DNA of 64,000 bases, taken from positions 2,687,617 through 2,751,616 of the forward strand of contig NZ_CP013251.1 of the NCBI RefSeq assembly GCF_001583435.1. Reading direction: 5' to 3'. A program made the translations under genes and the position numbers. The notes under the pieces were generated by a model that saw only the letters and a list, made by a program, of their open reading frames with translations, was not told the origin of the DNA and did no database searches. The DNA comes from Endozoicomonas montiporae CL-33 (lineage in GTDB: Bacteria; Pseudomonadota; Gammaproteobacteria; Pseudomonadales; Endozoicomonadaceae). Shown here one piece after another: positions 1 to 64,000 of this stretch (position 1 is the stretch's first letter; each line of letters opens with the position of its first letter).

Positions 1-274
1 AGACCTCCCGAGGTAAGTTACACCGCCTTCCCTGCACAACTGCCGGATTTACTGTCCGAGTGTCCGGATGAGTATGGGACTTCGTCATCACATGCTGACT
101 CGTCCTCACGCAGACAGCCTCATATCCGATTTCTATTCGTCAGCTCGCAGTTTTGCTCCACACTGCCTTCAGTCTGCACCTCGCGATACAAACCTTGTGC
201 TTCGCTAGCCCTTCGCCCTCATCTGGCTGGGCAGGGGACTTTCACCCCCAAGCTGTGCAACATGCTCGGCACAC
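1..274 (-). mobile_element. Group II intron, 5' ribozyme part (continues beyond window)
   Basis: On the minus strand the segment begins at 274 with GTGTGCCGAG, a typical group II intron 5' end (GUGYG). It continues with a stretch like intron domain I (GGGGGTGAAAGTCCCC near 239-254) and ends at the window edge with CTCGGGAGGTCT, which resembles the sequence just ahead of the intron-encoded reverse transcriptase gene. No coding part is visible because the window stops. Recognition is by remembered sequence pattern, not by folding. The 5' exon holds a perfect hairpin six bases before the junction, the kind of target used by class C introns. Confidence 0.62.
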
Positions 275-280
275 ATGAAC

Positions 281-304
281 TACCCCGGAGCAAGCTCCGG
301 GGTA
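281..304. repeat. Perfect hairpin next to the intron
   Basis: An 11-bp perfect inverted repeat (TACCCCGGAGC, two-base spacer AA, GCTCCGGGGTA) ends six bases from the intron boundary at 274. A second smaller hairpin (CGCAGC-AA-GCTGCG, 327-340) lies 22 bases further. Together they fill the space between the intron and the polB remnant. They may be the intron's hairpin target or an unrelated dispersed repeat. Confidence 0.6.
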
Positions 305-355
305 TCAAGTTAGCTCTTGAGTAGTTCGCAGCAAGCTGCGGGGAATTAGACCCAA

Positions 356-979
356 GGCTTCGCATTAAGAGACGAATTCAACCTGGACTGTCATCTGGAA
401 CTGGAATTTGAAACGCTTTACTTGCGCTTCCTGATGCCGACGATTCGTGGCTCAGAGACTGGTAGCAAAAAACGTTATGCGGGGTTGAAGTACACTGGCG
501 ATGACGTGCAACTGGTGTTTAAAGGTCTTGAAACTGTTCGTTCAGACTGGACTCCATTGGCTAAAGCTTTCCAGACAGCGCTTTTTCTTCATGTCTTTGC
601 TGATCAACCCCTCGTTAATCTGGTCAGGGATTTCGTACGACAAACCCTTGATGGTGAACGGGATGAAGAACTGGTCTACCGAAAGCGGCTCAGGAGGAAA
701 CTGGATCAGTATGTTAAAATCATCCCGCCTCAGGTACGGGCTGCCCGACAGGCAGATGAGCAAAATCGGAGGCAAGGCAAACCTTTGAAGTACCATAACA
801 GAGGTCGGATCAGCTATGTGATGACAGTCAATGGGCCGGAAGCTATTGAATACCGGGTTAGCCCTATTGATTATCAGCACTATATTCAAAAGCAATTGAA
901 GCCGGTTGCCGATGGCGTTCTGCCCTTTATTGGACTGGACTTTACGACACTGGTGGATGATCAGATAAACTTATTCTGA
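356..979 (+). pseudogene. polB: DNA polymerase II (PolB), C-terminal remnant
   Basis: The translation from about 356 runs ALRDEFNLDCHLELEFET, then RFLMPTIRGSETGSKKRYAGL, and ends QINLF. This closely follows the C-terminal quarter of E. coli DNA polymerase II (family B, damage-inducible repair polymerase), including FKGLETVR, VYRKRLRR and IDYQHYI..QLKPVADG.LPFI. A start codon and the exonuclease and palm domains are missing. The frame is stopped at 347-349 within the hairpin region that borders the group II intron. The gene is therefore either cut by the intron or is a truncated copy; the window start prevents deciding which. Confidence 0.85.
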
Positions 980-1103
980 AATCGGCATCTATAAAGAGCG
1001 AGTTTTTCTGAGAGAAAAAGTGGCAGGCAAGGCCATCGGTTTCATTTTAACTATTCTGATGTTCTGATTATCCAGGTCGTTTAGTGAAGGGGGGCGAGTC
1101 TCG

Positions 1104-2078
1104 ATGAACATAGCGGTGACTGGTGCAGGTCTGTCTGGCATAAAAGTAGGCAGTTTATTGCATAAAATGGGTCATAACGTCACTGTTTTTGAAAAAAGCC
1201 GTGGACTGGGTGGACGTCTGGCTCATCGTCGTCTGAACTGGGCGGATATTGATCTGGGTGCTCAGTATTTCACTGCCCGCGATCCTGATTTTATAAAAGA
1301 AGTTAATGACTGGTGTCGTCAGGGAAGTGCTTCACTGTGGAACTTCACCCCTTATTGTGTCCGTGATAATCAGTTGTCAGCTTCTCCAGATGACACTTTG
1401 CGCTACATTGGGCAGCCACTTATGAACCAACCGGTACATCATCTGGCAGCCGGAATGACACTCAAGCTGGGCGTTACAATTAATCAGGTGGTTCGCAAGG
1501 ACAAATGGATATTATACGGTGCGAATGAAGCGCTATTTTCGGGTTTTGACTGGTTGATTATGACCCAACCTGCTGAACAGGCGCGGAAATTGTTGCAAGG
1601 AGTTTCTGATATTGTGACATCCATTCCTGATACGGTGCATGAACCCTGCTGGGCGCTCGGACTGGGTACTTTGGGCAATGTTCCTGAGGAGATTCAGGGT
1701 ATTTTTGGTGACAGTACGGTTCGTTGGGCTTCTCGTCTTTCATCCCGGCCTGGGTTTCAAAACGGTGCAGGAGTTGATGATGTGTGGATGCTTCACTTTG
1801 CTTCTGAATGGTCGGAACGGCAGGGGAAGCAAACAGAGGTAAATATTGCTCAGGCAGGAACTTTATGGCTTCAAAACCTGTTGGGTCGTTCAGTAAAGCC
1901 TGTTCATGAATATTGCCATTTTTGGCGATACGCGAGCATCAAGAGTAATGAGCAGGCTACTGCTTATAAGGTTGATGAATCTCAGAAACTGGCCCTGATA
2001 GGCTCATGGTGTTCCGGGGGCAGGGTAGAAGGAGCGTGGTTATCAGCAATCAGTTTGTTTAACGACCTCTTTAGGTAA
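1104..2078 (+). CDS. Renalase-like FAD/NAD(P)-dependent amine oxidase family protein
   Basis: This 324-residue protein begins with a Rossmann dinucleotide-binding motif (AVTGAGLSGIKVGSLL, about residues 4-19) followed by the FAD-binding FEKSRGLGGRL segment and DLGAQYFTARD, typical of COG3380/renalase-type flavoproteins. The C terminus has the second FAD-contact pattern (LIGSWCSGGRVEGAWLS). Such proteins oxidise small reduced substrates such as isomeric NAD(P)H; the substrate here is unknown. It is probably cytosolic, with no signal peptide. A G-rich ribosome site (AGGGGGG) precedes the ATG. The DUF3429 membrane protein follows 28 bases downstream on the same strand, so the two may be co-transcribed. 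Confidence 0.8.
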   Translation: MNIAVTGAGLSGIKVGSLLHKMGHNVTVFEKSRGLGGRLAHRRLNWADIDLGAQYFTARDPDFIKEVNDWCRQGSASLWNFTPYCVRDNQLSASPDDTLRYIGQPLMNQPVHHLAAGMTLKLGVTINQVVRKDKWILYGANEALFSGFDWLIMTQPAEQARKLLQGVSDIVTSIPDTVHEPCWALGLGTLGNVPEEIQGIFGDSTVRWASRLSSRPGFQNGAGVDDVWMLHFASEWSERQGKQTEVNIAQAGTLWLQNLLGRSVKPVHEYCHFWRYASIKSNEQATAYKVDESQKLALIGSWCSGGRVEGAWLSAISLFNDLFR

Positions 2079-2106
2079 TTATTACGATAAAACAGGCGCT
2101 CTCATA

Positions 2107-2526
2107 ATGATCTATCTGGCTTGGCTCGGTGTTGTTCCCTTTATACTGTCCATCTTGTTGAACTTTTTTGATTATTCGCTGGGTGCCTATTCTGGTGCAC
2201 AAATTTTTGTTTTTTACTCGGTCATCATTTGCTGCTTTATGGCTGGAACACTATGGGGTCAGGCGATAAAGGACAATGTTAACTGGTTGAAGAAAGCCTT
2301 TGCCAGTAACCTGATTGCACTGACGGTGTTCTTTTGTTTGATTTTTGGTGGAACAAAAACAGTACTGCTGACTATGGTGATCTGCTATCTGTTGCTGGTT
2401 ATTTATGAATGTATTTTATACAGGCAGAGCGACGATAAAACGATGATGAGCAACTATATCAGGATGCGAATTCAGGTGACACTGACCGTTGTTGTTTTGC
2501 ATATTGCTCTGTACCTATCGCTTTAA
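2107..2526 (+). CDS. DUF3429-type inner-membrane protein
   Basis: This is a 139-residue, strongly hydrophobic protein with about four to five membrane segments (residues roughly 3-22, 28-50, 60-78, 80-102 and 122-139). The pattern of an opening LAWLGVVPFILS, a central AGTLWG and alternating hydrophobic helices fits the DUF3429 family, whose function is unknown. It starts 28 bases after the renalase-like gene and probably shares its transcript. No terminator is obvious downstream; the next feature is an IS1-family element. Confidence 0.7.
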   Translation: MIYLAWLGVVPFILSILLNFFDYSLGAYSGAQIFVFYSVIICCFMAGTLWGQAIKDNVNWLKKAFASNLIALTVFFCLIFGGTKTVLLTMVICYLLLVIYECILYRQSDDKTMMSNYIRMRIQVTLTVVVLHIALYLSL

Positions 2527-2723
2527 ATATGGCTGAAGTGGAGCCTGTACACAAAAGATTTCATGCGAGCAAAAAGAACCCGACCATCCTTGGGAAAAGA
2601 AGTGACAGGCTAAGACTATTGCAAAGATAGCCGTAAAGATTCGATGGTGAAGGTTCAGAGTAGTTGATAGCTGAACTTCATCCTCAAAAATGGTAATCTT
2701 CGGCACTTTTGTTCTGTTGCTCC

Positions 2724-2999
2724 ATGGCTGTCGTAAAAGTAGTTTGTATTCACTGTAACCAATCTAAAGATGTTGTTAGGAACGGCAAGGCCAAATCAGG
2801 CCTCCAGAGATTTCTTTGCCGCATATGTCACAAGAGCTTTCAACTGGATTATCTCTACAACGCTAACCAGCCAGACACCCATGAACAGATCGTTCAGCTG
2901 ACTATTAATGGCTCTGGTGTCAGAGACATAGAGCGTGTTCTCAAAATTAGTCGAACCACTGTCATCGCCCATTTAAAAGACTATCGCCGCCTCAGGTAA
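2724..2999 (+). CDS. insA: IS1-family InsA protein
   Basis: About 91 residues from the ATG at 2724 (MAVVKVVCIHCNQSK...). It shows the InsA zinc-finger pattern (CIHC...C..C, residues about 8-33) and a helix-turn-helix near the C terminus (GVRDIERVLKISRTTVIAHL). InsA binds IS1 ends and regulates transposition; a -1 frameshift into insB normally yields transposase. Here insA is complete, but insB downstream is interrupted and truncated. The frame also opens five codons upstream, but the ATG at 2724 gives the usual InsA length. Confidence 0.8.
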   Translation: MAVVKVVCIHCNQSKDVVRNGKAKSGLQRFLCRICHKSFQLDYLYNANQPDTHEQIVQLTINGSGVRDIERVLKISRTTVIAHLKDYRRLR

Positions 3000-3015
3000 C
3001 TGAGCTTCCCTTTCA

Positions 3016-4661
3016 CTCGATGCTGCAGTTTTTGATATTTGAGGGAGAGCAGGAAATGGCAGGGTGGCATAAGAGCAGACTACTACTGCAGCTCCGAATT
3101 CAAGCCTTGCGAGATTCCATCATAGCCACAGCAGCAGGTTGGAGGTAAGATCTCATAGGAACTTAATAACCGTCAAGTGTCGTATCTTGCTAATTCGCCC
3201 ATTACCCGTTGTCACTGCCTTTCTGGATGCTTTGAATGATTCGCTCAAGTCCATCAATTCCTCTGCGCAGTTGAGTAGATCCCAGAAAGTGGCACTGGGC
3301 GTTTTTATCATGGGAATCGTGGTAACTAAAACTATTAACTGGGCTGCTTTTGAGCGCAGAAGCTTAGGCAGATTCAAAGCGACCCGTCTGTGCTGGATGT
3401 TTTATCAAGCAGAAATTGCATGGCAAAGCCTGCTACAGGCCAGCGTCAGAAATATTCTTCTACGCTATGGAATACAAAGTGGAACCCTTGCTATCGACGA
3501 TACAGGAAAAAAGCGCACTAAAAGGACTTCAAAAATCGACGGTGCCCATAAGATAAAAGACAAATCAACAGGTGGTTATTTTAATGGGCAGGAACTGGTG
3601 TTTATGGTGCTCGTTACTGAAGTAGCTACCTTTCCAGTAGGGTTTCGCTTTTATATTCCTGACCCTGAGTTATCTGCATGGAGGAAGAAAGACAAGGCGC
3701 TCAGGAAGCAAGGCATTCAGAAAAAAGAACGACCGAACCGTCCTGAGCCAGATCATGTTCGTTACCCCACCATGCAGTCGTTGACGCTGGTTATGCTGCA
3801 AGAATTTGTTGATTCGTTTCCCAACATTACGATCAAAGCAATTCTCGCTGATGCACTGTATGGCACAGGAGACTTTATGGATAAGGCTGCGGAAATAACA
3901 GGCGGAGCCCAGGTTGTCAGCCAACTGCGCTCGAATCAGAAAGTATCCAACCGAAACCACTCGGAAGCGACTCTCAAAGCTTACTTTTCGCGCCAGAAAG
4001 GCGCTGAAACTCAACTCATAATACGCGGTGGCAAAGAAGAGCAGGTCACGATGCTGGCTGCTCGGCTGTATGTTAAGGCTCATGGGAAAAGACGTTTTGT
4101 TATTGCCCTGAAGTATGAGGGTGAAGAGGATTATCGCTATCTGGTGGCTTCAGATATGTCATGGCGGCATACCGACATAGCCAGGATTTACACCTTGAGG
4201 TGGTTGGTCGAGGTTTTCATTCAAGACTGGAAAGCTCATTGTGGCTGGAACAGGTTGAGCAAACAGCAAGGTGCTGACGGATCGCAGCGCGGCGTGATCC
4301 TGAGCCTGCTGTGCGAACACATGCTGTTACTGCACCCTGAGCAATTCGTCCTACTGAAAAACAAACAGGCCGGAATGCCCGCAGGCTGTCTGATCGAACG
4401 CCTCAATGCAGAAGCCTTGCTTGCTACGGTGAAATCAGTGGTTGAATCGGAAGATCCAGATACCGAGCTTAAGGCTCTGGCCTTAGCCTTAGAGCATACT
4501 TTGCCCAAGCGGGAGTCGAGCAGGCATATGGCTGGTAGAGACCTGGGAGAACAAAAGGCAACTGACTCACTCAAAGCACACGCCCGGAAGTTTAAACTTT
4601 TAGATGCAGCTTAGAATCGAGATAAATACGTTACTTGTTTAGGTAAAACTGCAGCATCGAG
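3016..4661 (+). mobile_element. IS4-superfamily insertion sequence, 1646 bp, intact
   Basis: The ends are a perfect 17-bp inverted repeat: CTCGATGCTGCAGTTTT at 3016 and AAAACTGCAGCATCGAG ending at 4661. It is flanked on both sides by the 5-bp direct repeat TTTCA (3011-3015 and 4662-4666). It carries one full transposase gene. The target was the insB frame of an IS1-family element, and that frame is restored when the element is removed. Exact family assignment (IS4, IS701 or related) is uncertain without a database. Confidence 0.85.
3139..4614 (+). CDS. DDE transposase, IS4/IS701 superfamily
   Basis: This is a 491-residue transposase. The RNase-H-like catalytic centre is visible as LAIDDTGKKRTK (first Asp, about residue 119), ILADALYGTGDF (second Asp, about 236) and YTLRWLVEVFIQDWK (Glu of the Y..R..E..K block, about 355). 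The element containing it has perfect ends and a target duplication, so the enzyme may be active. The frame opens with TTG at 3139. A GGAGGT sequence sits on top of that codon, so the real start may lie further in. Confidence 0.82.
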   Translation: MEVRSHRNLITVKCRILLIRPLPVVTAFLDALNDSLKSINSSAQLSRSQKVALGVFIMGIVVTKTINWAAFERRSLGRFKATRLCWMFYQAEIAWQSLLQASVRNILLRYGIQSGTLAIDDTGKKRTKRTSKIDGAHKIKDKSTGGYFNGQELVFMVLVTEVATFPVGFRFYIPDPELSAWRKKDKALRKQGIQKKERPNRPEPDHVRYPTMQSLTLVMLQEFVDSFPNITIKAILADALYGTGDFMDKAAEITGGAQVVSQLRSNQKVSNRNHSEATLKAYFSRQKGAETQLIIRGGKEEQVTMLAARLYVKAHGKRRFVIALKYEGEEDYRYLVASDMSWRHTDIARIYTLRWLVEVFIQDWKAHCGWNRLSKQQGADGSQRGVILSLLCEHMLLLHPEQFVLLKNKQAGMPAGCLIERLNAEALLATVKSVVESEDPDTELKALALALEHTLPKRESSRHMAGRDLGEQKATDSLKAHARKFKLLDAA

Positions 4662-4666
4662 TTTCA

Positions 4667-4857
4667 AAATGCCAGGGTTCAACTGATCTGCGAAATGGAT
4701 GAACAGTGGTCATTTGTTGGCAGTAAGAAAAATCAGCGGTGGCTCTGGTACGCTTGGGAACCAAGGTTTAAACGCATAATCGCACATGCCTTTGGTCGGC
4801 GAACGGATGCCACGTTGAAGAAGTTGCTCAAAGTGCTGGAACCATACTCGGTGTCCG
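4667..4857 (+). pseudogene. insB: IS1-family InsB remnant
   Basis: The frame reads LICEMDEQWSFVGSKKNQRWLWYAW...HAFGRRTDATLKKLLKVLEPYSV, matching the InsB segment around its first catalytic Asp (EMDEQW). Similarity ends at about 4857, where the terminal repeat of another element starts. The downstream catalytic residues are absent. Confidence 0.75.
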
Positions 4858-5282
4858 GCCTGCAGAATTGCTTTTACGTCAGAAAAACACGCTAACCCGA
4901 ATATTTCATAAAATGCATGCGCTATTGCTACATCCCTTGAAAACTCTCGCTTGTACCTGCAATGGCTTCGGACTGATGTGTCCGAAGCATTTTTGGTAAA
5001 AAAGCACTATTTCCATGGGCTGTTGACAGTTGGCAGCAAATTTATGAAATATTCGGGCTAAGTGCTTGATTTTCCATGTGATCTAAAAAATATGAAAGTC
5101 TGTCGTCGTATAGTGTGGAATTTTCTCAATTCCCAGCGTTTTCAAGAAGGGTTCAGCCTTGGCTGAGAGCCTGATGAACAAAGGGCTTCAGACTCTCAAA
5201 AACCATTCTCAGTAGATTTTTCTCAATTCACTGTGCCCTTATGGGTTTTGAGAAAATCTGACGTAAAAGCAATTTTGCAGGC
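4858..5282. mobile_element. Non-autonomous element with 26-bp terminal repeats, carrying a nested MITE
   Basis: The ends are inverted copies: GGCCTGCAGAATTGCTTTTA (from 4858) against TAAAAGCAATTTTGCAGGCC (to 5282), matching over about 26 bases with one difference. The inside has no coding sequence. Without the nested 162-bp insertion and its 4-bp duplication the element would be about 259 bp, so it is a MITE or a deletion derivative of an unidentified IS. No target duplication is seen; the left flank is insB and the right flank an ISKra4 remnant. Confidence 0.55.
4896..5057. mobile_element. 162-bp MITE with IS1380-type ends
   Basis: Perfect 17-bp inverted ends (CCCGAATATTTCATAAA at 4896-4912; TTTATGAAATATTCGGG at 5041-5057) are flanked by a CTAA duplication (4892-4895 and 5058-5061). 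The full IS1380 elements at 10660 and 61381 have the same ends apart from one base (G for A) in their left repeats, and 4-bp YTAR duplications (CTAG, TTAG). Their transposase could therefore mobilise this element. The interior has a GCTTCGGAC/GTCCGAAGC hairpin and no coding frame. Confidence 0.85.
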
Positions 5283-5287
5283 CGAAG

Positions 5288-5683
5288 CCCGACTTGAAAC
5301 ATGAAAAGGGTGCAGCCAAAAGACTTCAGGAAGAGCTTGATAGTGCAAAGCCAGGCAACAACCGTACTGCGTCTCTGGAAAAGTTAATCAGTGCCAGAAC
5401 GTATTTCAAAAATCATTGGCATCAGATGATTTATCCGCAAGCGAGAGAGCAGAACTTGCCGATAGGTTCGGGAGTGACTGAAGCAGGCTGTAAAACATTG
5501 GTGAAACAGAGAATGTGCCGTTCAGGAATGCGCTGGAAGGAGCAGGGAGCATCGATGTTGCTGACGTTAAGGGCACTGGTTTGCACATCCGGATCCTGGA
5601 ATGCATTTTGGTCAAAAATGAGCCGTTACGGATTCCCTGTCACACACAACCTTCCTCCAGTACATTAATTAGGCAGCACACCC
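5288..5683 (+). pseudogene. ISKra4-family transposase, C-terminal remnant
   Basis: The frame from 5288 (DLKHEKGAAKRLQEELDSAKPG...) to 5668 is the last 127 residues of the transposase also encoded at 63227-64000, and the translated residues are identical over that stretch. Everything N-terminal to DLKHEK is missing, and the break abuts a non-autonomous element. The terminal sequence ends near 5683 (GGCAGCACACCC), shared with the other copy at 63212. It keeps the conserved NLPIGSGVTEAGCKTLVKQRM segment. Confidence 0.8.
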
Positions 5684-5803
5684 ATAAACCGCATTGATGA
5701 TCGATTTGATGCTTTGACAGTCAAGGATGTTGTAAAAGCCGTCCTTGGATTGATCTTGGCTTTCTTGTGGCTTAGCTCTCATGTTATCTTGGTTACAAGA
5801 TGA
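5684..5803 (+). pseudogene. Possible truncated membrane-protein tail
   Basis: Immediately after the ISKra4 end an open frame reads FDALTVKDVVKAVLGLILAF and continues LWLSSHVILVTR before its stop (5801-5803). It looks like the last 35-40 residues of a protein with a terminal membrane helix whose front was removed by the insertion. No family is recognised. A 30-residue hydrophobic ORF starts 20 bases later. This is inference from hydrophobicity only. Confidence 0.3.
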
Positions 5804-5822
5804 ACGAAAGCGAGGATGAGTA

Positions 5823-5915
5823 ATGGAGATTATGCTGATTGGCTTTGTTTGCTTCATCGTTGTCGCTGCACCTGTTGCTTGGTGGTGTCTCAAAAAATCT
5901 GGCAGGCGCTCATAA
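5823..5915 (+). CDS. Putative 30-residue single-pass membrane peptide
   Basis: ATG at 5823 with an upstream AGCGAGGA (spacing about 6) encodes MEIMLIGFVCFIVVAAPVAW, then WCLKKSGRRS. This is one hydrophobic helix (residues 4-22) followed by a basic tail, so a C-in orientation is expected. It lies just after the truncated membrane-protein frame and may once have been its small partner. No family is recognised; length and composition could arise by chance. Confidence 0.4.
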   Translation: MEIMLIGFVCFIVVAAPVAWWCLKKSGRRS

Positions 5916-6476
5916 CAAAGCCTCATATCTAAAAAGTAAGATTAGTCATGCTTTGCCAGTAGGATGTTATCTGCTGGCGAGGATGATGTTTGTGTAATGA
6001 AGTGTGTGATTCATAGACATCGTTTCACTATTATTCGATGTCATGAATCACAAAAATGAAGATGTGTAACGGTTTTGACACATTTGCACCTTTTTAACTT
6101 TCTTTTTGTCCTTCCTGCCAGTGTTTAAACTGGGAGGGCCTTAAACCATACCGGTCACATTGCCACGATAGAGGGAGAGACTCTTCAGCACTGCGCGTTG
6201 CAGTGGATGCTAAACCTATGATTGCACGACAACCCGATAACCGTCTGTTTTCCATTAAAGGTTTCAAAATGAAAGACGCTAATCGTCCACCGCTGCTTGA
6301 TGATGGCCTTTTGGTGGAGAAACCAAGTGCTCTGCATCCGGCAGTAAAAAACATAATAGCTTGACTTTCGAAACCACTGCTTCATTTCAATAATGATTGA
6401 CGCTTTGCGTTGGGTAGAGCAAAGTCAGGCCCAACATTTTTTCAATATAGATTTTGCGCCGGCAAGGAATACAAAG
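5916..6476. other. Intergenic stretch with decayed frame
   Basis: There is no convincing gene here. An interrupted palindrome (GTGATTCATAGACATCG at 6006, CGATGTCATGAATCAC ending 6051) could form a hairpin. A frame from ATG 6218 to the stop at 6364 encodes 48 residues (MIARQPDNRLFSIKGFKMKD...). It stays open upstream to about 6105 (CPSCQCLNWEGLKPYRSHCH) and may be the relic of a zinc-binding protein, but no family is recognised. Confidence 0.35.
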
Positions 6477-7166
6477 ATGACAATCGGAACCCCCAGAGGA
6501 AAAACCAAAAAGCAGGAAAACTTCCTGCTAAATATCCTGTTGAATGTCGCCATTCCATCCCTGATCCTGACCAAGCTTTCCGGAGAAGCCCATCTGGGCG
6601 CATTCTGGGGATTGATTGTAGCTCTGATCTTTCCGATCACTTACGGTATTTACGACTTTTGCACCAGAGAAAAAGTGAACTTTTTCTCTATCTTCGGTTT
6701 CATATCGACACTGCTGACCGGCATTATTGGGTTGCTTGAGCTGTCGAAGTCAGTACTCATTCTGAAAGAAACCTCAATGCCACTCTTGATTATGACCTCA
6801 CTGATCCTCTTCAAAGATAAAGCCAGCAGTTTCATGAAAGAAGCTTTCAGTCAGGCCATTGACTTCAATAAAATCGAGGAGGCGATTGGCAGGCAACAGC
6901 TGGATAAAAAATTCTCCGACCTTATGCTTATTTTTAAGGGGGCTTTTTTAGTATCTGCCTCTTTAAACTTCTTTCTTACAAGCACCATTATCCAGAGCGA
7001 GCCCGGTACGAGCGAGTACACTGCAGAGCTGGGGCGTATGGTTGCTCTAAGCACTCCTGTTATTGCGATACCCTGTACGGCGATCATGATGATTGCAATC
7101 TATCGGTTCTTTAACTCCATATCAGCGGCAACAGGCCTTTCCACTAATGAACTGATTCAGCAATAA
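6477..7166 (+). CDS. VC0807-family inner-membrane protein
   Basis: This 229-residue protein starts from the ATG at 6477, which has AAGGA eight bases upstream; the frame also opens at 6393 without a ribosome site. It begins MTIGTPRGKTKKQENFLLN and has about six membrane segments, including NVAIPSLILTKLSGE, the GLIVALIFPITYGIYDF block and FISTLLTGIIGLLEL, which are characteristic of the VC0807 family of unknown function. The order soluble N terminus, paired helices, amphipathic central segment (residues about 125-155) and two final helices is seen. It is a single-gene unit followed by a strong terminator. Confidence 0.75.
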   Translation: MTIGTPRGKTKKQENFLLNILLNVAIPSLILTKLSGEAHLGAFWGLIVALIFPITYGIYDFCTREKVNFFSIFGFISTLLTGIIGLLELSKSVLILKETSMPLLIMTSLILFKDKASSFMKEAFSQAIDFNKIEEAIGRQQLDKKFSDLMLIFKGAFLVSASLNFFLTSTIIQSEPGTSEYTAELGRMVALSTPVIAIPCTAIMMIAIYRFFNSISAATGLSTNELIQQ

Positions 7167-7174
7167 GACAGAAA

Positions 7175-7204
7175 GCCCTGTCACCACAGGACAGGGCCTT
7201 CTTT
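7175..7204 (+). terminator. Intrinsic terminator after the VC0807-type gene
   Basis: Stem GCCCTGTC (7175-7182) and GACAGGGC (7190-7197) with a short loop, followed by TTCTTTC. It lies eight bases after the stop codon. Confidence 0.8.
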
Positions 7205-7513
7205 CAAATGATCTGAGGCAGTAAAAATAGACATGCGCCTTCTATTGGGTACCTCCCCCAGAAAGCAAGAGGAAGACGATATTTTCTCACTACCCCAGTG
7301 ACACCAGCTCTTTGATTTCCTGATTCGAGAACTCTGTAAGCCATTACAAGCATATCGTCGTCCTCTAGGCGGGCGGTTGCTGTAATCAATGCCGTTAAAG
7401 GCTTTCAGTCATTGTTTGCCCCACCAGGTCTGACCGTAGTTTGCTGCCATGGATTACTGATCTCAATTATTCAGGAATGGCGCTACTGTAATGGATTTGA
7501 TGGGGTGATAATC
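7205..7513. other. Intergenic stretch upstream of hipBA
   Basis: No gene, repeat or RNA was recognised in this 300-base stretch. It leads into the A/T-rich promoter zone of the hipBA operon. Confidence 0.4.
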
Positions 7514-7585
7514 GTATCCAGATTTTATTGGATACAATAATGTCTATAATTTCGTAAAATTCATTAAAATAGCTATAATAGTATC
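7514..7585 (+). promoter_or_regulatory. hipBA promoter and HipB-like operator
   Basis: A palindrome (GTATCCA, 8-base spacer, TGGATAC; 7514-7535) resembles the E. coli HipB operator TATCC-N8-GGATA, but here the inner TATCC/GGATA blocks are 10 bases apart. Candidate -10 boxes TATAAT lie at 7545-7550 and 7574-7579, downstream of the palindrome, so binding would block or overlap the promoter. Autoregulation by HipB is expected from the family. Confidence 0.55.
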
Positions 7586-7609
7586 TATATATGATGGATG
7601 TGATTCGCT

Positions 7610-7888
7610 ATGAGCTTATTGTCGTTACTGACACCCACTGATGTCCAGGAGCAGCTGGCTGCTGCGGTTATAGCCAGAAGAAAGGCAAAAAAATGGTCTC
7701 GTCAGACTCTGGCAGAGCGGAGCTCTGTGCCAGCGTCCACGATCAAGAAATTTGAAACCACCGGACAGATATCGCTACGGCAGTTTATTTTGCTTTGGCA
7801 GGCTGTTGACCAACTGGAAAACCTGACTTTGCTGACTAAAGAAACGGAGGCAATGCCTGCCAGTATCAAAGAGGTGTTAAAAACATGA
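7610..7888 (+). CDS. hipB: HipB-like antitoxin / XRE repressor
   Basis: A 92-residue protein with a helix-turn-helix of the Cro/CI type (residues about 12-65: VQEQLAAAVIARRKAKKWSR, TLAERSSVPASTIKKFET). It would neutralise the HipA kinase encoded directly downstream and repress the operon through the palindrome at 7514. The stop codon overlaps the hipA start (ATGA), a translational coupling typical of type II toxin-antitoxin pairs. Confidence 0.82.
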   Translation: MSLLSLLTPTDVQEQLAAAVIARRKAKKWSRQTLAERSSVPASTIKKFETTGQISLRQFILLWQAVDQLENLTLLTKETEAMPASIKEVLKT

Positions 7889-9177
7889 GAGTTCGCAAGC
7901 TTAATGTACACCGCAGATTCAGTGATGGCTCAAAGCATAAAGTCGGGGAGCTGGCGCAAAATCAGCAAGGCATTTTCTTTCAGTACGATGATCAATATCT
8001 CGCTGACTTTCATAGTCTGTCTCCTTTCACTCTGCCATTTGAATCTTCGTTAAACCTTGGACCCGGACAGCCGCACCAGGGATTACAGGGGGTTTTTGCT
8101 GACTCCTTGCCTGATGGCTGGGGCTTGCTGTTGATGGACAGAGTCTTTCGTCAACAGGGTATACTTCCACATCAGATATCCGCGATGGATCGCCTGGCAT
8201 TTATCGGCGAGAGGGGGATGGGAGCTCTGAGCTATTCCCCTGCAATGGATCATTCATCCGGTGGGGACGACCTGTTATCGGACATCGCACTGCTGGGACA
8301 GGGAGCCCAACAGATTTTTGAGGGTGAGACTGACGACATATTGCCTGTTCTGGCTCAGGCCGGTGGTTCAGGTGGTGCCAGACCTAAGGTGTCTGTGTGG
8401 CTTGATCCGGATAATACCCGCTATGTCAGTACCCAGCCGCAAAGTTGCTTAAGCCCATGGTTGGTGAAGTTTACGTCGAAGAGTCTCCCTCTTGGCCATG
8501 AAGAAAGCTTGTGTGAAGCACTTTGGTTGACTCTGGCAAAGCAGGCCGGGCTGACGACACCACAATGGCAGCTCATTCATGATACCGGAAGCTCCGGTGC
8601 AAAAGTCTGGTTAGCACTGAAGCGATTTGATTGCTCAGGAAAACGTTCTGACAACCTGTCACAGTACGGGCGTCTTCACATGCACACCTTATGCGGTCTT
8701 ATGGACGCCGACTTCCGGCAACCCTCAATGGATTATGATGATCTTCTGAAGGTGAGCCAGGTATTGTGTCAGAATCCGGCGGTGGCACAGGAGCAATTTG
8801 CCAGGGCTATGTTCAACTTGTTTGCAATGAATCAGGATGATCATACGAAAAACTGGTCTTTTTTAATGGATGACCATGGTCGTTGGTCATTGGCTCCTTT
8901 TTATGATGTCACGTTCAGCCCAACACCTTATAGCCAGCATATGACGGCCTATATGGGATACGGTTCACAGCCCCCACTGAAAGTCATTCAGAAACTGGCA
9001 AAACAGGCGAACTTTGCAAACTGGAATCAGGCCCGGCAAGTCATTGAACACGTTATAGATTCTGTACAAAGCTGGAGTCAGCAAGCCAAGTTTTTCGACA
9101 TTAAACCTGAGACGCAAAAATTAATTGGCAAGCAGTTACACGAAACCTGGCAGGCCAACAAGGGCTTACTCAGTTGA
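7885..9177 (+). CDS. hipA: HipA-family serine/threonine kinase toxin
   Basis: This 430-residue protein has the HipA couple domain at its N terminus and the kinase fold after it. Visible motifs are the Gly-rich loop AGGSGGARPK (159-168; the Ser can be the autophosphorylation site as in VAGAQEK of E. coli), the ATP-binding lysine in WLVKF (195), the catalytic NQDDHTKN (316-323) and the Mg-binding APFYD (337-341). HipA of E. coli phosphorylates glutamyl-tRNA synthetase and causes persistence; the target here is unknown. All catalytic residues are present and length is normal. It overlaps hipB by four bases. Confidence 0.88.
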   Translation: MRVRKLNVHRRFSDGSKHKVGELAQNQQGIFFQYDDQYLADFHSLSPFTLPFESSLNLGPGQPHQGLQGVFADSLPDGWGLLLMDRVFRQQGILPHQISAMDRLAFIGERGMGALSYSPAMDHSSGGDDLLSDIALLGQGAQQIFEGETDDILPVLAQAGGSGGARPKVSVWLDPDNTRYVSTQPQSCLSPWLVKFTSKSLPLGHEESLCEALWLTLAKQAGLTTPQWQLIHDTGSSGAKVWLALKRFDCSGKRSDNLSQYGRLHMHTLCGLMDADFRQPSMDYDDLLKVSQVLCQNPAVAQEQFARAMFNLFAMNQDDHTKNWSFLMDDHGRWSLAPFYDVTFSPTPYSQHMTAYMGYGSQPPLKVIQKLAKQANFANWNQARQVIEHVIDSVQSWSQQAKFFDIKPETQKLIGKQLHETWQANKGLLS

Positions 9178-9412
9178 CAGGGTCTGATTTTCTGGCAGCC
9201 ATTGTCGGGAAATAACGGGTTGCAGAGCAATGACCATGCAACCATTACAGCGAAAAATAATCTGGTTACCGACAGTCATTATCCAGCCTCTCTGGTTCCA
9301 TTGTTTGAGTAGAATATCTGGCTCTGGCAGGTTCTTGGATTCAGCAGAATCAAGTCAGAGCAGCAGAAGACTTTTTTTGCCCACTTGATCTCTTCACTGT
9401 GGAGTTTGGATA

Positions 9413-10511
9413 TACCCAAGTGAATTCAAGATGCAGGATTTAGCCTCTGAAAACTATCGTTAATTCTGCTGACTAACGAAGCACCAATTTCAGGTAACGT
9501 AACGTCCAGAAAATGATTAATCTTTTCTCGAAATTCTTTAGCCTTGGCAAAGTATTCATTATTCCGAGCATATTCATTCATCACCTTCCATAATCGCTCA
9601 ATCGGGTTCAGATTTAAGCTGTAAGGTGGTAGGTAATGTAGTTTTATACCCAATTTTTCCGCCTCCTCTACCACCTCTTTTGAACGATGATAACCAGCAC
9701 CGTCAAGCACTATATGGATGACTGTCATGGATGCGTAGGATGCCCGAACTGTTCTGAAAAACTTGATAATCGCTTCGCCGTTGACGGTCTTGAACTGATC
9801 GAAAACAGCGGCAGATAGATTGTTCAGTTCAATGGCGCCAACAATGTTTAATCGGGTACGGCTCCCCGTCGTGTTGATGATCTTATCAACCCCTTTGCGA
9901 ATCCATCCTGAAGTGATTTTGGTGGCCTGTGTTGGATGAACTGCATCCATGAACAGCAACACTTCATCCTCTGGTAATGAGGCCTTCAGGGCATCATAGT
10001 GTTTGACAAATTCAGCTTGTTTGTCAGCATCAGCCTTGTGCGGAACGCCTTTTGGTTTTTTATAGGTAAAGCCTTTCTGATGCAGCCACTTGTTCAGACC
10101 TGATACGGTGTATTTGATGTCCCAGCGATCAGAAATGTAGGCGACGATCTGATGCGTATGAGCATAGGTGTGTTCAGAAATATGCTCGATTAGCTGCCGG
10201 GTTTGTTCATCATTCAAATAGCTTTCGCTACCACCGTTGTCAGGCTTGAGTTTTTCCTTTTTCAGATAGTCATCAAGGTGGCGACAAATAGTGAATTCAC
10301 TTTTTCTCAAGGCTTGTGCGATAGAAGACGGAGTCCAACCTTCAGATCTGAGCAAAACTGCTTTTATACGGTCACAATCTCGGGCATCCTGCGACTTTTT
10401 ATGGCGGGATTCCAGAGCTGCTTTTTGCTGATCAGTCAAAATGATTTTAGGCATGAGCGAAGGATGTTAAAAAAGTACTGAAAAATCAAGCATCTTCAAT
10501 GGTCACGGGTA
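9413..10511 (-). mobile_element. IS630-family element
   Basis: Imperfect inverted ends (TACCCAAGTGAATTCAAGAT at 9413 against the complement of the right end, TACCCGTGACCATTGAAGAT from 10511) are flanked by TA at 9411-9412 and 10512-10513, the usual IS630/Tc1 target duplication. It holds one intact transposase gene. Removal restores a coding frame in the flanks, confirming the boundaries. Confidence 0.8.
9426..10454 (-). CDS. IS630-family transposase
   Basis: A 342-residue protein with an N-terminal double helix-turn-helix (GWTPSSIAQALRKSEFTICR; about residues 39-60) and a DDE domain: LLFMDAVHP (first Asp), IVLDGAGYH (second Asp) and LNPIERLWK (Glu). It also shows the family's SGWIRKG and LPPYSLNLNPIE signatures. 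All catalytic residues are present and the length is normal for a single-frame member. It starts at the ATG on the minus strand at 10454 (MPKIILTDQQ). Confidence 0.9.
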   Translation of the reverse strand: MPKIILTDQQKAALESRHKKSQDARDCDRIKAVLLRSEGWTPSSIAQALRKSEFTICRHLDDYLKKEKLKPDNGGSESYLNDEQTRQLIEHISEHTYAHTHQIVAYISDRWDIKYTVSGLNKWLHQKGFTYKKPKGVPHKADADKQAEFVKHYDALKASLPEDEVLLFMDAVHPTQATKITSGWIRKGVDKIINTTGSRTRLNIVGAIELNNLSAAVFDQFKTVNGEAIIKFFRTVRASYASMTVIHIVLDGAGYHRSKEVVEEAEKLGIKLHYLPPYSLNLNPIERLWKVMNEYARNNEYFAKAKEFREKINHFLDVTLPEIGASLVSRINDSFQRLNPAS

Positions 10512-10659
10512 TATAACCTGCTCAAGCCACTTCGGTTCATCATCTTCTCTAGCTTCTGGCTGAGCCTCAGCTTTAGCCGGTTTCATAATCTGATTGAGGG
10601 CTTCAGTGCGTACGAAATGCAGCTTGAGAAGAAAGCACATGATAATGTCTGAGTGCTAG

Positions 10660-12379
10660 CCCGGATATTTCATAAACAAGCAGCAACTACCATCCCATCC
10701 TCTTAATTTTGGACTTTTCCGCAAGCCTGTTGCTCTGTTAACCATGTGAAAGACATTGCAGCCCATACTTGCTTACAGATTAGACGCTAATCAACGAATC
10801 CTGCTATTTCAGGATAACGGAAAGCCCCAAAGCTCTTTCATCTGGTTGCTATGTACCTTGATTGAGTATTATGAAAGTTGCTACCCCGGTCGAAGTATCG
10901 GCATCTGGTAAAAGACTTCTGTCACATGCTGCAAAAGCCTCTTGAATGGGCAGCTACGCGGCAGATGAAGTTTAATTCGGTCTTTATATTCAACCACTTT
11001 GACTGCAACTTTACAGAGCTTCATGATCACCGTTGATGGCTGCGCTTTTTCCAGCTCCGTACCTTTCAAAGTCTTGGTTCTTAACTCATAGTGCAAAACA
11101 TAAGCGGCACAGGCATAAAACATTCTCAAATGGTTAGCCAAAAAGCCCTGATCGGACAATCTGTCGCCGGACAGATCACTTTTCAGATGTTTGATGAAGT
11201 TCTCATCCTGTCCTCTTGGACAGTAAAGCTCTTCATAAATTACCTCTGGAGAAGCTTCCTTCATCGACGTCACAATGAAACGAGGGTTGTCGCCTTTTTG
11301 GTTGACCTCCGCCTTGTAAATTATCCGGGTATCGAGACCTTTCCAGCTCTTGGCCTGGTATTCTGCTTCCCCGTAAAGTCTGAGCCGATCAGGTTCTGGC
11401 ATGTTGTTCAGTCTTGCCAGCTCAGTCTTGACCTTCAGAGCTTGGCGCGCTTCATCCAACAACTCTTTGGCTTTTGGCCGCAAAGCCGTTTTGTGGCCTG
11501 CACCTTTGCCCAAGACATAATCCGAATGAGGGGCATTCTGAACCACCCACATTAACTCTGGTTGAGCGAAGTGGCTGTCTCCCCGAACCAGTAGATGGGT
11601 CTTCGGCCACTTTTTCCGAAGCAGCCGAATGACCCGTTCGAGAATGGCTGCATTTTCCTTGCCCGTTGGGGTTTTCCCCGGACGAAGAATCGCCGTAATC
11701 AGCTTGCCGCTGAGTCCCTCAAAAATCATCAGGGGCAAGTAGCAGTAGTCCTGATATTTGGCATTAAACAGGTTCATCTGCTGGCCACCATGAGTAATGG
11801 CCGGTGTATGATCAAGATCGATAACGATCACCGGAGGTGGCAGCTTGTAACTGCTGATAAAGTGATGCACAAATGCTTCAGCCATCCTGTAAATGTCGGA
11901 GCGGGTCATAGATTGTCCCAGCCGGGTAAAAGTGGGCGCTGATGCGAGATGGTTATCGCTGTCCAACGGATTGCGACCAGTGGCCAGTTTGAACATAGGG
12001 TCTTTACGCAAACGGTTACTGTCGTTGGCATCTTCATAGCCGCAGGCCATTTGCAGAACCCGCTGAACCAGAAGTTCTTTCAGGGAGTGGTCGATATAGG
12101 ATTGATGGCGTCTGTCATTGATGGCATCAGTCATTTTGCAGATAAGACCGCTCTGCAGAATGGTTTCCCGTAGCAGCAGAGTGCCAAAGTCAGAAGATAA
12201 CTCCCCACCATTGAAGTCTGCCCGGATGGTTTTTCCATTTGAGGGATGAAAACGAAGCTGTTCTTGTGTAGATTTGGGCATGGCAAGTTCCGGTTTGCTT
12301 CTTCCGAAGCTTTCTTTTGGTCGACCCAATTATATCAAGTGATTGGGCGGAACTTGCCTCCTTTTATGAAATATTCGGG
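10660..12379 (-). mobile_element. IS1380-family element, copy 1 (1720 bp)
   Basis: Ends are CCCGGATATTTCATAAA (10660) and TTTATGAAATATTCGGG (12379). A CTAG duplication lies at 10656-10659 and 12380-12383. Length and content equal the copy at 61381-63100, with only scattered base differences. The right CTAG overlaps the first base of the neighbouring IS5 element, so this insertion happened at the IS5 border. Confidence 0.88.
10881..12329 (-). CDS. IS1380-family transposase
   Basis: A 482-residue transposase. Motifs include VIVIDLDHTPAITHGGQQ (first catalytic Asp), LLVRGDSHFAQPELM (second Asp) and the YCPRGQDENFIKHLKSDLSGDR region carrying the Glu, plus the family's DFNGGELSSDFGTLLLRE at the N terminus. 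The first possible start is a TTG at 12329 (MGRPKES...); the ATG at 12281 (MPKSTQEQ) is an alternative. It differs from copy 2 by Pro/Thr at residue 4. Intact and probably functional. Confidence 0.88.
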   Translation of the reverse strand: MGRPKESFGRSKPELAMPKSTQEQLRFHPSNGKTIRADFNGGELSSDFGTLLLRETILQSGLICKMTDAINDRRHQSYIDHSLKELLVQRVLQMACGYEDANDSNRLRKDPMFKLATGRNPLDSDNHLASAPTFTRLGQSMTRSDIYRMAEAFVHHFISSYKLPPPVIVIDLDHTPAITHGGQQMNLFNAKYQDYCYLPLMIFEGLSGKLITAILRPGKTPTGKENAAILERVIRLLRKKWPKTHLLVRGDSHFAQPELMWVVQNAPHSDYVLGKGAGHKTALRPKAKELLDEARQALKVKTELARLNNMPEPDRLRLYGEAEYQAKSWKGLDTRIIYKAEVNQKGDNPRFIVTSMKEASPEVIYEELYCPRGQDENFIKHLKSDLSGDRLSDQGFLANHLRMFYACAAYVLHYELRTKTLKGTELEKAQPSTVIMKLCKVAVKVVEYKDRIKLHLPRSCPFKRLLQHVTEVFYQMPILRPG

Positions 12380-12382
12380 CTA

Positions 12383-13202
12383 GGTTCTGTTGACGTTTCA
12401 TCGTAGCCACAACATGATAGCTACGATGGCCAGCATTCCTAAATAGTTGATGGCTTTTTTCTCAAAACGACTCGATACACGGCGATAATGCTTTATTTTT
12501 CCAAACATACACTCAACACCATGCCTCTCTTTGTATAGCCACCAGTCACAATCATGTGGCTCTCGACGATTTGCCTTTGGAGGTATAACTGCCTGTATAT
12601 TTCGCTCTGCAAGCCACTGGACTAAGTAATCTGAATCATAGCCTTTGTCGGCAAGCAAAGCTTCTGTGCTGATGTTTTCCATAAGAGGTATAGCCTCTTT
12701 GATATCTGCCGCCTGACCTGGAGTAATGATAAACCGAACAGGTAAACCCAATGCATCAGTCAAAGCATGGACTTTACAGCTAAAACCGCCTTTTGAGCGA
12801 CCCATGGCTTCATCTTCAGCAGTACTGTTTTTAGCCCCGGCAGCACAGGCATGTGCGCGGATAACAGTGCTATCAATTGAGACGTGCTGATAGTCTGCAT
12901 CTTGTGCAATTGACTCTAAAAGCCCCGTCCAGATTCCATAGCCACACCAACGGGAGTAGCGTTTAAAAACAGAGTTCCACTGTCCTCTTTCTTTTGGTAA
13001 CTGTCGCCATTGTGCACCCGTTCTGAGTATCCAGAGAACAGCTTCAATAAAAGCCCGACATTTGTCATGCTGACCAATGCGTACTTGAGGGAAGCTGCTG
13101 AGTAGAGAGAGGATATTAAGCCACTGATCGTCCAGTAATCGAGTTCTGTCCATGCCAAAAAGCGTGACATTCTACTTCCATCTGGCTTATGTCAACAGAA
13201 CC
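12383..13202 (-). mobile_element. IS5-family element (IS427-like)
   Basis: Ends GGTTCTGTTGAC (12383) and GTCAACAGAACC (13202) are perfect 12-bp inverted repeats, with TA on each side (12381-12382; 13203-13204) as probable duplication. It contains one uninterrupted transposase gene. It adjoins the IS1380 copy directly. Confidence 0.82.
12398..13153 (-). CDS. IS5-family transposase
   Basis: A 251-residue DDE transposase. The N-terminal domain (DDQWLNILSLL, LWILRTGAQWRQLP) is typical of IS5/IS427 proteins. Catalytic residues sit in VSIDSTVIRAH, LLADKGYDSD and the YKERHGVECMFGKIKHYRR block. Many IS427 relatives need a frameshift; here the gene is one continuous frame of normal length. Confidence 0.88.
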   Translation of the reverse strand: MDRTRLLDDQWLNILSLLSSFPQVRIGQHDKCRAFIEAVLWILRTGAQWRQLPKERGQWNSVFKRYSRWCGYGIWTGLLESIAQDADYQHVSIDSTVIRAHACAAGAKNSTAEDEAMGRSKGGFSCKVHALTDALGLPVRFIITPGQAADIKEAIPLMENISTEALLADKGYDSDYLVQWLAERNIQAVIPPKANRREPHDCDWWLYKERHGVECMFGKIKHYRRVSSRFEKKAINYLGMLAIVAIMLWLR

Positions 13203-13254
13203 TAACTGACCAAAACAACATAATAATATCAATGTGTTGTAAAAATGAGCAGCC

Positions 13255-13292
13255 AAAAAGAAACCCGCCGCTCTGGGGGAAGAGACGACGGG
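13255..13292 (-). terminator. Terminator of the permuted papain-fold gene
   Basis: On the minus strand the stem CCCGTCG (13292-13286) pairs with CGGCGGG (13270-13264; one G-U pair) and is followed by TTTCTTTTT. It lies about 190 bases downstream of the stop at 13483. The rest of the 13203-13482 interval holds nothing recognisable. Confidence 0.6.
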
Positions 13293-13482
13293 CTAAGACC
13301 ATTAGGAGTGAAACATAGGTACACAATCCAAGTACCAGGGCCAAACTCGTGACCCAGGCTGACTGATCGTAGGGGGAAGTCGATCAAGTCAGCAGAGGTA
13401 ATTATGGTGCAGATTTATCCTGCGTCCACTTATGTATAAGACCGTTTCCGAATAATCAGCTTTTGTGAGATCAGTATCTGGA

Positions 13483-14448
13483 TTATGAAGGGGGAGTGTC
13501 TCTGTTTTCAGACAGCAAATCGGTACCTGTAACGTTAATGCCATCTATTTTAACCTGCTGCAACTCCTTGATTTTGCTAGGTGTCATATAAAATTCGGCT
13601 TCTTTTCCTTCCAACGCTCCATGACCATGCCAGGGCAGCAGTTTGTAATCAGAATGATGGGTATAGTCGAGGAACGGGTACTTAATAATGCGAAAATAAG
13701 GTGAGTAGTCAAAGTCCCTTGGCGTACAGAGCCTTGGATTGCGCTGAAATAGCTGTACACCATGTTGGCTGTCCAGTTTGACCAGAGGCAGAATCGGGAA
13801 ATGAATAAAACTGAACGCTTCTGCAATCATGCTGGAACATACAGTTTTGGTTTCCTGTCCGGGTGAGCTTTCAAACAGACTGGATCGCCAGCGTCTGGGC
13901 AGTACGGCATAGGGGAAAAAGAAACGTGCAAGGTCAAGAATGTGACGGACATCATAATCAAGGCCGAGCCGACTTACTGCGTAGTGAACGACTTTCTGGC
14001 TGTCGCCATAGCTGAGCCCGTTGGGGCGGCAAATACGCAAATGGTTGCCTTCATAACGACTCAAGGGGTGTACTACTGTGCCGAAGCCAAGCTCGCTTTC
14101 GATGACCAGCTGTTCGTCCGGCGAACCGTCGTAAGATTCTTTAATAATTTCCCGGACGCGGTCGTCCTCAATATCATGTACACGACCAATGTATAACATG
14201 GCATGAGACCAGGGGCTTTGGGTAATTTGCTTAATGACATTGCTGACTCTTGATCGACCTTCAATCAGGAGTACATCACAGGGCTTTACCTCGTGGCGGA
14301 TACGTTCGAAATCACACTGGGGGCTGGAGATGTCTTGTGATTCCTGCATTAGCCAGTTTGTTAACCAGCTGGCCAGCGTTTTTACGAGCTGCATTATCTG
14401 TCCCTGCAATTGAGCTACTCTATCAAAGGTTAGATCGGCGATTCTCAC
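13483..14448 (-). CDS. Permuted NlpC/P60 papain-like hydrolase (YiiX/YaeF type)
   Basis: This 321-residue protein has the circularly permuted papain-like order: GDVLL-like (PCDVLLIEG, residues about 56-64), the histidine motif SPWSHAMLYIG (about 78-88), a central acidic VIESELGFGTVVHPL and finally the cysteine motif TVCSSMIAEAF (about 205-215). Relatives act on amide or ester bonds in lipids or peptides; the substrate here is unknown. No signal peptide is obvious. It is transcribed away from the DUF1285 gene, with about 135 bases between the starts. Confidence 0.75.
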   Translation of the reverse strand: MRIADLTFDRVAQLQGQIMQLVKTLASWLTNWLMQESQDISSPQCDFERIRHEVKPCDVLLIEGRSRVSNVIKQITQSPWSHAMLYIGRVHDIEDDRVREIIKESYDGSPDEQLVIESELGFGTVVHPLSRYEGNHLRICRPNGLSYGDSQKVVHYAVSRLGLDYDVRHILDLARFFFPYAVLPRRWRSSLFESSPGQETKTVCSSMIAEAFSFIHFPILPLVKLDSQHGVQLFQRNPRLCTPRDFDYSPYFRIIKYPFLDYTHHSDYKLLPWHGHGALEGKEAEFYMTPSKIKELQQVKIDGINVTGTDLLSENRDTPPS

Positions 14449-14584
14449 TCAGGGGTTGAGTACTCATATTCAATTTCCTGCCTCACTCACTACGGTTTGA
14501 CGTTATAATGACCGTGTTACAACTTCATGTAATTTACCTTGCAGCTTTAAGTCATAAACCTGACGATAATAAAGACCGATAATA

Positions 14585-15157
14585 ATGGAGCCGCCTGTGT
14601 CCGACGATCAATATTCCCCTGCTTCTCTGGCGGTCACCTTGCAGTCTCTGGAAACCAAAGGGCTTCCGCCGGTCAATGACTGGCACCCTGATTTCTGTGG
14701 TGATATCGATATGCGCATCTGTAGCGATGGGCACTGGGAGTATATGGGGTCACCGATTGGCAGGGAGTCCATGGTAAGGCTTTTTTCGACGGTACTCAGG
14801 CACGATGACGACGGGCACTTTTATCTGGTCACACCAGTAGAGAAAGTTCGCATTCGGGTTGATGATGCTCCTTTTATAGCGGTCTCGGTAGAGCAAATCA
14901 GCCACCAGCATGTTTTCACTACTAATGTCGGCGACAAAGTGATTCTGAATCCGCAGCATCCGTTAAGGTTGTCTGACGAGGGGGCTGGGGTTCCTTATAT
15001 TCTGGTCAGGGATCGTTTAGAAGCGCGTATCCACCGTAATGTCTATTACGAGCTGGTTAATAGGGCGGAACTCCGAATGTTAGATGGTCAGGAACAATTA
15101 TGCATAACCAGTGGGGATCACTATTATTCTCTGGGAATGATTCTGGAACAGGACTGA
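14585..15157 (+). CDS. DUF1285 protein
   Basis: This 190-residue soluble protein carries the DUF1285 pattern CGDIDMRICSDGHWEYMGSPI and the following VRLFSTVLRHDDDGHFYLVTPVEK block. Function is unknown; structures of relatives show a two-domain beta fold. The ATG at 14585 has no clear ribosome site, whereas GTG at 14600 has GGAG seven bases upstream and may be the real start. Four bases separate it from the nucleoside hydrolase gene, so they probably form an operon. Confidence 0.8.
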   Translation: MEPPVSDDQYSPASLAVTLQSLETKGLPPVNDWHPDFCGDIDMRICSDGHWEYMGSPIGRESMVRLFSTVLRHDDDGHFYLVTPVEKVRIRVDDAPFIAVSVEQISHQHVFTTNVGDKVILNPQHPLRLSDEGAGVPYILVRDRLEARIHRNVYYELVNRAELRMLDGQEQLCITSGDHYYSLGMILEQD

Positions 15158-15161
15158 CCTA

Positions 15162-16070
15162 ATGAGTACCTGCATTATTATCGATACCGATCCGGGCATT
15201 GATGATGCTGTTGCCCTGTTATTAGCAGTAGCCAGCCCTGAGTTAAACGTGGTGGGCATCACAACCGTTGGCGGGAATGTGTCCCAGCAGCAAGCCTTCA
15301 ATAATGCGCGAAGAATTCTCAAGGCAGCAGGAAAGCAGGTACCTGTTTATCGGTGCAGCGAACAGGCTATATCCAAACCGCTAAACCCAGAGACAGATGC
15401 TATTCACGGACAGAATGGTATTGGCGATATTGGCTGGCCAGAAGTCGAAGTGGTGTCTGCCCACCAGATCAGTGCAGTCGATTTTATTATCTCCAAGGCG
15501 TTGGAGCATGCCGATAACCCAGTCACCCTATGCATGTTAGGCCCCTTAACAAACCTTGCTCTGGCACTGGTCATCAATCCGAATATCGCTGTAGGCATTA
15601 AAGAAGTCGTGATCATGGGTAGGGCTCTGGATGTTCCGGGTAATATTTCGGCGGTTGCTGAGTTCAACTTTTATACTGATCCGGTTGCGGCAGACATCGT
15701 ATTTCGCTCATCACTTAACTTGAAGCTATGCCCACTGGATGTCACTGAAACTCTGAAATGGAATAATGACTGGCTTCAGAAGTTGTTACGCAGTCAATCA
15801 AATACAGCCAGACTCACTGCAGACATGCTGGGTTTTTATCGGTCAGGCGAGGGCGGAGGTTTACACGATCCAATCGTTATTGCCTCACTGGTAAAGCCGG
15901 ATATCATGAACGTCAGGTCGTGTGATATCCGGATAGAAACAAGAGATGAAGCGAAAGAGGGGCAAAGTAAAGTTGTCTGGTCTGATCAGGGTAAAGTCAG
16001 CGCTGTGGTATCTGCGGATATTGATGCCTTTTTCCATTTACTGGCAGCAAGGTTGGTGAAGCTGCCATAA
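15162..16070 (+). CDS. Inosine-uridine-preferring nucleoside hydrolase
   Basis: A 302-residue member of the IUNH family, hydrolysing ribonucleosides to base plus ribose in nucleoside salvage. The calcium-binding signature DTDPGIDDAVAL is at residues 8-19. The family's MLGPLTNLALAL (about 125-136), the EFNFYTDPVAA block and the C-terminal GEGGGLHDPIVIA (last Ca ligand Asp) are all present. It cannot be assigned to RihA, B or C from the sequence. It follows the DUF1285 gene by four bases and converges with the amidohydrolase, one base apart at the stops. Confidence 0.88.
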   Translation: MSTCIIIDTDPGIDDAVALLLAVASPELNVVGITTVGGNVSQQQAFNNARRILKAAGKQVPVYRCSEQAISKPLNPETDAIHGQNGIGDIGWPEVEVVSAHQISAVDFIISKALEHADNPVTLCMLGPLTNLALALVINPNIAVGIKEVVIMGRALDVPGNISAVAEFNFYTDPVAADIVFRSSLNLKLCPLDVTETLKWNNDWLQKLLRSQSNTARLTADMLGFYRSGEGGGLHDPIVIASLVKPDIMNVRSCDIRIETRDEAKEGQSKVVWSDQGKVSAVVSADIDAFFHLLAARLVKLP

Positions 16071-16071
16071 A

Positions 16072-17297
16072 TCAAAGTTCATTTTTATAAATGACGCCGT
16101 CTTTCATCACCATTTTCAGATATTTCTCCGGATGTTGCAGTACCCGAATGTCGTCCAGTGGATTCTCTTGCAGAACTAATAAATCGGCGCGGTAGCCTGG
16201 TGCTATTTGCCCAATTTCATCAGAAAGCATGAAAAGCTCTGCCGCTTTGATTGTTGCAGACTGGATCAGCCCGACTGCAGGAATCACTTCGCTACGAAGG
16301 GCAAACTCCTTAAGCTGTGCATCGTGCATGCTGCCTAACAGATCGGTACCAAACACTATATTCGCTTTTGCATTCCAGGCGGCTTCCAGAGCCTGAATGC
16401 CTGCATCCAGTACACTGAACACTTTTTGCTGCAATGCTTCAGGCATACCGGCTGCAATGCCTTTTTCAGCCAGCTGATCATAGGTTGACAATGTGGGTAC
16501 CAGGAAAGCCTGCTTTTGCTTAAGCAACTCTATGCCTTCCTGCCCGATAAGATTACCATGCTCAATGGAACGAACACCTGACTTCAAGGCACGGACGATG
16601 GCCCGGTTCGTATAAGCGTGGGCCATCACATAGATGTTGGCAGCTTCAGCCTCGGCAACGGCTGCCTCAATCTCATCCTTTGAAAACTGAGTACTGGTAA
16701 TTCTGTCGGTCGGTGAGGCAACGCCGCCAGACACCATCAATTTAATCTGGTGGGCGCCTTTGCGAATTTCATCACGGCAGGCGCGGCGAACTTCTGAAAC
16801 CCCGTCGCAGACTTTGCCAAGCCCGGCACAGCAAAAGCAATGGTCGGTCTGATGGTCGCCAGCGACACGCATATCTCCGTGCCCCCCGGTCTGGGAAAGA
16901 GCATGGCCGCAGAAAAGTAGCCGCGGACCGATTAAAAGACCTTCCTCAATTGCCCGGACATAACCAAAATCAGCGCCACCCGCATCCCGCACTGTGGTAA
17001 AACCACGCATCAGCATTCCTTTCAATATATGCTTGGCATGGGCAGCTACATAGGATGGTGACCAATGACGCAGTGCAACAAAGTCAGGGGTGGCTGCAGT
17101 TATATGGACATGAGCATCGCACAGCCCGGGCATCACAATCCTGCCTTCAATATCCTGAATGCTATCCGCCGCCTGACCAGGAAGATCGCTGCCCATGGCT
17201 GTTATAGCCATCTTCAATAGAGATAGACTGTTCTTGCAGCAACACACCATTAACTACATCAAGCACAACAGCATTAATGAGCAGCATCGATGCCATG
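16072..17297 (-). pseudogene. Metal-dependent amidohydrolase (Xaa-Pro dipeptidase/imidazolonepropionase-like), frameshifted near the start
   Basis: The main frame (16072-17250) carries a complete TIM-barrel amidohydrolase: LCDAHVHI (two metal His), HQIKLMVSGG (carboxylated Lys), MAHAYT and SIEHG (His ligands) and FGTDLLG (Asp). The natural N terminus lies in another frame. ATG at 17297, with GGAGG six bases upstream, reads MASMLLINAVVLDVVNG, then VLLQEQSISIEDG, and runs into a stop. The two frames join near 17199-17212 by a single-base change (EDG then ITAMGSDLPG). Either the gene is broken, a late start is used, or the base is a sequencing error. Confidence 0.8.
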
Positions 17298-17384
17298 GCA
17301 AACCTCCGGGTCAGATATTTCAGAGCCTGCAGTATAGGCAAGGAATTTTAAATATCTGACCCTGAGGGGAATCAGGTTAGAAAC

Positions 17385-19043
17385 TCACATGTTTGGATAG
17401 TTAGGCCCTCCGGTGCCTTCAGGGGTGACCCAGGTAATATTCTGTGCCGGGTCTTTGATGTCACAGGTCTTGCAATGCACACAGTTCTGGCTGTTGATCT
17501 GGAACTGCTTTTTCCCTGTGGTTTCATCTTCAATCACTTCGTATACACCGGCAGGACAGTAACGTTGTGCAGGTTCATCGTAGAGAGGCAGATTACTGGT
17601 GATAGGAATATCCGGATCAGTCAGTTGCAGATGACAGGGCTGGTCCTCTTCATGATTGGTATTCGACAGGAATACGGAGCCCAGACGGTCAAAGCTGATG
17701 TTGCCATCCGGCTTAGGGTATTCGATTTTCACACAGTCGGCGGCCGGTTTCAGCTGTTTATAATCAGGAACTGTGTCGTGCAGTGTAAGAGGTAATTTGC
17801 CATTGAAGATGTTCTGGTCAATAAAGGCAAAGGCTGCTCCGAAAATATTACCGAACTTATGCATGGCCGGACTGAAGTTACGCTGCTGGTGTAGTTCATT
17901 TCCGAGCCATGACTGATCAAACCGATCCTGATAAGTCGTCAGATTTTCATGGCCGTCAGAACCGGCTTTCAGTGCCTCAAGAACCGTATCAGCGGCTAGC
18001 ATTCCCGACTTCATGGCAGTATGACTGCCTTTGATCTTGGCAGAGTTCAGAGTGCCTGCATCACAACCAAGCAGTAAACCACCGGGAAACGACATCTCAG
18101 GCAAAGATTGTGGGCCACCTTTGGTCAGTGCCCGGGCACCGTACGCAACACGCTTGCCACCTTCAAGATATTGCTTGATGACGGGGTTGTGTTTGTAACG
18201 CTGGAACTCTTCAAAGGGGCTGACATGGGGGTTGGAGTAACCAAGGTCGGTAATCAGTCCAACAACCACCTGGTTGTTTTCGATATGGTAGAGAAAGCCA
18301 CCACCCATAGAATCGCTTTGCTGCAACGGCCAGCCTGCAGTATGCACCACCAGACCTTCTTTATGTTTGTCCGGTGCAATATCCCAAAGCTCTTTTATGC
18401 CAATGCCGTAGTGTTGTGGGTCTTTGCCCTTATCCAGATCAAACTTCTTGATTAATTGCTTGCCCAGATGACCACGGCTGCCTTCCGTGAACAGGGTGTA
18501 TTTGGCGTGCAGCTCCATACCGGGCATATAGCTGTCTTTTTTATCGCCGTTTGCGGCTATGCCCATATCGCCGGTGGCAATACCTTTTACACTGCCGTCG
18601 TCGTTATAAAGCACTTCGGAAGCGGCAAAGCCGGGAAAGATTTCAGTACCCATGCTTTCTGCCTGTTCAGCCAGCCAGCGGCAGAGGTTTCCCAGGCTGA
18701 TAATGTAGTTGCCTTCGTTGTGCATGGTTTTAGGTACAAACAGATTCGGTACCTTGATGCTTTTCTCAGCACTGCGTAAAACATAGATATCGTCGGCTAC
18801 CACCGGTGTATTCAGTGGAGCACCTTTCTCTTTCCAGTCGGGAAACAGCTCGTTGAGAGCGGTGGGTTCAAAGACAGCTCCGGAGAGAATATGAGCGCCG
18901 ACTTCCGAGCCTTTTTCAACAACGCAGACGCTGACTTCCTGCCCTGTTTCCTGCGCATTCTGCATCAAGCGACAGGCTGCAGATAATCCTGAGGGACCGG
19001 CACCCACAATGACTACATCAAATGCCATAGATTCGCGTTCCAT
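17385..19043 (-). CDS. Electron transfer flavoprotein-ubiquinone oxidoreductase
   Basis: This 552-residue enzyme passes electrons from reduced ETF to ubiquinone. The FAD motif VIVGAGPSGLSAACRL is near residues 10-25, HILSGAVFEP follows, and the membrane-contact and quinone region lies mid-protein. The C-terminal ferredoxin-like domain has NCVHCKTCDIKDP with the 4Fe-4S cysteines and an upstream CPAGVYE. Start chosen at 19043 because GGAG lies eight bases before it. The etfBA genes encoding its partner are 3.4 kb away on the opposite strand, with the sulfur operon between them. Confidence 0.93.
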   Translation of the reverse strand: MERESMAFDVVIVGAGPSGLSAACRLMQNAQETGQEVSVCVVEKGSEVGAHILSGAVFEPTALNELFPDWKEKGAPLNTPVVADDIYVLRSAEKSIKVPNLFVPKTMHNEGNYIISLGNLCRWLAEQAESMGTEIFPGFAASEVLYNDDGSVKGIATGDMGIAANGDKKDSYMPGMELHAKYTLFTEGSRGHLGKQLIKKFDLDKGKDPQHYGIGIKELWDIAPDKHKEGLVVHTAGWPLQQSDSMGGGFLYHIENNQVVVGLITDLGYSNPHVSPFEEFQRYKHNPVIKQYLEGGKRVAYGARALTKGGPQSLPEMSFPGGLLLGCDAGTLNSAKIKGSHTAMKSGMLAADTVLEALKAGSDGHENLTTYQDRFDQSWLGNELHQQRNFSPAMHKFGNIFGAAFAFIDQNIFNGKLPLTLHDTVPDYKQLKPAADCVKIEYPKPDGNISFDRLGSVFLSNTNHEEDQPCHLQLTDPDIPITSNLPLYDEPAQRYCPAGVYEVIEDETTGKKQFQINSQNCVHCKTCDIKDPAQNITWVTPEGTGGPNYPNM

Positions 19044-19337
19044 GGTGATTTCTCCCTCTGCCGGGCACAGTGCCCGTTTTATTATTGTTGTAGAATTTCA
19101 AACAGTTGTTTTATTTTTTACGGATTATAATCACACGCGGTGCGAATATCATCTATAAATTAGACGGCTGTCACAGTTTGGATATTACTGAATTGTCGTT
19201 TTATAAAGTTCCGCTTTCTAAATATGATCATGAGCACGTGATTCAGAATGGCTGCGCAATTCATGTTTAGAAGGTGGAATTGTATTATCTGAAAGGCATA
19301 GCGCCTGCTGACTGACAGGCGTTATGAATGAATTGAA
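19044..19337. other. Intergenic stretch, ETF-QO leader to YeeE end
   Basis: A/T-rich region with no gene. A GCCTG/CAGGC hairpin (19302-19320) just beyond the YeeE stop may end that operon, though no T-run follows closely. Confidence 0.35.
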
Positions 19338-19760
19338 TCAGTGTGATTTGGCTGAGACCGCTTTCTGAAGCCAGAAACCAGCCAGCATCGCCAGAAAGAA
19401 CAGGATGATACTACCACTGCCAGTCAGCAGGCTTGTTAACGCAGGTCCGGGACAAATACCCGCTATTCCCCAACCGATGCCGAATAAAGCAGCGCCCAGA
19501 ATAAGCGACTTATCGGGTCGGGTGCTCTCTGGCAGATGAAACTGTTCGGCGTTGACAGGCTTATTACGTTGCAATATCCACCAGCTTGCTGGCAGATTCA
19601 CTGCAATGGCTCCGCCCATAACCAGCATCAATGTCGGATCCCACGAGCCTGTAATATCCAGAAAGCCAAGTACTTTTTCGGGACTGGTCATCCCCGAAAG
19701 CACCAGGCCGGCCCCCATCAGCAAGCCGGAAATCAGGGCTGTCACTGTTTTATTCATCAT
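19338..19760 (-). CDS. YeeE/YedE-family sulfur transport protein, second half-size gene
   Basis: A small membrane protein of about 140 residues (start ATG at 19760; the frame opens slightly upstream inside the previous gene). It has four hydrophobic segments and the family signature GIGWGIAGICPGPAL (about 96-110) with its conserved Cys, plus SGMTSPEKVLGFLD. YeeE/YedE proteins take up thiosulfate or related sulfur species through conserved cysteines; half-size pairs like this are known in BigR-controlled operons. It is the last gene of the leftward operon. Confidence 0.82.
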   Translation of the reverse strand: MMNKTVTALISGLLMGAGLVLSGMTSPEKVLGFLDITGSWDPTLMLVMGGAIAVNLPASWWILQRNKPVNAEQFHLPESTRPDKSLILGAALFGIGWGIAGICPGPALTSLLTGSGSIILFFLAMLAGFWLQKAVSAKSH

Positions 19761-19767
19761 TGCATCC

Positions 19768-20190
19768 TTACAGGTGTCGCATAACAAAGACAGTCGCCAT
19801 GGCGGACGCCATGAATACCATAACGGCTACCAGAGAGCGCAGAGAGAAACGTGATAAACCACAGACACCATGGCCGCTGGTGCAACCATTCCCCAGCCGG
19901 GTACCAAATCCCACCAGTAAACCGGCGATGATAAGACCTGAAGCAGGCAGCTGACTCTCGGGAGCAGGCAGGTTTAAAGCCTGATGCAAAACGGTACCGC
20001 TGATGAGTGCGCCAGCGATAAAAGCCAGTTTCCAAAGATTGTTACGTACCCTCAAACTACTGATGATGCCGGAAAAACCGGCAATCCTGCCATTGAACAG
20101 GAGCAACACTGCTGCTCCGAGTCCAAGCAGGGCGCCTCCTGCCAGTCCATGTATGGGAGTAAAATTAACAATTTCGTTCCATGGCATCAT
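19768..20190 (-). CDS. YeeE/YedE-family sulfur transport protein, first half-size gene
   Basis: 140 residues, with the paired-family motifs PIHGLAGGALLGLGAAVLL, NGRIAGFSGI and the Cys-containing RLGNGCTSGHGVCGLSRFS (about 100-118). It probably forms a heteromeric channel with the next gene, each half giving one set of helices. The ATG overlaps the stop of the upstream reductase-rhodanese gene (ATGA), so expression is coupled. Confidence 0.85.
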   Translation of the reverse strand: MMPWNEIVNFTPIHGLAGGALLGLGAAVLLLFNGRIAGFSGIISSLRVRNNLWKLAFIAGALISGTVLHQALNLPAPESQLPASGLIIAGLLVGFGTRLGNGCTSGHGVCGLSRFSLRSLVAVMVFMASAMATVFVMRHL

Positions 20191-21869
20191 GCAACCTTCC
20201 TTTCAGTGTTCGAAACCGGCCTGCAATGCTTGCTTTGTTGCCACATATAATACCCGCCTGCAAGATTTCTGGTGTTATAACCGTTTTGACCCAGCACCCG
20301 GCAGGCAAGATAGCCACGCAGGCCGACTGCACAATAAACGATAATTGTCTTGTTCTTTGGAAGCTGTTGCAGATTCTGTCGCAGGCTATCCAGCGGTATG
20401 TTGATACTGCCCGGAATGGCACCTGACTGGGTGATTTCATCAGGGTTACGAACATCAAGAAGGATGGCTTGAGGATCTTCAAGCGCATCAGGCAGGTTTT
20501 CTGAGTAAAGCTGTGTCATGGATTTGTTGAGGACATTGGCAGCAACAAAGCCTGCATAATTGACAACGTCTTTTGCAGAACCGTAGGGCGGAGCATAGGT
20601 CAGCTCAACTTCTTCCAGATCATAAACACTCAGATCGGCCTGAATAGCCGTGGCAATCACATCGATGCGCTTATCGACACCACTCAGGCCAGTTGCCTGA
20701 GCACCGAGCACTTTACCTTCCGAGCTGAACAGCAGTTTGAAATTAATCTTGCTGGCACCAGGGTAATAACCGGCATGATTGTTGGCATGGATATACACCT
20801 TTTCATAAGCTGTTCCCTGACGTTTTAATGCTTTTTCATTGAGTCCGGTACTGGCAACGGTTAAATCAAACAGTTTACAGACGGCTGTGCCCTGACTGCC
20901 CCGATACTCGGCCTTCCCGCCAAGAGCATTAATGGCTGCAATGCGCCCCTGTCGGTTAGCGGGACCTGCCAGAGGGATGAGGGCAGGGTCTCCGGATACA
21001 AACTCATTAATTTCTACCGCATCACCAACGGCAAAGATATCCTGCTCCGATGTTTCCATGCGACGATTTACTGCTATGCCGCCCGTTTTACCGATTTCCA
21101 GTCCGGCCGAAGTAGCCAACGTGGTTTCCGGACGAACGCCGATAGCCAGAATGACCAGATCAACCTTCAGTAAAGAATCATCCATGAGGGTTAAGGTTAT
21201 GCCACGATCTTCAAGGGTAAATCGTTTGACACCGGTGTTCAGCCTGAGATCCACATTTTGCTGACGCAGTGTGTCGTGTAAAGGTTCTGCCATTTCAGCA
21301 TCCAGTGGAGCCATAACCTGTGGTGCCTGTTCAATGAGCGAGACAGACAAATTCCGGTGAACCAGAGCTTCAGCCATTTCCAGCCCGATAAAACCACCGC
21401 CAATAACCGCAGCGCGTCGTGTATGGGTGTTATCCAGTGTTGCCAGAATGCGATCCATGTCGGACATATTTCGCAAGGTCATGACCTCTGGACTTTCGAT
21501 GCCTTCAATAGGCGGAATAAAGGGCGCGGCTCCGGGGCTTAAAATCAACCGGTCGTAAGTTTCTTCATATTCTTCACCGGTTAGGGTGTGCTTTGCCACT
21601 ACGGTTTTCTTTGCCGGATTAATGTCGGTAATTTCAGTCTCAACCCGCACATCAATATTGAAGCGATGATGCATTTTCTCAGGTGTCTGAATCAGAAGGG
21701 CGTCACGATCCTGGATGTCGCCACCTATATGATAGGGCAGGCCGCAGTTAGCAAAGGATATCTGCTCACCGCGCTCAAAAAGGATGATTTCTGCGTCTTC
21801 AGACAGACGTCTGGCTTTTGCGGCAGCGGATGCACCACCTGCTACACCACCGATAATAACAATTTTCAT
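20187..21869 (-). CDS. CoA-disulfide reductase-like flavoenzyme with C-terminal rhodanese domain
   Basis: 560 residues. The N-terminal two-thirds are a pyridine-nucleotide disulfide oxidoreductase: GxGxxG-type VIIGGVAGGASAAAKARR at residues 3-20, the single redox cysteine in SFANCGLPYHIGG (Cys42), NAD-binding AVIGGGFIGLEMAEAL and the FAD-end AVGDAVEIN. The C-terminal rhodanese domain (about 455-550) has the active-site loop VYCAVGLRG. Such fusions reduce CoA-persulfides or polysulfides. Position next to a BigR-like regulator and YeeE genes supports a role in sulfide/persulfide handling. Confidence 0.9.
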   Translation of the reverse strand: MKIVIIGGVAGGASAAAKARRLSEDAEIILFERGEQISFANCGLPYHIGGDIQDRDALLIQTPEKMHHRFNIDVRVETEITDINPAKKTVVAKHTLTGEEYEETYDRLILSPGAAPFIPPIEGIESPEVMTLRNMSDMDRILATLDNTHTRRAAVIGGGFIGLEMAEALVHRNLSVSLIEQAPQVMAPLDAEMAEPLHDTLRQQNVDLRLNTGVKRFTLEDRGITLTLMDDSLLKVDLVILAIGVRPETTLATSAGLEIGKTGGIAVNRRMETSEQDIFAVGDAVEINEFVSGDPALIPLAGPANRQGRIAAINALGGKAEYRGSQGTAVCKLFDLTVASTGLNEKALKRQGTAYEKVYIHANNHAGYYPGASKINFKLLFSSEGKVLGAQATGLSGVDKRIDVIATAIQADLSVYDLEEVELTYAPPYGSAKDVVNYAGFVAANVLNKSMTQLYSENLPDALEDPQAILLDVRNPDEITQSGAIPGSINIPLDSLRQNLQQLPKNKTIIVYCAVGLRGYLACRVLGQNGYNTRNLAGGYYMWQQSKHCRPVSNTERKVA

Positions 21870-21886
21870 AAATTAGAATAAACTTA

Positions 21887-21940
21887 ATTAGCAATAACTA
21901 ATATAATAATCTTATTTGTCTTTCATTAGCAATCTCTAAT
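21887..21940. promoter_or_regulatory. Two ATTAG-N6-CTAAT operators of the sulfur operon
   Basis: ATTAGCAATAACTAAT (21887-21902) and ATTAGCAATCTCTAAT (21925-21940) are near-identical palindromes, 38 bases start to start, in the divergent control region. They are the expected kind of site for the ArsR-family regulator encoded at 21998 and sit between both starts, so both directions may be repressed. Confidence 0.75.
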
Positions 21941-21997
21941 ATTATTTTTGTTAAGAAAGATGAACGAATAACGATTGTTGGATTGATTTATAAAACC

Positions 21998-22309
21998 ATG
22001 TCTGAAGTAATGACCATTGACATCAAAACCATGCGACAGAAAGTACGTAATGCTGCCGCGTTGCTGAAAAATATGAGTAATGAAAATCGACTACTGATTC
22101 TGTGTCATCTCAGTCAGGCAGAAATGTCGGTTTCACAGCTCAATGAACGTTTTGACTTGAGCCAGTCTGCTTTATCACAGCACCTGGCTCTTCTGAGGAA
22201 AGAAGGGTTGGTGCAGACTCGCAGAGAGTCCCAGACAATTTTTTATTCTTTGGACAGCGAACAGGCAGCCCGGCTGATTGAATTTTTACACCGTGAGTTC
22301 TGCGCCTGA
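21998..22309 (+). CDS. ArsR-family repressor of BigR/SqrR type
   Basis: 103 residues from the ATG at 21998; an in-frame TTG at 21983 would add five. Winged helix: MSNENRLLILCHL, then SVSQLNERFDLSQSALSQHLA (recognition helix) and the wing LVQTRRESQTIFYSL. Two cysteines only, one in LLILCHL and one as the penultimate residue (EFCA), correspond to the Cys pair that forms a sulfur bridge in the persulfide sensors SqrR and BigR. It is divergent from the reductase-YeeE operon, with two palindromes between, so autoregulation and control of that operon are inferred. Confidence 0.85.
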   Translation: MSEVMTIDIKTMRQKVRNAAALLKNMSNENRLLILCHLSQAEMSVSQLNERFDLSQSALSQHLALLRKEGLVQTRRESQTIFYSLDSEQAARLIEFLHREFCA

Positions 22310-22310
22310 C

Positions 22311-22336
22311 AGGCTCTGAATGAGCCTTTATTTTAT
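22311..22336 (+). terminator. Terminator of the ArsR-type gene
   Basis: Stem AGGCTC (22311-22316) and GAGCCT (22322-22327) followed by TTATTTTATT, starting just after the stop codon. Confidence 0.75.
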
Positions 22337-22474
22337 TATACGTTTGAACCCTTATTGACAGGCTGGTAGACTCCACACTCGCAGAGGATGTGAATTATGA
22401 GCGACATCTGTAGTTCATAGTACACATTCAGGTATCAAGCCATAGACAAATAATAAAGGGAAGGCTGCGAACCC

Positions 22475-23224
22475 ATGAAAATTCTTGTAGCCGTTAAGCG
22501 AGTCATCGACTACAACGTCAAGGTCCGCGTCAAGCCGGATCATTCCGATGTTGATCTAACGAATGTCAAGATGGCCATCAACCCGTTCTGTGAAATCGCC
22601 GTGGAAGAAGCGGTACGATTGAAAGAGAAAGGGGTTGCCAGCGAGATAGTAGCGGTTTCTCTGGGCACGAAAGAGAGTCAGGAGCAAATTCGAACGGCAC
22701 TGGCTCTGGGTGCTGACCGGGGTATTCTGGTCGAAACCGGTGAATCACTCAGTTCATTAAGTGTTGCCAAGTTGCTTAAGGCCATTGTTGACGAAGAAAA
22801 GCCGGATCTTATCATCCTTGGTAAGCAGGCCATCGACAGCGACAATAACCAGACCGGGCAGATGCTGGCAGCATTATCCGGATTGCCACAGGCAACGTTT
22901 GCTTCGGAAGTCAGTGTGGAAGGCGACAAAGTGACCGTAACCCGGGAAATCGACGGTGGTCTGCAGACGCTGGCATTATCTTTGCCAGCCGTTGTGACCA
23001 CCGATTTGCGCCTTAATGAACCACGTTATGCATCACTGCCCAACATCATGAAAGCCAAGCGCAAACCACTGGATGTGAAAACACCCGAATCGCTGGGAAT
23101 CAGTATCACTTCAACCATGACCACGCTGAAAGTTGAGCCACCTGCACAGCGCAGTGCCGGTATCAAGGTAGGCAGTGTGGATGAGCTGGTAGAAAAACTA
23201 AAAAATGAAGCGAAGGTAATCTGA
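22475..23224 (+). CDS. etfB: Electron transfer flavoprotein beta subunit
   Basis: 249 residues with the EtfB N terminus [37 protein letters not shown] and the AMP-binding region [21 protein letters not shown]. It pairs with EtfA to carry electrons from acyl-CoA dehydrogenases to ETF-quinone oxidoreductase. Ribosome site AAGGGAAGG precedes the ATG. The stop overlaps the etfA start by one base. Confidence 0.95.
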
Positions 23225-24153
23225 TGGCTATTCTCGTTGTTGCAGATCATGATAATGCAGCCCTGGGCGCAGCCACATTGAACACGTTTGCGGCTGCCGC
23301 GGCGATGGGTGGCGACGTTCATCTGCTTGTGGCCGGATCAGGATGTGCCGTCGTTGCAGAAGCGGCTGCCTCTGTTGCCGGTGTTGGAAAAGTGTTGCTG
23401 GCAGATAAGCCCTGTTATGACAACCAGCTGGCCGAAAACATCAGTTTACTGGTGGCAGAGCTGGGCAAAAACTACAGCCATGTCCTTATGTCTGCTGGCA
23501 CGACCGGCAAAAATGTCATGCCCAGAGTGGCTGCATTGTTGGATGTTGACCAGATATCAGACATCATTCGTGTAGACAGTGAAGACACTTTTGTCCGCCC
23601 CATTTATGCAGGTAATGCGATTGCGACGGTACAATCTTCCGCCGCCATCAAGGTCATTACCGTACGAATCACTGGTTTTGATCCTGTAGCCACTAGTGGT
23701 GGTAATGCCAGTGTTGAGGCTCTCGACATTGTTCATGATGCAGGAACCTCCAGCTTTGTCAGTGAAGAACTGGCTGAGTCAGATCGTCCGGAACTGGCAG
23801 CTGCTAAAGTGGTGGTTTCCGGTGGTCGTGGCATGGGAAATGGCGAGAATTTTGAAATTCTCTACAAACTGGCTGACAAGCTGGGTGCCGCTGTTGGTGC
23901 GTCCCGTGCCGCTGTGGATGCCGGCTTTGTCCCTAATGACATGCAGGTGGGACAAACCGGTAAGATCGTCGCGCCCAACCTTTACGTGGCGATCGGTATC
24001 TCGGGTGCCATTCAGCATCTGGCGGGTATGAAAGACTCCAAGGTGATTGTTGCAATCAATAAAGATGAAGATGCTCCCATCTTTCAGGTTGCCGATTACG
24101 GCCTGGTGGCTGACCTGTTTGAAGCAGTGCCAGAGCTGGAACAAAAGCTGTAA
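23224..24153 (+). CDS. etfA: Electron transfer flavoprotein alpha subunit
   Basis: 309 residues. The FAD-binding C-terminal domain shows [14 protein letters not shown], then [35 protein letters not shown] and [19 protein letters not shown], all EtfA signatures. It is translationally coupled to etfB and followed by a strong terminator. Confidence 0.95.
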
Positions 24154-24160
24154 GTGACAG

Positions 24161-24187
24161 AACAGGGAGCCTGGTACTCCCTGTTTT
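24161..24187 (+). terminator. etfBA terminator
   Basis: Nine-base stem AACAGGGAG (24161-24169) and CTCCCTGTT (24177-24185) with a seven-base loop and a following TTT. Confidence 0.85.
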
Positions 24188-24278
24188 ATATGACAGGGAA
24201 CGTATATAGGCACAAGTATGGCAAAGCCGATTACAGCAGCAATACTCTTAAAACAAGAATAATAGTTGGGAGTTTTCA

Positions 24279-24917
24279 GTGATTCGTATTTTGATCGTCG
24301 ATGACCACGACCTGGTACGAACCGGTCTTTCACGTATGCTCGCCGATATGGCAGAGATTGAAGTCGCTGCAGAAGCTGCCAGCGGTGAAGAAGCTATTGC
24401 TATCTGTCGGAAACAATGTGTTGATGTCGTCTTAATGGACGTGAGGATGCCGGGTATTGGCGGCCTTGAAGCGACGCATAAAATCCATCAGTTTAATCCG
24501 GATATCAAGGTCATTGCTGTAACCATTTGTGACGATGAATTGTATCCCACCAAGTTAATGGAGGCCGGAGCGTCCGGCTACGTCACCAAAGGGATCAATA
24601 TTGAAGAAATGGTGACAGCGATCAAAACCGTTGCCAAAGGGCAACGTTATATCAGTCCTGATATTGCCCAGATGCTGGCATTAAAATCACTTCAGCCTGA
24701 CGGCGGTTCGCCGTTTGATGCTCTTTCCACGCGAGAGATGCAGATTGCCCTGATGATCGTAGGCTGTGAAAAAGTGCAGTCGATTTCCGACCAGTTGTCG
24801 CTCAGTCCCAAAACCGTCAATAGCTACCGCTACCGGATTTTTGAAAAGCTTGATATTTCCAGTGATGTCGAGTTGACTCACCTTGCTATTCGTCACAGCC
24901 TGGTGGAAATGGCATAG
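24279..24917 (+). CDS. uvrY: UvrY/GacA-type response regulator
   Basis: 212 residues with an N-terminal receiver domain (acidic pair in IVDDHD, phosphoacceptor Asp in VVLMDVRMPG about residue 54, conserved Lys in GYVTKG) and a C-terminal LuxR-type helix-turn-helix (LSTREMQIALMI...ISDQLSLSPKTVNSYRYRIF). Partner of BarA/GacS kinases, activating CsrB-type small RNAs in gammaproteobacteria. GTG start, with GGAG seven bases upstream. The order uvrY-uvrC-pgsA is the conserved gammaproteobacterial arrangement. Confidence 0.93.
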   Translation: MIRILIVDDHDLVRTGLSRMLADMAEIEVAAEAASGEEAIAICRKQCVDVVLMDVRMPGIGGLEATHKIHQFNPDIKVIAVTICDDELYPTKLMEAGASGYVTKGINIEEMVTAIKTVAKGQRYISPDIAQMLALKSLQPDGGSPFDALSTREMQIALMIVGCEKVQSISDQLSLSPKTVNSYRYRIFEKLDISSDVELTHLAIRHSLVEMA

Positions 24918-24954
24918 TCTGGTTCAAGTGCTATAGCTTCAGGCAACTGCTCAT

Positions 24955-24993
24955 GATCTGCCTGTAAGATCTGCCTGTAAGATCTGCCTATAA
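24955..24993 (+). repeat. Triple 13-bp tandem repeat
   Basis: GATCTGCCTGTAA occurs twice and GATCTGCCTATAA once, back to back, between uvrY and uvrC. Function unknown; it may be a variable spacer. Confidence 0.8.
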
Positions 24994-25077
24994 ATTGTCG
25001 CAAAGCCACTTAGCCAGAATCCTTTCGAAGGGTATACTAGGTTGTTATCAAAACACCTATCTTCATCATCAGGCTAT

Positions 25078-26919
25078 ATGGATACAGGCGATCACTCCGA
25101 ACGCTTTGACTACAAGACGTTTCTTGAACAGGCTCCCAATCGTCCGGGCGTATACGATATGCGCAACGAACAGGGCGAAACGCTGTACATCGGCAAGGCA
25201 AAAAATCTCAAAAGCAGACTGTCCAGTTATTTTCGACCGACAGGTTTAACCACAAAAACCATGGCGCTGGTCGGAAAAATTCACAGTATCAATCTGACTA
25301 TTACCCGTTCAGAAACCGAAGCCCTGATTTTAGAGCAGAACCTGATCAAGGACAGGCGACCGCAATACAATATTCTGCTGAAAGACGACAAGTCTTACCC
25401 TTATATTTATTTGTCCAGTGAGGATGAATTTCCATCGGTGGCGTATCAGCGAGGTAAGCCGAAAAGCAAGAAGGGGCAGTTTTTCGGCCCTTATCCGAGT
25501 GGTTGGGCCGTCAGGGAAAGCCTCAACCTGATGCAGAAAGTCTTTAAATTACGACAGTGTGATAATAATTACTTTCGTAATCGCACTCGCCCATGCCTGC
25601 AGTATCAGATTAATCGCTGCAAGGCGCCCTGTGTAGGTCTGGTTGATAAGGATGAATACGATCAGGATGTTGCCGATACCCGTCAGTTTCTCGATGGTAA
25701 AAGTCAGCAGCTGATCCGTACACTGATCAAACGCATGGAGGCCGAATCGGCACAGCTTAACTTTGAGCAGGCTGCTGATATTCGCGACCAGATCAATCAC
25801 CTTCGACAGGTACAGGAGGCACAATCTGCCGACAGGGGAGCCGCCAATGCCGATATTGTTGGTGTTGCCGAACAGTCGGGCAGCTTCTGTTTTGATGTAC
25901 TGTTTGTTCGCGGGGGCAGGGTGCTGGGACATAAAAGTTATTTTCCGAACTTCAAGCTTGAAGCAGAAAAAGAAGACTACCTTGCCGACTTTCTGGGGCA
26001 GTTTTATATCAAGCTTCGCGACAGTCGTGATTTTCCTGCCGAAATTATTATTCCGGTTGAATACCCTGAAGCAGATGTACTTGCAGAAGCTGTCACGGAA
26101 GTCAGTGGCAAAAAAGTCACTATCAAACACCGGGTGCGGGGCGAGCGCAATGACTGGTTGGAACTGGCAAACAAAAATGCCAGTATGAGCCTGGAGAGTC
26201 AGCTGGCGAGCAAAACCCATAGCCTGCACCGGACGGAACAACTCACCTATTTATTGTCGTTACCAGCTACCATCAGCCGCATGGAGTGTTTCGACATCAG
26301 TCATACCTTTGGCGAGGAAACGGTGGCTTCCTGCGTGGTATTTGGCTCGGCGGGTCCGTTAAAAAGCGAGTATCGCCGTTTTAACGTGAAAGGTATCACT
26401 TCGGGTGATGATTATGCCGCCATGCACTTTGCCCTGCATAAGCGTTATAAAAACCTGAAAGAGCATCCGGAAAATACCCCGGATGTGATCATCATTGATG
26501 GTGGCAAAGGGCAGCTGGGTATTGCCGAAGATGTCATGCAGGAACTGTCACTGCAACATATTCCTTTGCTGGGGGTGGCTAAAGGTATCAGTCGCAAACC
26601 GGGTCTTGAGACTCTGCTTTACCAGGGCGTTGAGCTGAACAGTAAAGGCAACGAAGCGGCACTGTTGTTAATTCAGCAAATAAGGGATGAAGCACACCGC
26701 TTCGCGATAACCGGTCACCGACAACGGCGACAGAAAGCCCGGCAGAAATCTACACTGGAATCCATTCCAGGTGTAGGCGCCAAACGACGTTCAGCGTTGC
26801 TAAAATTTTTTGGTGGCCGGCACGGTGTAATGGAAGCACCCGTTGATGAACTGTGCAAAGTGGAAGGTATAAGCCGAAAACTGGCTGAACAGATTTACGA
26901 ACATCTGCACCCGAACTGA
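25078..26919 (+). CDS. uvrC: Excinuclease ABC subunit C
   Basis: 613 residues from the ATG at 25078. The frame opens 12 codons earlier, but this Met fits the family start (MDTGDHSERFDYKTFLEQ). The GIY-YIG nuclease domain is at the N terminus (PGVYDMRN...TLYIGKAKNLKSRL), with the Cys-containing CLQYQINRCKAPC, the UvrB-binding UVR motif (about 200-235), the RNase-H-like 5' nuclease domain (ECFDISHTFGE, IIIDGGKGQL) and a C-terminal double HhH (SIPGVGAKRRSALLKFFGG). It makes the dual incisions in nucleotide excision repair. Confidence 0.95.
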   Translation: MDTGDHSERFDYKTFLEQAPNRPGVYDMRNEQGETLYIGKAKNLKSRLSSYFRPTGLTTKTMALVGKIHSINLTITRSETEALILEQNLIKDRRPQYNILLKDDKSYPYIYLSSEDEFPSVAYQRGKPKSKKGQFFGPYPSGWAVRESLNLMQKVFKLRQCDNNYFRNRTRPCLQYQINRCKAPCVGLVDKDEYDQDVADTRQFLDGKSQQLIRTLIKRMEAESAQLNFEQAADIRDQINHLRQVQEAQSADRGAANADIVGVAEQSGSFCFDVLFVRGGRVLGHKSYFPNFKLEAEKEDYLADFLGQFYIKLRDSRDFPAEIIIPVEYPEADVLAEAVTEVSGKKVTIKHRVRGERNDWLELANKNASMSLESQLASKTHSLHRTEQLTYLLSLPATISRMECFDISHTFGEETVASCVVFGSAGPLKSEYRRFNVKGITSGDDYAAMHFALHKRYKNLKEHPENTPDVIIIDGGKGQLGIAEDVMQELSLQHIPLLGVAKGISRKPGLETLLYQGVELNSKGNEAALLLIQQIRDEAHRFAITGHRQRRQKARQKSTLESIPGVGAKRRSALLKFFGGRHGVMEAPVDELCKVEGISRKLAEQIYEHLHPN

Positions 26920-27054
26920 TCTGCCTGACAGGTATTTGATTGTACTTGTCACGGCATCTGTGTAAGTTATGCATATTTTTCCACTCACTGGTGACTGGGT
27001 TGTACCCTTCACACCAGTGGCGACAGAGATTCACGCTGGATTGTAATCCGAATT

Positions 27055-27615
27055 ATGAATGTCCCGAATATACTGACATCCCTGCGCATTGTTCTGGTGC
27101 CATTTCTGGTACTGGTTTTCTACTTGCCTTATGAATGGCGCTACCTTGCTTCTGCTTCTATCTTTGCGGTGGCCGCAGTGACCGACTGGTTTGACGGTTA
27201 TCTTGCCCGTCGCTGGAACCAGACAACCGCCTTTGGTGCTTTTTTTGATCCGGTGGCGGATAAAATCATGGTCGCTACGGCATTGTGCCTGTTGATTGAA
27301 GAGTTTGGTGCTTTCTGGATGACCGTTCCGTCGATGATCATCATTGGCAGAGAAATTGTGATTTCAGCACTGCGGGAGTGGATGGCAGAGCTAGGCAAAC
27401 GTACCAGTGTGGCAGTGAACAGAATTGGCAAGCTGAAAACGGCTGCGCAGATGCTGGCTATTACATTACTACTGCTGACTCCGGTTCCGATGGCAGGGAT
27501 CATTGGCTATATCGGTCTGATACTCTTGTACGCTTCAGCGGTTCTGACCTTGTGGTCCATGTATGTGTACCTTCGTGCTGCATGGCCAGACTTATCCCCG
27601 TTTTCTAAGGGCTGA
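27055..27615 (+). CDS. pgsA: CDP-diacylglycerol-glycerol-3-phosphate 3-phosphatidyltransferase
   Basis: 186 residues, four to five membrane helices. It contains the CDP-alcohol phosphotransferase signature with all three aspartate positions: DWFDGYLAR (D..DG..AR), then [10 protein letters not shown] (G...D...D). It makes phosphatidylglycerol phosphate at the inner membrane. It is the last protein gene before the tRNA operon, exactly as in E. coli. Confidence 0.95.
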
Positions 27616-27638
27616 ACACAAATGATCTGCGCAAGGTG

Positions 27639-27666
27639 TTGACACAGCGGGAAAAATTCTTAAACT
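27639..27666 (+). promoter_or_regulatory. tRNA operon promoter
   Basis: TTGACA (27639-27644), 16-base spacer, TAAACT (27661-27666), followed by a G/C-containing discriminator. It sits 49 bases ahead of the first tRNA-Gly-like unit and is the only clear promoter for the Gly-Cys-Leu cluster. Confidence 0.65.
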
Positions 27667-27714
27667 ACGCAGCATCTTCAACGGGAACAGCTTCCCGACA
27701 AAGAAGAAGATTAA

Positions 27715-27824
27715 GCGGGAGTAGCTCAGATGGAAGAACACAACCTTGCTAAGGTTGGGTCGCTTCAGGGTTAAAGAGTGAGTCTCGTTTTCCAGACTTC
27801 GAAGAAGTCTTAAAAGATCTTCAA
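27715..27824 (+). pseudogene. Defective tRNA-Gly unit 1
   Basis: The unit starts GCGGGAGTAGCTCAGATGGA and keeps the anticodon arm (CCTTGCTAAGG), but the T arm is replaced by CTTCAGGGTTAAAGAGTG and the 3' acceptor strand is lost (GTTTTCCAG). It carries base changes at conserved positions (D loop and anticodon). It ends with the hairpin AGACTTC-GAA-GAAGTCT. The repeat period to the next unit is 110 bases. Confidence 0.75.
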
Positions 27825-27935
27825 GCGGGAATAGCTCAGTTGGTAGAGCACAACCTTGCCAAGGTTGGGGTCGCTTCGGGGTTAAAGAGCGAGTCTCGTT
27901 TTCCAGACTTCGAAGAAGTCTTAAAAGATCTTCAA
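27825..27935 (+). pseudogene. Defective tRNA-Gly unit 2
   Basis: Identical to the functional gene through the anticodon arm (GCC anticodon) and TCGC, then a roughly 16-base insertion (TTCGGGGTTAAAGAGC) breaks the T arm before GAGTCTCG. The acceptor end reads TTTTCCAG instead of TTCCCGCTCCA. The repeat period is 111 bases and the unit ends with the same AGACTTC/GAAGTCT hairpin. Confidence 0.78.
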
Positions 27936-28011
<76 letters not shown>

Positions 28012-28018
28012 GATTTGG

Positions 28019-28095
28019 TGTTGAGTGTTAAATGCAACCTTGTTAGGGTTGGGGTCGCCTTCTTATTGTAAGGGCGAGTCTGGTTTCACGCTTCA
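28019..28095 (+). pseudogene. Degenerate tRNA-Gly-like unit 4
   Basis: A weakly preserved copy downstream of the intact gene: TGCAACCTTGTTAGGGTTGG (anticodon-arm region), GGTCGC, then GGGCGAGTCTGGTTTCACGC. Acceptor and D arms are unrecognisable. Confidence 0.5.
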
Positions 28096-28116
28096 ATCAT
28101 CTAAAGATGATAAAAA

Positions 28117-28190
28117 GGCGAGTTAGCAAAGCGGTTATGCACTGGATTGCAAATCCACGTAGACCGGTTCGACTCCGGTACTCGCCTCCA
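28117..28190 (+). tRNA. cysT: tRNA-Cys (anticodon GCA)
   Basis: 74 bases with encoded CCA. Acceptor GGCGAGT/ACTCGCC, anticodon arm TGGATTGCAAATCCA, T arm ACCGGTTCGACTCCGGT. Position matches cysT of the E. coli glyW-cysT-leuZ operon. Confidence 0.95.
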
Positions 28191-28250
28191 TATTTGAAAA
28201 GACAACATCTGTTGTTTTTTCAAAGCTTGAAGCGTTACAATGTTTCAAGC

Positions 28251-28292
28251 GCCCGGGTGGTGAAATTGGTAGACACAGCAGACTTAAAATCT
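28251..28292 (+). pseudogene. leuZ: 5' half of host tRNA-Leu (UAA), cut by the prophage
   Basis: GCCCGGGTGGTGAAATTGGT, then AGACACAGCAGACTTAAAATCT: acceptor strand, D arm and the anticodon stem-loop up to the attachment core. The missing part lies at 61049-61106, 32.8 kb away. Joined, the two form a full tRNA: acceptor GCCCGGG with TCCGGGC (one G-U), anticodon stem GCAGA with TCTGC, variable-arm stem CGACC/GGTCG and T stem GCCGG/CCGGC. Confidence 0.92.
28280..28292. other. attL core
   Basis: AGACTTAAAATCT, identical to attR. It corresponds to the anticodon loop and flanking stem of tRNA-Leu(UAA), itself nearly symmetrical. An inverted copy of its centre (GATTTTAAGT, 28322-28331) lies 30 bases inside the prophage. 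Confidence 0.88.
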
Positions 28293-28390
28293 AAAAAACG
28301 GGTAACTACATCAGATACCAATTGATTTTAAGTTTCTATGAAAGCCTAGAGCCATAAGGGTTTTAGTGATTAACAGTTTCGTTATGCAGC

Positions 28391-28465
28391 GGTGCCACAA
28401 AGGCGCCAACCATACGAAAAGTGGCACACGGTGCCACAAAGGTGCCACTCGATTGTTGTGGCACT
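28391..28465. repeat. GTGCCAC repeats, probable integrase arm sites (left)
   Basis: GTGCCAC or its complement occurs five times: 28392, 28421 (complement), 28431, 28442 and 28458 (complement). The 28431/28442 pair is spaced 11 bases, like the pair at the right prophage end (60983/60994). Such repeats flanking both cores fit arm-type binding sites of a tyrosine recombinase. Confidence 0.6.
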
Positions 28466-28480
28466 ACAAAGCAGATTTTT

Positions 28481-28567
28481 GCCCGAGTGGCGAAATTGGT
28501 AGACGCAACGGACTTAAAATCCGTCGGTAGCAATACCGTACCGGTTCGATTCCGGTCTCGGGCACCA
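28481..28567 (+). tRNA. Prophage-borne tRNA-Leu (anticodon UAA)
   Basis: 87 bases with encoded CCA. Acceptor GCCCGAG/CTCGGGC, D arm, anticodon arm ACGGACTTAAAATCCGT, variable arm CGGTAGCAATACCG, T arm ACCGGTTCGATTCCGGT. All stems pair. It differs from the disrupted host gene at many paired positions with matching changes, so it is not a recent duplicate. It lies inside the prophage 190 bases from attL and no terminator is seen between it and the host tRNA promoter, so it can be read from the host operon. Confidence 0.95.
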
Positions 28568-28611
28568 CTTTTAGGACATCTACCAGCCTAAAGTGTGCAA
28601 ACAACAGATTA

Positions 28612-28643
28612 AGCCGACAACCCGCATGGTTCTCGGCTTTTTT
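28612..28643 (+). terminator. Terminator after the prophage tRNA-Leu
   Basis: Stem AGCCGA (28612-28617) and TCGGCT (28633-28638) followed by TTTTTT. It ends the transcript that would contain tRNA-Gly, tRNA-Cys and the prophage tRNA-Leu. Confidence 0.78.
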
Positions 28644-29005
28644 TGTATCTGGAATAACACCGCACTGCCATTTATTGCACTTTGCTGCACAGTTGGCAGT
28701 AAGTACATTGCTGCAAGTCCCCAGTAATGGCGGGCTTCACGCCTACCATTGCACCCACCCGCAGCGTGCACAAAAACAGACCAAAAACACCGCAGGCGTG
28801 GGGTGGAGGAGTGCGTTTTCTTGGTCGCTGGCTTTTTGTTCAGGCGTTAAATTCTCTCCGGGTTCTCTGGTGGCAGTCCGGCACGCGGTGCGGGATTGGT
28901 TCATGGTTTGCTGGTATGATTCAGGGTCTTATATGACGTTCGTCATATATTTTATTCTATCGTCAGTGTGCAGCGGGTTTTCCTTCTCGTTATGATAGGA
29001 ACGTC
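28644..29005. other. Prophage left-end non-coding stretch
   Basis: No supported gene. A palindrome ATATGACG-TT-CGTCATAT (28931-28948) lies 58 bases ahead of the next gene and may be an operator or promoter element. Confidence 0.4.
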
Positions 29006-29452
29006 GTGTCTGTTTTGTTGTCCTGGGGGCTTTGTATGTTTGCTTATTTGTTAATGGGCGTTGGTGCCATTCTTGCGCTGGGTACTGTGTTGATTATCGT
29101 CAACCCTGAAAAGTTCGGGCAGCCTGATATGGGGCGTAAGCGTGCGGTTAAGTTTTTAGTAGGTGCCTTGGTTATGGTTGGGATCGGTTACAACCTGAAT
29201 CTGGATAAAGTAGAAGGTCCAGCACTTTCTGCGGTACTGGAAACTATCCCGCAGGGTGATGCCCATAGTTGGCAAACAGGGCAGATTAATAATGGTGTGG
29301 CTGTTGTGGTGAATAACCATGCAGGCTATTGGGTTAAGAATGATGAAGTCTATGCCGTCAATGGTATAGCCAAAGGCTTGTCCAGCTTGTCAGATGTTGA
29401 TTATGCACCTGCGGGTATTGAGTGGGGCGATATACAAAAAGCAGTTCAGTAA
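29006..29452 (+). CDS. Small membrane protein of unknown function
   Basis: 148 residues; GTG start at 29006 with AGGA five bases upstream (an internal ATG at 29036 is possible). Two membrane helices (about residues 10-32 and 47-62) are followed by an 85-residue soluble domain (NGVAVVVNNHAGYWVKNDEVYAVNGIAKGLSS...). No family is recognised. It is the only gene between the phage tRNA and the late operon and is transcribed rightward, against that operon. It has its own terminator, so it looks like an independently expressed prophage accessory ('moron') gene; that reading is inference. Confidence 0.6.
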   Translation: MSVLLSWGLCMFAYLLMGVGAILALGTVLIIVNPEKFGQPDMGRKRAVKFLVGALVMVGIGYNLNLDKVEGPALSAVLETIPQGDAHSWQTGQINNGVAVVVNNHAGYWVKNDEVYAVNGIAKGLSSLSDVDYAPAGIEWGDIQKAVQ

Positions 29453-29455
29453 TAA

Positions 29456-29484
29456 AAAAGCCGGGATCTCACCCGGCTTTTTTA
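29456..29484 (+). terminator. Terminator of the small membrane protein gene
   Basis: Hairpin AGCCGGG-ATCTCA-CCCGGCT followed by TTTTTTA, immediately after the stop codon. Confidence 0.85.
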
Positions 29485-29645
29485 TTAATCCAGCTCAACC
29501 ACTCCCGCATGTAACAGCAACAACCGCCAGGCTGAATAAGGAATCGGTCTTTATGCACCCATCGTTTTTACTTCCGGTTAGTGCCGGGCGGTGTGCCCTT
29601 GCGTTGATTGATATATCAGGGCATATTGCCCTAATATACAAGTAC

Positions 29646-30467
29646 TTAAAACGAGAAACCTTCCTGCGAAACCTGCCCGTCCAGATGTTCGTCCTGTTCC
29701 CAGTTTCCATAAACCAGCTCGACACAATCGCTGGCATTTTGCGCTCCGCCTACCGTGTATTTGTAATCGATCTCACGAATAAACAGGCCATCAAATACCC
29801 GGCGTATGTCGGGGTGGTCGTTGATGCTGATAATCATCCGGCCTTGAATGGTTTTAGCCAGTTCTGCCATGCGTTCGTAATTCTCAAATGGGAAACCAAC
29901 GCCATAGCCTTCGGTCTGCCAGTACGGCGGATCGCAATAGAAAAGAGTGCCGGGCCTGTCGTATTTCTCGATGGTCTTTGCCCAGTCCAGATTTTCAATG
30001 GTCGCATTCGCCAGGCGAAAATGCGCGTCGGCGAGATCCTGCTCCAATGTGAAAATATTAAAACGTGGTCGGCTTGTAGCACTGGTGCCAAAGCTCTGCC
30101 CTTCCACTTTTCCACCAAAGGCTAATTTTTGCAGATATAAAAAGCGGGAGGCTCGCTGAATATCGGTTAATGTTTCCGGCTTTGTTTTTAACAACCATTC
30201 ATAATTCTGGCGGCTGGTCAGAGTCCATTTAAATTGTTTATACAATTCTTCCAGATGATGTTTTACCACCCGGTATAAATTCACCAGGTCACCATTTACA
30301 TCATTTAAAACTTCGACCTTTGATTCTTCTTTCAGAAAGAACAACGCGGCAGCGCCACAAAATGGCTCGACATAGCAGGTGTGATTAGGAAACAGCGGCA
30401 GGATATGCGGGGCTAATTTACGCTTGCCGCCAATCCATGGAATTAGCGGCTTGAAGTTACGGGACAT
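29646..30467 (-). CDS. dam: DNA adenine methyltransferase (Dam family)
   Basis: 273 residues from the ATG at 30467, 11 bases after the stop of the spike gene's restored frame; the open frame extends to 30521. Motif I PWIGGKRKL near the N terminus, EPFCGAAALFF, NDVNGDLVN and the catalytic FYCDPPYW (DPPY) identify an N6-adenine methylase of the Dam/DpnM type, presumably GATC-specific. It is the last gene of the late operon. Possible roles are protection of phage DNA or tuning of host mismatch repair; neither is shown by the sequence. Confidence 0.85.
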   Translation of the reverse strand: MSRNFKPLIPWIGGKRKLAPHILPLFPNHTCYVEPFCGAAALFFLKEESKVEVLNDVNGDLVNLYRVVKHHLEELYKQFKWTLTSRQNYEWLLKTKPETLTDIQRASRFLYLQKLAFGGKVEGQSFGTSATSRPRFNIFTLEQDLADAHFRLANATIENLDWAKTIEKYDRPGTLFYCDPPYWQTEGYGVGFPFENYERMAELAKTIQGRMIISINDHPDIRRVFDGLFIREIDYKYTVGGAQNASDCVELVYGNWEQDEHLDGQVSQEGFSF

Positions 30468-30477
30468 GAAAAAACAA

Positions 30478-31193
30478 CTACTCCGTGATGGGATCCAGTC
30501 TGCTGGATTTAATAGAGCCAATCTGGTTGGCGGCTCCGCTAATTATGCCGGATTGATCCGGCTTAGGCGTACTACCACCGTTATGGGTATGGTTGGCTAT
30601 AGTGGTCAGGGCGGTTTCCATTACGGTTAAAGCATCAGACAAAATCCGCAGCACATTCTCGCTGTCACTGCCCAGCCAGGTCTTGGGGCTTTTTAACAGC
30701 TGCTTGACCTTGGCCTGGCATTCCGGATTTTTCCGGCGCTGTCCTTGATATTTTCCGGCGTTGCCCGATGCCAGTTGTCGTCTGAATCATAGCCCTGGTA
30801 GATTGCTGCCGATTTTTGCCAGCGGGCTTCGTCCTTGTCTACCGTTGGCAGTTTCAGGCCGATGGGCAGGGTGGAGCGCACATAGGGCTGGTCGGGTCTG
30901 CCAAAGGCAAAAGTGTATTCAACAATAGAGCCGGGATCGGGCAGGTTGTAAAAGCCGCGATGGTTGCCAGCGTAGGGGATGGCCACCGGAACGTCGGGCA
31001 ACAGTTCGCCCTGTTCTTCACCATGCTGGTTTAATGGCTGGATATCCACGGCAAAACGGGGGCGATCCATTGTGCAGTCGCCACCGTCTTTCGGTGCATC
31101 CGTAATCTTGATTACCCGGGCCAGCATGGGCAGGTGGTAGCCGTAGTTCAGCTCTGGCCAGAGTCGCATCACAATTCTTTTAATGGCGTCCAT
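30478..31193 (-). pseudogene. Baseplate spike protein (P2 gpV / Mu gp45-like), frameshifted
   Basis: The first frame (31193-30693) reads MDAIKRIVMRLWPEL...IYQGYDSDDNWHRATPENIKDSAGK, an OB-fold spike N terminus. In the -1 frame the sequence continues NPECQAKVKQLLKSPKTW, then LGSDSENVLRIL and the typical spike tail ANHTHNGG to a stop at 30478. The two meet at a run of five A (T's at 30728-30732); one more A would restore the frame. Either a homopolymer deletion has broken the gene, or it is a sequencing error. The start overlaps the upstream gene by 25 bases. Confidence 0.75.
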
Positions 31194-31867
31194 GTAATCA
31201 CCATGCTGTCGTTGCTGCAGGTCAGGCAGTTGATAATGCCGCGATTGAATTGCACACCCGGGCGCAGGCTGGGTGCCATCATCATGCGGGCGCTGTTGAA
31301 GGCCAGGTGTTCGGTGAAAAACTTGTCGGGGATCTGCACTGGTCTTGATGCCCAGCGGCTACCACTCCAGCTGCCCACATAGATCGAACCATCGCCCTGT
31401 TGCTGCCAGATATATTGGGGGATATTGAACACCTGCCCGATAGCGTCCATGGCCATATACCCACCTCCGATATGATGGAAATGGCTGGCCTGTTTCCGGG
31501 TATAGCTGGCGCTGGAAGTCACAAAAACCAGTTCGGTCTGCTGGCTGATTTTTGCCAGAACATCCTTCAGGGAAACATGGCGCAGCCCCATAGGCAGCGG
31601 GCGATTCAGGGCGGCAGACAACTCCCGGCAAAACAGCAGCTGCTGTTTAGCGTTGACAGTGGTGGGCGGCTTGTCGATATAGCCAACAAACAGCCGGTAC
31701 AGCTCCATACCCGACCAACCCACCGAAAACTGCACGACTCCCGTCAATGGTTTATCAGATTGCACTAAAAAACGGGCGCGTCCCGGGCTGGACAGTTCCA
31801 GCCGGGTCTCATCGCTGATCAGTCCAACCTCTTCACCATTAACCAGTAACTGCTTGATGATTTTCAT
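31169..31867 (-). CDS. Putative baseplate hub / late-control D-like protein
   Basis: 232 residues. Order (before the spike gene and after the baseplate-complex gene) and content (MKIIKQLLVNGEEVGLISDE, VGYIDKPPTTVNAKQQLLFC, LKDVLAKISQQTELVFVTSS, YIWQQQGDGSIYVGSWSGSR) resemble gpD/gp44-type hub proteins, which form the ring connecting tail tube to spike. It is shorter than P2 gpD. The assignment is mainly positional. Confidence 0.6.
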   Translation of the reverse strand: MKIIKQLLVNGEEVGLISDETRLELSSPGRARFLVQSDKPLTGVVQFSVGWSGMELYRLFVGYIDKPPTTVNAKQQLLFCRELSAALNRPLPMGLRHVSLKDVLAKISQQTELVFVTSSASYTRKQASHFHHIGGGYMAMDAIGQVFNIPQYIWQQQGDGSIYVGSWSGSRWASRPVQIPDKFFTEHLAFNSARMMMAPSLRPGVQFNRGIINCLTCSNDSMVITWTPLKEL

Positions 31868-31882
31868 GGCAATCCTTTGGCG

Positions 31883-32407
31883 TTATGCCAGTGCGTCGTC
31901 CAGTCGTTGCAATATCCGAATAGCCAGAGACTGCTGTTCTTCCTGGTTAGTGGGTGGAGGTACATCGCCCACGGTTTCACCATCGGCACTCTGGTCACTG
32001 GCGGTTTTCTGGGGCTGTCGTTGCTCGGTCTTTTCCGGGATAGACAGGTATTCTGCAAGGGTAAAATTCACCTGCCAGGCTTTCAGGTTATCAGCCTGGC
32101 TTACGGTGAAATTATCCATAAACGTCACCTGCCGCACCTTCATGGCGGCGGCGGTTTCGTTGACGATATCGTACACCTGCAAATTGCCCGCACTGTCCAG
32201 GGCAGTGGCCAGCTCCCGCAGGCGGGTCAGATCGGCGCTGTTGTCGAAAGGAATCTGCAGACTGACGGATAGTGTGCAGGGTTTAATGCCTTCCTCCGAA
32301 CGGGTGGAGCTGCTGGTCTGGCCAGACAGCTCCTTGGTTTCTATTCGGAAATTGGCTCTGACAGTTAAGTTAAATCCTGACAGGTTATTATTGTTTAACA
32401 AAATCAT
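31883..32407 (-). CDS. Baseplate complex protein
   Basis: About 174 residues from the ATG at 32407, which overlaps the stop of the S74 gene (ATGA). It starts MILLNNNNLSGFNLTVRANF and contains LSVSLQIPFDNSADLTRLRE and VRQVTFMDNFTVSQADNLKA, like the 'baseplate complex' or DNA-circularisation-type proteins near hub genes in P2/HP1-like phages. The C terminus is Gln/Pro-rich (about 130-160). Assignment is moderate. Confidence 0.55.
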   Translation of the reverse strand: MILLNNNNLSGFNLTVRANFRIETKELSGQTSSSTRSEEGIKPCTLSVSLQIPFDNSADLTRLRELATALDSAGNLQVYDIVNETAAAMKVRQVTFMDNFTVSQADNLKAWQVNFTLAEYLSIPEKTEQRQPQKTASDQSADGETVGDVPPPTNQEEQQSLAIRILQRLDDALA

Positions 32408-32952
32408 AGTGATGCCAAAATAAACATGCAAAGTTCATCATAGCGAATAGAATAACGATCTCCGGCCTCTGCAATTATATGGCCCTCGTCATCAACGTCT
32501 TCATCCCATTCATCAAAGCAAAGAATCCCGTACTCAAACGCATCAAGCCCCGCATCTGAAAATGTTTTTTCAACTTCCTGAGCAATCACACCAATATGAG
32601 TTCTAGCCTTATTGCCTTTAATTTTTACTGCATGCTTGAAACGGTAAGCTTTAATTATTCCTTTGATTTTTTGAGCCACATCTTTTTCAATTACAGAAAT
32701 GTCTCGTAAATCCTGCTTGTTTCTTTCATCTGATGTTTGAATTATACCGCTGACAGTGTATACGTTATTCCAACGTGAACCGCTATTGCCTAAGTTAAAA
32801 CGTGTGTCAGTAGGTGCTACATCCCTAGTCCTAAAAGCAACTCTGTCTCCACTAGCATCATGAAAACGGATAGTGAAGTCCGCAACAGGGTCATAGCAGT
32901 TAACAAACAGCACAGTACGGGCACTATTGGATGCCAAGAATGGAAAAGCCAT
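32404..32952 (-). CDS. Peptidase S74 intramolecular chaperone protein
   Basis: 182 residues. A short beta-rich N terminus is followed by the S74 domain: TSDERNKQDLRDI (Ser and Lys of the self-cleaving dyad), AYRFKHA, THIGVIAQEVEKTF and the C-terminal SIRYDELCMFILASL. S74 domains usually sit at the C terminus of fibre proteins, help them trimerise and then cleave themselves off. Here the domain is a separate gene overlapping the fibre gene's stop by one base, so it may assist the fibre in trans. Confidence 0.82.
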   Translation of the reverse strand: MAFPFLASNSARTVLFVNCYDPVADFTIRFHDASGDRVAFRTRDVAPTDTRFNLGNSGSRWNNVYTVSGIIQTSDERNKQDLRDISVIEKDVAQKIKGIIKAYRFKHAVKIKGNKARTHIGVIAQEVEKTFSDAGLDAFEYGILCFDEWDEDVDDEGHIIAEAGDRYSIRYDELCMFILASL

Positions 32953-35867
32953 TAAACAACCCTCTTTATAGATACGAATAAATTCAAATTGGAACTATGC
33001 TTGTTTATCATTATCAGGTTCGGTCCCTTCTGATATATATTCACAAATCCGTCTTTAGGCTCTGATAGCTCATTGCTTTTCAATGGATAAACTCTATTGG
33101 TGTTAGCAAAGCCAAGAGGTGACTGATCACCTGAGTTCCCTGAAACCTCATACAAAACAACTGATGTTGCAATAATTCCGTTATTCTCTCCTACTATATC
33201 GACAATAGAGCATGTAGCAGCGCCATTGTTAAATGGTATCTCTATTGTGTTATTGCTGCTTATGTTCACAAAATATTGGTTTTCACCCGTTATGATGTAA
33301 TCATTTACAACTTTGAATGTTCGATTAGGTGTAGCAAACCCATACCATCCGGTATTAACTGTGTCATCTGCCGCAGACGTATAATGAACTATATTCCCTG
33401 ATAGTCTGCATTTAGAAAGTCTGACACTTGTAGTTGTACCAAATATTCCAACCTTTTGGCTTTTGGCTTTGTTGAAATGCACAGTGTTTCTTGTGACGTG
33501 TAGATTTTCTAGCACTGTGTCATCAGTTACTGTTATAAGTCCTATAAAAGCACCTTCTAATTCATAAGCGATATTTTCGCTAATAATTAGAGGCTCTTCT
33601 GCATTATAAATCCCACCTCGCAACTCTACGAAATGTTCTCCTTTTGTAATAGGTTTAAAAATATTTCCTTTGAAAATTCCTCCACGTATTTGCTGTAAAT
33701 AGAAGGAATATTCCATCGAGCCTGTATACTCATTTTTCAAAACGGAGGGCATATAATCTCGATAACTACCTCCTGTGTGGCAGTCATTTACATAATTATT
33801 AGAATATATAAGGTGGTATGCATTACCATGCCCGCCAAACCCATAAGATACCTGATCTCCATGGGGGTGTATGCCTTCGCCAGTGTAAGATACCCCTCCA
33901 CCTGTGATTCTGTTATCTCGTACTACAGAATATACAGAAAGAGCTGCTGCACCGGCTGTCGTAAACCCACACCTGCAAAATGAAATATCATTGTTCAGGT
34001 ATTGACACCTGTAGCTGGACACATCCAGCAGTCCATAACCAGTACCTCCATACCCACTGTGAAGTCGATTGGCTCCTTTGCTTTTACAGTTACGAATAAC
34101 TGATTTATATGAGTACATATATTTAAAGTTGGTTTCTGAAAAATTTTCAAAAGACCAATCTTCAACTGTGCTATCAGCGTTTTCTTGAAGCTGCAAACCT
34201 AAAAAACCGTCGTCTCCTGCATTTGCTGTTAAATGCTTATCTCTTGTTAATGTCACTCCCCCGGATAGAGACACAGTTAATGGCCTGCTGATTCTAACTT
34301 GGGTTAACTTATCTAACCGAAAAACATCCCCAACTTCTGGAGGTGTCAGCCATGTCGATTCACAAGTAACGATATTGGTTGATGGGTCATAATCTGTAAT
34401 ATTCCTGACTTCTCCTGAGTTGTTTCCGCTAATCCCTGTTATTGGATACATTGATCCTCGGCGGTCAGTTAATCCAGATACTTTGAATTGCGATGCGCTT
34501 ATTTTCTCTGTAACGGTAATGTTGAATGACTCTTCCGAAGGAAGCCATACAGGAGGAGCATCTTCGAGTGTAACTTTATTGCCTGAAATGGATGAAACCC
34601 TGCCCACAAACCCCATTTTCCAGAAACCACGATGATCGGTATCAATTAACTGATTTGAGCTAAAGATCGCTAAATCTCCGGGCTGTACATCGGTTGTGTC
34701 TTCCATGGTTACAGATGTGTCGTGTCTGTTAACTCCGTTTTTGACTAGGCTAAAGTCTTTGATTGAGCTTCCAGAAAGACGAATAGCTGCTTTATTAGAA
34801 TCAGGCTCACTTAATGTGCTATGCAGTATGGTATTTGAATCTCCTTTTATGGTCAGTTCTCCCGACATATTTAGAGATATTCTAGAGAATTCGTATACGC
34901 CTCTGGGAATACGAACCGTATACTTGTTACGTATTGCGAACTCAAAACACGCTTGCAACGCTGCTGTATTATCGGTAATGCCATTACCTATGGCACCAAA
35001 ATCACGTACATCTATCTCACCTAAAACTCTTTCAGTAAATAAACCATTTGTCCGCAACACCATGCGATCATCTGAAACAACTGAATTCGATGAGATGCTC
35101 GAAATTTTTTCTAAATAATGCTGCACTCCAGAATCATCAATATAATCCACCTGTTCCTGATCCGAAACCATCACATTAACCACCGGCTGAATGTCAGACA
35201 TGGCATTTCCCTGCTGGGAAACATCCAACCAGATAGAAGTCGGCGTATCAGAAACCAAAACAGACTTACCAGGATAATCAAAACGAATCCCAGCCACATA
35301 GCCTTCACCCGGCAGCAGCTCATAATACCCACCGGAGCCTTTAACTACTTTACATGCATCCCCATAAAACAGCTGTCGCCCAATTACATCCTGCGTCATC
35401 TGCCGGGATCGCCCGTCAGTACCATCCATACGCTGGGAAAAATCCACCATCCAAGATTCAGCAGGGATATGAATATCCCCTGTTTCCTGCGCTCCGGAAT
35501 ACTCCAGCAATAAGTTGCGGGTCAAGGCCATGGACGGGTCTTTGCCCTGGGTAGGCATGTAATTAATAGCGACCACGGTGTCGTCTGCGGAGCAGTACAG
35601 CCCCAGCCAGTTAAACTCGAAAGGATCACCACCAGTACCCATGTGCAGGGCATAAACAACAAGGTTCGGGTTAATGTAACCATGCTGGGAGACAGGTTCG
35701 TCCAGGACAATATGCTCCGCAGGCGGCAGCTGCTCGTTGCGGTCTACCGGCTTGCCCGGATCCAGACCGGGGATATTAGCCAGGATAACCCGGTCTATAT
35801 TCATTACCTCGCCATTGGCCTGCTTGGTGGCGATCAGGCTTTCCCCTTTATATGTAATTGCTGCCAT
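32952..35867 (-). CDS. Tail fibre protein with pectate-lyase-like beta-helix
   Basis: 971 residues. The N terminus (MAAITYKGESLIATKQANGE, to about 250) is the phage tail-collar/fibre attachment domain (DUF3751 type). From about 285 the sequence DVRDFGAIGNGITDNTAALQ starts a right-handed beta-helix of the Pectate_lyase_3 kind. The rest is Asn/Ser/Gly-rich. It binds or degrades surface polysaccharide of the host. The beta-helix part (about 33000-35100) is clearly more A/T-rich than its neighbours, suggesting module exchange. It is followed by the separate S74 gene. Confidence 0.85.
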   Translation of the reverse strand: MAAITYKGESLIATKQANGEVMNIDRVILANIPGLDPGKPVDRNEQLPPAEHIVLDEPVSQHGYINPNLVVYALHMGTGGDPFEFNWLGLYCSADDTVVAINYMPTQGKDPSMALTRNLLLEYSGAQETGDIHIPAESWMVDFSQRMDGTDGRSRQMTQDVIGRQLFYGDACKVVKGSGGYYELLPGEGYVAGIRFDYPGKSVLVSDTPTSIWLDVSQQGNAMSDIQPVVNVMVSDQEQVDYIDDSGVQHYLEKISSISSNSVVSDDRMVLRTNGLFTERVLGEIDVRDFGAIGNGITDNTAALQACFEFAIRNKYTVRIPRGVYEFSRISLNMSGELTIKGDSNTILHSTLSEPDSNKAAIRLSGSSIKDFSLVKNGVNRHDTSVTMEDTTDVQPGDLAIFSSNQLIDTDHRGFWKMGFVGRVSSISGNKVTLEDAPPVWLPSEESFNITVTEKISASQFKVSGLTDRRGSMYPITGISGNNSGEVRNITDYDPSTNIVTCESTWLTPPEVGDVFRLDKLTQVRISRPLTVSLSGGVTLTRDKHLTANAGDDGFLGLQLQENADSTVEDWSFENFSETNFKYMYSYKSVIRNCKSKGANRLHSGYGGTGYGLLDVSSYRCQYLNNDISFCRCGFTTAGAAALSVYSVVRDNRITGGGVSYTGEGIHPHGDQVSYGFGGHGNAYHLIYSNNYVNDCHTGGSYRDYMPSVLKNEYTGSMEYSFYLQQIRGGIFKGNIFKPITKGEHFVELRGGIYNAEEPLIISENIAYELEGAFIGLITVTDDTVLENLHVTRNTVHFNKAKSQKVGIFGTTTSVRLSKCRLSGNIVHYTSAADDTVNTGWYGFATPNRTFKVVNDYIITGENQYFVNISSNNTIEIPFNNGAATCSIVDIVGENNGIIATSVVLYEVSGNSGDQSPLGFANTNRVYPLKSNELSEPKDGFVNIYQKGPNLIMINKHSSNLNLFVSIKRVV

Positions 35868-35901
35868 GTTTCTCTCCCTAATCGTTCTACTGGCTTCGGC
35901 T

Positions 35902-36504
35902 TCAGTTCTTTATCAAGCTGGCGACGACGGTTGCCGTGTTCAGCGCCACTTCGTGCGCCTGAGATCTAATGCCGGGGTTCGGCATGGAGGCCACAGCAGT
36001 GCTGGCGGTGTGGGAAAATTCGCCACAGCGCATATACGCCAGTACCGGGGTCTCCAGAATAAAGTTGTACCGGCGGCAGGTGCGGCCATACATGCGGATA
36101 ATCTCCCGCAGCAGGTCGGGGTTGTCTGCCAGCTGGTTGTCGTCTAAATAAATATTGATGATGTCCCAGTCCCAGCCTTCCTGCCGCTCCTGGGTGGTGA
36201 TGTGCCCGATTCCGAGCCGTTCACAAATACGGATAAAGCCAGCGGTGCTGCCTGCATCTTTGGCGTTGATGTAAGCGAAGCTCACCCGCTTGCGGTACAG
36301 CCCCATGGGTTCACCGGCATAACGGGTAATGTCCCGTTGCCAGGCGATCAGCTCCAGAATGCCGGGGGAACAGGTCAGCGGATCCAGCTGCTGCAATGGC
36401 CAGGCTGTCCAGCTGGCCACACGCTCGAACCAGGTTTGTGCGCTGTTCTTCAGCTTTGTCAGTTCTTCACCGGACAGCCAATGTGGCAACTGGAGCTTGA
36501 TCAT
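35902..36504 (-). CDS. Phage tail protein I (P2 gpI-like)
   Basis: 200 residues; the family core LDPLTCSPGILELIAWQRDI, then YRKRVSFAYINAKDAGSTAGF, matches gpI, a baseplate wedge protein. It lies between gpJ-like and fibre genes, the canonical P2 order J-I-H. Spacing to gpJ is two bases. Confidence 0.82.
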   Translation of the reverse strand: MIKLQLPHWLSGEELTKLKNSAQTWFERVASWTAWPLQQLDPLTCSPGILELIAWQRDITRYAGEPMGLYRKRVSFAYINAKDAGSTAGFIRICERLGIGHITTQERQEGWDWDIINIYLDDNQLADNPDLLREIIRMYGRTCRRYNFILETPVLAYMRCGEFSHTASTAVASMPNPGIRSQAHEVALNTATVVASLIKN

Positions 36505-36506
36505 GA

Positions 36507-37688
36507 TCAGTACTCCAGCTTCACAGTCAGTTCGCCTAGTGTCGCCAGCTCAATGGCGGTGACAATATCGCGGTTTTCAAAGTCCAGGCTTTCAATCTCC
36601 GGAAAGGTGCGGTGCAGCTCCTGGGTCAGTTTGGAGAATGAAAAGCGGCTTTGTGGCCATGTCTGGGTCGGGCTGTATTCGTTGTTCTGGCGAAAGGCGG
36701 CGCGGATGTAATTTGCTACACCTTCCTGCAGGCCGGTGCGCTCCTGCGCGTTTAGATTGGCAACAGGCCAGACGGTGACAACCACATCGGTTTCCACATC
36801 GGGCATCGGGTAGCAGATCATGCTGTCGCCGTGACCGTGATAGCCGTTGTCGTCTACGTGCTGGTTGATATCGTCGATAAAGTCCTGGGGCGGTATGCCT
36901 GATTCGATCATGATGTAACAGTTGGCAGTGCCGGGGCCGCGTGGGGCTTCGTGCTCAAAATAGAGATAGTCGGTGCGGATCCCGGCAAATTCGCTGATGA
37001 TTTGTTTATAGGCTGCGTCGTGGTGGAACAGCCCCACGGCAGTAAACTGGTTGCGGCAGCGCAGGCGCAGTTCGTCGTCGCTCTCTTTATCTGCGCCTGG
37101 TGTGGTTAGCCATTCCTGCCCGTTGTTGACTTCGGTCACTCCGGCAATGTCTTCTGGCAGAACGGAGTAATAGCCCGGTGCCAGATTGTAGTTTTCGCCT
37201 GCTTCCCTGGCTTCGGCATTTACATCAACGGTCAGCTCGCCTTCGGGGAACTGGGTATCGGTCAGGGTGATCAGTTCGTACACCTGCCCGTTGATCGGCG
37301 TGGACTGCACGACAGTTCCCGCAGGGATGGAGACTGCGGTGCCGGTGCTTTCCCGGGTAAAGGTCAGCATGCCGATGGCTTTGGTGGCATCCTTGCGGAT
37401 CAGGTTCAGTGCCCAGGCGAGGATGTCCAGAAACATGCCTGTGGCTGTTTTGATAAAGCTGTTGGGCAGTAGCTGGTTAATCAGGAATTGCACCGTCCAC
37501 AGTGCGGGCTTGGTGACAATTTCAGAGATTAAGCGCCAGAAGGGTGACCAGCGGGAGTCGTTGCTGATCTGGCTGCCGTTGTCTTCGTTGATCTGATCCC
37601 ATTCGGCACGCATCTCTTCTTCGGTGGTTGGGATGCCTGCGGCCTGGACGATTTGTTCGAAGTCTTCCTGGTGGTTATTGATAGGCAT
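36507..37688 (-). CDS. Baseplate assembly protein J (gp47-like)
   Basis: 393 residues of the baseplate J/gp47 family: AIGMLTFTRESTGTAVSIPA, GTVVQSTPINGQVYELITL, NLAPGYYSVLPEDIAGVTEV and GADKESDDELRLRCRNQFT are typical. It forms the wedge of the contractile-tail baseplate. It overlaps the upstream DUF2590 gene by 14 bases. Confidence 0.9.
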   Translation of the reverse strand: MPINNHQEDFEQIVQAAGIPTTEEEMRAEWDQINEDNGSQISNDSRWSPFWRLISEIVTKPALWTVQFLINQLLPNSFIKTATGMFLDILAWALNLIRKDATKAIGMLTFTRESTGTAVSIPAGTVVQSTPINGQVYELITLTDTQFPEGELTVDVNAEAREAGENYNLAPGYYSVLPEDIAGVTEVNNGQEWLTTPGADKESDDELRLRCRNQFTAVGLFHHDAAYKQIISEFAGIRTDYLYFEHEAPRGPGTANCYIMIESGIPPQDFIDDINQHVDDNGYHGHGDSMICYPMPDVETDVVVTVWPVANLNAQERTGLQEGVANYIRAAFRQNNEYSPTQTWPQSRFSFSKLTQELHRTFPEIESLDFENRDIVTAIELATLGELTVKLEY

Positions 37689-38022
37689 TAATTTCCTCCA
37701 GGGTAAACGGCCAGAGTATTGGCCCCATGGTTGTGTTTGCGGTCAGGTTGATCACTTCGGTGCGGGGGCGCTCGATCTTCACGGTGCCAGGAACAATCCG
37801 CACGTCTTCTTCCACCATCAGCTCCAGCCGGTTCATATTGTTCAGCCAGTTCTCACGGCTGCGATCTGCGACCAGTTCAATCAAGATTCCGGTTTCCAGA
37901 ATCATGTGCTTAATGTCCTGGGCGATGCTGGCGCGGTCATCGGTGTAGGCAGGCATACCCGCAACATCCAGTGCGATGTCGCGGTCTTTAATTAAAATGT
38001 CGATCCACTGTTGTTCTGACAT
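37675..38022 (-). CDS. DUF2590 baseplate protein (gpW/gp46-like)
   Basis: The frame runs 37675-38040. The ATG giving MSEQQWIDILIKDRDIALDV begins at 38022 and overlaps the tape-measure stop (ATGTCAGAACAA region). About 115 residues with DRASIAQDIKHMILETGILI, characteristic of DUF2590, found at the gpW position before gpJ. Probably a baseplate wedge subunit. Confidence 0.75.
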   Translation of the reverse strand: MSEQQWIDILIKDRDIALDVAGMPAYTDDRASIAQDIKHMILETGILIELVADRSRENWLNNMNRLELMVEEDVRIVPGTVKIERPRTEVINLTANTTMGPILWPFTLEEINAYQ

Positions 38023-39746
38023 TACCCACCCCACTGCCACATCATTTCTTCGATGTTGTGGCTGTTGATCTGCTGGCTGGTTGTTACGTTGACGGTATTG
38101 CCACCGCGATTGCTGTTGTTGGTGACAGCGTTGTTGATGGTCTTGGAAATACCGCCAGCAGGTACTGTGGAAGTTTTCGGAGTGTCCAGGCTGGCTACTG
38201 TTGGTGCGCTGGCTCCATCTTCGCCGCCGATATTTATACCGGGGATTCGGTTCAGCATGCGGATCACCCAGCCTGCGGCATCGCCCAGAAGTCCGAAAAC
38301 GCTGATATCTCCCAGAGATGCTTTAAATTTGTCCCAATCAATCACAGCGGCTGCTATGCCAGCAGACAGAGCTGCAACAAGTCCGACAAATAGCCCGATG
38401 GGGTTGGCAAACATCACAAGGTTTACCGCCAGCATCACTGCCCGGAAGGCAACCAGGGCACCTTTCATCAAATTAATGGCTCCCATGGCAATGGCAGTGG
38501 CAGTGCCATAACCCATCATTGCAATCTTGGCGATACCACTGGCCAGAGTCATGGCACCCAGCGCGGCGGTCATAGCGGTAATGGACAACACGCCATAACC
38601 AATCCAGCGGGTGATATTGGGGAATGTGCGCGTCCACTGGGTAAGTACACTGGCACCGTCGGCCATCTTGCTAACCAGCGGATTAATAACGGGTAACAAG
38701 GCAGAGCCAAAACCAATCCGCACCGCATTAATACCGGCGCTTAATTGCTCCCAGGGATCCACCATTGCGTCGGCCATCAACATGGCCTGCTCCATTCCCT
38801 TGGTTTTGCCCAGCTGGTCGATGCTGCTGCCCAGTGCGTTGGTCTGGTTCATTAACAGAGTGACCATCGCAACGGCTTCAGAGCTGCCGAATGCTTTGGC
38901 CAGCTCGTCAGTGTCAGCCACTGTCAGGCTATCGCCATAGCGGTTTTGCAGCTGGGTCATAATGTCCATTACACCCAGCAGCTTGCCTTCGGAATCGGTA
39001 AACGACATACCCAGTGCATCCTGAGCCTTGCCCACACCAGCCAGAAACGCCTTGTATTTAGTGGCGGCTTCAGAGCCGGACATGGTGGCCTGCATGGTGC
39101 CCAGAATCGCCATCTGTTCCGACATTTCGATGCCCATTGCAGTAGCCGACTTACCCAACGCACCAAAGGCGCTGGACATTTCGTTACCGTTGGTTTTGAA
39201 CATCTGCACGGCGCTGGCGGTCATGCCTGCCACCTGTTCTACCCATTCGGCTTTGCCCATCTTGTTGGCGGTATCGGAGAAAATTCCGTACATGGTGCCC
39301 ATGTAGTTGGTCACGGTAGCGGTGTCGGCTTTGGTGGCAGCAGCCAACACGCCAGAGGCTTCGGTAAAGGCCGACAGCTCACGGCCAGACAGCCCAGCAA
39401 TAGCGGACTGGATATCATAAGCACTGCTGACAAATTCGGCGGCGCTCTTGCCATAACTGGTGCTGAAATTCAGGGCGGTATCGGCCAGTTGATCCAGGGC
39501 ATTCTGCTGGACTCCCAGACTGGCCACTTCACCCATGGCGCGGTCTAACTCAATGGCAGGCATTAACATCTGCTGCATGGCAACACCGGCACCGGCCATA
39601 CTCAGGGCACCGGCACCAATATCACCAAAGGCGCTTTTTGCGCTCTGGGATACGGAATCCAGTGTTTTCTGAATCTTGCCAGCTGGCTCGGTTACCTGAT
39701 CCAGCAGGCTGATGCTAAACATCAGTTTTTCCAGCTTGGTTGCCAT
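38022..39746 (-). CDS. Tail tape measure protein (TP901 family)
   Basis: 574 residues. An N-terminal coiled-coil segment is followed by the TP901 core (ELDRAMGEVASLGVQQNALD, SSAYDIQSAIAGLSGRELSA, AATKADTATVTNYMGTMYGI). Hydrophobic helices lie at about 385-470. The C terminus has GGISKTINNAVTNNSNRGGN, typical of tape-measure tails. Length sets tail length: about 570 residues implies a tail near 85 nm by the usual 1.5 Angstrom per residue rule. It follows the frameshifted chaperone pair as in lambda and P2. Confidence 0.9.
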   Translation of the reverse strand: MATKLEKLMFSISLLDQVTEPAGKIQKTLDSVSQSAKSAFGDIGAGALSMAGAGVAMQQMLMPAIELDRAMGEVASLGVQQNALDQLADTALNFSTSYGKSAAEFVSSAYDIQSAIAGLSGRELSAFTEASGVLAAATKADTATVTNYMGTMYGIFSDTANKMGKAEWVEQVAGMTASAVQMFKTNGNEMSSAFGALGKSATAMGIEMSEQMAILGTMQATMSGSEAATKYKAFLAGVGKAQDALGMSFTDSEGKLLGVMDIMTQLQNRYGDSLTVADTDELAKAFGSSEAVAMVTLLMNQTNALGSSIDQLGKTKGMEQAMLMADAMVDPWEQLSAGINAVRIGFGSALLPVINPLVSKMADGASVLTQWTRTFPNITRWIGYGVLSITAMTAALGAMTLASGIAKIAMMGYGTATAIAMGAINLMKGALVAFRAVMLAVNLVMFANPIGLFVGLVAALSAGIAAAVIDWDKFKASLGDISVFGLLGDAAGWVIRMLNRIPGINIGGEDGASAPTVASLDTPKTSTVPAGGISKTINNAVTNNSNRGGNTVNVTTSQQINSHNIEEMMWQWGG

Positions 39747-39749
39747 TGA

Positions 39750-40195
39750 TTACGCCTTGAGTGCTTTACCGATTCCATTGCCGATGGCGGTAGCCATCTT
39801 TTCCCAGTGATCTTTTTCCAGATAGAGTGCTTCGCCCATACTCCGCGAATCCGGCACCCGATCTGGAAACCATTTGCGCGACAACAGGCAAATACGCTCC
39901 AGATCGTTGCCTTCGATTTGCTTTGCTAGGCGCTCGGCTTTCCCAGGTCGATTTGGATATCCGGCAGAAAGTCATCAATGACCTTGCTGGCCAATTGCAT
40001 TTCTACACCTGGCAAGGCCAGCAGCTCTGTTACATGCTTTTTACTGGCTTCATCAACGGTACGTACCAGAAAGTTCTTGGCTGGCCCGATCTTGTTATCA
40101 GGCATCAATTCGTTGACGTACTTGTTGTAATCTTCAGTGGTGACATTGAACGTAAGTTCATTTCCGTTCACGGTTACATTGATTTTCTTTTCCAT
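39750..40195 (-). CDS. Tail assembly chaperone GT fusion made by -1 frameshift
   Basis: Translation starts at 40195, shifts back one base on the heptamer G GGA AAG (39944-39938) and continues AERLAKQIEGNDLERICLLS, then RKWFPDRVPDSRSMGEALYL and on to a stop at 39750, three bases before the tape-measure ATG. Product about 148 residues. The heptamer is the same as in the lambda G/GT chaperones, and the position directly before the tape measure gene is conserved. The fusion protein would load tail-tube subunits on the tape measure. Confidence 0.85.
39926..40195 (-). CDS. Tail assembly chaperone (G-type, unshifted product)
   Basis: 89 residues, MEKKINVTVNGNELTFNVTT...LGKPSA. Four residues before its stop the gene has the slippery heptamer GGGAAAG in the correct phase. 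Matches the small tail-chaperone proteins placed between tube and tape measure genes. Confidence 0.82.
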   Translation of the reverse strand: MEKKINVTVNGNELTFNVTTEDYNKYVNELMPDNKIGPAKNFLVRTVDEASKKHVTELLALPGVEMQLASKVIDDFLPDIQIDLGKPSA

Positions 40196-40198
40196 CTC

Positions 40199-40429
40199 TC
40201 ACCCCTTAATGGTCTTGATAAAGCTGGCCAGCTGTTTCTCCAGTCGGCTTTCCATGCTGGTCAGCATTTCTTTCAGGTCTTCCTTGCTGGTGTAGTTCTT
40301 GGCTACAGACAGCTCGAACTTGCTTTGCTGGCGCTCGTTGTCCAGCGTTCGCTTAAACAGATACACGTTCCAGGTCACCAGAAACCCAACAACGTACATC
40401 AGCAGCTTGAGTACAGTGTCCTGATCCAT
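40199..40429 (-). CDS. Small membrane/coiled-coil protein, possible spanin or holin-related
   Basis: 76 residues: one N-terminal membrane helix (LKLLMYVVGFLVTWNVYLF, 8-26) and a charged coiled-coil tail (28-76). This layout fits an inner-membrane spanin or a small accessory of lysis. It stands two genes downstream of the lysozyme. No outer-membrane lipoprotein partner was found in or beside it. Confidence 0.5.
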   Translation of the reverse strand: MDQDTVLKLLMYVVGFLVTWNVYLFKRTLDNERQQSKFELSVAKNYTSKEDLKEMLTSMESRLEKQLASFIKTIKG

Positions 40430-40439
40430 GCTTGCTTCC

Positions 40440-40652
40440 TTACTTGATTTTTGGCAGATCAGGGCGCTTAAGCCCGTCGATCATTGCTTCAGCCGCTTCC
40501 CGGGTGAAGTCGTTAGTGCTTTTAGCCGCGATCTTGCGCAGTCCCAGACAAACCATGCGGGAAAGGAATCGCTCGGATACCACTGAAAACATCATCTTGC
40601 CCACCATGGCTTTCATGGCTTCAAGCAGCATTTTTAGAAAGATTGTGGTCAT
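40440..40652 (-). CDS. Small phage protein of unknown function, lysis region
   Basis: 70 residues (MTTIFLKMLLEAMKAMVGKM...). Amphipathic helices rather than a clear membrane span. The ATG overlaps the lysozyme stop (ATGA), so it is co-translated. It could be a pinholin-like or regulator protein; no family is recognised. Confidence 0.5.
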   Translation of the reverse strand: MTTIFLKMLLEAMKAMVGKMMFSVVSERFLSRMVCLGLRKIAAKSTNDFTREAAEAMIDGLKRPDLPKIK

Positions 40653-41104
40653 GTGCAGTACCTCCGGTAAGCGTCGGCGTAGTCTTCCCAGATAGCTTTG
40701 CCGGAGTCTGTGTTCCAGTGTTCCTTGGCGTATCTGGCCAGCCCTTCAATGTCATCAGCACAGGGCAGTGGTTCAGGTTTTGCCATAAAGAACACCCGGG
40801 CACAGGCAATTGCTAGCTGGGCATCGAATATCAATTGATCCAGGTGCAGGGCTTCAGCCTTTGGCATCTCCCGGAATTTTTCAGGCCGCAGCTTCAAATA
40901 GCGCTGTACTTCTTTCAGCCCTACGGGCTCCATCTGCAGGAGTCCTTTAGCCGGGCCATTCTTCAACTGCTGGACATATCGAAATCCACCGGATTCATGG
41001 GCGGCAATCATGGCCAGTAACCGCACTGCCGCAGGGCTGCATGGCAGCCGGTAAAGCTGCAGTGTGGTCTGGGCAAAGAATGAAAAGTGTTGTCCTACTT
41101 TCAT
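40649..41104 (-). CDS. Lytic transglycosylase-like endolysin
   Basis: 151 residues with a lysozyme/transglycosylase-type fold: catalytic Glu in LLAMIAAHESGGFRYVQQ (about residue 37), the GLLQMEPVGLKEV motif and a C-terminal RYAKEHWNTDSGKAIWEDYA. It has no signal peptide, so it would need a holin. It is located between the tube gene and two small genes, the lysis position of HP1-like phages. Confidence 0.72.
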   Translation of the reverse strand: MKVGQHFSFFAQTTLQLYRLPCSPAAVRLLAMIAAHESGGFRYVQQLKNGPAKGLLQMEPVGLKEVQRYLKLRPEKFREMPKAEALHLDQLIFDAQLAIACARVFFMAKPEPLPCADDIEGLARYAKEHWNTDSGKAIWEDYADAYRRYCT

Positions 41105-41556
41105 TAGATCAGCCCGTCCGTGTCGGCTTTGGACAGATACCGCACACCATTAATCCGCACAAAATCAGGGCTGGTAACATCAAACGGAATAGTGGTCAGG
41201 TGCTTCTCGCCGCCGTTGGTGTCGATATCCAGCAGGCTGGAAACCTTCAGCTTGCAGCCAAACGCCTGCACCTTGATTTCGTTGTTTGGGGTCTTGGCGA
41301 AAAATGTAATGTCAGAAGGTGCCAGGCTGCGGAAACTGCCAGCCTTGCCTGCGGCTTCCACAATCAGCTTCAGGTTGCTGGCATCCACCTGTAATTCACC
41401 AGAGGCTTCCACATCACCGTCCACCCAGCCATTGGGCACACCGGAATCTTTTGCAACGGCGCTGTTGTCGGTGATTTCCAGACTGGCCTGGGCAACACGC
41501 ACAGAGAAGTCGCCCACAGTAATATCAAAATTCTTGCCGCTAATTCGTTGGGTCAT
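41104..41556 (-). CDS. DUF2597 protein, probable tail tube
   Basis: About 150 residues from the ATG at 41556 (MTQRISGKNFDITVGDFSVR), chosen because AAGGAG lies just upstream; the longer open frame runs into the sheath gene. DUF2597 occurs next to the DUF2586 sheath in HP1/K139-like phages and is thought to be the inner tube. Features: SGELQVDASNLKLIVEAAGK and FVRINGVRYLSK. Confidence 0.75.
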   Translation of the reverse strand: MTQRISGKNFDITVGDFSVRVAQASLEITDNSAVAKDSGVPNGWVDGDVEASGELQVDASNLKLIVEAAGKAGSFRSLAPSDITFFAKTPNNEIKVQAFGCKLKVSSLLDIDTNGGEKHLTTIPFDVTSPDFVRINGVRYLSKADTDGLI

Positions 41557-41566
41557 TGTTTTCTCC

Positions 41567-42670
41567 TTAAACCAGATCCAGGGCAATGTTGGCGGTGATG
41601 GACTTGGCGCTGTTGTAAGGCCGCACCACCACAAACAGCTCTACCGCATCACGGGTAGGCCAGGTGATGGTGATGTCTTCGTCCTCGGGTGGTTGCACTT
41701 CACCAGGGAACACTGTGCCCAGCACTTCGGTGCTGTGGCTCATCTCAAACAGCGGGCGCATAAAATAGGTTTTGTTTGATGCTTCACTGGCAGGTGTACT
41801 GTTCAGCTTGCGGTCTGCGATTCGGGCGATAGCCAGCGGGCGGATCCGGCGCATAACCTTCTGGACTACCCGCAGGTTTTCCACGGTCTGGTAGTCACCA
41901 TCTTCCACATCCAGCATATTGCCGTCAGCCCAGTACATGCCGTCGTAATCCGGGTACCACTGGGGAACACTGAAGCGGGCAGAGTCCAGCTCGCGCAAAA
42001 TGCTCATATCAATTTCGCGGTCGTCCATATCCACTGGCTTCTCACCCCATTCACCAATCAATGGCCCGGTGGCCACCCGCATGGGGGAATCTGCAACAGT
42101 CACAGCACGGTTGCAGAGTCGTCCGGCCAGAGTGCCCTGGTCATGTCCCCACAGGGTGGGCACCACCATTACCTGGTTACCTGCAATGCCATCAGTCAGC
42201 TTCTTCTGTTCGGTGACGTAGGTGCTCCAGTCCTCGGAATCTGTATCAATTTTTCTTGATGCAGCAATAAAGAACAGTGGGCGCTGGTATTCGCCCATAA
42301 TGTCCTGGGCTTTGGCGTGCATCGCTTCCAGATCGGTCTTGGCGCTGATGGCTTCAGTGACCACAATGGTTTCCACCGTTACCTGTGGCATACAGATATC
42401 CACTGCCTTGTCCCAGTCTTCACCGGTAGCGAGCACATAAACCACTGCGCCCCAGTTCTGCCCGGCATTCTGGCGGGCGGCAATCAGCTGGGTTTTCAGG
42501 GTGCTGTCTTCGGTGCCCAGCAGCTCGTCGAAGTCAGTGCCGTTATCGACGGTTAAAACCTTGCCCTGGTTCTTGGTACCCGCACCGATATAGAGGAAGT
42601 AACGCTCTACCTCATTTAATGGGCCTTGCATCAGGTTCAGGTTGTTGATTTGTACGCCACCAATGGCCAT
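41567..42670 (-). CDS. Contractile tail sheath protein (DUF2586)
   Basis: 367 residues, MAIGGVQINNLNLMQGPLNEVERYFLYIG..., with NAGQNWGAVVYVLATGEDWD and a C-terminal ITITWPTRDAVELFVVVRPYNSAKSITANI. It fits the DUF2586 sheath of HP1-type myoviruses. Ribosome site AGGAG precedes the ATG. It is followed 10 bases later by the tube gene. Confidence 0.82.
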   Translation of the reverse strand: MAIGGVQINNLNLMQGPLNEVERYFLYIGAGTKNQGKVLTVDNGTDFDELLGTEDSTLKTQLIAARQNAGQNWGAVVYVLATGEDWDKAVDICMPQVTVETIVVTEAISAKTDLEAMHAKAQDIMGEYQRPLFFIAASRKIDTDSEDWSTYVTEQKKLTDGIAGNQVMVVPTLWGHDQGTLAGRLCNRAVTVADSPMRVATGPLIGEWGEKPVDMDDREIDMSILRELDSARFSVPQWYPDYDGMYWADGNMLDVEDGDYQTVENLRVVQKVMRRIRPLAIARIADRKLNSTPASEASNKTYFMRPLFEMSHSTEVLGTVFPGEVQPPEDEDITITWPTRDAVELFVVVRPYNSAKSITANIALDLV

Positions 42671-42700
42671 GTTTTGCTCCTGGTCTTAATTGCTGTTCCC

Positions 42701-43402
42701 TTACCGGGCTCCCTTCGCCCGCAATCCGGCCAGCGACTCTTTAGCCAGCTGGTGCAGCATCTGGTCAACGTTATCCGGGCTGGCACCTAAAAACGGGCGT
42801 GCCGGTGTGCGAATTGTCCAGCGCTGTTTTTTCTGACTATCCCGCAGAGCCTTCAATACCAACCCGGCCTGCCCGATGGTCATGGTCTTCATAATTTGCT
42901 TCTGGCTGGCTCGCTTCAGCCGGGTGCGGCCATTCTTGCCTTTCACCGGCTGGCGATAACCTTCTGCCAGCAGTGCCCTTGCCATATCGCGGGAGGCAGG
43001 GGCGTTGTAATTGGGCTGGCCATGTATCCGTTTCATCTTTGAAGCGGTCATGGTTTCCGGCACGCCATGCTGTTGTTGGTAGGCAATCCTGCCGGTCAGG
43101 GTGTTTTTCCACGTTACGTCGGCCTGCGCCTTGCCCCTGGGGAATACCGCCATTTGCTTGCCCATATTGCGCAGCATCTTGCGGCGGTTCCGGGTGTTCT
43201 TTCTCGCCTTCATGGGCGAACCGGATACGGTTTTCTGCTGGCGGATGTTCTGCCTGCCGCGATTGCGGACTTCAGTGGCCATCCGCTTCACCAGTTTTCT
43301 CTGGCGATGGGGAGGCATGGTCAGAACGTCCAGCTGCTCAAACAGTGTCAGCCGGGCTTTCTGGTCTTCCGCAAACTGGAAGGGATCAGCCGATGCCGCC
43401 AT
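42701..43402 (-). CDS. Phage virion morphogenesis protein (P2 gpS-like tail completion)
   Basis: About 233 residues from the ATG at 43402, which has GGAGGG eight bases upstream; the frame opens at 43423. Very basic (many Arg/Lys), with VKRMATEVRNRGRQNIRQQK, SPMKARKN and a C-terminal TIRTPARPFLGASPDNVDQM. Typical of gpS, which completes the tail end that joins the head. It overlaps the gpR-like gene. Confidence 0.78.
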   Translation of the reverse strand: MAASADPFQFAEDQKARLTLFEQLDVLTMPPHRQRKLVKRMATEVRNRGRQNIRQQKTVSGSPMKARKNTRNRRKMLRNMGKQMAVFPRGKAQADVTWKNTLTGRIAYQQQHGVPETMTASKMKRIHGQPNYNAPASRDMARALLAEGYRQPVKGKNGRTRLKRASQKQIMKTMTIGQAGLVLKALRDSQKKQRWTIRTPARPFLGASPDNVDQMLHQLAKESLAGLRAKGAR

Positions 43403-43850
43403 CCGTGATGCCCTCCATGTCATCCAGCTCTTCTGCTATATCGATTGGAACGGTATCCACTCGCCACTGCTGCCCGTAGGCGCTGATGGAGCCTTCCGGA
43501 TCCGGTATCAGCTGGATGGGTTCGTCAAACTCCACCACCAGTTCAATGTCTGCGGTTGTGCGGTCATTCAGATCGATATTGATTTCCGGCTCTGCCAGCT
43601 CCAGGTGCTCCCGGTCAGTGTCGTGTTCTGACAGCCAGCCCATCACCTGCGCCATGATTTCAAAGGCATCACCGGGGTAACGCTCAATCTGGATAACACC
43701 GTCGTATTTAAACCGGGCCAGCTCGATGCCGTTGCCCAGATGCTTGCCGGTCAGGGTCAGTTCGCCCTTGTCAGCCAGAGCATGGAAGTTTTCCCGCTTC
43801 AGTCTGCTTTTGCCCAGCAGGTGTGCTGATAGTCCTTGCAGCAGTTTCAC
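43386..43850 (-). CDS. Tail completion protein (P2 gpR-like)
   Basis: 154 residues: MKLLQGLSAHLLGKSRLKRE, ERYPGDAFEIMAQVMGWLSE and an acidic C terminus. Position between head completion (gpL) and gpS gives the P2 order L-R-S. It overlaps both neighbours by a few bases. Confidence 0.72.
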   Translation of the reverse strand: MKLLQGLSAHLLGKSRLKRENFHALADKGELTLTGKHLGNGIELARFKYDGVIQIERYPGDAFEIMAQVMGWLSEHDTDREHLELAEPEINIDLNDRTTADIELVVEFDEPIQLIPDPEGSISAYGQQWRVDTVPIDIAEELDDMEGITDGGIG

Positions 43851-44308
43851 AGGTCATACACTCCTATGCGGCACAGCCCCAGAAAGTCGGTAATGGCATG
43901 GCGGGAAAACTCCAGAAACTTGTCTTCGGTCTCTTCGCTTTCCTTGGCTTCGTTGTTGGCGGCTTCCCGTCGGTCTGTGGTGGCAAACTGTTGCAGCAGC
44001 AGCGCCTTGGCATGGCAGAACACCGCACGGCGGTAATAGATCAGGGTCAGTTTGTCGCCGCCGATCTGGTCGCTGGGTACGGAGTCCATAGAGTCGTGCC
44101 CGGCTTCCTGTTGCTCTGCTTTCCACTTGCGCAGGGTATGGTTTACCGATGCCATGCCCAGCTGCAGGTTGTCTTCCACCATGCCCAGCTCATACTCAGC
44201 GGGCAGACGGTAATTTTTCTGGAATTCGCCAGTGTCCAGGTCTGGCCAGAAACCGTCGTTACTGACGGTGCTGTCCACTGCCTGGTCGGGAAGGCCGCTA
44301 AAACTCAT
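43847..44308 (-). CDS. Head completion/stabilisation protein (P2 gpL-like)
   Basis: 153 residues, MSFSGLPDQAVDSTVSNDGF. Contains WPDLDTGEFQKNYRLPAEY and a helical HAKALLLQQFATTDRREAAN, the pattern of gpL, which closes filled heads. It overlaps gpM and gpR genes by four bases each (ATGA type). Confidence 0.8.
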   Translation of the reverse strand: MSFSGLPDQAVDSTVSNDGFWPDLDTGEFQKNYRLPAEYELGMVEDNLQLGMASVNHTLRKWKAEQQEAGHDSMDSVPSDQIGGDKLTLIYYRRAVFCHAKALLLQQFATTDRREAANNEAKESEETEDKFLEFSRHAITDFLGLCRIGVYDL

Positions 44309-45165
44309 TCGGCCTCTCCCTGCAGGTAGGCTTCGGAAGTTTCCATAAAGCTGCCTGCGTCAATTAGGGTGGGCTCGCCCTGGCTTTCAGGTGTTTCCAG
44401 GCTCTCAGCCTGTGCACCGCCAGCCAGGGTGCCCACGGCGGGGGGGGAGACATCACCAGAGCTAACCGCCGATTCAGCTCTGTCTAATTTCTTGCGAATC
44501 TCATTGATTCGGGTAATACACTTGGCGCGGCGTGGATCCAGCTCCATCGCCCGCACATAAAAATTCAGCGCCTGCTGGAGTTGTCCAGCTTCCATGGTCA
44601 GATCGCCAGCCTGCTTGTGGTACTTTGCCTGCACCGCAGCAGGTACCGGCCAGTGGTCGTCCATCAGGCGCTGAAACACCTGGGAGAAATAGGGTTCGAT
44701 ACCATCGCCTCTGGCTTTCTGCATCTTGCTCCAGTCAAGAACACAATCCGCCACAAAGGTTTGCAGGCTTCGGTTGAATCGTTCCGGCATAGGCTGCTTC
44801 TGTTCAATCGCCAGCAGTGCCCAGTCGATAGCCTGGTGAATTTGTCCGGTATCAAAAAACCAGATCACCAGCTGCACCAGTACCGGATTTTTGAAGACTT
44901 CGCCTTGTTCCCGGTATTCGGTCACATAGGGCAGATAACGGGGGATCAGTTCGTCACGCTTGATGGTGTCTCTGGGTTCACCGGTTGGGTGAGCAGACAG
45001 GCGCTTGAGGTCTGACTCCAGACTTGCCAACAATAATTGAAATTGTTGGTAATCCTTCGCAGTCACTTGCAAGGTTTCCCGTGCAGCGGCCTCGATGCGC
45101 TGTTGTTCCTTTGCAGCCTTTTTCTTTTGCTGCATGCGCTGTTTAAAATCCCAACCGTAATTCAT
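44305..45165 (-). CDS. Terminase small subunit/endonuclease (P2 gpM-like)
   Basis: About 286 residues from the ATG at 45165 (MNYGWDFKQRMQQKKKAAKE), preceded by a G-rich ribosome site; the frame opens at 45186. Central helices PVLVQLVIWFFDTGQIHQAI are gpM-like. A TPR-like C-terminal helix pair (LQQALNFYVRAMELDPRRAK, about 205-225) precedes a disordered Pro/Gly tail. It works with gpP to cut and package DNA. Confidence 0.82.
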   Translation of the reverse strand: MNYGWDFKQRMQQKKKAAKEQQRIEAAARETLQVTAKDYQQFQLLLASLESDLKRLSAHPTGEPRDTIKRDELIPRYLPYVTEYREQGEVFKNPVLVQLVIWFFDTGQIHQAIDWALLAIEQKQPMPERFNRSLQTFVADCVLDWSKMQKARGDGIEPYFSQVFQRLMDDHWPVPAAVQAKYHKQAGDLTMEAGQLQQALNFYVRAMELDPRRAKCITRINEIRKKLDRAESAVSSGDVSPPAVGTLAGGAQAESLETPESQGEPTLIDAGSFMETSEAYLQGEAE

Positions 45166-45182
45166 CTGATCCCCCTTTAGCC

Positions 45183-46214
45183 TCAAGCCGGTGTTGCTTC
45201 TTCGTCTTTGATCACCACATTGGCTGCGTCAATGGCAGCAGCGGCATCAAAGTCTTCCAGCATGTAGGCTTCATTGGAGCTGATAAAATCCACGACCTGA
45301 TCGGATGCGGACTGATCTTCAGACTTACGACGCATCCGGCCTTCCTGATAATACAGATGCAGGTTGTCCAGATCGGTCACCATCACACCGTTTGCAGGGA
45401 ATCCGGGAACGACAATAGACGGATAGCCGCCATAGGATTTCTCCAGCACCATGATGTTGGATTTCTCGGTGGGCTGTTGGGCAAACTTTGCCAGTGCCTT
45501 GCCACTGTCGTGAGCAATCAGGCCGCGACCAACAATCGCCACTTCATCACCGCTTTTGCTGGCATCACCGATCATGGAGCCAACGCTGTAAACCAAATGA
45601 TCCAGATTCTTAAAGTCGCCCGCTGCGCCCAGCGTGATTTGACCGGAGTCTTCCTGTGACTCGGTCATGAAGTTCTCAGGGTGATGGGTTTCCAGCAGGT
45701 GCAGCCAGCCTTTGTTTACATCCTGTAGCAGTGGGTTGGTTTCGCGGTCAGTGTTTTTTTCAGCACTGGAACCATTAAAACCAATCAGAATACGATCCAG
45801 CCCGATACGCTGGTAAACCGCATTCATATACAGTTCCATGAAATTGTCGAAACGTGCCCAGGAGTCCAGTGTTTCGTAATCAAACGCCACGTCAAAGTTG
45901 GTTTGCTCCAGACGGTATTCGATACCTTCCGGGGCTTTCATCTTGGTGGGTTTCCGTTGTTTGGTGCCATCACTGGTGTCGGTTCGGCTGGCCAGTGTGC
46001 TACTGATCCGCACTCTTGATGGCTTGCCTACCTTGTCCACTTTGGGCAGGGTAGTAATGCGATTCAGAAAATCATTAGAATCCAGTACTGCCTGATTTAG
46101 TGAAATCTCCATCGGAATGGAAACGTTAAAACGACGGGTAACGTCTGTTACTCCGTAGGCTTTAGCCATGGCCTGTTGCAGCATGGCGAATTGTTTGACT
46201 GTGCGTTCCAGCAT
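45183..46214 (-). CDS. Major capsid protein (P2 gpN-like)
   Basis: 343 residues of the P2 capsid family (HK97 fold): SIPMEISLNQAVLDSNDFLN, LASRTDTSDGTKQRKP, DRILIGFNGSSAEKNTDRET, NPLLQDVNKGWLHLLE. Ribosome site GAGAGG before the ATG. It follows the scaffold gene as in P2 (O-N-M-L). Confidence 0.92.
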   Translation of the reverse strand: MLERTVKQFAMLQQAMAKAYGVTDVTRRFNVSIPMEISLNQAVLDSNDFLNRITTLPKVDKVGKPSRVRISSTLASRTDTSDGTKQRKPTKMKAPEGIEYRLEQTNFDVAFDYETLDSWARFDNFMELYMNAVYQRIGLDRILIGFNGSSAEKNTDRETNPLLQDVNKGWLHLLETHHPENFMTESQEDSGQITLGAAGDFKNLDHLVYSVGSMIGDASKSGDEVAIVGRGLIAHDSGKALAKFAQQPTEKSNIMVLEKSYGGYPSIVVPGFPANGVMVTDLDNLHLYYQEGRMRRKSEDQSASDQVVDFISSNEAYMLEDFDAAAAIDAANVVIKDEEATPA

Positions 46215-46264
46215 GTTTGCCTCTCGATTGTTATGACCTTATTTCCCACCCCGGACAGAAAGAA

Positions 46265-47224
46265 CTACACAAAGCCCTTTTCAAGTGCAGCTCCACGACC
46301 AGCCGGTGGCTTTTGTCCTGCTGGAACTTCTTGTTTCAAAGATTGAAAAGATGCAGAGAGATCCTGAATAGCAGCTAAGGTTTGCTCTGCAATTGTTTGT
46401 TCAGATGGTTTTTTAACTTCCTTTCCATCAGGTTTTTCTGAAAAACCTTTGATAGTTTCGTTTAGCTCTTTAATTGCAGCTAGTGTCTGAGTTTGGAGAT
46501 TATCTTCTTGTGATTTTTCGCTTTTAGGTTTTTCCTTTGCACCTTCACTGCTTTGTTTGGGTGCGGAAAAAGCAGTCATGGCTTCAAATGCTTTGGTGTG
46601 AATGCTTTTTAGCTCTTCAAATTGCTGATTGTCCATGTACTTATTGTCCTTCTCAGGTAGATTGGATTGATTTGCCAGTTTTACAATTTGGCGGGCTGCT
46701 GGATCATTTTTAAGAAATGCGCTGAACATGCGGGAAAAAAAGCCATCCATGGCCTTACCCTCTGCACTGCTCTCTAAATCAAGGAAGAGTTCTTCCGGCT
46801 TAGAAAAACGAACGTCGTTGTCTTTGTGCTTGCTGGAAAACTTCAGAATGCTGGTGCCCAGGCTGGCAGGCTGGTCGGTCAGGGCAAGTCCGGAAAGGTA
46901 GGTTTTCCCGGTGCCTGCAAAGTTGTCCATTAATTCCATACTGAAAAATACGCGCTGATTCTGGCTGTTCATTTCCAGCAGTCGTTTATTCGGGGATAGT
47001 TTCGCTTGCAGAATGGTGCGGTCTTTCTTGTCTTTACTTACACGTACCTGATGGACATGACCAAAGCTGCCATACCACGACAGGGCATGATCGGAATTTA
47101 AAACAGCGGTGTATTCGTCGGTGTCGTAGGTTTCTGCCGCGTCTTTTAAATCCTGTTCGGAAATTTTACGACCGTCTATGGTGTCACCAGCCGTGCCGAT
47201 TGTTTTCCATTCTGTTAATAGCAT
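46265..47224 (-). CDS. Capsid scaffolding protein (P2 gpO-like)
   Basis: About 319 residues from Met at 47224 (MLLTEWKTIGTAGDTIDGRK); the frame opens 13 codons earlier at 47263, so the start is uncertain. The N-terminal half is the GPO serine protease/scaffold region (LNSDHALSWYGSFGHVHQVR, LSGLALTDQPASLGTSILKF). The C-terminal half is a Gln/Lys/Glu-rich scaffold helix region. It is first gene of the leftward late operon and divergent from the terminase gene. Confidence 0.85.
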   Translation of the reverse strand: MLLTEWKTIGTAGDTIDGRKISEQDLKDAAETYDTDEYTAVLNSDHALSWYGSFGHVHQVRVSKDKKDRTILQAKLSPNKRLLEMNSQNQRVFFSMELMDNFAGTGKTYLSGLALTDQPASLGTSILKFSSKHKDNDVRFSKPEELFLDLESSAEGKAMDGFFSRMFSAFLKNDPAARQIVKLANQSNLPEKDNKYMDNQQFEELKSIHTKAFEAMTAFSAPKQSSEGAKEKPKSEKSQEDNLQTQTLAAIKELNETIKGFSEKPDGKEVKKPSEQTIAEQTLAAIQDLSASFQSLKQEVPAGQKPPAGRGAALEKGFV

Positions 47225-47402
47225 TGATTCATCCCGACCAACTGATTCAAATTTAAAAATCATTACTGTCAGGGTGACAATAAGCAGGATTTAAACACCT
47301 AACAACGAATTAAATGCCGATCCATTCCGTTATTAATTGAATCAGAAACAGAACGAATCAAAGTTAATTAAAAGCGGTCTTTAAATCTTTAAGCTGCACT
47401 GT

Positions 47403-49205
47403 ATGAGTTATACCGATGAAGTGCGCAATGCTGTAAAAAGCCTGTTTTTAAAAAAGTACCGGGTGGCGGAAATAGTCCGCCAGACTGGCGTGCCTCGTCG
47501 TACCATTTATTTCTGGATAAATAAGTACAGCTGGGATGATCTGCTCTCCGATGAAGAGCCGATGCAGGCGCTTGCCCGGCGCATGGTGCTGCTGGCTGAT
47601 ATGGAAGATAAACAGCCGGGCGATCTGGACGAAATGGAGCGCATTGTCGGTGTTATGGAGCGCATGCAAAAGCTGTATGACCATCAAAACAAGGTAGTGA
47701 AGCCTGCGCCAGCCCTGAAGGATTCAGAGGATGAAACCGTTGTTTTATCCGAAGGTGACGAACAGAAACCGCAAAGACGCAGACGAAAAGCCAAAGGCAA
47801 ACGCAGGAATAATGACTTCAGGGGTTTATCCGAAGAGGAAATACTGGAGCCGTTTCTCGCTGGCCTGTTCTCCTATCAGCATGAGTTATGGCTGAACCGA
47901 AACCAGCGCACCCGAAACATTCTTAAATCTCGCCAGATTGGTGCTACTTATTATTTTTCGGCTGAAGCCTTTGTGGATGCCCTGACCAGTGGCAGGAACA
48001 AAGTCTTTTTATCCGCATCAAAAGCGCAGTCTGATTTATTCCGTGAATACATTGTCGGGTTTGCACAGGAATGGTTCGGTGTTGAATTAAAGGGTAAGGA
48101 TAAGGTCAAAATCATTTCTGATTATGGCACTTCTACTCTTTATTTTCTTTCTACTAATTCGGCAACGTCACAGGGTTATCATGGTGACGTTTATGTGGAT
48201 GAGTATTTCTGGATACCGAACTTTGAAAAATTAAACAAGGTTGCGTCAGCGGTATCGACTCATAAGCATTGGCGAAAAACCTATTTTTCAACGCCTTCTG
48301 CTAAATCACATCAGGCGTATCCGTTCTGGTCGGGTGATATTCATAACGAACGCCTGCGCAGAAAGAATCAGCCAGAAGATAAATTTCCCGACCATAAAGC
48401 ACTGGAAGCGGGGCTGGTGTGTCCCGATGGTCAGTGGCGCAAAGTTATCACCATTCACAATGCTGAATCAGGTGGTTGTGACCTGTTTGATGTTGAACAG
48501 TTGCGCACTGAATATGATCCGGATGCGTTCGCCCAGCTGTTTGAATGCCGGTTTATTGATGACACTGCCAGCATTTTCAAACTGTCGGAACTGGAAAAGG
48601 CACTTTGTGAGATTAGCGACTTCCGTGATTTTGATCCTGAAAGTGACCGGCCTTTTGGTAATTATCCGGTATGGATTGGTTACGACCCCAGCCGTACAAG
48701 GGATGGTGCTTGTATAGCGATTATCGCACCGCCATTAAAGCCGGGTGGTAAATTCAGAGTGCTGGAAAAAATCACTCTAAAAAATGTGGCGTGGCAATAC
48801 CAGGCGGCGTGCATTCAGGATCTTTGTCAGAAGTACAATGTGGAGTATATCGGCATCGATGTCACCGGACCAGGCTCCGGTGTGTTTGATCTGGTTCAGC
48901 AGTTTTACCCGGCAGCGACTCCCATTATTTATTCCATCGACAGTAAAACCCGTCTGGTGTTGAAAGCGCAGGATGTTATCACCTCGAACCGGATTCAATG
49001 GGATGCGGTGCATTCGGATATTGCTGCAGGGTTTATGACCATTCGACGCACCACCACTGGCAGTGGCCAGATTACTTATGTCGCCGACCGATCCGAACGA
49101 ACCGGACATGCCGATGCAGCCTGGGCGGTGATGCATGCCTTGATTAATGAAGGGCTCGACTATCGGCAGCAGCGTGAATCCACTTATATATTCTCGGATG
49201 ATTAA
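47403..49205 (+). CDS. Terminase large subunit (P2 gpP-like)
   Basis: 600 residues. An N-terminal helix-turn-helix (YRVAEIVRQTGVPRRTIYFW, about 19-38), the ATPase Walker A-like LKSRQIGATYYFSAEAF and Walker B VYVDEYFWIP, and a C-terminal RNase-H nuclease (WIGYDPSRTRDGACIAI, YIGIDVTGPGSGVFD) are visible. It powers DNA packaging. Divergent P/Q against O-N-M-L is the P2 layout. Confidence 0.92.
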   Translation: MSYTDEVRNAVKSLFLKKYRVAEIVRQTGVPRRTIYFWINKYSWDDLLSDEEPMQALARRMVLLADMEDKQPGDLDEMERIVGVMERMQKLYDHQNKVVKPAPALKDSEDETVVLSEGDEQKPQRRRRKAKGKRRNNDFRGLSEEEILEPFLAGLFSYQHELWLNRNQRTRNILKSRQIGATYYFSAEAFVDALTSGRNKVFLSASKAQSDLFREYIVGFAQEWFGVELKGKDKVKIISDYGTSTLYFLSTNSATSQGYHGDVYVDEYFWIPNFEKLNKVASAVSTHKHWRKTYFSTPSAKSHQAYPFWSGDIHNERLRRKNQPEDKFPDHKALEAGLVCPDGQWRKVITIHNAESGGCDLFDVEQLRTEYDPDAFAQLFECRFIDDTASIFKLSELEKALCEISDFRDFDPESDRPFGNYPVWIGYDPSRTRDGACIAIIAPPLKPGGKFRVLEKITLKNVAWQYQAACIQDLCQKYNVEYIGIDVTGPGSGVFDLVQQFYPAATPIIYSIDSKTRLVLKAQDVITSNRIQWDAVHSDIAAGFMTIRRTTTGSGQITYVADRSERTGHADAAWAVMHALINEGLDYRQQRESTYIFSDD

Positions 49206-49207
49206 TC

Positions 49208-50266
49208 ATGGCCAGAAAACGGAACAGACAAACGCAGACTAAAAAGGTTCGGCCTGAAAAGCAAAGCAACGGCAGTGAATTCAGTATTACTTTTGGAGAG
49301 CCGGAACAAGTACTTTCCGGTAATTTGCTCGACGGCCTTGGCTCTATTCTTCATCCATACAATGGTTATTATGAACCGCCTATCTCCCGATCCGGTTTGT
49401 CACGAATGCGGCATGCCAATGCCCACCATGGAAGTTGCCTGATATTCCGGCGCAATATGTTGGCTAATTTCTTTGTGGAGAATCCACTGATAGCTATTAG
49501 TGACTTTAAAGCGGCGGTGCTGGATTACCTGGTATTCGGTGAGGCGTATTTTCAGATCCATACTAACTATTTCCGTGAAGTCACCCGTATCTCGCACCTG
49601 CCTGCGTTGAATATGCGGCGCATGCCGGATACCAACGATGGGCAGGAGCAGTATTTAATGCTTGATCCTGTGGGTACCGGAAAGACGGAGTTTTATCCGG
49701 GTTCTGTGATTCGTGCCGCAGAATACGATACGGGTCAACAGATTTACGGGGTTCCGGACTGGCTGGGTGGTTTGCAGTCTGCATTGCTGAATGAAGATGC
49801 AACATTGTTCAGGCGCAGGTATTACAAAAACGGGTGCCACATTGGGTACATTCTCTATACCACTGATCCATCCATTAAGCCGGAAGTGGAAGATGAGATC
49901 CGTAAGAAAGTCTCCAGTGGAAAAGGTGTCGGTAATTTTAAATCCCTGTATATGAATATCCCGAACGGAAAAAAAGACAGTGTCCAGGTAATACCTGTGG
50001 GTGATATCAGCCAGCGTGATGAATTTGAACGGGTTAAAAATCTGTCGGCAAAGGATGTCATTGTGGCACACCGGGTGCGGGGCGAGCTGTCGGCGGTGAT
50101 TCCTGAAGAAACCAATTCAGCCGACATTGAAAAGGTTAGCCGTGTGTACGTTCAGAATGAAACTAAACCACTGGCGCAGTCCTTTATGGACTTGAATAAA
50201 CACTTTCGTCGGGTAACGCCATTTCAGTTTGATTTTCCGGCACTGGCTCAGGTGGCACCTGAGTAA
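49208..50266 (+). CDS. Portal protein (P2 gpQ-like)
   Basis: 352 residues of the PBSX/P2 portal family: PYNGYYEPPISRSGLSRMRH, then HGSCLIFRRNMLANFF, VFGEAYFQ, YGVPDWLGGLQSALLNEDAT and KDVIVAHRVRGELSAVIPEE. Three bases after the terminase stop. It forms the head vertex through which DNA passes. Confidence 0.92.
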   Translation: MARKRNRQTQTKKVRPEKQSNGSEFSITFGEPEQVLSGNLLDGLGSILHPYNGYYEPPISRSGLSRMRHANAHHGSCLIFRRNMLANFFVENPLIAISDFKAAVLDYLVFGEAYFQIHTNYFREVTRISHLPALNMRRMPDTNDGQEQYLMLDPVGTGKTEFYPGSVIRAAEYDTGQQIYGVPDWLGGLQSALLNEDATLFRRRYYKNGCHIGYILYTTDPSIKPEVEDEIRKKVSSGKGVGNFKSLYMNIPNGKKDSVQVIPVGDISQRDEFERVKNLSAKDVIVAHRVRGELSAVIPEETNSADIEKVSRVYVQNETKPLAQSFMDLNKHFRRVTPFQFDFPALAQVAPE

Positions 50267-50317
50267 CGTTACCCAAACACCTGTAAAAGATGCAATTGAT
50301 GGATAGAAGGCTGTAGA

Positions 50318-50599
50318 ATGTCTCATGTAGGTACAACGGATTATGAAGAGCGCCCCATGCGAGTTACTTGCCCACACTGCCGGTCTAAATCACGAATAAC
50401 CGACACGAACACAATCAGTGATTCAGTGCGCGAGTTGTACTGTATTTGCCAGAATGCGGACTGTGATGCCCGGTTCAAAATGAGCCTGGCACACATGAAT
50501 GATATCCGGCCTCCTAAAACTGAAACAGATAATTTATTGATAGAGTTTTTCCGTCGTATGCCACTCGCTGAAAAGCAGCGACTACTGGCGCAGACCTAA
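50318..50599 (+). CDS. Ogr/Delta-type zinc-finger late activator
   Basis: 93 residues from 50318, or 80 from the alternative ATG at 50357. The zinc motif VTCPHCRSKSRI, then LYCICQNADCDARF (C..C...C....C) is the Ogr/Delta pattern. In P2-like phages this protein activates late promoters through RNA polymerase alpha. It stands downstream of the portal gene, as ogr-like genes stand at late-operon ends. Confidence 0.85.
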   Translation: MSHVGTTDYEERPMRVTCPHCRSKSRITDTNTISDSVRELYCICQNADCDARFKMSLAHMNDIRPPKTETDNLLIEFFRRMPLAEKQRLLAQT

Positions 50600-50617
50600 C
50601 AAACACTCCATACCTTT

Positions 50618-50640
50618 GGGGCTTTCATAGCCCCTTTTTT
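50618..50640. terminator. Terminator after the Ogr-like gene
   Basis: Stem GGGGCT (50618-50623), loop TTCAT, AGCCCC (50629-50634) and TTTTTT. It also lies at the end of the convergent gene 50640-50981. Confidence 0.85.
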
Positions 50641-50981
50641 TATGGATCCAGTTTGTACTCGGTGTACTGGGTATGGATCAGGTTCCGGATCCGCATCAAT
50701 GTTTGACTCATGCCCGCCAGAGTGCCTTTACTGAGAGTTATCTGTTCATGTGTAGCTGCCGCATCGATCAGAGTGTTCACCATCTCAAGTAAGTTCATCG
50801 CCTTTTCCTTTCGTTCTTCATCCGAAGCAGCTTCTGAGACGCAGTCATGACACGGCATCTGTATCAGAATCAGTTTTTTATTCAAAGGGTCATAGTTTAA
50901 CGTTGTGCCCGGTTCTTTCATTGGCTCTTTCAGCGTGTTAATAAGCCACTTTGCTTTGTCGTCTAATTTATCGTTCGACAT
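50640..50981 (-). CDS. Hypothetical phage protein
   Basis: About 113 residues from the ATG at 50981 (MSNDKLDDKAKWLINTLKEP), with AGGA upstream; the frame opens at 51053. A hydrophilic, helical protein with a CHDC motif (IQMPCHDCVSEAA) and a helical C terminus. No family is recognised. Convergent with the Ogr-like gene. Confidence 0.55.
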   Translation of the reverse strand: MSNDKLDDKAKWLINTLKEPMKEPGTTLNYDPLNKKLILIQMPCHDCVSEAASDEERKEKAMNLLEMVNTLIDAAATHEQITLSKGTLAGMSQTLMRIRNLIHTQYTEYKLDP

Positions 50982-51080
50982 TGTCCTACCTGATTTTGTA
51001 TCGGATTTTTTTTTGACCTGACAGTAAGTTAGCAGTTTTTTGATTAACTGCACGGTGCAGTTACCCGTAAGACTGGGATA

Positions 51081-51110
51081 GCTAACACAATATGTGTTAG
51101 CACGGTATAC
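51081..51110. promoter_or_regulatory. Palindromic operator before the Arc-like gene
   Basis: Perfect palindrome GCTAACACA-ATA-TGTGTTAGC (51081-51101), directly followed by GGTATACAT, a possible -10. It lies 25 bases ahead of the ribbon-helix-helix gene start, so autorepression is likely. Confidence 0.65.
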
Positions 51111-51125
51111 ATACGGGAGGCTGCA

Positions 51126-51344
51126 ATGAGCAGGTCATGGCCTGTCTACAGCCTGCGGGTACCTGAAGAGGTGCACGAAAAAATTAGCAAGGCTGCAAGA
51201 CAGAATAAACGTTCGATCAACAGTGAGTACCTTCATCGGGTAGAGTCGTCACTGGAGCAGGAGAGCACGCTGGCGCAGGTGTTGGTGGAGCTTCAAAGGC
51301 TGAGTGAAAAAATTGATGCGCTGGAAGGTAAAAAGCCAGATTGA
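51126..51344 (+). CDS. Arc/Mnt-type ribbon-helix-helix regulator
   Basis: 72 residues. VYSLRVPEEVHEKISKAARQ, then NKRSINSEYLHRVE, is the Arc-type ribbon-helix-helix (residues 7-42), followed by a coiled-coil C terminus (LAQVLVELQRLSEKIDAL) for multimerisation. GGGAGG ribosome site. The perfect palindrome upstream is its probable operator. Its position beside late genes suggests control of the small leftward genes or of its own level. Confidence 0.78.
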   Translation: MSRSWPVYSLRVPEEVHEKISKAARQNKRSINSEYLHRVESSLEQESTLAQVLVELQRLSEKIDALEGKKPD

Positions 51345-51358
51345 TGTCTGGCTTTTTA
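51331..51358 (+). terminator. Terminator overlapping the Arc-like gene's end
   Basis: AGCCAGA (51334-51340) and TCTGGCT (51347-51353) followed by TTTTA. The hairpin overlaps the last codons and stop. An almost identical hairpin recurs at 51697. Confidence 0.8.
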
Positions 51359-51399
51359 ATCGGTTACTTCTGATTATTCACCTAACTCTATAGCCAGTT

Positions 51400-51678
51400 T
51401 TACGGGTAGTCTTTAACAATCTCCGGGTAATCGTCCATAGTGTAATGAACGCATGCCGGTTCATTATTATTGACTGTGATTTTCTCAAACATTCTGAAAA
51501 TCTCTTGATCGTTATTTTCCTCATACCTTGGATATTCTTTCAGGAATGCTTGTTTCGGTGTTAAGCCTTGTTCGTAGTATCTTCTCCATGGTTTATCACC
51601 ACGGTAAGGTTCTATATGGCTGTGTGATGTATCAGCCACCTGTTGCAACCATTTTCGGTACTTATTGTTTTCTTCCAT
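51400..51678 (-). CDS. Hypothetical phage protein
   Basis: 92 residues, MEENNKYRKWLQQVADTSHS, with PYRGDKPWRRYYEQGLTPKQ and a conserved-looking YTMDDYPEIVKDYP end. Charged, soluble, no family recognised. AAGAC/GGAG-like sequence precedes the ATG (CAACGGAGCAAAGACA). It may be translated from the same leftward transcript as the next genes or start anew after the terminator at 51697. Confidence 0.5.
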   Translation of the reverse strand: MEENNKYRKWLQQVADTSHSHIEPYRGDKPWRRYYEQGLTPKQAFLKEYPRYEENNDQEIFRMFEKITVNNNEPACVHYTMDDYPEIVKDYP

Positions 51679-51696
51679 TGTCTTTGCTCCGTTGAA

Positions 51697-51725
51697 AAAA
51701 GCCAGATTGATGTCTGGCTTTTTAT
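51697..51725. terminator. Bidirectional terminator, duplicate of the one at 51331
   Basis: AGCCAGA (51700-51706) and TCTGGCT (51713-51719) with A-runs before and T-runs after, so it can stop transcription from either side. The sequence is the same as at 51331-51358 over about 28 bases. Confidence 0.78.
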
Positions 51726-51731
51726 TAAAGG

Positions 51732-52016
51732 TTATTTGATTTTCAAGTGAACACCACTGTCATGACAATAACTAACCTCCAGTGTCTTTTTCCTAAACTT
51801 TCCATTCTTGGTAAATAAGTCATTCCTAAAAACTCTGTTGGTGTCTTCTTTTTGAAAACCTTCAGCACTAATTTCTAAATGGCTTAAATACCCTTTTGAA
51901 CCATGCCAGTTTACACTGAATTTACTACCTGTTTGGTTATATGCTTCTGCTACGAAAAAGGAAACAAGCTCAATCATCCCAATGTGCTGAAGAGGAATTT
52001 CCATTATTTGAATCAC
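51732..52016 (-). CDS. Hypothetical phage protein
   Basis: 94 residues, MIQIMEIPLQHIGMIELVSF, with VNWHGSKGYLSHLEISAEGF and a basic C terminus. The start overlaps the stop of the next upstream gene (ATGA). No family is recognised. Confidence 0.5.
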   Translation of the reverse strand: MIQIMEIPLQHIGMIELVSFFVAEAYNQTGSKFSVNWHGSKGYLSHLEISAEGFQKEDTNRVFRNDLFTKNGKFRKKTLEVSYCHDSGVHLKIK

Positions 52017-52207
52017 ATCTGACTCCTAGCCGCTTGGCTGTTGGTTTGTTCTACATAATTAATAACGCTGATCAGTTCACCAACTGCGGTAATTTGCTCT
52101 CTTCGGCTTCGGTGTTCTTCAGGTGTTCTTGGTTTTTGCCGTTGTAGGGCTTTTAATTCTATTGATAGTTCCAGCAGTGCTAGTTGATTGATATTGTTGT
52201 CTTGCAT
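52013..52207 (-). CDS. Hypothetical small phage protein
   Basis: 64 residues, MQDNNINQLALLELSIELKA, helical and charged, with RTPEEHRSRREQITAVGELI. It is four bases from the membrane-protein gene upstream and overlaps the gene downstream. No family is recognised. Confidence 0.5.
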   Translation of the reverse strand: MQDNNINQLALLELSIELKALQRQKPRTPEEHRSRREQITAVGELISVINYVEQTNSQAARSQM

Positions 52208-52211
52208 CTGC

Positions 52212-52991
52212 TTACACCTTCAATTCCAACTGCTTACAGGTTCTGGTGATAGTCATAGCATCACTCTGGCTGCACTTGAGCAGATCCCGAACTTGTCTTA
52301 CTGAGAGTCGCTCAATTTTACCATTGTCCAGTGCTTCAATAACGCTTTGAACTTCAGGAGTAACGCTGATAGTAACGGGGGGTTGCTCTGTTACTTCATG
52401 GGTTACGGGTGCCTGTGGTGCTTCGGAATACAGTCGGTTCGTTACTGGCTGAGTGCTACGGGATAGCAGTATCACCAGCCCGTCCAGCATTAATGCCACC
52501 AGAACAATAAAGCCATTGACTACAGTAACGCCCGGTAACGGTGTTACTTGCTCAATTCTTACAGCGGCAGAGTACAATCCGGTGGGCTGGATAACAGGCA
52601 GCGCGTCCAGTTCTTTCTGTACTTCCAGTGCGCGGGTGACATAGTCCCTTGCCATATAACCGTTGATGGCACTTTGCAGGGTTTCCCGTTGCTGGCGGAT
52701 TTGCATGTCGCGGTCTTCGGCGGCCGACAATGTGGCTACGCTCGCCATCACACTGAAAGCAACCACAGCAACAACGCTGCCACCACACACCAGCATTCCC
52801 CAGCCTGAATCCTTGCGCTTTTCTTCCTGAAACATCGCAGGCAGTTGCAGCAGTGCAGCAGCCTGCATGGTGACCAGTGTTAAGGCAAACAATCCACCCT
52901 GATAACCGGGAGCCAGTGACCAGCCGAAACCGAAGGTCATAATTAAAGTGATGGTCAGTAACGTGTTACGGAGGTGTTTTTGTGTATTCAT
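52212..52991 (-). CDS. Four-helix membrane protein with C-terminal DNA-binding-like domain
   Basis: 259 residues. Membrane helices at about 10-28, 32-50, 65-88 and 155-177, with a roughly 65-residue extracytoplasmic loop. After a Pro/Thr-rich linker the C terminus (about 215-259) reads IEALDNGKIERLSVRQVRDL, then LKCSQSDAMTITRTCKQLEL, which looks like a small winged helix or helix-turn-helix. The combination resembles membrane-anchored regulators or mobile-element conjugal proteins, but no family is recognised. It is downstream of the HTH replication-type gene in the early operon. Confidence 0.6.
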   Translation of the reverse strand: MNTQKHLRNTLLTITLIMTFGFGWSLAPGYQGGLFALTLVTMQAAALLQLPAMFQEEKRKDSGWGMLVCGGSVVAVVAFSVMASVATLSAAEDRDMQIRQQRETLQSAINGYMARDYVTRALEVQKELDALPVIQPTGLYSAAVRIEQVTPLPGVTVVNGFIVLVALMLDGLVILLSRSTQPVTNRLYSEAPQAPVTHEVTEQPPVTISVTPEVQSVIEALDNGKIERLSVRQVRDLLKCSQSDAMTITRTCKQLELKV

Positions 52992-53003
52992 GGTGTTACT
53001 CCG

Positions 53004-53774
53004 TTAAGCATTAATCGTGGCAGGTGTGACGTTTTTGGCTTGTTCCCAGGCTTCTTCGGTGAGTCCCTTATAATCAGCCATTAATAGTTCTTTTTTCCAT
53101 GGCTCTAATGAATCTTTCGCTTTATCAAACCAGCTAATAAATTGCTTCAGGTGGTTGGTAAAACACTTTTGTACATAATGGCTATTCAATCCGAACCGGC
53201 GAAACAATCGCACCAGTTCCGGTTTTTTATTATTAGTGGCGCACTGTTCAATATGTCCGATGTAATTGCGGATCATCATATTGCATTCGGCAAAGTCGTC
53301 TGCTGAAAATTGAATAAACGGGGCTTTGTGATCAACAAAGGTTGCCATGGGTTTTGCGTCTTGCTGGCCAGTAAATTCTTTCACCATGTCTACTGCTTTC
53401 ATGGCGGTTTTCTTGCTGACCTTGGCAATAGGGCGGGTGACTTCCAGCAGAGTGTCGGCCAGTGCCGATCCGATGCGTTTTAGTTGGCTGGCGAGTGTGT
53501 GCAGGTCAAGGCAGAACCAGACTTTTGCAGGTACACCGCACAGCTTTTCCTGCATGAGTCCGGCTGCAATCAGGCGGCGGCGTGCGGTTTCCTGTTCGCT
53601 GCGGGTGAGTCCGGTTTCTTCGGTGATTTGTTTGGCGGTTTTGTAGAACCAGCCATTGCGCTGGCGGGTGGTTTTGTTCTGTGACCAGTAGAAAAACTGG
53701 GAGAGCATGACCGCAGCAGCGGCGGATCCGGATACTTCGCGAAACTCTGGGCGGTAGGCGACGACGTTTGTCAT
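53004..53774 (-). CDS. Winged-helix phage replication/regulatory protein
   Basis: 256 residues from the ATG at 53774 (AGGAG seven bases upstream); the open frame reaches 54053 without support. The N terminus MTNVVAYRPEFREVSGSAAA, then AVMLSQFFYWSQN, and WFYKTAKQITEETGLTRSEQ, then ETARRRLIAAGL, is the winged helix common to phage replication initiators of the O/DnaD-like kind. The C terminus (FAECNMMIRNYIGHIEQCAT...) is helical. It probably cooperates with the primase-helicase. A structured leader precedes it. Confidence 0.62.
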   Translation of the reverse strand: MTNVVAYRPEFREVSGSAAAAVMLSQFFYWSQNKTTRQRNGWFYKTAKQITEETGLTRSEQETARRRLIAAGLMQEKLCGVPAKVWFCLDLHTLASQLKRIGSALADTLLEVTRPIAKVSKKTAMKAVDMVKEFTGQQDAKPMATFVDHKAPFIQFSADDFAECNMMIRNYIGHIEQCATNNKKPELVRLFRRFGLNSHYVQKCFTNHLKQFISWFDKAKDSLEPWKKELLMADYKGLTEEAWEQAKNVTPATINA

Positions 53775-53793
53775 GTTGGGCTCCTTTTGGTGG

Positions 53794-53834
53794 AGCCTGT
53801 CGCCCAGGGTGATAAGTCTGATTGGCGACAGGCT
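53794..53834 (-). promoter_or_regulatory. Leader hairpin before the winged-helix gene
   Basis: Perfect 11-bp inverted repeat AGCCTGTCGCC (53794-53804) and GGCGACAGGCT (53824-53834) with a 19-base loop. It ends about seven bases before the AGGAG of the gene starting at 53774, so it lies in the leader of its mRNA. Confidence 0.6.
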
Positions 53835-53929
53835 TGTCAGGGTTATCACCACCGGTAAAAGGTAACCGGCCTGCTTTCGCAGCCCCAACAAGCCTGTCAT
53901 TAACTGGCAGGTATGCTGAATTCTGGCAC

Positions 53930-53951
53930 AAAAAAAACCGCATGTCGGCGG
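53930..53951 (-). terminator. Possible attenuator in the same leader
   Basis: On the minus strand CCGC-CGACAT-GCGG is followed by eight T. This intrinsic-terminator shape lies 156 bases before the winged-helix gene, so it may reduce transcription entering that gene. Confidence 0.5.
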
Positions 53952-54015
53952 CTTGTGCTGCCCTTTTAGACCGGGGTGATAATCCGGATTCCAGATTTTG
54001 CTGGAACGATTAGAA

Positions 54016-54202
54016 CTATAATTCAGGAAACTGATTATTGCAACAAACATCAATGATTTGTGTGGTCTGCCGTAAGTAATCAGTCATAGGTTTTTGTGTG
54101 GTGTTCTTATGTATTAGTTTGCCGGATTCCAGCAAACTAATTTGCCCTATTTGACTGTTCGCTTTTACGCCCACTGGCCTTTTTCCAGTGGGCTTTTTTT
54201 TA
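54016..54202 (+). ncRNA. Candidate plus-strand small RNA with own terminator
   Basis: On the plus strand a -10-like TATAAT (54017-54022) is followed by a CTGATTA/TAATCAG stem, a perfect 10-bp hairpin ATTAGTTTGC/GCAAACTAAT (54113-54141) and a strong terminator (GCCCACTGG at 54169, CCAGTGGGC ending 54193, nine T). All neighbouring genes run the other way, so this terminator has no gene to serve. Against it: the -35 is poor and the minus strand holds a 66-residue frame (54016-54216, MIGSKKKPTGKRPVGVKANS...) overlapping the upstream gene's end. Confidence 0.4.
54169..54202 (+). terminator. Orphan plus-strand terminator
   Basis: Nine-base stem GCCCACTGG/CCAGTGGGC and a run of nine T, readable only as a plus-strand terminator. 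See the candidate RNA covering it. Confidence 0.75.
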
Positions 54203-54421
54203 CTCCCAATCATCAACCATCTCTTTGCCGGTGCGTACCCAGTAGTTAAATTTTTTGCAGAACTTTGTGCAGCGGTTTAACCATGGGCAGGTATCACAAG
54301 GGCAGTTTTTTACATAGAACGTATGCCGGACAACGCTACTGGCTGATTCGCCTTTCACTCTGCCATTGACCGTCATGTCTACCTTATAAACGTCGGGCTC
54401 TCTGGTGGTTACCGTCGTCAT
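54200..54421 (-). CDS. Cysteine-rich phage protein
   Basis: 73 residues; the centre YVKNCPCDTCPWLNRCTKFC has five cysteines in 17 residues, a likely zinc or cluster site. The start overlaps the stop of the upstream gene (ATGA). No family is recognised. Confidence 0.55.
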   Translation of the reverse strand: MTTVTTREPDVYKVDMTVNGRVKGESASSVVRHTFYVKNCPCDTCPWLNRCTKFCKKFNYWVRTGKEMVDDWE

Positions 54422-54852
54422 GCGTACACTCCTTCACTGACATAGCTGGTGCCATTGCAGTTGATGCAGATTTCTGTGGTCAGGTCGTTGTCGTCGTCCA
54501 TGTTGCTGTACTGTTTGCCGGTTCCGTAGCATTCCGGGCACTGGCGTTTCCAGCGGTTATTGACGTTGTAATGGTTCCAGCTGTCCCATAAATCCAGAAA
54601 TACCTGATTGCCGTTCTCGATTAGCTCCTGTGGCTCTGTACCCAGTGTTACCCGCGCAACAATAAACGTCAGTGCATGACGCAAATGGTTAGAGTCCAGC
54701 AGACTGAGGTCATTAATATTTAGCTGCCACTCTTCACCGTTGAACGCACTGAGCAAAACCTGCGCGGCGGTCTTGGCTGCGGATGTGCCAGAGTACGCCA
54801 GATTGATCAAAGCGCGGGTGGATGCTGTGTACTGTTCCATTGTTATTTGCAT
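54418..54852 (-). CDS. Phage protein with C-terminal DnaJ-like zinc motif
   Basis: 144 residues. A helical N-terminal domain (DUF7673-like, LHRALTF-type helices) is followed by CPECYGTGK and CINCNGTSYV (CxxCxGxG type, about 108-137), a DnaJ-like zinc centre. Its role is probably protein or nucleic-acid binding in the early region. Overlaps its downstream neighbour by four bases. Confidence 0.55.
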   Translation of the reverse strand: MQITMEQYTASTRALINLAYSGTSAAKTAAQVLLSAFNGEEWQLNINDLSLLDSNHLRHALTFIVARVTLGTEPQELIENGNQVFLDLWDSWNHYNVNNRWKRQCPECYGTGKQYSNMDDDNDLTTEICINCNGTSYVSEGVYA

Positions 54853-54857
54853 GGTGC

Positions 54858-55172
54858 TTACTCCCCGGTTAACACTTTAATGGTTTGAAAGACTGTCCAG
54901 CCTTTTTTTGTGAGTCGCAGACTGGTGCGTCGTTTGTCGTAAGGATCGGCACCGACCATTAACAGATCCATGCCGTGTTTTTCCCTGCCTCGTCTGCCTT
55001 TTGCCAACATGGCCACCTGGTGCTGAACTTCGGTGTGCGGCATGGCCAGCTCGGCAGCAATGTCACAAATGGCAGCGCCTTCATAATCTGCCACCATTGC
55101 CAGTATTTTCAGCTTGATCAGATCCAGTGCAGGGTACCGATCAGCCAGCCTGAACAGTGGGCTGTTAAACAT
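54858..55172 (-). CDS. MarR-like winged-helix protein
   Basis: 104 residues. LIKLKILAMVADYEGAAICD, then IAAELAMPHTEVQHQVAMLA, forms helices 2-4 of a winged helix, followed by a wing (LLMVGADPYDKRRTSLRLTK) and a final helix. A DNA-binding role in early phage gene control is likely. The start overlaps the preceding gene by eight bases. Confidence 0.6.
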   Translation of the reverse strand: MFNSPLFRLADRYPALDLIKLKILAMVADYEGAAICDIAAELAMPHTEVQHQVAMLAKGRRGREKHGMDLLMVGADPYDKRRTSLRLTKKGWTVFQTIKVLTGE

Positions 55173-55485
55173 GACTGGCGTTCCTGGTCTTTAATATGTC
55201 GTTGACGCGGTTGCGGATATCCACGTACCACTCGTAATTGCGCTGGCTTCGCTTGGCCAGTTCTTTCAACTGGGTGAACCGCATCTGGCGCAGGTTTTGG
55301 GGCATGTCGGCAATTTGCAGGGCAAGCTGCTCTCTCATGCGGCGGGTAATGTCCTGTTTAAGAGCTGGCACCTTCATGGTTTTTAAAAAGTCGCGCTGCT
55401 GGCTGAATGGCTGGCTGATCAGGTGTCTGGCTAGGCAGTCGCGTTTGTGGTTTTCCTGTCTGGCTTCTTCTCTGGCGTTCATCAT
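55165..55485 (-). CDS. Hypothetical basic phage protein
   Basis: About 106 residues from Met at 55485 (MMNAREEARQENHKRDCLAR); the frame opens at 55557. Rich in Arg/Gln/Lys and helical, with FTQLKELAKRSQRNYEWYVD. Probably nucleic-acid binding; no family recognised. Confidence 0.5.
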   Translation of the reverse strand: MMNAREEARQENHKRDCLARHLISQPFSQQRDFLKTMKVPALKQDITRRMREQLALQIADMPQNLRQMRFTQLKELAKRSQRNYEWYVDIRNRVNDILKTRNASHV

Positions 55486-55810
55486 GTTCTGTTTTCCGCA
55501 GGGTAGGTTGTGAAATTTCCGCGCTTTCCGCACTTCAAGCTGTAGCCCTTGTCTCATGCGGGTTTGAAGGTGAAGCTGGAAGCTGCACCTTAGTTCACTG
55601 TTTTTCTCAAGCCTTTGATTTCTCTGGGGTTGCGGGTTCCATGCTGGTGCAGTTTTATAAATTCAAAATTTGCACCTCGGTTCATGCTTGGTGCAGTAAA
55701 AGTGAAGTTGTCTATATCTGTGTAAGTCATTGGTATATCTGTCTTTTAAGGTTTTTCTAATCATTGGTGCGGGTAGTGCGGTGTTTTTGGCATATACCCA
55801 CTGTTCCGGT
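55486..55810. other. Non-coding stretch with TGCACC/GGTGCA repeats
   Basis: Between the primase-helicase gene and the next one. It has four TGCACC or GGTGCA hexamers (near 55581, 55651, 55672 and 55690), some within inverted pairs, in an A/T-rich background. They could be operator or origin iterons; no gene is supported. Confidence 0.35.
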
Positions 55811-58537
55811 TTATGCTTGCTTCTTTTTGTCTCTGGGATCTTTTTCAAAAATCCAGCAATAGGCAGTTTCTCCATTGCCGAGGATCTTGCTTTTAACGTT
55901 TCCGATCTTTACAAATGGGTGTCTCTGGTTGTTTTTTAGTAATGGCTTCAGGTCTCGCATGCGGGTACTTAGGCCATTCAGGTTGTGCTGCTTGCACATA
56001 GCTTCGAACTCAGTCATTTTGATAGCGATGTATTCCGGCTTTATTGAATGGTTCAGTCTGTCTCGGCCAAAGCTGTCTGAACCTGGGCGGTTCATATGTT
56101 CGAAATATTCCCAGAACTGCTCGACTAATGGATCATCAGTTCTGCGCCTCTTCTCTCTATCCTGCGCTCTTTCCCACACGTACTCTTCAAGATGCTGACA
56201 CATGACATTTGTCAGATATTTAGGGCTAAAGATAATTTGCAGACAGTGGATAAATGCCGCTGTCATGGCATGGAATTCAGCGATACGGATCATCATTTTG
56301 CTGTTACGACGTTTGAATTCAATTTCCAGCCGGGCAAACTCCTTTCGGAACCGAGCTAAAATTCTGCCTTCATTTTCCAAGGCAAGGTCTCGCCAGCCAC
56401 ATAAGTCTTCAGCCCGAAGATTCATCATCTTGCGAAACCAAATATCGGACTCACCTGGTATGTGGTGGTCTCGGGTACAGTGCAGGTGAACTATTCTCGA
56501 CATAATGGCTTCTGAGCCATTAACCATGTTGTTTTGGCTAATACACAAGCCACCTTTAAAGGTAATAACGTCTGTGTCTGTCCCACGTTTTTTTAAACCA
56601 GTACGGCGCAGGATGCCGCCGTAGTCAGTCAGAGGCTTCAGTTCTTCTACATTAAATTTGCTGTCTGCATCACCTTCCAGAAGAACAAAAGGAAAGTTTG
56701 AAGCCTGTGCCATGCCCCGAGCAGAGCCAACATTTGAACCCCGCTGGGGGCTGTCTCCTTCATAGTTTTCTCTACCTACCAGACGCCACAAGATGTTCAG
56801 CATGGCGGATTTACCAGCGCCAGCTTCACCAGTTACTTCAAGAAATGGCCAGCTTTTAAATTCCTTTCTAACTTGTTCCGCAAAAAGGGTTCCAAGCCAC
56901 CATGCCATCGCTACGATGCCTTTATCGGTAAATACACGGTGAAAAAGCGGTAGCCAGTCAGGTGTCCATTGTTTATTAGATCGGGTCAGTTTGATGTCAT
57001 TTGCATTACTTTTAATGCTGTGGTTCCCAGCTTGCAAATAGCCCATCTGGTTGCTTTTCAGCATGCTGCTGTTATAAAAGCCAAAGTCTTTGGGGGCGTT
57101 AGGATTGTTTGGATTGTCTTCCCCAACAAATGCATAAACACCTGTATCTTTGTCATAGCCAATAAAAGACAGGGTTCTTACAATATTGATGCCATAGTCA
57201 AACCAACGTTTTTCGAGTATTTCCATATCATTGGCGTCACCATTAAAACGCCCACCTGGAGTATTGTCTTTCAGTGCTTCACTAAAAGCGCCTGGGCTTT
57301 TCAGGTCACCGGCCGTTAGGGAAATTATTCTTGGCTGGCTTCGGTTCTTAAAAGTAATGCGAAACACATACCACCGATCTCTGGTTACAGAATCTTCTTC
57401 TGTGTACAGGAATTCAGGGTATACAGGGCTAATCTGTACAGGTTGTCCAGAATACCCAGCAAAAACTTTCATTGCCGATGAAAGCTCTGCATCTGGTTCT
57501 GTCCAGAAATGACTGCGGCTATCTTCACCGAATGTTTCTTCAAAATCAGACAGTGCCTTATCACTGAGCTTAAAGCGCCATAAGGCATTACCATGGTCAA
57601 TAACAAGTCTGGGCAGTGGATTTCTTAGCCATAGCCAGAATGCTTTTTCTTTCTCATCTTTTGCCTGAGATAGACAACCACGCCACAGGCTTTCGTTTAG
57701 ATATTTACGATCTAAATTTCCGTCGACATATTCTTCATTCCAGTCTTTCTTTCCGCGACAAAGCATTACTTGTACGGTTTCACCCAGATCCTCTATAAAC
57801 TTGATATGGTCTGAAAGGTGTTTCAATCCGCCATTATCATTGTCATATGCCAGTACCCAAACAATATCTCTACCGACATTCTCTTTAATTAAGTTGCGAG
57901 CAAGATTACTACCGCCAAAAGCTGCAACTGCTTTGTAATTGGTCTGAATATCCTGATTAAGGTGGTAAAACACCCAAGCATTAAAAATGCCTTCAGTGAT
58001 TACACAGATATCGCCTTCTTCCAGAGTAAAGCCAGGCGGCTGCCAGTGGCGGTCTTCCTTCGGTGTATTTCTTGAGTAGTTGTTCTTTCTTTTGGCTTGA
58101 GCAATATGATTTTTATCAATCAAGCGCTCTTCAAAGGCTCCTTCCCAAAGCTTTATATAAACAGTAGGAGCCATAAGACCGTTTGACTGAAAACATCCCT
58201 GCGAATACCACCCGGCAATAATTCCAGAATTAAAACCGCGAGCCTCTTCCAGATAGGCTCGTGCTGTGGCATTCGGATCGTCAACTGTTGCAGGGAATCG
58301 TTCGACATAGTTTTCATACAGATCCGGGTAAAGGCTGCGGGTAGTTTCTGTGTAACCGCAGCTATCGGTATGATCACAAAAAACACGTCCGGGCTTCTCT
58401 ATCTTTACCCATACTGATTTGCGGTTGCACTCAGGACACCGGCCATAGCGCAATACTTTGGAGGTTTCTTTAAAGCTGAAAGAGTGATCGTTACGCAGGG
58501 CATCAACAATTTCTGCATCCCTGTCAAAATGAAACAT
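55811..58537 (-). CDS. Phage primase-helicase (zinc finger, TOPRIM, P-loop ATPase)
   Basis: 908 residues. A zinc-binding N terminus (YGRCPECNRKSVW...VFCDHTDSCGY, about 32-62), a TOPRIM segment (ICVITEGIFNAW, then WVLAYDNDNGGLKH, about 180-245) and a P-loop ATPase (VTGEAGAGKSAMLNILW about 580, with LLEGDADSKFN as Walker B region) give a primase fused to a helicase-like motor. This replaces the rolling-circle gpA of P2, so the phage probably replicates bidirectionally or theta-style. It ends in a basic tail. Confidence 0.82.
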   Translation of the reverse strand: MFHFDRDAEIVDALRNDHSFSFKETSKVLRYGRCPECNRKSVWVKIEKPGRVFCDHTDSCGYTETTRSLYPDLYENYVERFPATVDDPNATARAYLEEARGFNSGIIAGWYSQGCFQSNGLMAPTVYIKLWEGAFEERLIDKNHIAQAKRKNNYSRNTPKEDRHWQPPGFTLEEGDICVITEGIFNAWVFYHLNQDIQTNYKAVAAFGGSNLARNLIKENVGRDIVWVLAYDNDNGGLKHLSDHIKFIEDLGETVQVMLCRGKKDWNEEYVDGNLDRKYLNESLWRGCLSQAKDEKEKAFWLWLRNPLPRLVIDHGNALWRFKLSDKALSDFEETFGEDSRSHFWTEPDAELSSAMKVFAGYSGQPVQISPVYPEFLYTEEDSVTRDRWYVFRITFKNRSQPRIISLTAGDLKSPGAFSEALKDNTPGGRFNGDANDMEILEKRWFDYGINIVRTLSFIGYDKDTGVYAFVGEDNPNNPNAPKDFGFYNSSMLKSNQMGYLQAGNHSIKSNANDIKLTRSNKQWTPDWLPLFHRVFTDKGIVAMAWWLGTLFAEQVRKEFKSWPFLEVTGEAGAGKSAMLNILWRLVGRENYEGDSPQRGSNVGSARGMAQASNFPFVLLEGDADSKFNVEELKPLTDYGGILRRTGLKKRGTDTDVITFKGGLCISQNNMVNGSEAIMSRIVHLHCTRDHHIPGESDIWFRKMMNLRAEDLCGWRDLALENEGRILARFRKEFARLEIEFKRRNSKMMIRIAEFHAMTAAFIHCLQIIFSPKYLTNVMCQHLEEYVWERAQDREKRRRTDDPLVEQFWEYFEHMNRPGSDSFGRDRLNHSIKPEYIAIKMTEFEAMCKQHNLNGLSTRMRDLKPLLKNNQRHPFVKIGNVKSKILGNGETAYCWIFEKDPRDKKKQA

Positions 58538-58709
58538 GGTCGTCTCCTTGAGCTTCTACTCTAAGGTCTGCCCAGCTTTTTAGCTGGGGAAAATCTTTCG
58601 CAAACAGTTCAAATGCAATCTTGGCTGCTGATTTCTCATTGCATGTATAAACACAATCCACCAGTTCCCCCTGGGGCGTGGTAACACGAAAATATTGATA
58701 CTGATTCAT
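58524..58709 (-). CDS. Hypothetical small phage protein
   Basis: 61 residues, MNQYQYFRVTTPQGELVDCV, a small alpha/beta protein. Overlaps the primase-helicase start by 14 bases and the excisionase-like gene by four. No family recognised. Confidence 0.5.
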   Translation of the reverse strand: MNQYQYFRVTTPQGELVDCVYTCNEKSAAKIAFELFAKDFPQLKSWADLRVEAQGDDHVSF

Positions 58710-59017
58710 GCCATCGCCTCTTCAATAGCTGCGCGGGCTTCGTTCCGCAGATCCCGACTGGCGGTCAAATGATGGTTGGTTTTGTAAATGTGCTGATTGA
58801 TCAGGGAGGTTGGCCAGCGTTCTTGCCCGGCCACTTTGACGGCTTCGGGGAACTCTCCGGAACGGATCCGCTTGCGCAGGGTTTCGCGGGTGACTTTCAG
58901 ACGGTCACATACCTCGTCTCTGGTTAAGAACTCATCGATGCGAATATCCACGTCATTGCTACTGGTCAGTAAGCGGGCAAGGCGATTAATAAATAAAGTC
59001 ATTTCATCTTCCGTCAT
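58706..59017 (-). CDS. AlpA/MerR-type helix-turn-helix protein (excisionase or Cro-like)
   Basis: 103 residues. IDEFLTRDEVCDRLKVTRET, then LRKRIRSGEFPEAVKVAGQE, then RWPTSLINQHI, is the AlpA/Xis-type winged helix (about 27-75). It is the first gene of the leftward early operon and divergent from the repressor, so it is placed to act as the Cro/Apl-like switch protein and/or excisionase, as Cox and Apl do in P2 and 186. Confidence 0.72.
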   Translation of the reverse strand: MTEDEMTLFINRLARLLTSSNDVDIRIDEFLTRDEVCDRLKVTRETLRKRIRSGEFPEAVKVAGQERWPTSLINQHIYKTNHHLTASRDLRNEARAAIEEAMA

Positions 59018-59187
59018 TGCAAAATATTCCCGAACTTGCTAAAAATGCCCTAGCTAGAAACGAAACACGCAAAAATAGGGTTAAACGTGCAAATATGGGC
59101 ATACATCCCAGATGTGAGAATATCATTTTCAGGAGGGATTACAACCCAGATTTGGGACGTTTTTGCATATATGATCGGGAGGGTTAG
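59018..59187. promoter_or_regulatory. Lysis-lysogeny control region
   Basis: Between the divergent excisionase-like and repressor genes. It contains several similar blocks: ATCCCAGATGTGAG (59107), ACCCAGATTTGGGAC (59147), CGCAAAAATAGGG (59069) and TGCAAATATGGGC (59088), pointing to a half-site close to CCCANAT. GGGAGGG before 59188 is the repressor's ribosome site. Confidence 0.6.
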
Positions 59188-59793
59188 ATGTACTACGAAC
59201 TAAAAACAATGGGTGCACGGATTCGATTTGTTCAGGAAAAGGTGGGCGGATCCAGTGCGCTGAATAAGCTATCGGGCGTTAGTGCATCACAGCTTTCTCG
59301 ATTGATACGGAACGAAATCCCTAATCCGGGATTAAATCAGATCCAGTCCATTGCAAAGGCGGGCGATGTGCCACTGGTGTGGCTGGTAGAAGGTGGTGAG
59401 CAGTCCGGGGTCGAAGGTGAAACAAAGAGCAACGGCTTTGTGCCTATTTCGTACTTTGATAATGGCAAGTCGCCCGTCATGCTGGAGCGCAGCTACCTGG
59501 TTAATGAAATACAGTCGAATCCGGACCACTGCGTAATGTTTCAGTCTGGTGAGGACTCCATGGCCAGTACTATCAGCAAGGGTGACAAAGTATTGATTGA
59601 TACCAGTCGCACCAGTGGTGATGGCATCTTTCTGGTGAAGATTGAAAACAATGTTTTTTTGAAGCGGTTGCAGTGGTTACCGGGTGCCGGTGTTGATGTG
59701 ATCAGCGATAACAGTTCGTACAAAAGTTATCAGCTAAAGCCGGAAATGGTGGAAGTCATAGGGCAGGTGGTCTGGATCGGGAGCCGATACTAA
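59188..59793 (+). CDS. CI-like repressor with S24 domain
   Basis: 201 residues. N-terminal helix-turn-helix (GGSSALNKLSGVSASQLSRL, about 20-39) and a C-terminal LexA/CI-like peptidase domain with Ser in GEDSMASTISKGDKVLIDTS (about 130) and Lys in NNVFLKRLQWL (about 163). It should repress the early operon and respond to RecA by self-cleavage; a cleavage site is not obvious by eye. Its stop overlaps the integrase start by one base (TAATG). Confidence 0.85.
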   Translation: MYYELKTMGARIRFVQEKVGGSSALNKLSGVSASQLSRLIRNEIPNPGLNQIQSIAKAGDVPLVWLVEGGEQSGVEGETKSNGFVPISYFDNGKSPVMLERSYLVNEIQSNPDHCVMFQSGEDSMASTISKGDKVLIDTSRTSGDGIFLVKIENNVFLKRLQWLPGAGVDVISDNSSYKSYQLKPEMVEVIGQVVWIGSRY

Positions 59794-60977
59794 TGGCCGC
59801 ACGCAAACGATACAAAATAGACCGGGGAAACTGGGTCGGACAATTCCCACCACCGGGCGGTTGGCAGCGTGGGCGCAATGGTATCCGGCGGGTGCTTTGT
59901 TCGGTGTCGTCTATCGCACACATGGATAAGGATGCACAAAGTTTCAAGCTGCATGACTTGTATGAAGAAGCAGCCAATAAGCTGAAGGGTGAGCAGGAGC
60001 AGAAAGAAGAAACCCGCAAAAAACAGAAAGCAGATAAGCGGCGGATGACGGTGCAGCAGGCACGCGATTTGTGGAAGGATGAATTATCTGTCACGAACGA
60101 TGATAAAACCGTGAAACTGTATGTCCGGTCAGTGGATTATTATCTGAAAGCACTGGGTAATCATGAAGTTCGGGATTTTAACCGGGGTTCAAATGTGAAG
60201 TTTATAAAGCACCTGAAACAGTTACCCGGTAAGCAGGCAGGCTCGACCATGGCACCAGCCTCGCAAAATATGCACGTCCGGCATTTAGGCATCTTTCTGC
60301 GTTGGTGTTATGCCCATGAAATTATTGATAAACGTCATGAGTTGAAAATGCCGCAGGTGCCTAAAAAGGATATGGAAACCTACTCGGTTTCAGAACTGGG
60401 TAAGGCAAAATCATTAATAATAAAACGCATGGACGAATACACACGGCCAAAAGATTTATGTGCAATCAACAATATGTACCGCGCATTTATGTTGGCAACC
60501 AATACACTGCTGCGACTGGGTGCCATTTGGTCGTTGCCACTGTCGGCCATTGACCTGAAACAGCGAATTATACGGATCCGCAATGTGCCAGAGCTGAAGT
60601 GGCAGCCTAAAAAAATGAAGTTCCCGAACAAGCCTATCAATGATCAGCTTTTTGAATTTTTAAAGCAGGATCTGGCGGGTCGTTCCAGGCGGGAAAAATG
60701 GTTTCTTGATAAAGGTGACGGCAGCCAGTGGCTAACCGATAGCAGCAATATCAGCCACTACGCTGCAAAGATTTTCAACGACGTTGGTCTGCCATACATC
60801 AAGCCATTCCACTGGGGATTCCGTGCCACAATGACAACGCACCTTTTAAATGAAGGTGTAAAGCCACAAATCGTCCAGCAACTTGCCGATCATTCATCAC
60901 TCGCCACCACCATGAGCTATTTCAATAGCCGCACCGTTGACCAGCGCGAAGCCACTAATGCCATCCCTGAAATTTAG
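59793..60977 (+). CDS. int: Tyrosine recombinase integrase
   Basis: 394 residues. Arm-binding N terminus, core-binding domain from about 90, catalytic domain from about 200: Arg in LLRLGAIWSLP, Arg in HWGFRATMTTHLL, His in QLADHSSLATT and the nucleophile Tyr in MSYFNSR. In the second box the usual H-x-x-R reads W-G-F-R with the His one residue earlier. It recombines the 13-bp core in the tRNA-Leu anticodon loop. Co-transcription with the repressor follows the P2 C-int arrangement. Confidence 0.9.
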   Translation: MAARKRYKIDRGNWVGQFPPPGGWQRGRNGIRRVLCSVSSIAHMDKDAQSFKLHDLYEEAANKLKGEQEQKEETRKKQKADKRRMTVQQARDLWKDELSVTNDDKTVKLYVRSVDYYLKALGNHEVRDFNRGSNVKFIKHLKQLPGKQAGSTMAPASQNMHVRHLGIFLRWCYAHEIIDKRHELKMPQVPKKDMETYSVSELGKAKSLIIKRMDEYTRPKDLCAINNMYRAFMLATNTLLRLGAIWSLPLSAIDLKQRIIRIRNVPELKWQPKKMKFPNKPINDQLFEFLKQDLAGRSRREKWFLDKGDGSQWLTDSSNISHYAAKIFNDVGLPYIKPFHWGFRATMTTHLLNEGVKPQIVQQLADHSSLATTMSYFNSRTVDQREATNAIPEI

Positions 60978-60982
60978 TCGTG

Positions 60983-61001
60983 GTGCCACTTTGGTGCCAC
61001 T
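60983..61001. repeat. GTGCCACT pair, probable integrase arm sites (right)
   Basis: Two GTGCCACT copies (60983 and 60994), 11 bases apart, sit 48 bases before attR. They match the repeats at the left end. Confidence 0.6.
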
Positions 61002-61048
61002 ATTAAAAACCTATCTCTGGAAGTATTGATATAACTGATTTACACATG

Positions 61049-61061
61049 AGACTTAAAATCT
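61049..61061. other. attR core
   Basis: AGACTTAAAATCT, identical to attL, followed by the 3' part of the host tRNA-Leu gene. Confidence 0.88.
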
Positions 61062-61106
61062 GCCGACCGTTAGGTCGTGCCGGTTCGATTCCGGCTCCGG
61101 GCACCA
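61049..61106 (+). pseudogene. leuZ: 3' half of host tRNA-Leu (UAA)
   Basis: From the core: TCTGC closes the anticodon stem, CGACC-GTTA-GGTCG is the variable arm, GCCGGTTCGATTCCGGC the T arm and TCCGGGCACCA the acceptor end with encoded CCA. Its partner is 28251-28292. It has no promoter or 5' half next to it, so it cannot give a tRNA while the prophage is present. Confidence 0.92.
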
Positions 61107-61150
61107 ATTCAGATAGTCGTGTGATATGCGCACAGCTATATAACATGAAA

Positions 61151-61182
61151 AGCTGCAGATTTTAGTGATCTGCAGCTGTTTC
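61151..61182 (+). terminator. Original tRNA operon terminator
   Basis: Perfect 10-bp stem AGCTGCAGAT (61151-61160) and ATCTGCAGCT (61168-61177) followed by GTTTCT, 45 bases after the tRNA-Leu 3' end. The remaining sequence up to 61380 holds nothing recognisable. Confidence 0.75.
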
Positions 61183-61380
61183 TGTATTCTACACCATTAT
61201 TCACAGACCTTTGTCTGTAGCAAGCCTCAGATGCAATGAGTGTCGCCACGAATACCATCAAGCTCTACTAAACATTTATTTGAACAGTCTGATGCCTTAG
61301 ATCGTGCGTTATTATTGTTCTAATGAGTGCTTCTGTTACTGTTTTTTCCAGTCTAAATAAGCATTGTCGTGTTCTGTTAG

Positions 61381-63100
61381 CCCGGATATTTCATAAACAA
61401 GCAGCAACTACCATCCCATCCTCTTAATTTTGGACTTTTCCGCAAGCCTGTTGCTCTGTTAACCATGTGAAAGACATTGCAGCCCATACTTGCTTACAGA
61501 TTAGACGCTAATCAACGAATCCTGCTATTTCAGGATAACGGAAAGCCCCAAGGCTCTTTCATCTGGTTGCTATGTACCTTGATTGAGTCTTATGAAAGTT
61601 GCTACCCCGGTCGAAGTATCGGCATCTGGTAAAAGACTTCTGTCACATGCTGCAAAAGCCTCTTGAATGGGCAGCTACGCGGCAGATGAAGTTTAATTCG
61701 GTCTTTATATTCAACCACTTTGACTGCAACTTTACAGAGCTTCATGATCACCGTTGATGGCTGCGCTTTTTCCAGCTCCGTACCTTTCAAAGTCTTGGTT
61801 CTTAACTCATAGTGCAAAACATAAGCGGCACAGGCATAAAACATTCTCAAATGGTTAGCCAAAAAGCCCTGATCGGACAATCTGTCGCCGGACAGATCAC
61901 TTTTCAGATGTTTGATGAAGTTCTCATCCTGTCCTCTTGGACAGTAAAGCTCTTCATAAATTACCTCTGGAGAAGCTTCCTTCATCGACGTCACAATGAA
62001 ACGAGGGTTGTCGCCTTTTTGGTTGACCTCCGCCTTGTAAATTATCCGGGTATCGAGACCTTTCCAGCTCTTGGCCTGGTATTCTGCTTCCCCGTAAAGT
62101 CTGAGCCGATCAGGTTCTGGCATGTTGTTCAGTCTTGCCAGCTCAGTCTTGACCTTCAGAGCTTGACGCGCTTCATCCAACAACTCTTTGGCTTTTGGCC
62201 GCAAAGCCGTTTTGTGGCCTGCACCTTTGCCCAAGACATAATCCGAATGAGGGGCATTCTGAACCACCCACATTAACTCTGGTTGAGCGAAGTGGCTGTC
62301 TCCCCGAACCAGTAGATGGGTTTTCGGCCACTTTTTCCGAAGCAGCCGAATGACCCGTTCGAGAATGGCTGCATTTTCCTTGCCCGTTGGGGTTTTCCCC
62401 GGACGAAGAATCGCCGTAATCAGCTTGCCGCTGAGTCCCTCAAAAATCATCAGGGGCAAGTAGCAGTAGTCCTGATATTTGGCATTAAACAGGTTCATCT
62501 GCTGGCCACCATGAGTAATGGCCGGTGTATGATCAAGATCGATAACGATCACCGGAGGTGGCAGCTTGTAACTGCTGATAAAGTGATGCACAAATGCTTC
62601 AGCCATCCTGTAAATGTCGGAGCGGGTCATAGATTGTCCCAGCCGGGTAAAAGTGGGCGCTGATGCGAGATGGTTATCGCTGTCCAACGGATTGCGACCA
62701 GTGGCCAGTTTGAACATAGGGTCTTTACGCAAACGGTTACTGTCGTTGGCATCTTCATAGCCGCAGGCCATTTGCAGAACCCGCTGAACCAGAAGTTCTT
62801 TCAGGGAGTGGTCGATATAGGATTGATGGCGTCTGTCATTGATGGCATCAGTCATTTTGCAGATAAGACCGCTCTGCAGAATGGTTTCCCGTAGCAGCAG
62901 AGTGCCAAAGTCAGAAGATAACTCCCCACCATTGAAGTCTGCCCGGATGGTTTTTCCATTTGAGGGATGAAAACGAAGCTGTTCTTGTGTAGATTTGGGC
63001 ATGGCAAGTTCCGGTTTGCTTCTTCCGAAGCTTTCTTTTGTTCGACCCAATTATATCAAGTGATTGGGCGGAACTTGCCTCCTTTTATGAAATATTCGGG
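61381..63100 (-). mobile_element. IS1380-family element, copy 2 (1720 bp)
   Basis: The same ends as copy 1 and a TTAG duplication (61377-61380 and 63101-63104). Few scattered base differences from copy 1, for example one near 61552 and one at 61589. Same orientation as copy 1, 49 kb away. Confidence 0.9.
61602..63050 (-). CDS. IS1380-family transposase, copy 2
   Basis: 482 residues, same as copy 1 except Thr instead of Pro at residue 4 (MGRTKES). Catalytic motifs VIVIDLDHTPAI, LLVRGDSHFAQ and the Glu region are intact. As in copy 1, the frame opens with TTG and an ATG 16 codons later (MPKSTQEQ) could be the start. Confidence 0.88.
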   Translation of the reverse strand: MGRTKESFGRSKPELAMPKSTQEQLRFHPSNGKTIRADFNGGELSSDFGTLLLRETILQSGLICKMTDAINDRRHQSYIDHSLKELLVQRVLQMACGYEDANDSNRLRKDPMFKLATGRNPLDSDNHLASAPTFTRLGQSMTRSDIYRMAEAFVHHFISSYKLPPPVIVIDLDHTPAITHGGQQMNLFNAKYQDYCYLPLMIFEGLSGKLITAILRPGKTPTGKENAAILERVIRLLRKKWPKTHLLVRGDSHFAQPELMWVVQNAPHSDYVLGKGAGHKTALRPKAKELLDEARQALKVKTELARLNNMPEPDRLRLYGEAEYQAKSWKGLDTRIIYKAEVNQKGDNPRFIVTSMKEASPEVIYEELYCPRGQDENFIKHLKSDLSGDRLSDQGFLANHLRMFYACAAYVLHYELRTKTLKGTELEKAQPSTVIMKLCKVAVKVVEYKDRIKLHLPRSCPFKRLLQHVTEVFYQMPILRPG

Positions 63101-63211
63101 TTAGAACCGAAATAAGCTTTTCCAGCTTGCCTGAAAAATGGTTTAATCCTCTTCTCGCAAATGAAGGTAACAGCAGGGTCATATTCCCATCAAGGTCGAT
63201 ATTAATGGATC

Positions 63212-64000
63212 GGGTGTGCTGCCTAATTAATGTACTGGAGGAAGGTTGTGTGTGACAGGGAATCCGTAACGGCTCATTTTTGACCAAAATGCATTCCAGG
63301 ATCCGGATGTGCAAACCAGTGCCCTTAACGTCAGCAACATCGATGCTCCCTGCTCCTTCCAGCGCATTCCTGAACGGCACATTCTCTGTTTCACCAATGT
63401 TTTACAGCCTGCTTCAGTCACTCCCGAACCTATCGGCAAGTTCTGCTCTCTCGCTTGCGGATAAATCATCTGATGCCAATGATTTTTGAAATACGTTCTG
63501 GCACTGATTAACTTTTCCAGAGACGCAGTACGGTTGTTGCCTGGCTTTGCACTATCAAGCTCTTCCTGAAGTCTTTTGGCTGCACCCTTTTCATGTTTCA
63601 AGTCGTGTAGTTTCTGCTTCAACCATGCATGCCTCTCCTGTGATGCTTTTTTGCCGGGATAAAGAGCCTCAGCAGCCCCGGCAACATATTCAGAGACATG
63701 GTAAAAGTCCAGCACCTGCACGGTTGTAAAGGGCTCTAAAAAAGTCCAGTTATCCGCTGCTCCGTCAGCAATTCCCACATAAACTGCATCAGGATATCGC
63801 GCTTTAACCTTGTTGATTTCTCTTGAAAATCTGCTTTTAAAGGTTCCCTTGCCGTATTCTGGTGCCTCTGCACAATAGATGGTATGGAGCCGCTCCCCTT
63901 CGTCATCATAAAGGCTTATCGTGCCACACATGGCTTCACGATAGCCTTCGTAATAAAGAAGGTTGGCTCCATCAAGGCCGATGCCTATTGTTTTTACTGC
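63212..64000 (-). mobile_element. ISKra4-family element (runs off window)
   Basis: The terminal sequence GGGTGTGCTGCC begins at 63212, matching the end of the remnant at 5683. The transposase gene is open from 63227 through the window end. Between 63105 and 63211 there is about 107 bases with nothing recognised. Confidence 0.75.
63227..64000 (-). CDS. ISKra4-family transposase, partial (N terminus outside window)
   Basis: 258 visible residues: TIGIGLDGANLLYYEGYREA (first Asp of the DDE set), then a second acidic block in AVYVGIADGAADNWTFLEPF, VLDFYHVSEYVAGAAEALYP and NLPIGSGVTEAGCKTLVKQR near the end (Glu). This fits ISKra4 transposases. An internal Met at 63931 is not the start because the frame continues to the edge. 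C-terminal 127 residues are the same as in the remnant at 5288. Confidence 0.85.
   Translation of the reverse strand, partial: AVKTIGIGLDGANLLYYEGYREAMCGTISLYDDEGERLHTIYCAEAPEYGKGTFKSRFSREINKVKARYPDAVYVGIADGAADNWTFLEPFTTVQVLDFYHVSEYVAGAAEALYPGKKASQERHAWLKQKLHDLKHEKGAAKRLQEELDSAKPGNNRTASLEKLISARTYFKNHWHQMIYPQAREQNLPIGSGVTEAGCKTLVKQRMCRSGMRWKEQGASMLLTLRALVCTSGSWNAFWSKMSRYGFPVTHNLPPVH

Follow-up and report, generated by a model that had tools for sequence, protein, structure and literature searches.

The prophage el1 very probably represents a case of tRNA-dependent lysogeny, since it is integrated within the host gene for tRNA-Leu(UAA), leaves neither half of that gene rebuilt, and carries a complete tRNA-Leu(UAA) of its own. 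It is a 32.8-kb P2-like element at positions 28293-61048 (strand not assigned) of the window, the whole 64,000-nucleotide stretch of DNA analysed here from the coral bacterium Endozoicomonas montiporae CL-33. It was recognized from Pfam matches and from PHAST region 3, placed at chromosome positions 2717260-2741388 in the published genome description (PMC4781883).

Upstream of el1, ARAGORN identifies an intact tRNA-Gly(GCC) (27936-28011, plus strand), the first gene of the host tRNA cluster, and a tRNA-Cys(GCA) (28117-28190, plus strand). The 5' half of tRNA-Leu(UAA) follows on the attL side (28251-28292, plus strand, 42 nt), while the 58-nt 3' half lies on the attR side (61049-61106, plus strand). 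The order Gly-Cys-Leu is found in 24 of the 30 tRNA-Leu(UAA) loci compared in the family. The 5' half ends, and the 3' half begins, with the same 13-bp core AGACTTAAAATCT (28280-28292 and 61049-61061), which corresponds to the anticodon loop and three stem pairs. As the initial annotation had proposed, the gene is thus cut in the anticodon arm, with the loop as the split point, and the halves share the core alone, not one further base being identical on either side. Joined, they give 87 nt that match the intact tRNA-Leu(UAA) of four other family genomes at 100% identity (a match was seen in 35 of the 37 genomes searched, counting the window's own), so this is a real attB rather than a chance resemblance. 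The claim that the prophage restores neither half also holds: ARAGORN detects no rebuilt tRNA at attL or attR, and no tRNA 3' half follows the core at attL, where the prophage sequence reads AAAAAACGGG. In this respect el1 departs from ordinary tRNA-restoring integration, in which attP carries the tRNA 3' end.

The complete prophage tRNA-Leu(UAA) was located by ARAGORN at 28481-28567 on the plus strand, 189 bp inside attL and co-directional with the host cluster. It is indeed different from the host gene, to which it is 78% identical, and is closer to other gammaproteobacterial genes (93%). It is also the only intact tRNA-Leu(UAA) found in the genome. Neither DNA similarity nor a pattern search allowing up to three mismatches revealed a second one, and none appeared with the Rfam tRNA model followed by ARAGORN on its matches or with a covariance model trained on Leu tRNAs, each scoring 150 of 355 first-look candidates. 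The total number of tRNAs found here is 105, compared with 109 in the genome description (PMC4781883). UUA occurs in all 13 host ORFs sampled, picked by length, and UUA and UUG together make up 28.9% of their leucine codons.

A hairpin followed by a T run at 28611-28642 (plus strand; -19.7 kcal/mol and z of -6.7 for 28604-28650) is a likely terminator of the phage tRNA, in line with the initial annotation; its loop exceeds the size allowed by the terminator scan, in whose list it does not appear. The phage tRNA does lie downstream of the host operon, but the further claim that no terminator intervenes is uncertain, as a strong U-rich hairpin is present at 28193-28224, between tRNA-Cys and the Leu half. 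Because of this hairpin, and because a promoter scan of 28293-28480 detected no promoter between the Leu half and the phage tRNA, transcription of the latter is an assumption.

Among ten el1 proteins scanned against Pfam, we found a P2-family major capsid protein (PF05125; 45183-46214, minus strand), a GPO scaffold, a gpP-like terminase, a portal (36.1 bits, under the cut-off of 39.1) and baseplate J, all in keeping with a P2-like phage, together with a tail fibre and a Toprim/primase-like protein. An S24/HTH repressor-like protein (59188-59793, plus strand; PF00717, with an HTH_3 match just below the cut-off) adjoins the 394-residue tyrosine integrase (59793-60977, plus strand), assigned from PF00589 and its homologues. 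Putative arm-type repeats of the integrase, GGTGCCAC, occur in both orientations between the core and the phage tRNA (28390-28464), the latter sitting just outside them, and two further repeats, TGGTGCCACT, lie on the integrase side of attR (60981-61001, plus strand).

The same arrangement recurs in related prophages, one of the checks suggested at the outset. In the same genome, the 34.7-kb prophage el2 interrupts tRNA-Leu(CAA) and brings a complete tRNA-Leu(CAA) of its own. It has its own 13-bp core with no identity beyond it on either side, no tRNA rebuilt at its junctions according to ARAGORN, and GTGTCA repeats placed as in el1; its joined halves are 100% identical to the tRNA-Leu(CAA) gene of one relative. 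For both tRNAs that read UUA/UUG, every intact gene found is therefore prophage-borne. As leuX is dispensable in E. coli, the host might do without tRNA-Leu(CAA), and the term "dependent" is weaker for el2. The two prophages have 8.6 kb in common at 95% identity, and parts of both are fused in a chimeric IMG/VR record. E. ascidiicola provides a third attL, where Leu(UAA) is accompanied by tRNA-Cys, the next gene of the operon, and a relative with 97.5% identity has the site unoccupied. The spacer of this phage Leu-Cys unit is nearly that of the host, so the unit probably derives from an Endozoicomonas operon. At all three replacing attL sites read, the anticodon of the phage tRNA is that of the broken one (UAA, CAA and UAA).

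Two other loci are less complete. The 34,000-bp YOMI1 contig (G015) was considered as a circular phage, but its 36-bp end overlap lies inside tRNA-Cys, which is repeated in the operon of relatives, and an assembly break is more likely. We infer that G015 follows the replacing plan from a phage-side tRNA-Cys that, by eye, has no pair of GTGTCA repeats behind it. In G026 the integrase is split and lies on a separate contig (C24), with no tRNA half behind it before a masked stretch; we infer that it belongs with the attL on contig C3.

Five related elements read at both ends rebuild their tRNA: G005 (Thr-UGU), G030 (Leu-CAA), G024 and G031 (both Arg-UCU) and G387 (Met). They resemble the replacing elements in integrase family, in their sublocation in the anticodon loop and in their arm-type GTGTCA(C) repeats, but they differ in carrying the tRNA 3' half and in the intact tRNA standing at attL, and their left ends showed no further cognate tRNA. 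On its left side G176 has an intact tRNA-Met, but the 53.5 kb covered there contain no second 3' half, so that its label "canonical" is incomplete, while L117 and L119 were classed as canonical solely from arm repeats after a tRNA 3' half. In the integrase tree, the integrases of replacing elements form one clade, and the nearest integrases are P0002, P0003 from Endozoicomonas sp. SESOKO4, P0004 and P0005; L131 (fragment), L132 (10 stops), G031 (split integrase) and G367 (fragments) were omitted, as were L115, L124-L126 and L128-L130, which repeat other rows. Since rooting on P0056 and P0057 is unreliable (branch lengths of 3.2 and 7.5, root support of 69/66), a change from rebuilding to replacing is only the likelier direction. 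Searches with the integrase gave no match in the phage collection and, with a single sequence, no relative in viral contigs, and alignment-based searches recovered 10 loci from viral contigs and 8 from genome contigs; aligning just the replacing clade brought no further locus in viral contigs. At E≤1e-40, none was seen in 369 genomes of the class beyond the window's own, and at E≤1e-30 seven were seen in 390 genomes of the order; with few candidates scored per genome, these samples limit the size of the family only loosely.

At pair 29-41 of the anticodon stem, the phage tRNA differs from the host gene in all three cases, and the altered stems may keep the spare tRNA from serving as an integration target. 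The argument for self-protection is nevertheless weak, because 52% of Leu(UAA) locus pairs in the family differ at this position anyway (378 pairs, omitting one locus that has two stems); among Leu(CAA) locus pairs the share is 7% (406 pairs). Stems of the phage type also occur elsewhere, ACAGA at two more UAA loci, AGTGA at a single CAA locus (L195). A broader reading is conceivable but doubtful, and these counts at other loci lower its odds slightly: the anticodon stem of the spare tRNA would have been recoded so that the phage's own or a kindred integrase cannot use it as attB, with pairing and decoding retained; two phages would have taken over all UUR-leucine decoding in one host; a sister phage would rescue the entire tail of the interrupted operon (Leu and Cys); and rebuilding would have given way to replacing once in the integrase family.

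The sequence shows the tyrosine-integrase prophage joined, via the 13-bp core, to what is as far as found the host's sole tRNA-Leu(UAA) gene. Under tRNA-dependent lysogeny, the lysogen would transcribe the phage tRNA, either by reading through from the host cluster or from a promoter belonging to the phage tRNA itself, and this tRNA would provide UUA decoding and so be needed for a viable lysogen; excision would then rebuild the host gene. These sequences are best read as the initial annotation suggested, with a replacement gene making integration tolerable, supported by the recurrence of the plan at Leu(CAA) and in a second species with matching anticodons. Harm to UUA decoding on losing expression of the phage tRNA is plausible. 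It should follow from loss of that tRNA alone and not from prophage excision, as clean excision rebuilds the host gene.

Many phages carry tRNAs, and the el1 copy is nearer to genes of other Gammaproteobacteria than to that of its host, as might be expected if it were an ordinary translation helper for lytic growth whose anticodon matches the target by chance. This is very unlikely: the match holds at each replacing attL site read, with two different anticodons, each phage tRNA lies directly behind the arm repeats in the direction of the host gene, and only the replacing elements fail to rebuild, with no further cognate tRNA seen at the left ends of the five restoring ones. A tandem or remnant insertion, with the full tRNA a moved or duplicated host gene and the half the debris of an earlier element, is extremely unlikely in view of the modest identity of the el1 tRNA to the host gene, of the 300 bases behind it, where no arm-repeat pair is seen by eye, and of halves 33 kb apart that join into the exact host gene, although the nearly host-like spacer of the E. 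ascidiicola unit speaks for it. It is barely credible that the halves are truly adjacent and that an assembly error, or the misjoining of two prophages, separated them. Each site has its own matched halves and core, and the same plan occurs in a different species with an empty-site partner. The sequence common to el1 and el2 and the chimeric IMG/VR record would favour such an error, as would two gaps in the assembly, one close to 1.6 Mbp and the other close to 2.8 Mbp (2.75 Mbp being the end of the window), but the genome description that reports these gaps also gives a PacBio-based assembly in good agreement with an optical map (PMC4781883).

Taken together, the phage tyrosine integrase, the attB within a host tRNA gene, and the short common core, with neither attL nor attR giving back a functional tRNA in el1 and el2, point to tRNA-dependent lysogeny, a system that is already known, was not named in the initial annotation and would have el1 and el2 as further members. 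It was described for the actinobacteriophages Fionnbharth, LeBron, Cain and Gaia (Guerrero-Bustamante and Hatfull 2024, PMC10865867). Like el1, these phages have a tyrosine integrase, an attB in a host tRNA gene that is not rebuilt, and a cognate phage tRNA. Their cores are 8-17 bp long (Table 2 of that paper), relatives sharing their integrase family restore the tRNA, and Gaia uses tRNA-Leu-CAA. Unlike them, the present prophages combine a gammaproteobacterial host with structural genes of P2 type, their tRNA directly follows attP in the direction of host transcription, two replacing prophages share one genome, and one relative also has the next tRNA of the operon; the need for the phage tRNA was established experimentally in the actinobacteriophages (PMC10865867) and is here proposed from sequence. 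Another report (PMC11476347) describes Sinorhizobium meliloti prophages, resembling Mesorhizobium phage Lo5R7ANS, that break tRNA-Leu(UAG) in two strains and similarly bring a tRNA-Leu(UAG), nearer to genes of unrelated Alphaproteobacteria; there the hosts are alphaproteobacterial and the anticodon is another one. Prophage Lj965 of Lactobacillus johnsonii, as named in PMC10865867, likewise encodes a cognate tRNA and does not rebuild the broken one.

Two questions raised in 2024 were the frequency of tRNA-dependent lysogeny beyond Actinobacteria and its relation to ordinary tRNA-restoring integration (PMC10865867). On the former, the Endozoicomonas prophages extend it to P2-like phages; on the latter, they show replacing and restoring elements within one integrase family, the replacing ones forming a single clade, and they supply a pair of empty and occupied sites. 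What is new here is the gammaproteobacterial P2-like lineage, two cases within a single genome, the rescue of the operon tail and the altered anticodon stems. Dependence between phage and host would have a clean natural example in a bacterium that appears to need two prophages for its reading of UUA and UUG.

ARAGORN calls a tRNA-Gly, a tRNA-Cys and a full tRNA-Leu(UAA) in the window (bases 2,687,617-2,751,616 of the single-contig genome of 5,430,256 bases), the last at 28481-28567, as the initial annotation had claimed for the complete copy brought by the prophage. The host tRNA-Leu(UAA) is also cut as described there: its 5' half ends at 28292, its 3' half starts at 61049, and the two share exactly 13 bases (AGACTTAAAATCT), corresponding to the anticodon loop and three stem pairs. 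The interval between the halves is filled by a P2-like prophage (el1, 32.8 kb), whose tyrosine integrase points to the right junction, attR. In a search for the uninterrupted host site (attB) that covered 37 genomes and gave a match in 35, four other genomes of the family had an intact tRNA-Leu(UAA) identical to the joined halves at all 87 bases, supporting this attB as real. The observation of a split and replaced tRNA-Leu(UAA) stands, and the first interpretation, a prophage replacement gene for the broken tRNA, is supported. The E. montiporae CL-33 genome paper lists both el1 and a second prophage, el2 (PHAST regions 3 and 2, respectively); its consulted portion makes no mention of split tRNAs (PMC4781883).

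The order tRNA-Gly, tRNA-Cys, intact tRNA-Leu is found in 24 of the 30 loci returned by the Leu(UAA) search, with a second tRNA-Cys after the intact tRNA-Leu in 11 of these 24. In the window, two degenerate, spaced tRNA-Gly copies (27719-27931) lie upstream of the intact tRNA-Gly (27936-28011); neither is called by ARAGORN, although the Rfam model gives the second one 29.6 bits. The cluster seems to have expanded through duplication of a tRNA-Gly unit and to have decayed. Similar degenerate copies are seen at G000:C1:4049500-4053450 (locus L057), a tandem Gly-Glu tRNA array where low-scoring tRNA-like units (22-32 bits, Rfam model) lie amid intact genes. Two minus-strand ORFs of the window (10881-12329 and 61602-63050), of equal length (482 aa) and with matching inner ORFs, have the appearance of a single insertion sequence present twice, with the end of the second ORF some 500 bases past attR. 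In genome G009, a 30-base repeat of the tRNA-Leu(UAA) 3' end, separated from the intact tRNA by some 34 kb (L204/L205, 5967195 and 6000958), probably reflects a different element type using the 3' end of this gene.

The whole genome was searched for tRNA-Leu genes by DNA similarity, by a pattern with at most three mismatches, by the Rfam tRNA model and ARAGORN on the matches, and by a Leu-trained covariance model. Six intact genes were found: the phage UAA and CAA copies, GAG, two CAG and UAG. The check for another intact tRNA-Leu(UAA), proposed in the initial annotation, revealed no second host gene with these four search types over the genome, the covariance searches having scored 150 of the 355 first-look candidates. 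In the window and the other retrieved stretches ARAGORN called 105 tRNA genes, compared to 109 published (PMC4781883), with tRNA-Ile(GAT) and tRNA-Ala(TGC) absent from these calls; together with the share of candidates scored, this leaves room for a very odd additional Leu gene. Since the intact UAA and CAA copies are both phage-borne, the sole intact UUA/UUG-reading tRNA genes found sit on prophages. UUA and UUG account for 28.9% of Leu codons in 13 host ORFs picked by length from the window, with UUA in all 13, and for 25.6% in 15 phage ORFs, one of which lacks UUA.

The prophage el2 (34.7 kb) splits tRNA-Leu(CAA), likewise at a core of 13 bases (core starts at 2,049,289 and 2,014,616, minus strand). 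It brings a complete tRNA-Leu(CAA) of its own, which follows GTGTCA repeats. Its integrase, at 2,014,688, is 55% identical to that of el1. Once joined, the halves match the intact tRNA-Leu(CAA) of a single relative, G009, at all 87 bases, and collinearity with this genome extends through the left flank as far as the core end (86% over 760 bases). For the right flanks, the comparison gave no match for el1 and just 107 bases at 78% for el2. The two prophages have 8.6 kb in common at 95% (window 29559-38165), including tail fibre and baseplate genes, and differ elsewhere. The record IMGVR_UViG_2574179789_000007 (L115 and L133), which joins the left end of el1 to the right part of el2 with 97-100% identity, is a chimera of the two that probably arose through their common stretch.

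A like arrangement in a related prophage at tRNA-Leu(UAA), which the initial annotation had suggested looking for, is present in E. ascidiicola AVMART05 (G026). Its contig C3 displays, in order, tRNA-Gly, tRNA-Cys, the 5' half of tRNA-Leu(UAA), GTGTCA repeats, a full tRNA-Leu(UAA), a full tRNA-Cys and more sequence. Genome G020 matches this contig for 1,293 bases, at 97.5% identity, as far as the core end, and then continues with an intact tRNA-Leu and tRNA-Cys. Of the nine bases in the Leu-Cys spacer of the phage unit, one differs from G020; the phage tRNA-Cys is identical to the upstream tRNA-Cys of G026 itself. Given this resemblance to the host unit, the element brings along a duplicate of the operon tail severed by its insertion. 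The attR with the tRNA-Leu(UAA) 3' half was not found in this draft genome at E<=1e-6.

The integrase has a match at E<=1e-3 in 14 of 57 genomes, close in 9 of these, including the window's own. Judged from the tRNA halves, the targets of related integrases are, among others, Thr(UGU), Leu(CAA), Leu(UAA), Arg(UCU) and Met(CAU). In G005, G030, G024, G031 and G387, the left junction, attL, consists of an intact tRNA followed by GTGTCA repeats, and the 3' half recurs on the integrase side; rebuilding of the broken tRNA is the plan in all five other elements with both ends read. When 20 integrases are placed on a tree, a branch supported at 100/99 separates the four that belong to replacing elements (shown for el1 and el2, inferred for G026 and the 34,000-bp contig YOMI1) from the rest, which are seven rows labelled canonical (rebuilding) and nine without an assigned plan. 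A 41-row tree, whose root is not settled, keeps the replacing clade (99/96), joined by five more proteins without known sites. In IMGVR_UViG_3300032373_000056, related integrases near opposite contig ends (L117 and L118), the one at L117 followed by GTGTCAC repeats and the 3' half of a tRNA-Met, probably belong to tandem prophages at tRNA-Met. In G001 (contig C77), where the search with this integrase gave no match, an intact copy and a 3' half of tRNA-Leu(CAA) 38 kb apart (L201/L202) probably reflect another integrase type that uses this tRNA with the rebuilding plan.

In the proposed mechanism, integration would sever the anticodon loop of the host tRNA and the phage would be freed from the need for a matching 3' half, any host-chargeable Leu tRNA being sufficient. 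The el1 copy is 78% identical to the host gene, and its best match to the tRNA-Leu(UAA) genes of 369 genomes of the class is at 93%. It is co-directional with the host cluster and ends with a strong hairpin and a T run, in agreement with the annotated terminator. The related claim that it lies behind a host promoter with no terminator between is less certain: a candidate promoter is present at 27639, in a scan where one is expected by chance, but hairpins, one having a U-rich arm, occur between the tRNA-Cys and the Leu half. A scan between the Leu half and the phage copy found no promoter. Judging from the sequence, the phage tRNA may have a role in host decoding. Excision would give back the intact host gene, and the undecayed state of the halves suggests a recent insertion or repeated excision. 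In three of three cases, the phage copy and the attB core have a different pair 29-41 in the anticodon stem, with pairing kept, a change that might prevent the spare gene from serving the integrase as an attB. As such stem differences have a background in the family of 52% for UAA loci and 7% for CAA loci, and phage-type stems are present at a few other loci too, this self-protection is a hint only.

The tRNA-dependent lysogeny of actinobacteriophages, described in 2024, combines a short core, a tRNA left unrebuilt and a cognate tRNA in the phage; there the need for the tRNA was proven by its authors, whereas in E. montiporae function is inferred from sequence (PMC10865867). In the consulted part of that work, the same integrase family includes tRNA-rebuilding relatives, the evolutionary relation is called unclear, and cases beyond Actinobacteria are said to need study (PMC10865867). 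Two Sinorhizobium strains have a broken and replaced tRNA-Leu(UAG) (PMC11476347). Endozoicomonas appears in no title returned for "tRNA-dependent lysogeny", nor in the matches listed by a search for prophages of this genus at tRNA-Leu; gammaproteobacterial tRNA-dependent lysogeny was not found in the literature searched, which is not proof of its absence from print. Compared to the portions of the literature consulted, this probable tRNA-dependent lysogeny has three new features: a P2-like lineage in Gammaproteobacteria, two cases in one genome that jointly cover the UUR codons, and an operon tail rescued by the inserting element.
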